Positions 1 through 64,000 of a stretch of 64,000 nucleotides of DNA are shown piece after piece (position 1 is the first letter of the stretch; each line of letters starts with the position of its first letter). Source of the stretch: Membranipora membranacea. Lineage: Eukaryota; Bryozoa; Gymnolaemata; Cheilostomatida; Membraniporidae. Location of the stretch: positions 17,734,001 through 17,798,000 of the forward strand of contig OU612068.1 in the NCBI GenBank assembly GCA_914767715.1, given 5' to 3'. Under the pieces are notes generated by a model. The model made no database searches, was not told the DNA's origin, and was given only the letters and a program-made list of their open reading frames with translations. A program made the position numbers and the translations under genes.

Positions 1-2425
1 AGAATTTTGACCAGGCTCTTCAGGACATGGACACTCCTTATTACCAATTGCATATAAGCATCAATTCTGCGATTCAATACACTTATGTGTGTGCATTAGG
101 GCATCGACAAAAATTACTCCCCTAAGTAACTGATTTTGCAGGAGGGGTATTGTACAAACCTGGGGGCTTGATGTGGGTGAGGTTTCATGTAGTATGGCTG
201 ATACGGAGGTTGATCAGGTACGCCGGTCATTGGTAGGAAGAATTGAAGATAAGAGTTCAGTAAGGTTGGATAAACCCAGTCACTTGGTTCTAAATAAGAC
301 TCCTGAGTCTAAAATGAAAATAAAGCAAACTGGATGAATATCGGCATCCATAATATCTTTTGGCAACAAACTATATAAAATGGAAACTGGAAGCTTTGTG
401 CAGTGTATCAATATATTGAAACAATATTATCCGATCAAACTGGGAGGTCTATAGGGATAATTCCTGAAATAGCCTCAAGAAATGATAGTGAGAGTAGTGT
501 TACTTTACCTTGGTGGTAGAATCAACGAGCTTGTGGGAGAAAATGAAGAAGAAATACTGGAAGGCGTCTGTAAAAAAAAACAAACCTCAATTAGGCAGAC
601 AATCAATGGTTAATCAACTGTGAGACCAACTTGTAGACCGGAGAAAAATAATAGGAGTCTTACAATCAAGTAATATAATCAGATGACAAAATAAATCTGA
701 GAGTTCAAAAAAATCAACTGAGCACCATAATGTATTAGACGGTCTTGAAAAGCTTTGTTGGTGGAGGGGGGAGTGAACCACCTACCGATCACAAAGCTTG
801 TCAATACCGGCCACATTATGGATGTATTCAATAGACAGGCAGGTGATATCTTTTTATATCTTACCTAGAGGCAGCACCATGTCATTGTTTAGCTCGGTGA
901 ACATAAATCTCTCTTTAGCAAACATGTCTGTTACAGGTATACCCTCATCAAGCTTCCTCTTTGTGGATTCCTGGCAACAAAGACATGAAGTAAATACATA
1001 CCGACATATAGGCCTAGTTATAGCAGAGGACACCTGTGCTGTGCCGACTTGTTGCTGAAAAGTGCCACTGATACTGTTATGGTCAAAGAATGTGCAAGGC
1101 AATCAGTGAGAGTTTTCCCTTATTTTCAGCAACAGCAGGTTGCCCAAGTGTATGACTGATAGTGAACACTTAGATTAAGTTTGTCTACGTTCTGGTCATT
1201 CCTATTATACTGGTGGGCGACCAGCAACAAAAAATCTAAATGCAGACAAATTTGATCATGCGTATACTAATCATATAAACAACAACTCGCAAACACGCAG
1301 TAGTATACATATTTATATAGTGGACAGGAGACTCAGCAAGTCAGCACTGGTAGTCAGCTTATTGTAGGTGGCATACTAATCTTACAGGTATGAAGCTTTT
1401 AGGGAAGTTGAAAGCCATGTTCTCAGCAAGTAGTTTGTAGATAAGATGGTTGAAGAAAGGGCCGGTCGGCGACAGAAACTCATACAACGCATCAGCATCT
1501 TTCCTAGATTTAGATCTGTGAAGTGACTGAATTCCCCAGCCTGGTGGGTAGGCGCCAAAGCCGAACATCTTCTGCACAATAATTGGATAGTGCCTCTCTA
1601 GCTCCTACAAACAAAAACACACACTTCTTCAATATTGGATAATCCAGTTCATTCAGACAGACATTCTCCCTGATTCAGATTAATAGGTAAAACAGCAAAA
1701 TCAGTTGACAGAGAATTTAGTGAATAAGGCTATCAAGAGGCGTAAGTGCTCAGCTGCTAAACAGATTTTTGGATGTTTGGTAGAGCACTGCATTAATCAT
1801 ATCGAATTCACCAACAGGTCATTCTCTGGAGGGAGAATAACGAAACAGGCACCGACAAGTCATACCCTCATGTTATTGTTGTCTTTTATTGCATTTGTCA
1901 AAGCGATACATTTCTCTGAGATCGAGGGCTTGAGTAGAGCCTGTTCTATAAACCCTGTAGGCCTGTTTTCCATTGGTTGATTATATTGCGTTCTGTTTGG
2001 AGTTAGACAAGACGATGGCTGAAGTGTTGAGTTCTACAAGATAAAAATACATTGAATGATTGAGTACGTTGAATGTGTATGTAGTTGCCCTCTTGACTGT
2101 AATAGGAAATCCTACCCTTTTCCTACTGTGGCTGCATATATATATATTATGAATATGAATGCTAATATCAAGAAGTTCTTTTTACTCCTGGGAAACAGTA
2201 ACAGGGTTGTATTCGTATTGTCTTAGCTACTGTAGAAAATCATCCAGCCCTACTAAGTATGGATGGGAGACTTATTTAATGGCCTCTAACCTATATGGTA
2301 GGTGCTACTACTACTAATGGCAATAAACTCACTTGCTGCTGATTTATTGAAGAGGGAGAATCAAAGAAAACATCTCTTGGTCTTGCTTCTTCCTTTATTT
2401 TGGTTGAGCTCAAGAAGCTAGCCAT
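1..2425 (-). CDS. SMPD4: SMPD4, neutral sphingomyelinase 3 (partial, N-terminal exons)
   Basis: SMPD4 hydrolyses sphingomyelin to ceramide and is a tail-anchored ER/nuclear-envelope protein linked to nuclear pores (family knowledge). Six exons are seen on the minus strand: 2333-2425 (ATG at 2425), 1866-1940, 1386-1604, 865-970, 509-567 and 160-308. All have GT/AG ends and phases that join to 233 codons plus 2 nt. The protein begins MASFLSSTKIKEE. Exon 2 (KPSISEKCIAL) and exon 3 (YPIIVQKMFGFG, then YEFLSPTGPFF and FNFPKSFIP) follow the conserved N-terminal block of vertebrate SMPD4. Exon 5 (DAFQYFFFIFSHKLV) and exon 6 (YLQFFLPMTG) match the next conserved stretch. The exon-2 acceptor at 1940/1941 was chosen for phase. 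The rest lies left of the window. A poor candidate exon at about 1-45 could encode a later piece but is not included. Confidence 0.86.
742..806. repeat. Palindromic mini-element, family C (in SMPD4 intron)
   Basis: Inverted repeat with arms reading roughly GTCTTGAAAAGCTTTG and CAAAGCTTGTCAATACC around a G-rich core. It belongs with elements at 4533-4612, 19713-19797 and 25592-25618, whose shared end is AGCCTGTCTTGACAAGC. It has no coding capacity. Confidence 0.6.
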
Positions 2426-4061
2426 ACTTGCTAAAAAGTATCAGGTTATCTCACACTGATGTGAGATCTAGAGGACAAGCACTCTCTTGTTATATTTGTT
2501 GTATGCACTCCTTTGTTTGTCATCTATCAGTCCTAGTGTCAATGCAAGGGCTTGATGAAGTGATGTTGTTGAATTCTTTTTTTCCACACTTTCAAAAATG
2601 GTTGTAGACTGGAATCGTGTGATAAATGACTAGGAGTAGCATGGGTGTAGTGCATATTTCCATCACTGATCATAATAAACTTAGCCTATTAGTAATAGCG
2701 ATGTTTTCAAGCCTCCATAATAAAAGAAATATTGAAAAAGAGGAAGGGCAACTCCAGTATTGAAAGACTGAAAAGGGGAAATTTGGGACATATTCCACCC
2801 TCCCTGTTCCAATCTACCTGTTAGAAATGCTTAAAGCAAATTGCAGCTTGTCAAGGCAGGCCACGTCCGATCTTACATGGCATTTAACTGTTATCAGTAT
2901 AAAACCAAGGCGGTAAAACCGACCAATACAAAAAAAAATGTTCAGACTTGAGAGTTATCATTCAGGAATATTACTGTTTCAAGTCATTATCACACGGTCA
3001 CTTATGGAGTAGTTAAGACTCAGCAGAACTCTCCGTATTATATTTAAATATATCTACCAATTGAATAATTTTGGGAGAACAGGAGAGCAAGGATGTTGAG
3101 TTTCCGTTAATTTGGCACAAAAGGCCTCGCTAGTTGTAATTGAAGGACCCCCCATGTAGCGCACATGAAGCCATTTGATATCTTAATTTCATTCATTTAT
3201 TATTCTAAAGAAAGGTTATAAAATAAATCTTGAATTCACAAGAGCTAAAGCGGGACATAGAGATTGTCTTGTATGAGGACAAGATACATTATCCGTAATA
3301 AACTGGAACACATCCATGAGCAAGAACACAAAATAGTCCTAATAGATTCAACCAGGGAGAATGGATTCAACTGTACACCAAAAGTATTATTTTAATACAA
3401 TGGACTACATAGAGTTAATGTTTATGCACCATGCATTTAGGAGTAATCAAAGAGGCAGTATTCAAGCAGTGGACAATTTACACAGAGGAGAAGCAAACAT
3501 CACCATATAAATATACTGTCACAATAAGTTGTGACCCCACAATTAGATATAAACAACACTAGATACGGACAACTCACAACAATATGCCATTTCCAGCCAA
3601 TTAATCTAAGGAGTCATTTATCCAACAATAATAATTAATAACCATGATTATGGTGGCTCAATCATGTTTCTCTGGAAAAATCCACGAATGGGATATTCAC
3701 TGTGATGTACTCAGCAAAGTTTTCTACTTTCTAGTTATAACACCTGGCAATAATAAAAGATATTGGAAGATCTTTTCACAAAAAAAACTACAATCTTTCA
3801 TTAATTAATTTGACAAAAACTAAATAATTTACATGAGGAGCCATGCTATACCCAGCACCAACAAATTATAGAATATATGCCAATATATATATATTATTAA
3901 CACTTCCAAAAGTAGCCTTAGCTATTGAACAAACGAAAACACATGGCATTAACTTGGAAAAATCTATTCAATCTTATCAAGTCTATTGGTGCTACGATTG
4001 GGAAGATCTAGCATAGCCTTCTGATACTTAGTAGCCTGTAGACCTATTAGCCTTCTGATAC
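2426..4061. other. Spacer between SMPD4 start and synaptophysin-like gene 3' end
   Basis: No open exon with good splice sites was found on either strand. The right part is expected to be the 3' UTR of the minus-strand synaptophysin-like gene, and the left part the 5' region of SMPD4. It holds simple AT tracts (for example 2137-2150 and 3886-3897). No confident regulatory site is seen. Confidence 0.5.
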
Positions 4062-4083
4062 TTAGTAGCCTGTTGTATTTGGA
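4014..4083. repeat. 34-bp tandem duplication over the stop codon of the synaptophysin-like gene
   Basis: The block CTTCTGATACTTAGTAGCCT occurs twice, about 34 bp apart (starting near 4018 and 4052). The right copy contains the real stop codon (complement of 4062-4064). The left copy repeats the codons for the last residues plus a stop in the 3' UTR. This indicates a local slippage duplication of the C-terminal coding end. Confidence 0.75.
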
Positions 4084-7000
4084 GTTGGCTCAGTTGTTGA
4101 TGTATCAGGTTGTTGGTAACTGCTAGCTCCAGCCTCAGCATGTGGCTCATCAAATCTCTCACTGCCACCAGCTCCTGGCATCAACTCTTTGTGCCAGCGA
4201 GTCTCTTTGAACAAGAACCATATGCCAGCACCCCATACCAACATGTTCAAGTAGCCAAACAGCTGTATGTAGTAAAAAACAGAATTATTTATAACATAAG
4301 TTTTTGAATACTTCACAAGAGTCCTTATTAGTCATTCAGTTTAAATTTACCAAATTTCAATACCACAGCTCAAGTTCAAACCCCTGTCTGTTCCTCCTTG
4401 TTTTTCTTTTTCACTATATTGATGTCTGTATCACATGACCTCGACATTTGATATAGGTGTCAAAGTCATGTTGTCGCTGTTTGCAATGGCGTATCTCTAA
4501 ATTCTCTTGTTTTTCAATTTTAATGCTTACAGCTAGCCTGTCTTGACAAGTTTTTTTGTGGGGGAGGGGGAAGAAATCCACCAATCCCCACCGACCAAAG
4601 CTTGTCTACACAGTTAAGCCTACAGCCTGATTGCTGTAGAAAGGTTTGTAGATATCCCTTGCCACATCTGGTACTGGTACGGCTCAATTTATAAATTCAT
4701 TAAAATTGTGCATCATAGCACATAAGTGACATAACAGATGTTTTTCATTGAGACATTGTGAACGTCTTTCTGAATATACATCAGGGTCAGTCCTATTAGA
4801 AAAGTGGATATATTACCCCAGTAAATAAAATATTGTGAGTTCATAGGGCAAATAAAAATAACCAAAAAAATGAAAATTGTGGAAAATAGCAATTAGTTTA
4901 TTCCAATTATTTTAGCAAGGTCATAGTGGATCATAGTGGTCAGGGGAGGGGGGGGGGGGGCAATTAATCACTATGATCCACTATGATCCCAATTTTGAGA
5001 CTTTGCAGCAGTTTTACAGCAATTAAGTTCACAGGCTGTTTTTTTCATATGCTCCAATTACTTTCCAGTCTGAGATCTTTAAAACCATACCAAACATGGC
5101 CTAGGAGGACTGCATTAGAGGCTGCTGATAGTTTTACAGGCAGCAGATAAGCTATGACACAACAAGCAATACAATGCTCAACAAAACTGATCATTGGTTA
5201 GTTGCTAAATGATTTTGGCAGCTGCATCAATGTCACAGGTCTGTCAGATCACAATATAGCCTGGTGTAAAAAGGATGCTGTTATAACAAGTAGATTCAAT
5301 AGATGATTTTACCAGATCAGCTCCTAGTAATACAAAAAAAGTTAAAGTAGCGAAAGCGCTACTCTACCACACCATGTGGCAAGTTATCAAATAGGATAAA
5401 AATGCTAGACTGGTCCAAAGACCGACTTTCTAGCTGAAGTCAGGTATCGTTATTGTCTAAGTACTTACGACAGAGACAACTAAAGTAGCATGACTTCCAG
5501 CCTCTCCTGGATTACAGGCTGTTTCAGGAGCTGTACAGTAGTTTGTTCCCACCAAGTCATCATCTATGATCGCCTGAGGTTTGAGATATGTACCCATGAC
5601 ACTAAGACGGTCAGCCCAAGCTGTGCTGGCAATGAACCACATCAAAGTCCACACCACTGAGAATATAAAGTCCTACAAGTAAAATTGGTTGGTTATGACA
5701 ATATGTACGAGATAGTCATACCTTTTTCATTTCAGCTGAAGCGAAACAGTTTATGATCCTGAAAGACTCGTCACATTTGAATCAGTGAGAAGCTGCCATA
5801 CAGAGATTAACATACAAAGCATAAGATTGTAAGGATTTTAGTAAAAATAAACATCCACAAATCTACAAATAGTCCATCACAACCATAAACATATAAATAA
5901 GTATTTATAAGTTTATGATCACAACAATGGTTTGGTGCCCACAAGAATTGTTTTGTTTACGCTGTAGATGCTTGCATAGTTTTCAAGGATAGAACTCAAA
6001 TCTACCATTTGTCGCTTGAATGCAGCCAATCCCGTTATCAATCCTAAAAAAAGGTTGGCGTTTACAAACTTGAGAAATTTGAAGCATTGAAGCTTAACAA
6101 AGGGAAAATGGTCTTTAGACAGATAAACATGACATGTGCTTCCTGATGTATCAATCACATCCATATACACGAAGGACCAACAACCCAATGTTTTTGAATC
6201 CATAATTGCAGAACTGGCAATTTCAAATTTGATATGACCACATGCACCATACCAATATGAGTAAATTTACCATATCAAAAGTCAACCTAAACCCCAAAGT
6301 GTAATGTATCTTATAAATAATCCACTTACAATCATTGCTCCGCGGCTTTCATTGACAAATAGAGGGCTGAACACGATGTAGCCGATACAGTAGGCTATAC
6401 AGAGAAGGAAACTCATCACACCAATAAAACAGAAAAACTGCGGTGCCGATGCAAAGCTGACTTTTGCGAATGGAGTCAGTTTTGTCTGCTCCTTGCTGCA
6501 GAATGGAGCGTCAACCTCAATTCCATGCAAACTGAAAAAAGAATGATTAGATTTTTTTTACTCTATGTACATCGTGAAATACTGTGTCATAAGTAACTGT
6601 ATGACTATGAAAAAGATAAGATTTAGATTCTCAAGAATTTTATCATAATACCACCCTAGAAAAAAAAAGTATGACGGCCATCGAAATCATTGGGTTGATA
6701 CATAGGGCTGATGTAGATGGTAACAATAAGCAACACAAGTCAACACACTAACACCAACAATAATGGTGGACTCCTCTGCAGAATTCAATTATTCATCCCA
6801 TTTCCGTAATCCTCTAACAAACAGAGATTTTGGTTTCCACTCACAGTAATGAACTAGCCATTGAGATAACATCATAACCACAAAATCATAATAAACAGTT
6901 CCTGATAAGATCATGGGAGGACACTTATTGTGACTAGTCTAATCACGAGATGAGTTGAGTTCACAAGTATTTATGAGGAAGGTAGTTTCTATCACAGAGT

Positions 7001-8431
7001 AAGGATATATCCTTACTCTGTGTTTCTATCATAAAAATTTGTGTGCTGATTCTCATTTTTTAGATAGTAAGGCATGTAGGCTAACTTACTTGAAAGGGTA
7101 TTTATAGGTTATAGGCAAATCAGTAGTTGTAGAAGTTGCTGCAGTACCTGTTCCAGTCGTACATGTAATTTTTATATGTGCTGTTGCTGATGAACAAATA
7201 GTGGCAAATGCTAATATTGACAAAACCTGTAATCATAAATAATTTTTGACAAAGTTTTTGATTGAATATCTTACCAACAACAACGTCACAATTACGAACA
7301 TAACACCACCAATGGGTTTTGTTACAATCAGTCATGTTAAAAACAACTTTGAAGTTGGTTTGGAAAGATTTGATACTCTGGTAGTAGCATTGCATTATCA
7401 ACCACTTTCCAACTTTTTGAGAGGGGAAAGTGGTTTAAAGATAACGCAATGCTACTACCAGCCTTCCCGGTACAGTTCAGGTGATTTAACTAATACTCTG
7501 GCTATCCTCTTCATCTATAATCTATTTTCAGAGGTACCATTGTATTATGATGCATGCCTTAGGTCTGATGTGACCTAAGTTTTATCTTTTTTTTATTAGT
7601 AAAGCCTTTGACTGTGGGTAAAAACTAAACTTTTCTTTAAAGCAAATACTGTTTTCACTTGTTTCTTCCTCTTTCCACCCATATCCTTGGTACATTTGTG
7701 AAGAGATAATTCAAATATTATTCATACGGAGGAGCCATACCACCTTCTCAAACAAGACAGCAGTGTAGAGACCATAGCGTGTTATATACTTACAAATTGA
7801 ATCACTCGTAAAAAGCCTCGTGGCTCCTTAATAATGGCAAAGTCAACCTGTATGTTCTGAAAAAAATGTAAGTCCTGTTATTAGAAGCAGATATATATAT
7901 GCACCATCACAAGTGTAACTCATTCCAACTCTGATAAGTAAATGAAATACTGAAAAATCCCTTAAATAGTTGATTATGGCACTAACATCCCCAAGCTAGA
8001 TGCTTTTTTGCGATGACATTTGTGAGCTAGCCGAATGAATAATATGATTTCAATGACTGCTTGATAGAAAGCTGAGGGACTTTTGCTGTCTTCGTCAAGC
8101 TCCTTAGACGGCCCACTAAGAATAGAGTTACAATCCAGTGCAACCACTAGACTAGGGCATCTACCACTAGACTTGTTTGTGCAAGCCCTATTAATATTGG
8201 TATTGGACTGGATTTCTAGTTAACCAATGAACTCCCTTGAGTTCACATTGAGTTGACACACTTGTGACTTGACTTAGACAAAGTTGTAAGATAGTAAGCC
8301 TTATTGATGCTTACTAATGATAATTTTTACATTCAATGACTGGAAATGATCAAGTTGACTTGATGAAGGTTAGGATGAGGAAAGAGGTGTAGCAAAATTA
8401 ATAAACATATACATACCCTAACAACATCCAT
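4062..8431 (-). CDS. SYP-like: Synaptophysin/synaptoporin-family four-TM vesicle protein
   Basis: MARVEL-type tetraspan membrane protein of synaptic-like or transport vesicles (family knowledge). Six exons: 8417-8431, 7794-7856, 7090-7226, 6330-6531, 5469-5672 and 4062-4262. Phases are 0,0,2,0,0, giving 273 aa plus stop. It starts MDVVRNIQVDFAIIKEPRGF, closely like the vertebrate MDVV...KEPLGF start, which fixes the tiny 15-nt first exon. TM1 is QFVLSILAFATICSS, TM2 is about FFCFIGVMSFLLCIAYCIGY, TM3 is DFIFSVVWTLMWFIASTAWA and TM4 is LFGYLNMLVWGAGIWFLF. Luminal loop 1 contains a TCTTGTG stretch and DAPFC. Loop 2 has two cysteines (NYC and TAC). The cytosolic tail (about 40 aa) is Pro/Ser/Thr-rich and lacks the long Tyr-Gly repeats of vertebrate synaptophysin. 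Whether it is synaptophysin proper or a SYPL-type paralogue cannot be decided. Confidence 0.92.
4533..4612. repeat. Palindromic mini-element, family C
   Basis: The left end AGCCTGTCTTGACAAG and right end CAAAGCTTGTCTACACAG flank a G-rich then C-rich core. It lies in the last intron of the synaptophysin-like gene. It is the same family as 19713-19797. Confidence 0.65.
4914..4990. repeat. Inverted repeat with poly-G centre
   Basis: The left arm has two GATCATAGTG-like units and the right arm CACTATGATC twice, around a G run at about 4947-4960. Each arm is itself a tandem duplication of a 10-mer. It is intronic with no coding signal. Confidence 0.7.
6993..7022. mobile_element. 30-bp perfect palindrome with 7-bp target duplication (P1)
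   Basis: Perfect palindrome starting CACAGAGTAAGGA and ending TCCTTACTCTGTG. It is flanked immediately by TTTCTAT at 6986-6992 and TTTCTAT at 7023-7029. It lies in an intron of the synaptophysin-like gene. The palindrome plus identical flanking 7-mers is the signature of a tiny inserted element, a class that recurs across the window. Confidence 0.8.
7378..7471. repeat. Palindromic mini-element, family B
   Basis: The left arm CTGGTAGTAGCATTGCATTA and the right-arm end GCAATGCTACTACCAG form a hairpin around a short spacer. Related copies lie at 40382-40493, 43563-43686 and 44917-45018, with a partial one near 17350-17410. It is in intron 2 of the synaptophysin-like gene. Confidence 0.75.
8225..8250. 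mobile_element. 26-bp palindrome with 7-bp target duplication (P2)
   Basis: The element runs CAATGAACTC...GAGTTCACATTG, with arms mismatched by a 2-nt insertion. The flanks are AGTTAAC (8218-8224) and AGTTGAC (8251-8257), one mismatch. It lies in intron 1 of the synaptophysin-like gene. Its CAATGAACTC end matches element P11 at 56141-56184. Confidence 0.7.
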
Positions 8432-8952
8432 AATGATGTTTGACAATCTTCAATGGTATGGCAATATGCTGTCTCTTTTCATTCAAGTGTGTGCAGCTGC
8501 TATTTTCCTTACTGACTGGTAGCTTTACTATGACAGCTTGTCCAAACTTTCTTCCATGAGTCACAGCAGTGAGTTTATTGGTCACAGTCACTTGTCAGAA
8601 TTGTTTAGCAGTACAAAGTTTAACCTCAATGAAGGTAGTAAAAATATTTATTTAGGTGAGAAAATAGACTGGAGGATTGTGGCGGATCATGAAGAGATAT
8701 ACCCTTAAATCAAGATCAAACTTCTTTGGTTCTCAGGTGTAGAGATTAATTAAGTCTATGGGATTGGACAAAAGAATTCATTCCTTTGCATTCATTGGAT
8801 ATGAAATGTAGGTCAACAAATTGATAGTATTATGTTATAATTGCTGATCTTTGAATGATGTGCCAACTCTGCAGTCCCGCACAAAATACATTATACTTCC
8901 TTATTTGCGTCTTTTGGGATTTATAATAAACTTTTCGCCAACATACTCATCA
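8432..8952. other. 5' region of the synaptophysin-like gene, up to the tRNA
   Basis: No coding exon was found. It should contain the promoter and 5' UTR of the minus-strand synaptophysin-like gene (ATG at 8431). No specific core-promoter motif can be defended by eye. Confidence 0.4.
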
Positions 8953-9036
8953 GTCAGGATGGCCGAGCGGTCTAAGGCGCTGCGTTCAGGTCGCAGTCTA
9001 CTCTTGTAGGCGTGGGTTCGAATCCCACTTCTGACA
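8953..9036 (+). tRNA. trnL-CAG: tRNA-Leu (anticodon CAG)
   Basis: Class II tRNA of 84 nt. The acceptor stem GTCAGGA pairs with TTCTGAC (one G-U), with discriminator A at 9036. The A-box-like TGGCCGAGCGG gives the D arm. The anticodon arm is CTGCG-TTCAGGT-CGCAG with anticodon CAG. A long variable arm is closed by CTAC/GTAG. The T arm GTGGG-TTCGAAT-CCCAC contains the B box. No intron and no encoded CCA, as expected for a nuclear eukaryotic gene. A T5 run follows at once. Confidence 0.97.
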
Positions 9037-9040
9037 CATA

Positions 9041-9045
9041 TTTTT
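9041..9045 (+). terminator. Pol III terminator of tRNA-Leu
   Basis: TTTTT begins 5 nt after the tRNA 3' end, the usual RNA polymerase III stop. Confidence 0.8.
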
Positions 9046-9122
9046 CGCATATGAATATTTTCATACACTAATATTGAGGATCAGTGTTCTGGCTATATAT
9101 AATATTGGCTAACCACAGGTAC

Positions 9123-9299
9123 TGATTATTATTATCATCATGTTTTTATTGAGGTTTTCATATGTATAAGTATGTTTTAAACAAAGAAAAATAACAACAT
9201 TTTGACCTCATAAACAAAAAAAGAAAAGAACGAAAAATATATAATATATAGATATGGACAGAAATGATAATCAGTTCGGAGAACAATTTTTACTGTATG

Positions 9300-9367
<68 letters not shown>

Positions 9368-10505
9368 ATATATTGCGCTTTACCAAATGAAATGAATTTG
9401 GTATAAAAAACTTGTTTTACCATATTTGGTCCTATATTTTGGTTTAATTATTCTACATCCTGACTGCAAGACTCTATTGTGCATTTTGCAGGAATTGATT
9501 AGTTTAAGGATGAAAAATGAGGTGTTCTTGCCTAGAGTGGCATTATTGACAAACCTATCAAAAGTTGCTCTCCTCCTGTCGCCCAGAGTGGAAAGATTCA
9601 AAATCTCATGACCAGTTGAGATAGAAAAAAATGGGTTGGTACCCAGAATTATCCTGATGTCTCTGTTTTGACAAAGTTCTAACAAGTTAGAGTTGTAATC
9701 AGAAGTATTTAATAACAGAGAAGAACAATACTCCAAGATGAGACGGTCATGATTTATAAGCTTGAAGTAGATGTGAAGGATTGACAATTTTGAATTTTAG
9801 AGAGACAGAATAAAACTCGGTTAGATTTGAATACCAGTGACTCGACATAGGTTTTTAATGACATATGCTGGTCCAAGATCAATTGCTGGTCCAAGATCCA
9901 AGATCAAGATCAACATCCAAGATCAATTGCTGGTCCAACATCAGATGCTGGTCCAAGATCAGATGCAGGTCCAAGAGTTTAATTGAAGTTTCTGATTGGA
10001 TTTGTACATTATTTGAAACAAGATTTGGTATCGTTTCAACCTTTCTGTTCGAAAATACACAAAACTGTGTTTTGTCTAAATTTAGATTAAAACCATTGAC
10101 AGAATACCAATTTGTTACCATTGTGACAAGAGATTCTGATTTCCATATTGCTTCATTTAGCGAATCGGATATCTCAAAAATCAAAGTATCATCAGCAAAC
10201 GCAAAGGAATTTTCAAATTTATCTAATAAATCATTTATGGCAATATTGAAAAGCAATGGCCCCAAAATTGAACCTTGAGGAACACCACTTTTAATATTTT
10301 GAACTCCAAAAGTGGCATTGCCAACTTTGAAACACTGAAATCTATTATTCAAATAGGACGATAGCATTGATTGAGCAGATTCCGCTATACCGAGATATTT
10401 TAATTTAGTAAGCAAAAGTTGATGATTACGGAATCATATGCTTTCCTGACATCCAATGATAATGCTGAAATATAGCAAGGTGAAAAAGAATCAAGTTTTG
10501 AGTTT
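9123..10505 (-). mobile_element. Non-LTR retrotransposon (CR1/Jockey/L2-like), 5'-truncated and decayed
   Basis: The minus strand reads a reverse transcriptase C-terminal half. LDVRKAYDSV (about 10,450-10,480) is followed by a frameshift near 10,432, then HQLLLTKLKYLG, SGVPQGSILGPLLFN and the catalytic FADD box (10,415 down to 9,879). A second frame (9,787-9,380) carries the C-terminal part with LILEYCSSLLL and LGDRRRATFDRF. The junction between the frames is a young internal repeat of GATCTTGGACCAGCA-like units at about 9,866-9,975. After the stop comes a 3' UTR with a (TCAA)n tract (9,301-9,366), then AATAAA and an AAT-rich end near 9,123. It cannot be active: it is truncated and frameshifted. 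A 3'-end-only copy lies at 28,006-28,186. Confidence 0.85.
9301..9367. repeat. (GATT)n microsatellite inside the retrotransposon 3' UTR
   Basis: About 16 uninterrupted GATT units (CAAT on the element strand). They follow the sequence AAAGCGCAATATATAT, an ending often seen in marine invertebrate LINE 3' regions. A further 170 bp and an AATAAA lie beyond it on the element strand, so it is internal to the element rather than its terminal tail. Confidence 0.9.
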
Positions 10506-11609
10506 AACACATTATTCCTTGATTCGAACAATCAGAAACCCCGCAGAGTAAGCAGATGCCCTGGTAATCCCTTTAACTCCTCTCTAATGCTAAAAATAAA
10601 ACCAAGTAGACTTTATCTCTTTCTGACTTCTACTACTCCTTGATAAAAGTATGCATGAATTCAACTGCGGACTTTTAATGTTATACCTGACTTATCTATG
10701 ATTTTCCCCATTTCTAATTATGTAGTGAGATATACAAGCATGATTTTCTTCTTTTTCTAAGCCGCTAAATAGCATCCGATAAATTGCGTATCATTCGAAA
10801 TAATCAGTTAGAAAACCAATAGCAAAACAATCTTACATCACTACTTCACCATGCCTATTCGGAGGAGGGGGAGGGGGGGGCCATACTAACAAAACATCGT
10901 CAGATACATACCAAATATTTTGCATGCTAGTTGAATAGCGTGTGCTTTGAGAGGTTGAGGTTGAGAGGTCTTCAAGGTGAAAAAGTTCTATAAAGCCAAA
11001 GAAGCCATAGACATAACTAGCCTGTGGGGAAATGCAGAAAGAATCACCTGTTCTCAAGCCTTTCATAATCTATACAAGAATCACAATCAGAATACATCTA
11101 AATAAACTAAACTTTAAACTCTATCTAAATAAACATTATGTGTAAAAACAATAATCAAACTGTTTCTCCTTTTTATTTGAGCTGACCAAGGTAAAAACAT
11201 TGATGAAAAATAATACATGTACCGTAATATGGAGAGAAGAACATTGGACGGAATTATCAACATGAGACAAAAAATATAGAGAAAAAAATCTCAGTTTCAT
11301 AATGCTATGAAGTAATAACGTGGTAACTATTATTATATCCAAGGAGTCCTTGTTATATCTGCCATTGAAATTGCAGGGATGTTACATAAACAATGGACAC
11401 AATGTTTATTGGGATGCTTCCAATATATGTTTTGAGATCTCAATTTACATTGACACAATGTTTAAACTGTATACTGCTAGTAATGCTCTGATTATCATTT
11501 TAGTGTCTATGATTGTTATTTGAAGTGTTGATTGTCATTGAGATACACAATCAGTCAGACGCCAGAGCCCATCTTTGTTAGAGTTATACCCTCCATGACA
11601 TGATGCACT
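10506..11609. other. Spacer between the retrotransposon and the IFT122 stop
   Basis: No supportable gene. The part next to 11,610 is the IFT122 3' UTR or downstream region on the minus strand, and TTTATT at about 11,404-11,409 gives AATAAA on that strand. A C/G run lies at about 10,863-10,880. Confidence 0.45.
11340..11352. mobile_element. 13-bp palindrome with perfect 7-bp target duplication (P3)
   Basis: CAAGGAGTCCTTG is flanked exactly by TTATATC at 11,333-11,339 and TTATATC at 11,353-11,359. This is the smallest member of the CA...TG palindrome class and carries only the terminal CAAGGAGT arms. Confidence 0.75.
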
Positions 11610-29946
<18,337 letters not shown>

Positions 29947-30976
29947 ATTTTTCAATCTTCTGTTTTGGAATTTTTGTTTCTCTGCGCTTGCGTAGTGAGC
30001 ACCGGAAATACCAACAGATAGCCTGTGCTTCAATTGGAAATATTACCAACGTCGATCAAGAATTTTGAGGATAGAAGAAACAATATTTTAGTTGGTAGAC
30101 AGGCTTATAAAACAAGTGGCCAATCATTTTGTTCCCTGGCAAAGTGAAGGTCAAATCCATTCAGGGTTCAATCAGCAAAAAATTGTTCTGGTGATCTTTG
30201 TTACATAACCATTTTCTTTTCCAAAATACCTAATTACTAACAGAAAATCCCAACTATCAAGTTCTGGACAAACAGCAAAGGACCTATAACGTGTCAACTC
30301 ACTTCACAATACAACTGTTGCCAACAAGAAGTTGAGTTTATCAATCTACTATCAAATCTTCCCAACAAACAACAGCAGTCCTTGAAAGAAACTGGATCTG
30401 GAAAGGGGACACTCACTTACAGCCACTCGCACCAACTACGTAGTCAACCTCTCATACATTCATCTTAGTTCTGGGATATCCAAAAGACTTGACCTAATCC
30501 TAAGTTATCAATTCATCAACTACAGTGGAGTGATGACTCCTTGATACTGAGACAAAAAAGATAGATAGTAGAACTGGAAGCTACTCCTGTCTGAATGTAA
30601 GTGGTGGTGGGACCTGGACAAAGGCGAAAAGTTATAAGTATAAAGGTTTCTCTCTATTGATTCGACAAACTTATTTTCAATGAGACATCACAACAACACG
30701 TGATATAAATATATTAATATCACGTAGATGAAGAAGCGACCTGGCGTACTCAATATGTCTCTGTCATATCTATGCGAGGCCTGTTGTCCTGCTGTTTAAG
30801 ATCATCATAACCAAAGGAAGTTCATTTTATATTTAACCTGACAAGCTAATGAAATGAATGATGGTTGAACAGCCATACGCACAGTAATATTATATAGATA
30901 GCTTTTTCTCACTGAGGCCTATATGTTGACTGTTTATACCATAATGATGTCATGTCGCCATTTTATTTACAGCATC
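29947..30976. promoter_or_regulatory. Divergent promoter region of IFT122 (minus) and RAD54L2 (plus)
   Basis: The two ATGs lie 1,030 bp apart head to head, so this stretch must hold both start regions unless a gene has a distant 5' exon. A 229-bp repeat (30,636-30,864) occupies the RAD54L2 side. Half of an RFX X-box-like site, GTTGCC, is at 30,317-30,322, and an ATGGCAAC half-site lies just inside IFT122 intron 1 (29,771-29,778). Neither is a full X-box. No TATA box is convincing. Confidence 0.55.
30636..30864. repeat. 229-bp repeat in the divergent promoter
   Basis: About 95% identical to 26,689-26,914 (differences include a 3-nt AAC insertion). No clear flanking duplication here, so it is either older or the source locus. 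It lies about 110 bp upstream of the RAD54L2 ATG. Confidence 0.8.
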
Positions 30977-33900
30977 ATGGAAGAACCAATAGTGCTGGAT
31001 AGTGAGAGTGAGGATAACGAAGCTGGATTAGATGCTCTAGCTGATGATAGACCTCCTTCGGATGAAGAATATGCGTCATCAATAACTCTTAGCTCTGATG
31101 ATGACGACGATGATGATGACGATGAGGATGAAGAAACAAATGACAACGCAGATGACAACACAGTCGAGGATAAGAATGACGAGGAGAAGAAAGGTGATTA
31201 TTGAACTTATTGTCACTGTGGTGTTGAAGAGTAACTGCTCACCAATTATACTTCTGTTATCACATGCTCTATCTTATGACAAAAATTGGTACCATGTCAC
31301 AATCTGAATATTATTACCGTGATTATTATTAACGTGACTGAGGCTTTGTCAACTTGGCAGGCGAAATCAAGAAAAAAATACGGGCTCATTATAGTGATGT
31401 GTAGCACTTGACAACATTTATGATGATATGATATGATAAAGTTTACCCCTAAAAATAAAATAAAGTTTCTTTTTTAACCATAAACGATTACCATCCACAT
31501 GTGATGATATAAAAAGTAGCAAAAAACTTATAAAGACCCTTTGGTTGAATCAATTGGTTTCCATCATATTGAGGCCTCTTGCAAAAATAGAGTAACACTC
31601 AAGTGATGATCATAAACACTGGCAATATATTATACTTGTATGGTAATTTGCTGTTCATTTTGCTGGTTGTTTAAATAGGATGGATGAAATAATTGGAACC
31701 AAAAATAGATTATTCAAAATGAAAAAAAAATTAGCTTCCTGTTCCTGAAAATCATAGTCTAAATGTGGGTCTATTTAAAAAAAAAAGGATGGGCGGTGGT
31801 GGCTAGGAATAATGAGATTATTATCGGAGACTATGGATATTTCACATAGTTTTACACTGATCGTAGATAAATCTGTTAGAAGACATCTCAAGAGTAAGGG
31901 TAAATGCTTTCGATTAAGTTGTAGTTGAATAAAAAGGTTGTCTTTGGTTTTGAATAAGTAGATTTGTATTCTTATATTTTGTAGGGGTCACTATGTTTTC
32001 TCTTTTGATATAACTTTTTTGTATTACAGAGCTTGCTGGACAAAAAGATGAGGATAACCCAGTGAATGGAGAAACGACTAGCACTGACGCTGCAGCAAAG
32101 AAAACAGACACTACTCCAGGTAAGATTTATCTTGTGTTGGAGGCGGGGAAATGATACCTTTCTCTCTTTGTACAACTGCTTTCTGATTGCTATAACTGCA
32201 TTCTAATATTTAAACTAATATTAGTCTGAGCCCCCCCCCCCCCAGACTTTTGCCCCTCGCCCGACGGCCCCCCCCACTAATATATGTTATGACTTTGTGC
32301 TTTTTAATCTGTTGAGTCTCAAGTCAACCATCGCTGTCAGAAGGTTTGAAACTTCAACTTTGACTGTTTAGTTGAATATTTTGTCTAGGAAAAAAGCTTC
32401 TGCGACTGAATTAATTCGAGACTGTCACTGAATATGCTTATCTTGAAATACCACATATCGTTTTCTGATTTTACAGCCAGTTGACACATACTATGGTTTC
32501 TTATTTATTAGATGATCCTGATTTGGCAACTGCACCCACAGCGGACAAAAAAACAAATGGTGATACCACCAAGAAACCATCGCCTAAGAAAGGTAAAAAG
32601 GCAAAAGAGGCCGGGTCTCCAAAGAAGAAGAGAAGGAAGCTGACACCTGAAGAAAAGGCTGCTGCTAAAGAAAAGCGCCAGAGGAAGAAAACTCACGAAA
32701 GGAGAAATATCAGGTGAGGGTTGTGCTGTCTCATTTTTATCCTATCACAATTTTGAGAGTTGGCTCCTCTTACATTTATTCTAGGGGCTTGCTTAAAATC
32801 AGTGACAAAGTTACAAATTTACAAGTTTAAGGAGATTGAACATGTTTTAATTTACATCTTTGTCTATAACACATGAGCTATAATTAAGACTCTGGGTTTG
32901 GTTCATGATGTATGAAGATCAGTATGGTCTACTGCAGCATATGTCTTCGAAAGAACATATTATGTCAATTTATGAACCAGAAATGCTGCATCTCACAACT
33001 TGAATTCATTCTGTGTTGTGATATGCCATGTTTTACCCGTAGCTAGGTATTATAGTACGTTATTATATAGTTATGGTCTTACCTAATCAATGCCCAATGC
33101 GGTTGAGGCATCGTCGATGTGTTTGTTGAATTGTGTATGAATATGAGGGTAGGGGGTGGTAACTAATCTTGAAGAATACCAGCATACAACTATATATCAA
33201 TTCGATTGTGTCAGCTTCGCTTGTGTGTCAAAATTTATGACGACAGTGCCTGCTACTTTTCGTACTATTGCAAAAACTTCAATACGTAAGCGATATGTAC
33301 TTTAACAAACTTGACACCGCCGAGCATGTGCTTGTAGAAGTACAAAATTTCACACTTGATGACACTTGTCATAGCTGCTGGCATTGATGACATCAATAAT
33401 GTGGGCTGACAATCACTTTAATGAGGGTAATAAATTAAGTTTGGCAACATCTTTTATCATGAGGGTTTTCCCAATGTGATGATGTTACAGGGCTCAGTAA
33501 TACTATCAGCATACCAACATATGTAATTTGACAACAGCTATTGCACGCTCCATAATTATCTGATTTTCCACGAAAATCACAAATAATGCATAAGGCTTTT
33601 CCAAGAAACAGTTATGATTGATTACATACTGGTTGAGTTGTAACTTGGGCATTCCCTACTTAAGGAAGTATGTTTATGATATCAATATTACGGCCCTACT
33701 GATGCAGCAAAGCATGACATTTAGTTATCGGTTGTCACTATGCTTGTCACTATGCTTGTCACTATGCGATGCTGGGGAGCATGTTGAAGGTGACAAAAAG
33801 GATACAGAAATAATCATCTGGCATGGCAATACGCCAGCCTTACTCAGATTCGAAACTATACAATAAAACATAACCGTAACTCTGGTGGGATAATAATAGT

Positions 33901-36900
33901 GTCGTGATCGGGTTATTTTCTAATGGTGAGCTGTGAGTCAAAGATGGGTGTGAGCTCGCCTAAGACAGAGAATCGGGATCCTGAGATGGGATTTAAAACT
34001 CTTGCTGCATATCTTGCCTGTAGGAAGATTATAGGCGATGATAAGCTGGATAAAAAAGCAGTGACAGCTCAGAAGGAAGAAGAGGATCGTATGAGAAGAC
34101 TTGCGGAGAGAGCCCAGGCTTCTCTATCCTCCGGTACCTCACATCTCAAATCTCTCTTAACAGGTATGATTGATTTAAAATATTTTGGTATGGTTATTGT
34201 AAATCCGGTGATTAGAGCTTGAGGAATGACTCTATACTTACTAGCAAACGTGCTGTTCCTTGGTGATTTTTCTTTTACTCAACCCTTAGGTTCTTGGTCT
34301 AATTTCACAAAATCTATTTTTCTTCTAAAATTTCTTCATTTTTCACACTCTCGCCTAGTGTGCCACCATGCCATTATGTTACTTTAATGGAAATATGTAT
34401 TGGTCTATTCGATGGTATGACCGAGTTTCTTATCAAGGATTTCATCTGATACTGTGGATGGCAGTGTGAGGAATTGGGTCACTCCATTGTACATTTTCCA
34501 AAGAATATCAGATTCTTCAGCTGATTTTTTTCCACAGCTAATTTGAAAAAAAAATTCATACACCTTCAAATTCATTGCATAGAAATTAAAAGAGGGCAAT
34601 GTCAATAAATTCTGATAACAGCAGTATATTAGTTTAAGCGTAGGCAGATCAAGGGCTAGATATTGTGATAATTCTACGTGCCAGTTGAAAAAAGTAAGCT
34701 GGCTTGCCAACTGCTACGCGGGGCGCTTCCCAGATAGTACACTGCAGCTCTCCTGACTGTTGCATCAGTGATACCAAGGAGTTAGAGACTCCTAACTCCT
34801 TGGTGATACTCAAAATCAAATCCACATATCAAGATACTCAATTACCAAGGGGTGGTGGAATTGGACAGAATATAGTCCAATATATCATGTCAATATTACA
34901 TACGCACTTGGTTTCAGGGAAATATCTTAATTTGGTATTCCTGAAATTGTTGGCCGAGATTAGTTGAAGAGCTTAAAAGTGGTGCTGGCCTTCCAGTGGG
35001 TTCTAAGTAAATATGTAAAATAGTAATCACAAATAGTGATGTCACCAGAAAACTATGCTCCTTGGGAATTCCATTGTGTGGATTTTTCCAAATATTAGTC
35101 ATAAGGAGTGGAAAAAGGTTTTGGTTCACAGCAGACTGACTTTTGTTTGGCGCTTCAGTTAATCTGCGTTGTTCGAGTGAAGCACTCCTAAAAAAGTTAA
35201 GCTCGCATTTTAACTTCACTCGCTGACTGATTTGGCAGACGACAGCGTCTTTGATACTTGGCTTATCCTCCTTCCTCTCTTCTGGGCTGCCATGTATGGA
35301 TTAGACAGCCTAACTTCATCAGAATGGGGATCTTGGTATCATCAGCAGTGGGAAGATCATGTTGAGTGTCCTCAGTTAACACTCTCCGACTCTCAATGGA
35401 ACCAAGTGTTTGAACAAGGTAGATTTGTTTGCTTCATGAGTACTTACAGAAATAGAAGCTTGAATCTTAATGTATTATCGTTGGCACTGACAAAGCTGAT
35501 TGATAGTGATGCTGTATTTTTTTGCACTCGTGAATCCTGGTTGTAACTACAATATTTGACAGTGTCGTTTTTATACTCTCTGTTTCGGTTGGAAAGGTGA
35601 TTAGATCAAGGGTGAATATGGAAGGCGGATATAAACAGGGCCAGGCTTGATTGAGTCTTGTCTGGTGGAGCGTTGAGTGTTTGGTTCTCATTGCACTGCG
35701 AATGAAATTCTAGATGGGATTCTTGATAGTTGTGCCGGATGTCGTACAGAGATTTTGTCAAATCTAGGTTAATTTCTAAATGTTTTGATAATAACCTGGC
35801 CCGACCTGATGGAGTGCCAGGCACCCCACACGCACACGGTATATTTACCAAGACTAAATAATGCGTTTATTCACATGTTAGTTCTGACTTATGGAGTCAT
35901 TGACCTTAGTATCACTAATCCTAAATAAAGTTTGAGATCAGCTCCCCTATCTGTGCTCTGAGCGATTAAGACTAACTCCACCCAAATTCTAATTAAAGTG
36001 CTCAAACTTGGCAGGGTTGGCTGGTAGTGGCTTGATCAAGTATGATCCAATTTGCCTCAGCTCACCAGTAGAACTACGAGAAAAACTGGAATGCGGACAA
36101 TTGGATCAAACTTAGTGGCATTCTACAATCAACCACTGCCAGTGTCCTGGACTTTTAAGCACTGTTCATGCCAGCAAATACCATGATGTGACATCGATAC
36201 CAGGGTTTCCTGATGTTCATCTCTGACGCCTGATACTTTTGTCCATGATGTGTAGTATTGATGACCTTTTTTGTTTCTTTGAATTCAGAGCCAGTGAGCA
36301 CCTCCGCACAGAAGCAGCATGACGTGGTAGAGTTATCTAGCTCTGATGATGACGACTGCTGTATCATAGACCCTGATGCTCCTCAGCCAGGTATGTATGG
36401 CACGGATTCTTCTTCACTCTGATGGCCCAGTCCTGTGTCTGTTAGACGGTAGATCAAGTTTAATCCAATGGCCTGCATTCCAGTTGCTCCCGATCCACTG
36501 GTCAATAGTGGATCGCGAGCAACTCAGAATGCAGGCAAAGGGACCTAAACTTTGTCTAGGTTGGCGGGAATAGATCTTGAGATGGAAATTTCTTTTTCCA
36601 TCTTTTTCAACCCAATCTTGTTTTGTCAATCACAAATCTCATAGCCCCAAATCAAGAAGGCTATCTTCGTGATATGAACATGATGATTGCGATGTAATTT
36701 GACTACGTGAAGGACGTGTATCACTGGTTTTATGACTCACTTGATTTTCCCTGCCAACCCAGGCAGTTCATTTGAGTGCATGAGCGGTTTGAATAACCGA
36801 CTTTGGGTTAAGTCAAAAGGTGTTTCATCAGGACTGCCACTCCGTAGGGAACTATTACGCTCATTGTAGTTTTTACACTTGTAAACTTAATAGGACAAGT

Positions 36901-39900
36901 TTGTAAGTCAGCTTTATGGCTCTTGTGCTTAGCATCTCTCTTAATAATCTTAGCGTCCCACCTTGACCAACTTTGTAGGGAAAAGTTTCTTTTCCCGAGA
37001 CGGTATCTAGGGAATAGTAGCTATGATCAAATGTCATAACTCAAACCGAAACTGCTTCCATAGCTGTTACATCTAGCTATTTAGTTTATTGAGCCTTTGT
37101 ACTAAGCTACACTTAGTTCTCTTATGGAAAACTCCTTACTGAAAAGGCGATATATCACGTTAATATTCTTTTGTTGATAAAGCAGCCGAAGTGTTATTTT
37201 TAGCTTTACGAAATATTTGTACAGTAGAGGTTCAACAACGCTTGAGTCAGATTTTGGGTCTATTCAGCAATATTTCCTTGATCAATTCAGCGAACAGTTC
37301 CTTGTACATTCCACAATGCCACAAATGCTTTGTTCAGCTCCGCTCCATAGCTGTTTTCATGTTATTCGATTGACCGTATACTTTGCAATGGAAGATGCAT
37401 GCACGCCCATGGGCTAAGTGTTCAGTTTTTTTTACAATTAGAAGGTTTTCCCTACTAATAAATTTTATGATGGAGACCATAGTTTTGTGTATGATGTAGA
37501 TTGTAGACTAACAAATTTCTCTGCATTAGGTAATGTGGCTACAATGGTTCTACAGGGCTTATTCCATAGACACAATAGGATGTGTTTTTTCCATGGCATG
37601 TACTGTCAACTCCCAAACTCAGACATGTCTTGGCAATACTACATAAGACAGACACTACAAGAGTGTTAACCTATTATTTATTGAATTTTTTCACCAGTGC
37701 ACCTGGCTGTACTCTCTAAGAGTCACACCCCAACTCCTTGTTAACGATGACAGACGGTGTGAAACATAAACAGCTAAGTATTTATATGTTTATTGTTTAT
37801 TGACCAAACAGTATAAAGTGCTGATGCACTTTGCGCCTTGTTTTCCTGCCTTCAGGAAGTCTGTACGAAAAACAACATGTGATTTACATAATCATGTCCT
37901 TGTAATTGACAGGTGATGAGAAAGACGATGATCCTGAAAACAGCGGAATACATGTAGACGACTCCAAAAACGTACCTGACAGCCAGGGAAAGGTTCTTAT
38001 AAATGTGGGACATCCATCCAACGACCCCGATGTGTTCTTAGCTCCACAAGTTTCTAGGGCTATCAAACCTCATCAGGTAATGTGTGAAAAGTGAAACATC
38101 TTTACACTGTAGCCTTTGATCAGTTCATATGAAAGGCGTTACTATCGGTCGTGCGCTCGATTAAAGTAAAAAAATTATCCACTTTGAGATCTTTGCTTGA
38201 GATATAACTGCACATCTAAAGCTGCAAGCTTTCGAAGAAGTGGTAGATTTAGGGTGTTACCCATGGGAGAACTAAGACTATGATTCTGCATTTTTGAAAA
38301 TTGGGAGACTTGATATGGCATGATATGTGACGTAATATGACATCCACTATGTAAGTTTAATGGGATTAGAAGTAAGCTGTGCCACCTATCCATTCATTAA
38401 GTGTCGGCTGTTCTTGATCACTCATACGATTGAAAGTGGTATAAATCATCAATGAAATTAGTCTCACCTATAGAATTTAAAAAATGAACAAAAACTAGCA
38501 AAAAAAACTTTTTTATTATTTAGTTTTTATGGTTACATCTGCTAAAACTCGTAATATCTATCTGTGCTGCAGGAAAGAGCCATCCATTTTTAAAGTAACA
38601 GGCTTTAGTTGGGAACTTCCACAGAATCCTATTGAACTTATCTAGTACCTAACAATATCATTTTTTCCTCTGTCTCTAGATTGGTGGAATAAGATTTCTA
38701 TACGATAACTTGGTTGAATCGCTACAAAGGTTTAGTAATAGTCAAGGATTTGGATGTATACTGGCACACAGTATGGGACTCGGTAAAACTTTACAGGTAA
38801 AGTATTATTATGCACTCCCTCTTCTCACTCTCTCTCCTCCTCCCCCTCTCCCCCCCCCCCCCCAAACCACTAAAACCGGTATTGCAGGGTATCATGCGAT
38901 TCGACGAAAGTTGTTCCAAATCATCATACTCAAATTTGTTTGCAAGCTTCTGCTTTTTTACACGAATGGGACTGGGTAAAACTTAACAGGTAATGTATTA
39001 TTAAGCACTCCCTCCCCCCCCCCTCCCAAAGCACTAAATTGGTGTTGCAGGGTGTCATGCTATTCCAAGAATATTTGTCTGAATTATTCAGCATAATTTT
39101 TTTGCGAGCTTCTTTTTTAAACAAGCATGTTTTTCTGTTGTGGTGAGCATGAGATAAATAGAGTGAGTTGTTTTCTACCTGCTGTCAGGTGTCATATCAA
39201 ATCATACAGAAGGGGCAAAAAATGGAGCTTTATAATAATTCCCCAAAATGATGAAAAAGTAAATTTGGCACCATATAAGTCAATCAAATCTGCCCTGAAC
39301 TCTGAACACATTGAGGTGCTATAGCGCTGAAGATGATCAGTGTACATAGCTTGGCACTTCCCTGTAAATATCAAAAACTTGATCAGCAACTGTAATACAA
39401 CGAATATGCGGTTAGAATCTGTTCATAGCTGCTACTGACCAGTGTTGTTTACTCTTTTCATGAATATTGCACCCCTACCCTGTTTTCCTCATTGCAACAG
39501 TGTGTAAAGTGTTTTCTCCGAATTAATGCGGCAACAGCAAACAAGTATCAAACATCATGAATATTTCAAATTTTTCCGTGTATTGCAGGTTGTTGGTTTC
39601 ACTGACGTATTCATGAAGCATACTTCCGCTAAGAGAGTGCTCATCATCGTACCAATCAACACGCTCCAGAACTGGGTCAATGAATTCGATATGTGGCTAC
39701 CGAGTGCTGCCAATGCAGAGGTAAAACTAGCTGATCGCCAGGGGAGGGGCCTGGTATTGGTCCATACAATAGATTGAAGCCGAGTGTTGTGCTATGCGTG
39801 TAGGGAGTAGCCAGGGAAAACCCTTGCGGCAAGAACGGGAATCAAGGGAATCAATTCGGGCCTGGACCTCTTTCATGACAGCTGTAGATGTGATCAATTA

Positions 39901-42900
39901 TGCTACCACAGCTTCCTTTACTCTGCATACTTAGTGATTATGACTCAAAGTTATTCTCAATGGTAGATGACTCCTTTGTCAGCGAGCCCGCAAGGCTTGA
40001 GGAGGTTCTGATTTTCACAGGCATATTTAATATAGGTATATTAGTGTACGGCAGCCGAATTTGATATAAGATTCTACAAGGCGCTATTACAAGCTGTCTA
40101 ATGTTAAGTTCGTTATAGAATGGCAGCAATGTAATTAATTTGTAAAATAATAGCCCGCTGGACACTTCATATCATATGGCTCAAATTTGGTTCTTTGCTC
40201 TGTGAAATTTGATAGTTAATTTAGCAGGACACGGTCTTCGAAAGGAATACCAACTTATGTCCTTATTTCTTGGAAACTCTCTTATATCACTATGGACTAT
40301 ATCCCTATGGACTATATCCTTATGGACTATATCCCTATGGACTGGGCTATGATAAAAGAGTTGGTATCGCAGAGTAAGGACTTGTTTAAGCGTTCAAACG
40401 GTGGCAGGATGCTGGTAGAGGCATTTCATTATTCGGGAAAGTGGTTGATAATGAACTACCAGCTATTCCGTCATCGTTTAAGCGCTTAAATTAAGTAAGG
40501 ACATGTGGACTTACTCTCTGATGATATGAGGGTGTTCGGTCAGATTACTTTGATCTCACATGACTTGGCAATACTAGATGATTTTGAGGTGATAAACTGT
40601 TAAATAGCCAAGTGGATTATGACCCATTGCAATACTAGGTGATATTTTACTAAAATATTATATGTGTGCTACAACTCTGTGGTGTAATAGAGAAACACTG
40701 GCTAAAACTCAAGCTGAAATTTTAATGCCCCCATTATTGTTAATGAAGAGTTGCATCAGGGAGCAAATTATACAGATTTATTGTGTTACTGAAGCGTCAA
40801 GTTGCCAAAATCTAGAATGTCGGTCGGCATTTTGGGTAGTAGGCACCCTTTGTTGTGGTTAACGGAGTGGCAGAGACATTGACTCAATGCTACTCCTCTG
40901 TTTTTATAGGTCCTCCCCCGGGCAACTGCAAACTATTTAGAACAGAAACGGACGTAGCCGATTTTGATTTATTAAACAAGATGTTCGCCCTCAGAAAGTT
41001 ATTGAAATTAATTTCTCTTTTCTTTCTTACAGGGCATACCTGATGATGAAGTTAAACCTCGCAGCTTCAATCTATTCATTATAAACGATGTGCACAAAAC
41101 AGTCAATTCAAGAGCCTTGGTAAGTCAACACCAAACTACCGAACACCAACTGCCATGTTTATAACACGGTTGTAGTGCAGTTTTCAAACTTTTATTGTGT
41201 CATATTGTGTCATGTCTGGATTCCTAATGTGATGTAAAGGTGAAGAAATTGACTACACCATGGCTGAGTTATAAGACCTAGACATAGATTTTCATTACAA
41301 AATACTGACAAACTGTGAGCCCCCCCCCCTAGACTTTTGCCCCTCGTCCGACGGCCCCCCCGGGCGAGAGAAAGTCTGAGAACAATGCAGGATCTTGCTT
41401 GAGTTGTCTGCCCTTGAGTGTTATAAGTTAATCAAGGGGAGCACTAAAACTGCAATATCTATTTATTTCTATTCATGCCACCTACTATATTGCTCCAGGT
41501 ATGAGAGTTTTCCAGTCAGACTCTGGGAAAAGTAGCCTCATGTTTGGGAAATACCCATGAGCAGAGATATTCACTGCCAAATAGTGAAGAAAATGTCAGC
41601 CAGAATTTCTTTCATTTTGAATAAGGGTGGTCATTCATGACATTGACAAAAGGTCATATAATGTGTTATATTGGACACTAGGCTCTATGAAGTAAGATTA
41701 ATGTAGAAGTAATGAGAGAGGAAAAATCCACGCATATCCTGCAAAGTGCATAGACTACATGTTAATTGGAGTTGACATGGACTCATAGATTTAATTAATG
41801 ATGAAGTCTTTTTCCAATCTGAAGTTTTAGTTCCTGCTGATATGAGAGCAGATAGACCTATTTTACGACCCTATCCTGTTTGGGGATGAATCTATGCCTC
41901 ATGGACCGAATATAAAGATTATATTTGCTTTCTAAATATTTTATAGAAAGGCATGAATAATATGTGGATAAGTTATGTGTAAAAGTGGCTCGCCAATAAT
42001 CTCTCTTGATCAGAGCAAGGATGGGGAACTCAAAATCCAACTCCTTGATTAGAACAGGGAGGGCGGGATAAACCCCCCACCCTCCCTGATCAGAGACCGT
42101 AGATCTTCTGTCGCAGCTTGTTTTCAACAGCATGGATTTATTCAGAAATTAATTGTTTGCAAAAATACTGATTAAAAATTTATTGTGTCATATCGTTTAT
42201 CTTGTTGTTACATCGAATGAATGTTATATTTTAGGTCATAGAAAAGTGGACCAAAGGAGGAGGTGTTTTGTTGATGGGCTATGAAATGTTCAGGCTACTC
42301 GCAAATTGTAAAACTAAACAGAGGAAAAGAAAGGCCAACGCAGGGCCGGAACTCATCGATATTGATCTAGAAGAGAAAAAAACTGGCCTTCAGCTAGGTT
42401 AGTTGTGGGTTGTGGGTTGATCACACTTCCGGGGTGTCATGATATATTGGCCTTGGTAAATTCTACTGCACCATGACTAGTGGCAAACGTCAGTGCACTC
42501 TGACACAGGTTATTTTTGGTGGCTATAATCAATGATCAGATAGATATCTGCAGTAATAACCACAGATATATCGAGAATTCGGTTGCTTACACACTTTGAT
42601 CTCTACTATTGTGCTATGGATGAGATTTGCTTATGCTGAAAATTGAGAATGCTTCAAACATGTATCGCAGCAATGAAGCTTCTGGTGCTCCTGTTGGCAA
42701 AATTATGACAAAAGCTTTTTTCCGGTTCTCCTACTTTTTGCTCCTCATATAAAATCAAACTTATAGACAACCCTCACCAAATATATCCTAATTTTTCAAA
42801 CAAGGGTTGTAGGATAAGCTCCGGTTCAGAATTTGGAGGTCCGGTTTAGGATTTGAAGGTCCGTTAAATCTTGAAAATCAGTCATTTTGTAATGTTACCG

Positions 42901-45900
42901 AATATTTGCAATAAAGTATATATTAATAACTTAATCTGTGCGCTATTATGCCAATTCCTATGTTGAATCTGTTGCTTGTAAATCAAACTTTACAGCCTTC
43001 ATGCCAAATAAGAGGCCTCCCCAGACAAGCGTATTACCACTAAGCTGGCAGACTGATCTATTGATCCGCTTTTCTAAGAATTACAAACAGGAGCTGCTGT
43101 TGAACTAAATGGAAACGATAATCAATTTTTTGCATACATGCATTCAATATCAAATATCATATCGTGCAGGATCGCTGACTCAACCATGTTATAAGGGATG
43201 AACCCAGAAGTTAGAGATTCCTAGCAAGAGTTTGTGATTTGAAGCCACGTTTTCCCTGAGCTAACCAATATAGTTTTACTGTGAAAGGCAATATTTTCCC
43301 GGCGGTTTGATGTGGAATTCCCATACTAAGCCTCGTCTTTTGATGATCAAGACCTTGGACATTGCCACAGAAAATCATTCCTTCTACAAAAAAAGGAATC
43401 ATTAGGAGAAATGTTGGCAATCTATGTTTTTCTAAAGTAACTTTCAATCAAAAGTAGCTGGCTGGCTCCCCATTAAGTAGGAAAAAAATCCAACTTTTTT
43501 TCCAATAAATCCAAAAAGAATCTTTATGAAAGTAGCATATCATTTGGGTAAAGTCGTTTACCGCTTAAACTGTGTCGGGATAGCTGGTAGTAGCATTTCA
43601 TTATCAACCATTTTCATTATCAACCACTTGTTGGGAAAGTGGCCGATAATGAAATGCTACTACCAGCTATCCCGACGCAGTTTAAGGATGAATAAGGGAG
43701 CCATATGGTCTGTTTTGTATTCAATTGGTGAAGCAGGAAATCCATCCACTGTTGCTCAAATGTAAGTTTGATGTTTCTCTTTGCAGATATGCAGCATGCA
43801 CTGCTCAATCCTGGACCTGATCTTATTATCTGTGACGAGGGGCACAGAATTAAAAATAGTCACGCTACAATCTCAAAATCTCTCAAAGAAATCAACACCA
43901 AGTAAGTGAGGGGCGTGTGCCTTGACATTAGCCAGTGCTGTCCCCAGGATTTTCAGTGGAAAGGTGGGAATGGACAAAAGCACCAACAAACAATTTGATG
44001 GTTGGGCTATCTGTGTACAAGTAATACCCAGAACATGTAACAAATTATTCATGTAACAAAACATTTATTAGGCAAGATAGCACCAAATCTCCCCTGAATA
44101 AGAAAAGACGAATCCTTATTTGTTATTTCCTAATGAGAATGTTGATTTTTACTGATGAAAATGATTATTGACAATAGAAAATTGGAAAGGCTCCTTGTAT
44201 TAGTGGAAAGCGCCTAACCCACCTTGCTGGGGACAGCACTGCATTAGCGACTTTGTGGCGATGAGTTGACGAAAAGCCTCCTTGCGCTGGTTTGCCTTAG
44301 AGTTTGAGCATGAGAGTGATGGGCAAACATTGTCGCGGTGAAACAATGAAGAGTTGGCAGCCTCCGTGGCTGTGCACACTGAAATCACCGATTATGTCAA
44401 AATACAAAAAAAACTGACAATATGCTGTGAGGGATAGAAGTGATGGATTGAGATGCTCATCAATACACAGGGGTGGCTTCATGCTGCTGGGGCCACCCAT
44501 GAGAAGTTTGTTCTAGAGAAGGCCTCAAAACAGGGCTTGACTAATGGCTTTGAGCTTCGACCTTGTTGTGCAGTGTTATGCGCACTACTGTATGTTGTAT
44601 CTAGTTCTGTGTATAGCTAAGACTGAGTTATCGGCATCTCAGTTGATACCCTCGATAACATATTACACCAAATGAACTATCACTGCTTTACTGGTACTAC
44701 CTTTTTTGCGACCATTAAAGGTTGGTGTTTTCTTGGGTATTAACCTGCAGTTCTCACTAATAAAATTCCCCAACGTCAGCCAATATTTCCCATGGGTATT
44801 AGGACAGGCTGTAATATACTATCATAAATCGCATTGATTTTTTTCCTGAAAATTGCATGTTTGGGTTCTAGAAAAAGTTCCCTTTTGATGAAGCTAAAAA
44901 CTATTTTGCATGAGAACTAGTTTAAGCGCTCAAACTTTTCTGGGGTAGCTGCTAGTAGCATTTCATTAATGAAATGCTACTAGCAGCTATGCCGACACAG
45001 TTTAAGCGCTAAAACTAGTTTGCATGAGAACCTGTTTTACTCTATACTCTCTGCAATGTTTGTAGACGTCGAGTAGTTCTGACAGGCTACCCCTTACAGA
45101 ATAACCTGATAGAATACTGGTGTATGGTAGACTTTGTGCGTCCTAATTTCCTCGGCAACAAGACAGAGTTCAGTAACATGTTTGAGAGGCCAATCACTAA
45201 TGGTCAGTGTGCAGACAGTACACCACAAGATGTCAAACTTATGAGATACAGGGCACATGTTCTACACAGCCTGCTAGAGGGATTTGTACAGAGGTAAGAC
45301 AACTTACTATGAACATGCTGAAAAATTCATGTTTTAGAGCGAAAAATCAAAGTAATTCACCAATTTGCGATTAACGAACCAGTCAGATTTGGAAAAGTCA
45401 TAAAAGTGAACTTATACCTATTGTCAGCAGATATTCATAGCATATACCACTCCATGCAGGGACCACTAGAACAAGTTGGATCCATTTGCCTGCACTCCAG
45501 TTGCTCAGCTTCCACTGGTCACGCAGCAGCGTGATCTGCGGCGTTACCAGTGGATGGGGAACAACTCCAAATGCAGGCAAATGGACCAAACTTGGTCTCG
45601 GTCCTAGGAGATCTGCGGGTGTTTTATTTCCAAACTATTGTTTTTCTTGCTGAACTATTACAGAGAATAAATTATACAGGGGGGTCTTTCAATTAGAAAC
45701 AGCCAAAATCGCAATCTGATCGCTCTCTCAGTGAGTGAGTGATACCTGCTAGGCTCTCGCTTTCAGATCGCTCAGTCACTTGATGGAACTATATACATTC
45801 TGAGTGTGCGATTTGGGAGCGATTTTGTCTAATGTGAGCGATGTGATAGTGATAACTTGCTTTAGTAAAGGATCGGCTCTTTCTAATTGAAAGACCCCCC

Positions 45901-48900
45901 TGGATGATATATTGTTGTAGCTTACTCTTAGTTCAGAGAATGCTTATAATAAAATATCCTTAGATAATTGGTATAATCCCAAAGCTACTCAAGTATTTCG
46001 GAAATTAATCCATCATATTTGCTGTAGTAAGCCGATCTGAAATCACAATTTGATTTTCTTATTTCATTATTGCTGACACTCAACTAAAATGTGACAGATC
46101 ACCCCCCTGGTTTTTTACAACTGAATTTTTCTCTCATATCATTTAGTGCCAATTCCTGATACTGTTCATTGTTTTGGAGGGGAGGTTTGTTTGTCCAAAG
46201 AGTTAACTCCTTAGTTTGTCCGAAGAGTAAGCTTCGGACCAAACTTAGCTTGACTGTTGTTGGCTGCGCACATAAGATCCGACATGTGCCTCATATATCT
46301 GGCCTGGTCAATAATCATCTCCATGCCAGAAACCTATGCTACAGGAAAAAATGGCAGGTGAAAGCCAAGAGCAGACAAGCTTTGTTTCTTAAAAGCACAT
46401 GGAGAAGCTGACAATGTGGATGAACCAGTCCTGCCTCCCATACGCTTTGACATCACTGCAATACAGCTACTTCTACTGCTATATATTATTGCACACTGAT
46501 CTTTCTTGTTTCAGACGTAACCACCAAGTCCTTATGAAGAACTTACCTCCCAAAGAAGAGTGGGTGTTGATGATAAAGATGTCAGATTCCCAGAGGAAGA
46601 TGTACAACATGTTCATGGATAACCTGCAGCTCGACTCTGACTCGTGTATAGGAGGCACAAACCCTCTCAAAGCTTTTGCGGTAGCCTGTAAGGTCAGTAA
46701 TATTCATGCATCAGTCTCCCTGAATACATGAAAATTGGTTAGATTGAATTGATGTCCAGTTCCGTGATTTGTGAGAGACTCAGCGCTGATAGACTGATGA
46801 TTGTGTTGATTGATTTGATGTCCAGTGTTATGTTCTGAGAGAATTTCTGTGCTGGCAGCCTTGACTAATATGCAAGCTGTAATCGTGTGTAGAATTTTAT
46901 GGAGGTATCAATTTCTCGTCACCTGTGACCTTTGATGCAGACATTTATTCCTATTAATAATAATAATGAAGATCGTGATTGTCTTCCGTGTCACTGGCCC
47001 ATGTTGTAGTGTTGGTTCCAAATAGTGGTATTAAATCATATGGCACCTTAAAAAGATACATGAACCTAAAAACCATGGAGATCACCAACTAAATGTTATT
47101 CTTCTTGGACTCATTGACTCAATTTCTCTACACCAATTTTTACTAGATTTAAAAAGAAAATTTAATGCCATAAATCTATGCGATATGAGGGCATTATTTA
47201 CTTGGAGCTTTTCTGAGAAGAAAGCTATGAATCTCAAATGTATAATTAAAATACTACTTTACTTAATGTATATATTTCATGCTGTAGTATAAATGGCCTA
47301 ACCGTACGATGACTTTGAGGTTAGGTGAGAATATTCAGAGAATACAATCTTTATCTATTCCAATATACCTCTTTATAGATGTTTAATGTGTTATACTTAA
47401 CTGAGACAGGGTTGATTAACAGAAAAGCATTTATGTCAAGAGACATGTTCTAGGTAAAAATATCAGCACACACTTGTTAGATTTCTCCATCAATTGGGAC
47501 CATTGTCATACAAGCCAAGTGGTTCAAGTTCAGATACACAGTATATATAAGAAAGGTGCGTTGATGTCATGTATATTTTATTTTCTATTTCAGATTTGGA
47601 ATCATCCGGACGTGATGCAAAAGTTCTTAGACAAAACTGCTGATGTTGATTTGGAGTTTGACTTAGCTTCAGGGTCTCTGACGGGAAATACGCCAACAGG
47701 TCGGGGCGGTGCTAAACGAATAAAGAAATCAGCCAGTGAAAGTGTGCTATCAAGAGGTGGAGACCCCAGAGATAGTCCGCTCTCTGCTATCTTATCAGAG
47801 AAAACAGCTGAAATCAGCTATGACTGGGTAAGATCCAGCTCTCTGAATGTTGGAAATAAACATTTAAAACTCGGGTGAAACTCTCAAGTGATATGGAACA
47901 GCCTAGACCAAGTTTGGTCCATTTGCCTGCATTCGGAGTTGCTCTCGACAAACTGGTGACGTGACCAGTGGAAGGGAGCAACTGGAATGCAGGCAATTAG
48001 ATTAAACTTGATCTAGGAGCAGCCTAAGACTTGACTTTAACTATTTGGAGATGAATAAGGAGGAATACTTTTAATAGTTCTAGGCTGGTTATGCATAGCG
48101 TAAAACCAGACTCAACCAACTTTCTGAGCGCTCCAACAGATTTTGTCATGCCTTATGTTGGGCTGGTGATCCAAACCCTCCAAAATTCTAGTTTTATAAC
48201 ATTATATAACATATCTAATATTATTTTACATAATATAAGTGGTCGTTCTCCCACCAACTGATGAATTTGCATAAATTTTACATAATTGATCTTTCAATAC
48301 AGTCACCACTAATATAACTACATTTGATCACATATCAATTGTTCCTCTTTTTAGGTTAGGCCAGAGTTCGATCACTACTTACAAGGAGTCATAGAAAACA
48401 GTGGAAAGTTTGCCATCCTTTTCCAAGTTATAGCTGAGACTCTGGCACTGGATGAGAAAATATTGGTGTTCAGTCAAAGTCTGATGACTCTAAACCTACT
48501 GGAGGATTACCTGTCAAAAATGTTTGTGCCTCTGCCTTGGCTCAATGAGAAGTGGGCTCGCAACCAAACCTACTATAGTAAGATTTCTTTTGTTTAATCA
48601 CAATCGTATGCCAGGGTTTTGATGGGAATATTTCCAACTAATTCTGACTAAATTCACATAAAACAGTTCTTTTTAAAAAAATGCTCCTGCATCATTATTC
48701 CTGTAGCATCCACCAATAGCACTTACAAATTTACGATTTACGAATTCATTTATTAACCCAATGTTGCGAATGCATTGTGCTCTATATAAACCAGCTTCAA
48801 ACACAAAAGTCTGGCTGACAAAACTTAAATCACAAGAGGTTACCAGAGCCTTGCAGCTTCAATATTTCTATAGCATTTGAAGTCGTCTTTCAGAATTTAT

Positions 48901-51900
48901 ATCCTTGAACCAATGCCTCTGGTGTTCATCGTGTGATGTCAGAGTTTAATTGATCAGCAGCCGTCTAGGTGAATTTTAAATAGATAATTGCATTATACTA
49001 TTGAATTGTATATTGATTTGTAAAGTGTACTATTCTATAATAATGGCCTATATCCACAGGGCTTGATGGCAGCACAAGTGCATCAGATCGAGAGAGACTT
49101 ATCAATCAGTTCAACAGTGCGGATAATAAAGATGCCTGCTTATTCCTTCTCTCAACAAAGTGAGTTTACCCTATAGACTTAATTATTATTGTGTCTATGG
49201 TTCACCCTCAGGAACATCCATCCGATAGTCTAGTCGCGTTAGCTTATAGTCTCATGATCAAATGCTTTACAATCATTCCTCTTATAATCATGACGTGGGG
49301 TAGCCATAAATATATAAATTATATAAAAAAAATGTTTACCGGATGAAGGCTACTGTCTAGTTGTCCTCTCTTTTTGTGCTTTTGCAATGGAAGGACAACT
49401 CCATAGATTTTGCTTGTTTCTTCAGGGAGTTCAGGACACTAGTCCTGAACTTCAAGCGTTATATCATGTCATGGCTCTTGTCATGTTGTAAATTACGATT
49501 TTTGACTATGAGATTTCACATGTCAATAATATAGAATGCTCATTTCCAGTTGTGTCCCAAGTTTTCACAAGTATGTGTAAATGTAAATATAGTGTCAAGC
49601 TTAAATATAAGTAGAAATAACAGTATAAGAGTCTAAGTACCATCTGGCAGACAAGCTCTGGGATTATATTAATATTATTATGATTATTTTATACAGGGCT
49701 GGTTGTCTGGGTATCAACCTGATTGGAGCAAACAGAGTACTGATGTTAGACGCCTCGTGGAATCCGTGCCATGACTGTCAGGCCGTGTGCAGAGTATACA
49801 GATATGGTCAGGACAAACCATGCTTTATCTATAGACTAGTCACTGATAATACTATGGAGAGAAAAATCTATGACAGACAAGTCTCTAAGCAGGGCATGGC
49901 AGGTCTGTGCTTTCAGTTCTGTAATTTGAACTTGCAGTACATAAAGGCCAAATAGAATTGTTGTGGTTGGACAGATTTTTTGTATGAATTTTACCTTTAT
50001 TTTGAGCTATGAAGCATTAAGCCAGGAGGAAGCACCCCTGCCCTGCTAAATTTGTTCCTTTTTATATAATGATAATCATTCAACATCTCCTCTTGTTTCA
50101 GATCGAGTTGTGGATGAAATACAGGTGCAAAATCTCACTAAGAAAGAAAATGACCAGCTTCTTGAATACCAGGTAAAGTTTATTTTATCCTCATGACATT
50201 GAAAAGGAGATCAGTGACCTAAGACTCCTTACATCTTTATTTGCAAACTTATGCGCAAAATCTATTGTTCCAAAGTGGAATTACCTATGGCCTGTGTAAA
50301 TATATGGTGTTTATTAACTCTATCTCATTATTTCCATAAGGCTGGTTGATTTGATCAATGATTCATAAAACCTGATTGATTTCGCCTGCACAAGATGACC
50401 TACTAACACATATTCAACAAAAATATAATGCTGTGCTTGCAGTATGTTTTCATAGCACTTGCCCATGTCCTTGGTAAATTATGAAAAGCAGTCTCTTAGA
50501 AGCGTTTATGTACCAATTCAGTTTTAAAAGGTAATGTAATTTGATTTTTCTTTAAATCCAGGACAAGGAGTTGTGCACTATGGACCCCACAGATATAGAG
50601 AAAAAATGTTTTGATCCTGTCCTAGTCAAAGTGATCAAAGACAATCATCATTGGATTACCCAGGTAATGATCACAGCTCAGTTAAACATCTTCTCTTAAT
50701 TCTGGTTACTCCAGGTAGGCCAGAAGCAGCCTAGCTGTAACTGCTCTAAAAAATAATAGCACGGACAATTTTTGATGGCAGGAAACTGATCGCATATTAT
50801 ACTTCATTGATGTTCCTTCTGTTAAATTCACCGGGGTGTACCTGGTTGTAGTGGTCATAAAAAGACTTTGTCTCTTGTGAATTTGAAATCAATCATTAAA
50901 TAAGACAGATATATGACATTTTTTTGATGTTTAAAACCCTTAGGCCGGAAGCAGCTATAGCATAAGTTGTTATGGCACGGACAATATTTGATGGCAGGAT
51001 ACTGATCACGTTTTATACTTCATTAGTGTACGTTCTGGAAAATTCACCGGGTGTACCCAGTTGTAGTGGTCATTTTTGGAAATTAAAATGTGTTTTGTTT
51101 TTGCATTATATGTGTGGGGACATAACTCCTATTCTGTGTAATCTTACTAATCTAATATTCAGGGAATTCCAGGTTGAAACTGCATTGTGGGGATTTTGTT
51201 GACTTGCCAATTTATGTACCAAGTTAACTTGCAGAGGTGTGCTCGTGTTAGATCAGGACAAATTTAAAATTTTCAATAAGTATAATGTCAGATCTTTATG
51301 AGGTTAGTATGATACTGTCTTGCGGCAGCATATCCGCAATATTTCTCAAAATTGCATAAAAGAAGTGAAATGTTAAGAACTCAATAAAAGGTGTTTCTGG
51401 GGTGGAACAACGTGCTGAATCAAAAATTAAGGGTGTACCCAGTTGTAGCGATCATGTCAGCGTCAGCCTGCAGCATATCCTCATTTCTTCTAAAAATTGC
51501 TTTTAATGAGTGAAATATTAAGAGTTTAAATAAAAGGTGTTTCAAGGGTATAATAATGTGCTGAATACAAAGAAATAAGGGTGTAAGCTAGAACAAGTTT
51601 GATCCAATTGCCTGCATGCCTGTTGCTCCCGATCCACTGGTCACGTTTGGTCATGTTTGTAATTGCCCCAAGACAGACAATATCATACTATACTATACTA
51701 TACTATACTATACTATACTATACTATACTATACTATACTATACTATACTATACTATACTATACTATACTATACTATACTATACTATACTATACTAGTCCC
51801 ATAAGAAGTTTGACATAATTCAATTGAAGTTTTTCAATTTGTGCGGGTCTGATACGAGCAGACTTCTCTACAAGTTTACTTGGTGAATTAATTGCCATGT

Positions 51901-53138
51901 CAACAAAATCCCACAATGCAATTTCAACCTGGAATTCCCTGATGATTAGATTTGTTAGATTACACAGAATAGGAGTTATTTCCCCACACATATAATGCCA
52001 AAACAAAACACCTTTTAATTTCCAAAAATGACCACTACAACTGGGTACACCCGGTGAATTTTCCAGAACGTACACCAATGAAGTATAAAACGTGACAGTA
52101 TCCTGCCATCAAATATTGTCCGTGCCATAACAACTTATGCTATAGCTGCTTCCGGCCTAAGGGTTTTAAACATCAAAAAAATGTCATATATCTGTCTTAT
52201 TTAATGATTGATTTCAAATTCACAAGAGACAAAGTCTTTTTATAGGAATAGGAAGCCATGTAATGATGAGTGTCATCTTTGCCATTTTTAACATCACAAG
52301 CATCCAACCATCATAAAATCACAGAGTATGTCCTTACAATAATGGCCAAACCTTGCAACAGTGTGGAAATGGGCCAAATATTTTGTGACATGACATCCTA
52401 ATTGATGGAAAAATAAATCTCCTTTATAGTGTTAGATCTGTATATCTAAGATGATTAGAAGATGACAATAAAACTCAGAAATATGACTTTTGCTTTTTAC
52501 AGAGTCCATTCACTCATGAGTCTCTGCTCATTGAGGCACAAGACCAAAAACTTACGAGAAAAGACAAAAGGTTAGCGAAGGAATCATATGAGCGAGAGAA
52601 AAAATACTCAGTTACCTTCTCACGACAGTCCTACGCTAACTACTATCAGAATAAGGTTCCTCAGAGGCCACCCCCCATATTCAGGTATGATTTCTCTTCC
52701 CATTCGTCCGACTCTCAGTCTATTTTAGACCATATTTGGCTTCTTATATTAGCTTTTGATTTCGATGATTACATTGATGGAAGAGTCGGTCTTGACAAAT
52801 CGATAGTTGTTATGATATTTGAACGATATAAGATACAGCTGCAAAGTGTGTGCATGATTTTTCCTAATTTGTCTAGAATCTAGACCATGCATGTTCTTCT
52901 TGGATCCCCCCCCCCCCTCCCCAAAACAAGTATCACAAGAAGAAATGTGGAAGTTGTAAGTTGTGCCTGGAGATTGGGTGAAAACCTTTAGCCTATTATA
53001 ATTGACCTGAATATCTTGGATGCTCCAGAAAAGCTGCATTATGGGATGCTTTGTGACATTTTATGAGCGCAATGAAAACCCCTTGTGTGTATGAGTGTTT
53101 GTGAGATCAAATATCAGATGTAAAATGACAAGACGATG

Positions 53139-53169
<31 letters not shown>

Positions 53170-54870
53170 CACATAATTATTCTGGAATAAGAATCAAGTG
53201 CAGGGCACTTGTAACCAGAAAAAAAAACAAGGATTAAAATGACACAAATCACTAGGATAATGAAGAAAAAAATCTCTTGTTGATAAATTGTAGAGGGCCA
53301 CAGCTACCTGGTATGCCCGGTAGACCACAGATGCCCAGACCGAGTATGTCTACGCCACAGATGAGACAGCAGGCTCCTCCCTTCAGATATCCAGGGGGAA
53401 TGAGCGGTCAGACTGAGATTAGACCTGGTGTCACTCTGCAGGTAATATATTGGATTACGTGTCTATCAATCTGGGGTTGGTCAGAGGGATAGTAAAAAAT
53501 GTCCTGGCTAAACTCCAACTTAATTTTGATATGAAGCTTTGTTCCATTCAGCGCTGACTGAAACCTGACTGAGGGATCTCTGTAACACCAAGTAAAACCT
53601 CTTGTAGCAATAATAACTCTGATTGGGAAAAGGTATCAAATTCTCTCAGATTTTAGTCAAGGTTTGGTGTCATTTGTCTAAAATGGTTACGATAGTTGTT
53701 ATCTCACTATCACCTCATTAATGTCCTTACAGATGATAAGAGCTAAGAAAGACATCACTGCACCAGGTCCTGAGGGTAAAGTTATAAAACAGGGAGAAGT
53801 CGTTACTGTGATAAGAACACCAAAAGGCACTTACATCAAGCTATCCGATGGTAAAATATTCGCTGTGAGAAATAAAAGTGAAGCTGAGAGCTTTGGTGAG
53901 TTTGTTGCTTCTACTGCTGAAAAAACTACAATTTTTGCTCCTGTATGAGTTTACTTATAAGTTGTTTTGGAGGATGCGTTGTAAATGACTTGTCATGCGG
54001 AATTAATAAAATGCTGTAGCTATATAGAGGTTGAAAGACTCCGGTTAGTTTTAACTATGAATCCACTTCCTTATTATAATTTTTAAACATACTTTTGTAG
54101 GTCTTGATACTAATGATCAGAGCGTTTCTTCCCCGATGAGTGGTCAAAATGCTGGCTCACAGCCTGGCTCCCCAGCCATGAACAGTGGTAACTCACTGTC
54201 ACAGTCCCCACACAACACTCAACTATCCGATCTACTTACTAAAGGACTCATGCCCCGTAATATAGCACCAAACATGGTGGAGAGAAGGAAGCCACCACCT
54301 TCCTCAGCTCCCGGTGCGACCGGCGATGGGGGCCTACAAGATGTTAGTGGTAATCATAGCAGTACACCACCTTCAATTGACCACCTTCTAGGACTGATGC
54401 CGCAAGGCTATGATGATAATTCAATGCCTAGAGTACCTGGTCCAGGTTTTGACAGTACGCTGTTTCAGCAACAGTCATCCTCACCGCTCAGCAATATGGC
54501 AATGCCGTCTGTGGGTCATAGTGGTAGCGATCCTAGTATGCTTTATCAACAAGCTGGCTACGGGTCACATTATCCTCCTAATCCGTTCATGGCAGCTGCC
54601 ACTAACGGCTTCGGCAGCTCGTCTTTCTCAGGCCTTAATGGACAAACTAGTCAGTCTAATGATTTCACCTCCGCAGGCGGTGAACCTACTAATCTACCAA
54701 GCCTGAATCATCTGCTGAGAATGAGAACACCACTTGTACTGCCTCCCCTCGATGGTCCGGAGCCAATCAGTCGGGATGGATCAGACACGGGTAGTCTACC
54801 TTCCCTTACTAACAGTCCACACAAGCCCATGTTTAGTCTAGGGGCTGCAGAAAGCTCGGGCAATGGCTGA
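30977..54870 (+). CDS. RAD54L2: RAD54L2/ARIP4, SWI2/SNF2-family ATPase
   Basis: Nuclear DNA-dependent ATPase of the RAD54/ATRX group; in vertebrates it binds androgen receptor and SUMO pathway factors (family knowledge). There are 23 coding exons: 30977-31193, 32030-32119, 32512-32713, 34024-34163, 36289-36390, 37913-38076, 38680-38796, 39589-39720, 41033-41119, 42235-42397, 43787-43901, 45066-45293, 46515-46692, 47594-47827, 48355-48577, 49060-49159, 49697-49902, 50102-50172, 50562-50663, 52503-52684, 53294-53441, 53733-53895 and 54101-54870. These give 4,134 nt, 1,377 aa. The N-terminus is acidic (nine Asp in a row at 41-49), then Lys-rich. Motif I is MGLGKT (K341), motif II is DEGH (488-491), then [29 protein letters not shown] and motif [13 protein letters not shown] (859-869). 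The C-terminal [18 protein letters not shown] block is typical of ARIP4. The Ser/Pro/Gly-rich tail is encoded by one long exon. An optional in-phase exon may exist at 35239-35418. Confidence 0.96.
32226..32276. repeat. C-rich dispersed repeat, copy 1
   Basis: TGAGCC followed by a C run, then CAGACTTTTGCCCCTCG and CCGACGG and a second C run. The same unit recurs at 41,316-41,366. Both copies are in RAD54L2 introns. Confidence 0.7.
34775..34802. mobile_element. 28-bp palindrome with perfect 7-bp target duplication (P6)
   Basis: The arms CAAGGAGTTAG and CTAACTCCTTG are perfect. The flanks GTGATAC (34,768-34,774) and GTGATAC (34,803-34,809) are identical. It is in RAD54L2 intron 4. Confidence 0.8.
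35239..35418 (+). other. Candidate cassette exon of RAD54L2 (60 codons, phase 1-1)
   Basis: It follows an AG acceptor (TTTGGCAG) and is followed by GTAGAT. It is 180 nt and open in the phase required by its neighbours (exons at 34024-34163 and 36289-36390), so it could be included or skipped without a shift. It would encode a Trp-rich, hydrophobic stretch ([29 protein letters not shown]) unlike the acidic linker of vertebrate ARIP4. The donor is weak. It could be a chance ORF or part of an old repeat. Confidence 0.3.
36031..36115. repeat. Palindromic mini-element, family A
   Basis: The left end TTGATCAAGTATGATCCAAT and right end ATTGGATCAAACTTAG are complementary. The internal stem has decayed. 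It is in RAD54L2 intron 4. Confidence 0.6.
36449..36559. repeat. Palindromic mini-element, family A
   Basis: The ends TAGATCAAGTTTAATCCAAT and CCTAAACTTTGTCTAG enclose a stem of CCTGCATTC...GAATGCAGG and GATCCACTGG-type sequence. It is just downstream of the RAD54L2 exon at 36289-36390. Confidence 0.75.
38766..39124. repeat. 193-bp tandem duplication that includes the end of the Walker A exon
   Basis: Unit 1 is 38,766-38,958 and unit 2 is 38,959-about 39,124. Unit 1 begins in the RAD54L2 exon at 38680-38796 and carries its last 31 bases. Unit 2 repeats ATGGGACTGGGTAAAACTTA, reading MGLGKT then a stop, with an AG/GTAATG donor-like site. It is a non-functional partial exon copy that has no acceptor of its own. 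Confidence 0.8.
40290..40346. repeat. 15-bp tandem repeat
   Basis: About four units of ATGGACTATATCCYT. Intronic in RAD54L2. Confidence 0.85.
40382..40493. mobile_element. Palindromic element family B with 9-bp target duplication
   Basis: The left end TTGTTTAAGCGTTCAAACGG and right end CGTTTAAGCGCTTAAATTA are inverted, and the inner arms contain GGTAGAGGCATTTCATTAT. AGTAAGGAC flanks both sides (40,373-40,381 and 40,494-40,502). It is in a RAD54L2 intron. Confidence 0.75.
41316..41366. repeat. C-rich dispersed repeat, copy 2
   Basis: Same unit as 32,226-32,276 (CTAGACTTTTGCCCCTCG, CCGACGGCCCCCC), same orientation, in another RAD54L2 intron. Confidence 0.7.
42016..42088. mobile_element. Two back-to-back short palindromes sharing three 7-bp repeats (P7, P8)
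   Basis: The order is ATCAGAG (42,009-42,015), element P7 at 42,016-42,047 (CAAGGA...AACTCCTTG, arms imperfect), ATTAGAA (42,048-42,054), element P8 at 42,055-42,088 (CAGGGAGGGCGGG...CCACCCTCCCTG), ATCAGAG (42,089-42,095). The three 7-mers are alike, so a second element appears to have entered at a copy of the first target duplication. It is in RAD54L2 intron 9. Confidence 0.75.
43563..43686. repeat. Palindromic mini-element, family B
   Basis: GCTTAAACTGTGTCGGGATA opens and TATCCCGACGCAGTTTAAG closes a near-perfect stem that also contains GCTGGTAGTAGCATTTCATT and its complement. It is in a RAD54L2 intron. Confidence 0.8.
44917..45018. mobile_element. Palindromic element family B with direct flanks
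   Basis: The arms CTAGTTTAAGCGCT and AGCGCTAAAACTAG are outermost, and GCTGCTAGTAGCATTTCATT pairs at the centre. TTTGCATGAGAA lies directly outside both ends, a 12-bp direct repeat. It is in the RAD54L2 intron before the exon at 45066. Confidence 0.75.
45465..45600. repeat. Palindromic mini-element, family A
   Basis: The ends CTAGAACAAGTTGGATCCAT and TGGACCAAACTTGGTCTCG are complementary, with stems TTGCCTGCA/TGCAGGCAA and CCACTGGT/ACCAGTGG. It is in a RAD54L2 intron. Confidence 0.75.
45677..45902. mobile_element. 226-bp element with terminal inverted repeats (family L)
   Basis: The left end CAGGGGGGTCTTTCAATTAG is mirrored by the right end CTAATTGAAAGACCCCCCTG. The interior has GCGATCTGA-type inverted blocks and no ORF. 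The flanks AATTATA and GATGATA match at 5 of 7. A solo right-type end occurs near 13,527-13,552. It is in a RAD54L2 intron. Confidence 0.7.
46196..46213. mobile_element. 18-bp palindrome with perfect 7-bp target duplication (P9)
   Basis: CAAAGAGTTAACTCCTTA is a palindrome apart from mutated outer bases. The flanks GTTTGTC (46,189-46,195) and GTTTGTC (46,214-46,220) are identical. A second hairpin, TCCGAAG...CTTCGGA, follows at once. Confidence 0.72.
47903..48016. mobile_element. Palindromic element family A with 7-bp flank
   Basis: The ends CTAGACCAAGTTTGGTCCAT and ATTAAACTTGATCTAG, with inner stem TTGCCTGCATTC. The flanks are GAACAGC (47,896-47,902) and GAGCAGC (48,017-48,023), one mismatch. 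It is in a RAD54L2 intron. Confidence 0.75.
51588..51655. repeat. Half of a family A element
   Basis: CTAGAACAAGTTTGATCCAA, GCCTGCAT and GATCCACTGGTCACG give the left arm only. The right arm is replaced by the TACTA array. Confidence 0.65.
51686..51796. repeat. (TACTA)n microsatellite
   Basis: About 22 perfect 5-bp units at the centre of the large inverted repeat. Confidence 0.97.
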
Positions 54871-55350
54871 GGTATGACGGTAATATTATTTATCATCTAA
54901 ATAGGTCAATATTTCTATTTTAATCTTATTATCAGACTTCATACTGTTATGGAATACTTGTACCATAAGAGTCATTTATGTGTACTTGCATAGGTTTGTA
55001 CCAATTTTTTATCGTATATCATTCTGTGAATGCTTGTAATGAACAATCATAGTAAAAATTTCTCAGTTAATGCTTTTCTTGTGATGCGATTCGCTATAAA
55101 CAAGGCATTAGATAATCTTATGTCTCTGCTATAACTACAGATGACCTTGAGCTTTGATAATTCTGCTGTGCATTAAACGTAAAGGCAAACCCCGATTTTT
55201 TCTACTTCACTTTTTATGACATTTCCAATAAGTCCGTTCAAGTTGTTTAATTTCAATTAAATGTGACAAAATTATTTTATAGCTTATTTCATTTGCAAGG
55301 TTAATCAGAATCAAGGTGTTCCGATATGTTTTTATTAATTATGTGAAAGT

Positions 55351-55360
55351 AATAAATAAA
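55351..55360 (+). promoter_or_regulatory. Likely RAD54L2 polyadenylation signal
   Basis: AATAAATAAA, two overlapping AATAAA, 480 bp after the stop. The same signal is in copy 2 at 62,148-62,157. No closer AATAAA stands out. Confidence 0.5.
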
Positions 55361-55483
55361 ATCAGACATCTGTGATATTCAGACCATCCTAATAAGCATT
55401 GCTTGCACATGGAAGGAAAATATTTTCAAATATTGAAAAGAACACAGCATATCCTCAACGGTATAACAATTAGTCTAAGTGCT

Positions 55484-55563
55484 CAGACTGCTCCAATGCG
55501 AGTCAGTTCCACTCATTGGTAATGTAATACCACTAACTCGCATTGGAGCTGTCTGAGCTCTTA
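55484..55563. repeat. Palindromic mini-element after RAD54L2
   Basis: GTCTAAGTGCTCAGACTGCT and the closing AGCTGTCTGAGCTCTTAGAC are inverted, with an inner CCAATGCGAGT/ACTCGCATTGG stem. It is present in both duplication copies (62,273-62,362). Confidence 0.75.
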
Positions 55564-55611
55564 GACTGTGTGACAATAGAAGGCAAACCTAGCCACCGGT
55601 GCACTCTCCCG

Positions 55612-56562
55612 TCAAGCGGTAGTTTGATATGACATGACAAGGTTTGGGGTCAAAGCTCTTTGCCACAATACATGCTCAGACATCAACCAGATTTCATTAT
55701 CCAGGATTCTAGAGGTCAATCTCCCACATTCTCAATTAAATCTAAGGATTATCTAAACTGGCAACCAAGTTTTTATGAATCATTACATTTGCAATGCATG
55801 AAGTGAAAACAAAGATCAAGCATCTCCCTTATTCTTAATTAATCTTCATTTGAATACAAGCAGGGAGTTTGGGATATGTTTAAACCGATCTTCTTGTTAT
55901 GACCGAACTCCCTGATACAAACTTCCCATTATTTTGCAGCTACTTTCTCTTCAAATAAGACAGGACAACTCTCATGTCAAGGGTTTAGAAAATGATAAAG
56001 TCGCTCTGTAAGCTAATATTTATGTCAACATCATTTGCTGGTTAATGCTAGGGAAGATGAGCAAGGTAGGAAAGTATTGGTGTAAAATTTAAAAAAGTGT
56101 TATAATCTAGAGGAGTTATTCAATTTAATTATGATATGAGCAATGAACTCCCTCCCTCCCTCCCTAGGAAGAGGGAGTTCATTGATATGCGGATCTCTAT
56201 CAAGGTAGTGGTGACTTTAATGATACGTAGATCTTAAATCTGCGCCCCCCCCCCCTGACTGCAGTTATGTTGGATTAACTAATGTGCTGCCCCCTGTCCG
56301 GAAATAGACATCTTCTGGTCGACACACCGAATTCCTTCTTATGGTATTCAAGCTACATGAATTATTCCATGCCCAATCGACCAGAGATATACTTGCAATA
56401 GTATTTCATGTGATCAGTGAGGAGTCAGCCTTGTAAACATACAAACATTTATTTGTAAGCATAGGACTTGTAGATACCTTGTGCCCTTATCCTCATTTCT
56501 TCCTCTACCAAAGAAGCATTCATCAATATCTGATCATCAGGGCTGTATGGGGACGGGTTGCT
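55612..56562 (-). CDS. Gene X, last two exons (copy 1), unrecognised
   Basis: Two minus-strand exons that join in phase. 56478-56562 (85 nt, donor GTATCT) encodes SPDDQILMNASLVEEEMR. 55612-55730 (119 nt) encodes LDNEIWLMSEHVLWQRAL and ends with a stop at 55612-55614. Phase 1 at the donor fits an acceptor after TTGAG. Both exons are conserved in copy 2, where changes are conservative (I to V, I to M, T to A) or silent. I do not recognise the family; the first exon looks Glu-rich and helical. Earlier exons would lie to the right and are not found between 56,563 and 57,942, so this copy is probably an orphan 3' end. Confidence 0.5.
55861..55914. mobile_element. 54-bp inverted-repeat element with 7-bp flank (P10)
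   Basis: The ends CAGGGAGTTTGGG and CCGAACTCCCTG surround a 29-nt loop. The flanks are ATACAAG (55,854-55,860) and ATACAAA (55,915-55,921). It is also in copy 2 at 62,658-62,711, so it predates the duplication. Confidence 0.78.
56141..56184. mobile_element. 44-bp palindrome with 7-bp flank and preserved empty site (P11)
   Basis: The ends CAATGAACTCCCTC and GAGGGAGTTCATTG. The flanks are ATATGAG (56,134-56,140) and ATATGCG (56,185-56,191). In copy 2 the element is absent and a single ATATGAG remains at 62,931-62,937, exactly as expected for an unoccupied target. Confidence 0.88.
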
Positions 56563-56859
56563 CTAACTCACTAGTTGGCCAGCCTAACACGAAAAAGTAA
56601 TTAAAGTTCATTTGAAGGTGACAGGTTTATGGACAAGTCATTCAGAGCAAAGTATTAAGATATGTTTTTTATTAAGTATTTCAAAATAGACAAATAAAAT
56701 TATACATCTAAGGCATAGGCCTTTCTATCATAAAGAAAATAGACATGGCTGCAAAATGCAATGATTAAGAGGTGCAGTATAAAACAGATCTGGGAATTCC
56801 ATTGAAGATCTCATAAAATAAGTCAAGTTATATGAATTGTTGATAAACAACCAAAGTCG

Positions 56860-57942
56860 AACAATGAATCTCAATTATCTACTGTAGTTATTTGTTGTTA
56901 ATATACACATGTTAGCTTAATATACACATTTTAACTTATCTTCATTCTCAAGCTTTCCTTTTTTCCTTTTTTTTTCGGCACTATTCGAAAAACATTCGAA
57001 AAACAATGGGCAAAATGATGCAGTAAATTACGTTATGCAAAAGCGTGATGAAAATCTAAGCAGTATTACACGCAAAGCACATTGTGTACAACAATGGATC
57101 ACCTTTTTTGGGTGATTGTTTAGCATGGAAAGAGAAATGTTTATGCTCATAACTTCTCTACTACTGAATTTATCATCAAACGCCACGATCAAAACCTCGG
57201 AAATACTCTCTAGTTTAATGGAAGCTAGTGTGTATAACATGTTGTTTAACCTATTTTCAGTTTTTTGGCTGGAAAGGAGTGCATGTTTTGGACCAAATAA
57301 AGCTAGTTTAGCCACAAAAATCCAAATATCTCAAGATGTAAAGCCATAATCAATAATAGCTTCGATCGAAATCTAGACAATCTCATGCTGTTCATCATGC
57401 TGATAACAAATTTGACTGACATATTTCTGAATTTCTGATTTTTGGCTGGAAAATTTTGTCCAAAATTAGTGAAAATTTGGGTTATTATTTGTTACAGCTG
57501 TGACAACCAGGCTATGTAATCTGGTAAGATTATTGATGGAAGTGACAGTGCAAGACCAAAATGGTATATTAAGTTGGAAATTTTAGTGTCTGCTTTATTT
57601 GGGTCACATGTAATGAGGGGTCAGAAATGGCCCTTTTACTATTGCAAAAATCAAGTTTAAGTCTCGAAGACAGGAGGCCTAAAAATATGAAGCTTCACTA
57701 AAATGTCACTCCTCCGGTTTGTGCCATGCCTCCTCTATATGGTGAAAGCAAAAACTAATCAAATACCTCAATAGCAAGGCACAGAGGGCTCAATTTAAAA
57801 AGGGCACTTTTTGCCCCAAAATGAACTTTCAGTGGTCACTGCGAGTCAACGTCAAATATTTGGGAGGTTTCAACTGTGAAAATAACTATTAGACATGATC
57901 CCCAATACAATATTAAAAAGTTTTAAAAAGCGATATATCACG
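56860..57942. other. Spacer between the two duplication copies
   Basis: No exon with conserved coding could be supported. 56,933-56,990 (TTTTAACTTATCTTCATTCT and a T-rich stretch) resembles 16,497-16,575 in an IFT122 intron, so it is a dispersed repeat. CGATATATCACGTTAAT just before the copy-2 boundary also occurs at 37,147-37,163. Confidence 0.5.
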
Positions 57943-58880
57943 TTAATGATTGATTTCAAATTCACAAGAGACAAAGTCTTTTTATAGGAATAGGAAGCCA
58001 TGTAATGATGAGTGTCATCCTTGCCATTTTTAACATCACAAGCATCCAACAATCATACAATCACAGAGTATGTCCTTACAATAATGGCCAAACCTTGCAA
58101 CAGTGTGGAAATGGGCCAAATATTTTGTGACATGACATCTTAATTGATGGAAAAATAAATGTCCTTTATAGTGTTAGATCTGTATATCTAAGATGATTAG
58201 AAGATGACAATAAAACTCAGAAATATGACTTTTGCTTTTTACAGAGTCCATTCACTCATGAGTCTCTGCTCATTGAGGCACAAGACCAAAAACTTACGAG
58301 AAAAGACAAAAGGTTAGCGAAGGAATCATATGAGCGAGAGAAAAAATACTCAGTTACCTTCTCACGACAGTCCTACGCTAACTACTATCAGAATAAGGTT
58401 CCTCAGAGGCCACCCCCCATATTCAGGTATGATCCCTCGACTCATTCGTCCGACTCTCTGTCTATTTTAGACCATATTTGGCTTCTTATATTAGCTTATG
58501 ATTTCAATGATTGCATTGATGGAAGAGGAGGTCTTGACAAATCGATAGTTGTTATGATATTTGAACAATATAAGATACAGCTGCAAAGTATGTGCATGAT
58601 TTATCCTAATTTGTCTAGAATCTAGACCATGCATGTTCTTCTTGGACCCCCCCCCTCCCCAAAACAATGTGAAAAGTATCATAAGAAGAAATGTGGAAGT
58701 TGTAAGTTGCGCCTGGAGATTGGGTGAAAACCTTTAGCCTATTATAATTGACCTGAATATCTTGGAAGCTCCAGAAAAGCTGCATTATGGGATGCTTTGT
58801 GACATTTTATGAGCGCAACAAAAACCCCTGTGTGTATGAGTGTTTGTGAGATCAAATATGAGATGTGAAATGACAAGACG

Positions 58881-58920
<40 letters not shown>

Positions 58921-59364
58921 CACATAATTATTCTGGAATAAGAATCAAGTGCAGGGCACTTGTAACCAGAAAAAAAAAACAAGGATTAAAATGACACAAA
59001 TCACTAGTGAAGAAAAAAATCTCTTGTTGATAAATTGTAGAGGGCCACAGCTACCTGGTAAGCCCGGTAGACCACAGATGCCCAGACCAAGTATGTCTAC
59101 GCCACAGATGAGACAGCAGGCTCCTCCCTTCAGATATCCAGGGGGAATGGGCATTCAGACTGAGATTATACCTGGTGTCACTCTGCAGGTAATATATTGG
59201 ATTACGTGTCTATCAATCTGGGGTTGATCAGAGGGATAGTAGAAAATGTCCTGGCTAGACTCCAATTTAATGTTGATATGAAGCTTTGTTCCATTCAGCG
59301 CTGACTGAAACCTGACCGAGGGATCTCTGTAGCACCAAGTAGAACCTCTTGTAGCAATAATAAC

Positions 59365-60400
59365 CACACCTGGGTCCAAGTCATCGCAAGTCAAGTCAAG
59401 TCATTGTCGATGCTAAGTCAAGTCAAGTCACATTTACACCAAGTCAAGTCAAGTCAATCGGTGTCTATTTTTTTCGCCATCAAGTCAAGTCAAGTCATGA
59501 TTTTTGTAAGTCAAGTCAAGTCAAAGATGGATGACTTACAAGTCATGGCAAAATCACGCTCATTAACCGTGAAAATCAACTCGGAATTTATTTCAATCCC
59601 GGGTGACTCCAAATCGTGGAGGAGTTAGTTAGGTTCTCAGGATTTGCTCTACTAATCGGGAATTGCTCCCTCCCCACAAACGAAAGAAGGTATGGGTGTG
59701 TACGCAATTCAGCTTGGAAGTGAATTTCAAAAAAAGAAAGTCCAGCCTTCTGCTGTTGTGAGAAGCACAAAAAGAAAAAGTTTGAAACATCCTTAGACTA
59801 GAAGGACTTCTGTCTGATGATGATGATGATGTTGATGATGATACAAGCAGTCTTCTGAATAAACCTGCACTATATGATCAGACTATATTAATATTGCATC
59901 ATGGGATACATTTTTCATTTTACTGATTACAAGACAACATGAGAAGACAACTAATATGTAAGGCAGGAACTCTGACTACTTACCCATAGCTGAGAAGTTG
60001 GGTTTCCTGTTTCGGAGTTGGGGTTTCAGAGTTGGGGTTTCAGAGTTGGGGTTTCAGAGTTGGGGTTTCAGAGTCGGGGTTTCAGAGTTGGGGTTTCAGA
60101 GTTGGGGTTTCAGAGTTGGGGTTTCAGAGTTGGGGTTTCAGAGTTGGGGTTCTCAGTTATGATTATCCTTCCTATATCTCTTTCTACATTATGTTATAAA
60201 ATTTCACACATTGACTTATGTTGACTTGACCAAAGTCAGGACAACTCCCAAGTCAAGTCAATTTTTCGCTAAGTCAAGTCAAGTCAAGTGTTGTCTATTT
60301 GTGTTCGACATCAAGTCAAGTCAAGTCATAATTTTGTCAAGTCGTGACTTTGACTTGACTTGAAGATGACTTGACTTACCATGACTTGGACCCAGGTCTG
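59365..60400. mobile_element. Non-autonomous hAT-like element, 1,036 bp, copy-2 specific
   Basis: The terminal inverted repeats begin CACACCTGGGTCCAAGTCAT on the left and, read inward from the right, CAGACCTGGGTCCAAGTCAT. The 8-bp flanks are ATAATAAC (59,357-59,364) and ATAATAAA (60,401-60,408). Copy 1 shows the empty site with a single ATAATAAC. Both ends are rich in AAGTC subrepeats, the centre holds a 14-bp minisatellite, and no transposase ORF is present. The 8-bp duplication and CA start fit hAT. Confidence 0.88.
60013..60150. repeat. 14-bp minisatellite inside the hAT-like element
   Basis: About ten units of TTCAGAGTTGGGGT, with one T to C variant, giving a spurious open frame. Confidence 0.93.
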
Positions 60401-62408
60401 ATAATAAATCTGATTGGGAAAAGGTATCAAATTTTCTCAGATCTTAGTCAAGGTTTGGTGTCATTTGTCTAAAATGGTTACGATAGTTGTCATCTCATTA
60501 TCACCTCATTAATGTCCTTACAGATGATAAGAGCTAAGAAAGACATCACTGCACCAGGTCCTGAGGGTAAAGTTATAAAACAGGGAGAAGTCGTTACTGT
60601 GATAAGAACACCAAAAGGCACTTACATCAAGCTATCCGATGGTAAAATATTCGCTGTGAGAAATAAAAGTGAAGCTGAGAGCTTTGGTGAGTTTGTTGCT
60701 TCTACTGCTGAAAAAACTACAATTTTTGCTCCTGTACGAGTGTACGTATAAGTTGTTTTGGAGGATGCGTCGTAAATGACTTGTCATGCGGAATTAATAA
60801 AATGCTGTAGCTGTATAGAGTTCGAAAGACTCCTGTTAGTTTTAACTATGAATCCGCTTCCTTATTAAAATTCTAATTTTTAAACATACTTTTGTAGGTC
60901 TTGATACTAATGATCAGAGCGTTTCTTCCCCAATGAGTGGTCAAAATGCTGGCTCACAGCCTGGCTCCCCAGCCATGAACAGTGGTAACTCACTGTCACA
61001 GTCCCCACACAACACTCAACTATCCGATCTACTTACTAAAGGACTCATGCCTCGTAATATAGCACCAAACATGGTGGAGAGAAGGAAGCCACCACCTTCC
61101 TCAGCTCCTGGTGCGACCGGCGATGGGGGCCTACAAGATGTCAGTGGTAATCATAGCAGTACACCGCCTTCGATCGACCACCTTCTAGGACTGATGCCAC
61201 AAGGCTATGACGATAGCTCAATGCCGCGAGTACCTGGACCAGGTTTTGACAGTACGCTGTTTCAACATCAGTCATCCTCACCACTCAGCAATATGGCAAT
61301 GCCATCTGTGGGTCATAGCGGTAGCGATCCTAGTATGCTCTATCAACAAGCTGGCTACGGGCCACATTATCCTCCTAATCCGTTCATGGCAGCTGCCACT
61401 AACGGCTTCGGCAGCTCGTCTTTCTCAGGCCTTAATGGACATACTAGTCAGTCTAATGATTTCACTTCTGCAAGTGGTGAACCAACTAATCTACCAAGCT
61501 TGAATCATCTACTGAGAATGAGAACACCACTTGTACTGCCTCTCCTAGATGGACCAGAGCCAATCAGTCGGGATGGATCAGACACGGGTAGTCTACCTTC
61601 CCTTACTAACAGTCCACACAAGCCCATGTTTAGTCTAGGGGCTGCAGAAAGCTCGGGCAATGGCTGAGGTATGACGGTAATATTATTTATCATCTAAATA
61701 GGTCAATATTTCTATTTTAATCTTATTTTCAGACTTAATACCGTTATGGAATACTTGTACCATAAGAGTCATTTATGTGTACTTGCACAGGTTTGTACCA
61801 ATTTTTTATCGTATATCATTCTGTGAATGCTTGTAATGAACAATCATAGTAAAAATTTCTCAGTTAATGCTTTTCTTGTGATGGGATTCGCTATAAACAA
61901 GACATTAGATAATCTTATGTCTTTGCTATAACTACAGATGACCTTGATCTTTGATAATTCTGCTGTGTATTAAACGTAAAGGCAAACCCCGATTTTTTCT
62001 ACTTCACTTTTTATGACATTTCCAATAAGTCCGTTCAAGTTGTTTAATTTCAATTAAATGTGACAAAATTATTTTATAGCTTATTTCATTTGCAAGGTTA
62101 ATCAGAATCAAGGTGTTCCGATATGTTTTTATTAATTATGTGAAAGTAATAAATAAAATCAGACATCTGTGATATTCAGACCATCCTAATAAGCATTGCT
62201 TGCACATGGAAGGAAAACATTTTCAAATATTGAAAAGAACACAGCATATCCTCAACGGTATAACAATTAGTCTAAGTGCTCAGACTGCTCCAATTCGAGT
62301 CAGTTCCACTCATTGGTAATGTAATACCACTAACTCGCATTGGAGCTGTCTAAGCTCTTAGACTGTGTGACAATAGAAGGTAAACCGAGCCACCTGTGCA
62401 CTCTCCTG

Positions 62409-63324
62409 TCAGGCGGCAGTTTGATATGACATGACAAGGTTTGGGGTCAAAGCTCTTTGCCACAATACATGCTCAGACATCAACCAGATTTCATTATCCA
62501 GGATTCTAGAGGTCAATCTCCCACATTCTCAAATAAATCTAAGGATTATCTTAACTGGCAACCAAGTTTTTATGAATCATTACATTTGCAATGCATGAAG
62601 TGAAAGCAAAGATCAAGCATCTCCCTTATTCTTAATTAATCTTCATTTGAATACAAGCAGGGAGTTTGGGATTTGTTTAAACCGATCTTCTTGTTATGAC
62701 CGAACTCCCTGATACAAACTTCCCATTATTTTGCAGCTACTTTCTCTTCAAATAAGACAGGACAACTCTCATGTCAAGGGTTTAGAAAATGATAAAGTCG
62801 CTCTGTAAGCTAATATTTATGTCAACATCATTTGTTGGTTAATGCCAGGGAAAATGAGCAAGGTAGGAAAGTATTGGTGTAAAATTTAAAAAAGTGTTAT
62901 AATCTAGAGGAGTTATTCAATTTAATTATGATATGAGGATCTCTATCAAGGTAGTGGTGACATTAATGATATGTAGATCTTAAATCTGCGCCCCCCCCCC
63001 CCCTGACTGCAGTTATGTTGGATTAACTAATGTGCGGCCCCCTGTAAGTCCGAAAATAGGCATCTTCTGGTAGACACCGAATTCTTTCTTATGGTATTCA
63101 AGCTACATGAATTATTCCATGCCCAATCGACCAGAGATATGCTTGCAATAGTATTTCATGTGATCAGTGAGGAGTCAGCCTCGTAAGCATACAAACATGT
63201 ATTTGTAAGCATGACTTGCGTTAAAGGTATTGTAGATACCTTGTGCCCTCATCCTCATTTCTTCCTCTACCAAAGAAGCATTCATCACTATCTGATCATC
63301 AGGGCTGTATGGGGACGGGTTGCT
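62409..63324 (-). CDS. Gene X, last two exons (copy 2), unrecognised
   Basis: Exons 63240-63324 and 62409-62527 match copy 1 in length, phase and stop. Differences are I to V and I to M in the first exon, and T to A just before the stop in the second. If the duplication is real, this copy is the one adjacent to the remainder of gene X to the right of the window, so it is the more likely functional end. Function is unknown. Confidence 0.5.
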
Positions 63325-63358
63325 CTAACTTCCTAGTTGGCCAGCCTAGCACGAAATA

Positions 63359-63750
63359 GTGCAGATTCAAATGTGTTTTTCTCCAAGTCATCCGGTTTGT
63401 ATGAATATTTGTAACATCTGCTCGGTACCTCTTTGCAAAATACCTGGGGAGATTTAGAGTAGTTTACTTGTGCTATAATTCGACACAAGAAAAGACAACA
63501 ATTCAGATTTTAGACATCAACATTCTCAGTCTCATCCCCTATACAACTTGCTGTGTGTATGCTTCAGCTCTGCAACAGGGAGCTGCAACAGGGAGCTGCA
63601 ACAGGGAGCTGCAACAGGGAGCTGCAACGCAGCGGTGTTCTGTTTGGTAAGTTGTTTATTCTGGAATAACGCCTTCGCAATTCCAGCTATACATTCAATA
63701 CGATTTCAAAATATGAACTCCAATAATTAAATAAATAATTGTGCTTCTAA
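63359..63750. other. 392-bp segment present only in copy 2
   Basis: Lies between GCACGAAATA and GTAATTAAAG, which adjoin directly in copy 1. It contains a GGGAGCTGCAACA tandem repeat (about four units, 63,577-63,628). No terminal repeats or flanking duplication are obvious, so it may be an insertion here or a deletion in copy 1. Confidence 0.7.
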
Positions 63751-64000
63751 GTAATTAAAGTTCATTTGAAGGTGACAGGTTTATGGCCAAGTCATTCAGA
63801 GCAAAGTATTAAGATATGTTTTTTATTAAGTATTTCAAAATAGACAAATAAAATTATACATCTAAGACATAGGCCTTTCTATTATAAAGAAAATAGACAT
63901 GGCTGCAAAATGCAATGATTAAGAGGTGCAGTATAAAACAGATCTGGGAATTCCATTGAAGATCTCATAAAAGAAGACACGTTATAAACAACCAAAGTCG

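Follow-up and report, generated by a model that had tools for sequence, protein, structure and literature searches.

Short palindromes dispersed in the genome of Membranipora membranacea are very probably the excision scars of kilobase-scale, P-superfamily-like cut-and-paste transposons. The observations behind this reading are an excess of two-ended inserts over their control, target duplications around them, a steep limit on insert size, fillers that resemble the transposon ends, and scars of the 8-bp class that bear the end of a P element with 8-bp duplications of its own. Under the proposed model, a P-superfamily-like transposon would insert with duplication of 7 bp of target sequence, or 8 bp for the CATAG families, and would later be excised by its transposase, which would make staggered cuts some 17 nt in from either end. 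The chromosome would keep about 17 nt of outer terminal-repeat sequence on each side as 3' tails, and end joining would seal the break through short matches between the tails or through filler copied from them. The expected product is a target copy, a stub, an overlap or short filler, the opposed stub and a second target copy, and the insert would look palindromic because two opposed transposon stubs had been joined. The 17-nt cut, the repair enzyme and the idea that microhomology makes certain products recur are presumed elements of this model.

Palindromic inserts in the window

All 11 palindromes listed in the original prediction were found in the window, the whole 64,000-nucleotide stretch of DNA analysed here (Table 1). 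Perfect 7-bp flanks had been attributed to six repeats; this holds for the five that stand alone (6993, 11340, 25636, 34775 and 46196), whereas ATCAGAG matches perfectly only between the two outer copies that enclose the inserts at 42016 and 42055; the middle copy, ATTAGAA, differs from it at two positions. This tandem pair is interpreted as one insertion followed by another into its repeat. The other flanks differ by one base (8225, 24189, 55861 and 56141) or, at the middle copy, by two, in agreement with the earlier description. The TG end ascribed to nearly all palindromes is missing at 46196, which ends in TTA. Two inserts, at 62658-62711 and 5884-5917, were absent from the earlier list. 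The insert at 55861 comprises a left 17 nt (CAGGGAGTTTGGGATAT), a 25-nt filler and a right 12 nt, and the stub at 56141 seems to extend up to 19-25 nt unless it is partly filler. Real insertion with an empty site, as had been claimed, was confirmed for one insert by a paralogous copy in the window that lacks the 44 bp and one repeat copy of 56134-56191.

Table 1. Candidate scars and related sites in the window (flank, insert, flank)
Feature	Position	Strand	Composition
8-bp-class candidate scar	5876..5925		ATCACAAC, 34-bp insert 5884-5917 with CATAAAC ends, ATCACAAC; perfect repeat; length fits 17+17
Candidate scar	6986..7029		TTTCTAT, 30-bp insert 6993-7022 with CACAGAGTAAGGATATA ends, TTTCTAT; fits 17+17 nt with TATA overlap
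Candidate scar	8218..8257		AGTTAAC, 26-bp insert 8225-8250 with CAATGAACTCCC end, AGTTGAC
Candidate scar	11333..11359		TTATATC, 13-bp insert CAAGGAGTCCTTG 11340-11352, TTATATC
Candidate scar	24182..24232		GTAGAAC, 37-bp insert 24189-24225, GTAAAAC; fits 17 + TAG + 17
Candidate scar	25629..25672		CAAGGAC, 30-bp insert 25636-25665, CAAGGAC; fits 17+17 nt with ATAT overlap
Candidate scar	34768..34809		GTGATAC, 28-bp insert 34775-34802, GTGATAC
Candidate tandem scar pair, common target	42009..42095		ATCAGAG, insert 42016-42047, ATTAGAA, 34-bp insert 42055-42088, ATCAGAG
Candidate scar	46189..46220		GTTTGTC, 18-bp insert CAAAGAGTTAACTCCTTA 46196-46213, GTTTGTC
Candidate scar	55854..55921		ATACAAG, 54-bp insert 55861-55914, ATACAAA; also in tandem duplicate
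Candidate scar	56134..56191		ATATGAG, 44-bp insert 56141-56184, ATATGCG; missing in tandem duplicate
Duplicate of 55861 candidate scar	62651..62718		Insert 62658-62711, in tandem duplicate
Empty site	62931..62937	+	Single ATATGAG in tandem duplicate; 56141 candidate scar missing there

Insert families and their target duplications

The grouping of the inserts into families with common ends, as originally proposed, is borne out by three two-ended patterns that recur genome-wide, with the reversed pattern of each serving as its control. Short inserts of the form CAAGGAGTT..AACTCCTTG (CAAGG set) occupy 1103 genome loci vs 1 in the control, those of the form CAGGGAGTT..AACTCCCTG (CAGGG set) 620 vs 1, and those of the form CATAGAGTT..AACTCTATG (CATAGAG set) 219 vs 0. 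Together, these exact patterns amount to 1942 loci, with flanks read at 52, and judging from sequence the genome would thus keep about two thousand candidate scars. In addition, the 13-mer CAAGGAGTCCTTG occurs at 181 places, and its reversed control at 6. Other ends were also noted, CATAGACCT as a second P family and CAATGAACT as a further family.

The 7-bp repeats, which had been taken for target-site duplications, behave as such at the flanks read genome-wide. With up to 2 mismatches allowed, they surround 21 of the 28 inserts checked among the 181 places of the 13-mer (13 perfect), 12 of 13 CAAGG inserts chosen from 50 listed (9 perfect) and 17 of 19 CAGGG inserts (10 perfect), so that both duplications are kept at 50 of the 60 loci pooled from these 7-bp families. 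In the CATAGAG set, 19 of 20 checked had an 8-bp repeat mismatched at no more than 1 position (15 perfect), and a 7-bp fit was found in none of these 20, the best having 3 mismatches. Inserts lacking a matching flank numbered 7/28 for the 13-mer, 1/13 for CAAGG, 2/19 for CAGGG and 1/20 for CATAGAG; the sole CATAGAG locus of this kind, L098, may be a longer templated repeat. A 107-bp locus, L051, was rejected, as it is an inverted duplication with flanks that are inverted too. Duplication length was constant within the 7-bp families at the flanks read, and their target follows the pattern RTNNNAY: among 100 flank copies, counted on both strands, 85% have T at position 2 and 85% have A at position 6.

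Parent elements and alternative origins

The genome holds 134 matches to the RNase H domain of P transposase, and 0 of 14 control genomes has any. One locus, L071, is a 5972-bp P element with the end CATAGAGTTATCCCCCT, an 8-bp repeat (AGGAAAAC) and a PF21787 match; as expected of a parent of the CATAGAG/ATCC family, it combines a P transposase with the same ends and the same duplication length. Its 25-nt end is present in 30 copies forming 11 convergent pairs of 2.4-7.3 kb, among which only the L071 pair was read, and 8-bp duplications flank both P elements read. The ATCC sequence of L071 is carried by 8 of the 50 listed CATAGAG inserts, 7 of these with 8-bp repeats, and their longest matches to the L071 end cover 17, 18 and 18 of 25 nt. 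The other 42 match the sequenced element only over the first ~9-13 nt, and many of them fall into a CATAGAGTTATTATATA subfamily for which no parent was seen. In the first 67.6 Mb listed, comprising C1 and the part of C2 up to 26.55 Mb, exact-string counts give 2 full-length end pairs and 8 CATAGAG scars of the ATCC type, 5 of which have CCCC.

For the 7-bp families, the longer elements with the same termini and a transposase that the original prediction proposed to seek did not appear, and no intact parent for any of them was found among the places listed. The first 100 places listed for the 17-mer CAAGGAGTTARAGACAA (242 matches) contained no convergent kilobase-scale pair; those for the 17-mer CAGGGAGTTTGGGAYAT (232 matches) contained two, neither with a matching flank repeat or a long reading frame. 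Candidates rejected as parents comprise L116 and L117 (no matching flank repeats, no reading frame above 129 aa); L049, a 754-aa P-type open reading frame that has CAAGGAG motifs in its vicinity but for which no duplication-flanked ends were found; L072/L115, with a common match of only 58 bp; and L073, with no convincing ends. L114 is a near-identical copy of L049, similar over at least 6.8 kb with no element boundary at the right, and at the left end of L116 the sequence ATTTTAG-CAGGGAGTTTGGGATATG-ATTTTAG looks like a one-sided scar. An array on C3 near 22 Mb was also rejected as a 7-bp parent: although it has CAAGGAGTTAAAGACAA at a distance of ~8 kb from two transposase matches, the transposase matches in the array lie ~3 kb from CATAGAGTTATCCCCCT ends and were therefore assigned to the 8-bp family. 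Because parents were not found, we can only infer that the 7-bp families descend from P-superfamily elements.

It is accordingly conceivable, although unlikely, that the CARGGAG scars go back to a transposon of another superfamily that likewise made long staggered cuts inside its ends and a 7-bp duplication. No P transposase is tied to CARGGAG ends at the loci examined, the 7-bp duplication is unlike the 8-bp one around both P elements read, and RTNNNAY also resembles a target pattern of hAT. However, hAT elements make 8-bp duplications and their excision takes away the element's ends, and the CARGGAG families had 7-bp duplications and retained ends at the flanks read. Against any origin outside the P superfamily, the scar anatomy of these families is the same as that of the 8-bp class, PMC7776569 presents long 17-nt cuts as a distinguishing trait of P elements, and Galileo, a member of the P superfamily, is reported to have 7-bp duplications in most copies, with the target consensus GTATTAC (PMC4168063).

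Many inserts could instead be internally deleted copies left by interrupted gap repair rather than by direct joining of tails, which appears quite doubtful. A minority have long fillers or stubs seemingly above 17 nt, such as those in 8 of the 50 listed CATAGAG inserts (18-19 nt) and at L009:849 (about 18-19 nt), and products in wild-type flies are reported as mostly incomplete repair synthesis followed by end joining (PMC2895639). In contrast, inserts thin out above 48 bp, with 53 CAAGG loci at gaps of 31-61 vs 1103 at gaps of 0-30, and nucleotides 19-25 of the L071 end occur in none of the 50 listed CATAGAG inserts, only 3 of which reach nucleotide 17. For the CAAGG and CAGGG inserts, the measured stub lengths are capped at 17, since the reference ends had been taken from the scars and were only 17 nt long. 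Putative microhomology at the junctions of these two sets takes the form of overlaps of 1-4 nt, many of them of 1 nt only, as are those of the 13-, 26- and 27-mers.

The 7-bp families may survive only as scars. That they represent a P-like lineage left (almost) only in this form and purged by excision in trans, possibly by a P-type transposase kept by the host, is an improbable extension; if true, excision would serve as transposon removal. A long open reading frame at C11:7308354 and C3:34638914, in near-identical copies with no recognisable transposon ends, could be a candidate for the purging transposase.

The palindromes of 13-54 bp had themselves been proposed as mobile, moved by a transposase that needs little beyond two end motifs, and this now seems very improbable. 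Target duplications and the clean empty site would be expected of such ultra-short elements, and identical inserts do recur with differing duplications (the 13-mer at 181 places, an 18-mer at 6 and a 26-mer at 11 of 50 listed loci). However, distinct sequences make up 34 of 50 listed CAAGG, 38 of 50 CAGGG and 44 of 50 CATAGAG inserts; inserts of all three families differ at the centre, a few forms recur, and a conserved interior beyond the ends, as in MITEs, was not found among those listed. The 22 fillers of at least 5 nt resemble the ends, with a summed match of 110 vs a mean of 84.6 in 20,000 shuffles, although singly only 3 of the 22 beat their own shuffles at P<0.05, and iterated end fragments are present in the longer-gap inserts. 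In addition, PMC7776569 places the binding sites of P transposase internal to the terminal repeats, and such short DNA should therefore lack them. Since interiors vary, fillers are end-like and 8-bp inserts of like build carry the end of a multi-kilobase P element together with its duplication length, a full-size transposon that came and later left is the better reading.

Chance was assessed in 264 kb, comprising the window and 20 systematic 10-kb stretches, on CA..TG inverted repeats with arms of at least 5. Exact 7-bp flank repeats surrounded 11 of these vs 0.25 per shuffled set, and with up to one mismatch 21 vs 3.25 (maximum 7 among 20 sets); the 7-mer flanks thus far exceed the shuffled rate, one of the comparisons by which the original prediction could have been refuted. 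Exact counts at other lengths (shuffled in brackets) were 7 (2.1) for 5 bp, 0 (0.65) for 6 bp, 1 (0) for 8 bp and 0 (0) for 9 bp, and one-mismatch flanks lay nearer the shuffles (5 bp, 31 v 25.75; 6 bp, 15 v 8.6; 8 bp, 2 v 1.0; 9 bp, 2 v 0.45). Outside the window, cases were sparser, with 7 exact ones in 200 kb, confined to 4 of the 20 stretches and 4 of the 7 in L009. Although AT-rich runs yield some spurious matches, chance palindromes or simple repeats are refuted as an explanation by shuffled and reversed-pattern controls near zero.

Comparison with known systems

MITEs have a common interior and are moved as units. Like them, the inserts described here are short, with inverted ends, target duplications and many copies; unlike them, their junctions are mostly specific to the locus, and they become scarce near a length of twice 17 nt plus filler. 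The junction anatomy appears the same as that of Drosophila P footprints, in which excision by 17-nt staggered cuts is reported to leave end-joining products with intact target duplications around two remnants of the terminal repeats, neither above 17 nt; these are joined blunt, by short microhomology or by filler that is often templated from nearby sequence (PMC2895639). That work concerns a single element with an 8-bp duplication, excised in the laboratory and recovered from repair-mutant flies, whereas here 1942 natural loci match the three patterns, and for the two families with 7-bp duplications no parent was found. The fly junction table also includes joins losing most of both ends, with 14 isolates of one class (PMC2895639), and such joins would be missed by the two-ended patterns used here. 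The Galileo consensus GTATTAC agrees with the RTNNNAY of the 7-bp families; however, Galileo is known from element copies with long terminal repeats (PMC4168063), whereas the 7-bp families are without a linked transposase.

No genome-wide survey of P-type scars was found in the literature searched, a weak negative given its partial coverage. A scar archive of this kind would alter the annotation of short palindromes and 'tiny MITEs', make lost DNA transposons countable after their disappearance, allow the number of excised copies to be measured against that of retained ones, and provide a natural record of end-joining junctions across evolutionary time. P-element footprints were already known from laboratory flies; here, some two thousand candidates appear dispersed as palindromes in one genome.

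Short palindromic inserts of the window

The short palindromes of the window are very probably excision scars (target copy, stub, overlap or filler, stub, target copy) and not ultra-short transposons. The original observation, a minimum of eleven inserts that are 13-54 bp long, for the most part CA...TG, and enclosed by 7-bp direct repeats, holds: all eleven were found in the window. Five of the six repeats described as perfect are so on their own, and the sixth, ATCAGAG, is perfect only around two adjacent inserts, whose common middle copy is ATTAGAA. An excess over shuffled sequence was also observed: in 264 kb (the window and 20 systematic 10-kb stretches from contigs C1-C4), exact 7-bp flanks surrounded 11 inverted repeats starting CA, vs. 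0.25 per shuffled set. Exact repeats of 6, 8, and 9 bp occurred 0, 1, and 0 times in the same sequence, and those of 5 bp seven times (2.1 when shuffled). Exact 7-bp cases were less frequent beyond the window (7 in 200 kb, four of them from a single stretch).

The empty site cited as a sign of real insertion was confirmed, as a paralogue in the window carries a single ATATGAG vs. ATATGAG, 44 bp, and ATATGCG in the other copy. Both shared and empty scar sites are supplied by a tandem duplication, and the neighbouring scar common to both copies therefore predates it. The MITE-like element of the window is apparently an ordinary MITE, of a different family.

Inserts and other features of the window and genome (L, fetched locus; C, contig; G000, whole genome)
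Feature	Position	Description
CATA-ended 8-bp scar	window 5884-5917	34 bp
Inserts	window 6993 and 25636	30 bp; fit 17+17 with overlap TATA and ATAT
Insert	window 24189	37 bp; fits 17+3+17
Reverse-transcriptase fragment	window 9879-10433, minus strand	PF00078
MITE-like element	window 43933-44241	309 bp; 15-bp inverted ends CAGTGCTGTCCCCAG; perfect 7-bp duplication CATTAGC
Tandem duplication	window ~52455-57000 and ~58197-64000	~6-7 kb; reading frames matching
Scar in both duplicate copies	window 55861 / 62658	
Iterated end fragments	L052, L053, C6:3286861, C6:293969	
Scars adjoining or within other scars	L049:7266-7313, L007:1501-1551, G000:C1:24037743, C4:18946065	
Short element	L001:1552-1654	103 bp; 8-bp duplication GAGTCAAT; identical ends CATAGGCATCTGGAGTTACAAGCAT
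Repeated CAAGGAGTTAAAGACAA (plus strand)	G000:C3:21.75-22.5 Mb	P-transposase matches; CATAGAGTTATCCCCCT ends
Related loci L049 and L114	C11:7304500-7312500 and C3:34635500-34642500	99.4% identity across 6388 bp

Recurrence and anatomy of the 7-bp families

The genome containing the window (339 Mb, 18 contigs) holds 181 occurrences of the 13-mer CAAGGAGTCCTTG, vs. 6 of the reversed pattern. The pattern CAAGGAGTTN..AACTCCTTG was detected at 1103 loci with gaps of 0-30 (control, 1), dropping steeply to 53 at gaps of 31-61, and CAGGGAGTTN..AACTCCCTG at 620 loci with gaps of 0-30 (control, 1). Flank repeats were read for a subset of loci only. Among 28 of the 181 13-mers, 7-bp repeats were perfect in 13, with one mismatch in 6, two in 2, and worse in 7; 13 CAAGG-set loci, hand-picked from 50 listed, gave 9 perfect repeats, two with one mismatch, and one each with two and three. 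For the CAGGG set, 20 loci were fetched from 50 listed and one, its left flank missing, was left out; the remaining 19 showed 10 perfect 7-bp repeats, 5 with one mismatch, 2 with two, and 2 worse, and in none did 5-, 6-, 8-, or 9-bp repeats fit with at most one mismatch. The target that is duplicated reads RTNNNAY, with T2 and A6 each at 85% (100 flank copies, both strands).

Identical short inserts recur at many loci, which, read alone, would also fit mobile mini-elements. For the palindromes, excision scars of P-like elements are a better reading than a class of minute insertions that an unusual transposase mobilises.

The first 50 listed loci per set were split into left stub, right stub, and overlap or filler against 17-nt reference ends (CAAGGAGTTARAGACAA; CAGGGAGTTTGGGAYAT and variants); because these ends were derived from scars, the split alone cannot show that stubs stop at 17 nt. 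Among recurrent products, the two stubs overlap by TTAA in the 18-mer CAAGGAGTTAACTCCTTG and by CAA at the tail tip in the 24-mers CAAGGAGTTARAGACAACTCCTTG; together with the 30-bp inserts of the window, these would fit the pairing of two identical tails. The recurrent 13-mer, 26-mer (11 of 50 listed), and 27-mers overlap by 1 nt only. Pooled fillers of at least 5 nt (n = 22) resembled the ends more than expected by chance: their longest matches add up to 110, a total reached in 0 of 20,000 shuffles (mean, 84.6), and only 3 of the 22 did so singly at P < 0.05. The scars adjoining or lying within others suggest re-insertion at earlier target sites.

P elements and the inserts with 8-bp repeats

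P-superfamily ends have the form CANRG. The P-transposase RNase H domain PF21787 has 134 matches in this genome and none in 14 control genomes. Two P elements were read with both ends: L050 (4933 bp; 8-bp repeat TGCTGATC; ends CATAGACCTACTAAT), whose reading frame contains THAP, helix-turn-helix, RNase H, and GTP-binding domains, and L071 (5972 bp; 8-bp repeat AGGAAAAC; ends CATAGAGTTATCCCCCTAGAGCTAT), a putative P element by its PF21787 match. The 103-bp element is possibly a short non-autonomous P element.

P-type excision as the source of scars predicts that members of the L071 family leave behind CATAGAGTT..AACTCTATG inserts flanked by 8-bp repeats. Inserts of this pattern were found at 219 loci in the genome (control, 0). 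In 20 CATAGAG inserts checked, 8-bp repeats were perfect in 15 and had one mismatch in 4, and a 7-bp repeat fitted none (best, 3 mismatches). Of 50 listed inserts, only 8 (L094-L101) include the ATCC stretch from the end of L071; all 8 are among the 20 checked, and 7 of them have the 8-bp repeat. Three of the 50 reach nt 17 of the L071 end, matching 17, 18, and 18 nt, where nt 18 could equally be the other stub's base; nt 19-25 are absent from all 50. The full 25-nt end occurs at 30 places, with 11 convergent pairs of 2.4-7.3 kb. In the remaining 42 inserts, likeness to L071 is limited to the first nucleotides, and many belong to the CATAGAGTTATTATATA subfamily, whose parent was not seen and of which 18-19 nt are matched in 8 of the 50; the cut position may differ between families, or the end may be mimicked by filler.

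Parents of the 7-bp families and published counterparts

With exact ends and places listed on C1-C3 and part of C4, no intact parent of the 7-bp families was found, and given that scope such parents may still exist. The CAAGG-family 17-mer (242 matches, control 0) formed no kb-scale convergent pair among the first 100 listed; the CAGGG-family end (232 matches, control 0) formed two among its first 100 listed, neither of which has flank repeats that match or a reading frame longer than 129 aa. If parents do not exist, the lineage would be known from scars alone. A reading frame for a P-type transposase is present in both L049 (754 aa) and L114, and a 134-bp indel with CCAGTGGT on its flanks distinguishes the two loci; transposon ends were looked for in both and none were found.

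The 7-bp class of scars likely derives from the P superfamily. In Galileo, a member of this superfamily, most copies are described with 7-bp duplications (consensus GTATTAC; PMC4168063), and a transposase cut site 17 bp inside the inverted repeats is described as setting P elements apart (PMC7776569). Junctions tabulated after P-element excision in Drosophila repair-mutant flies have a copy of the 8-bp target on either side, at most 17 nt from each of the two element ends inside these copies, and microhomology or filler at the centre (PMC2895639). The iterated end fragments observed here resemble the templated insertions that the same source ties to polymerase theta in flies.
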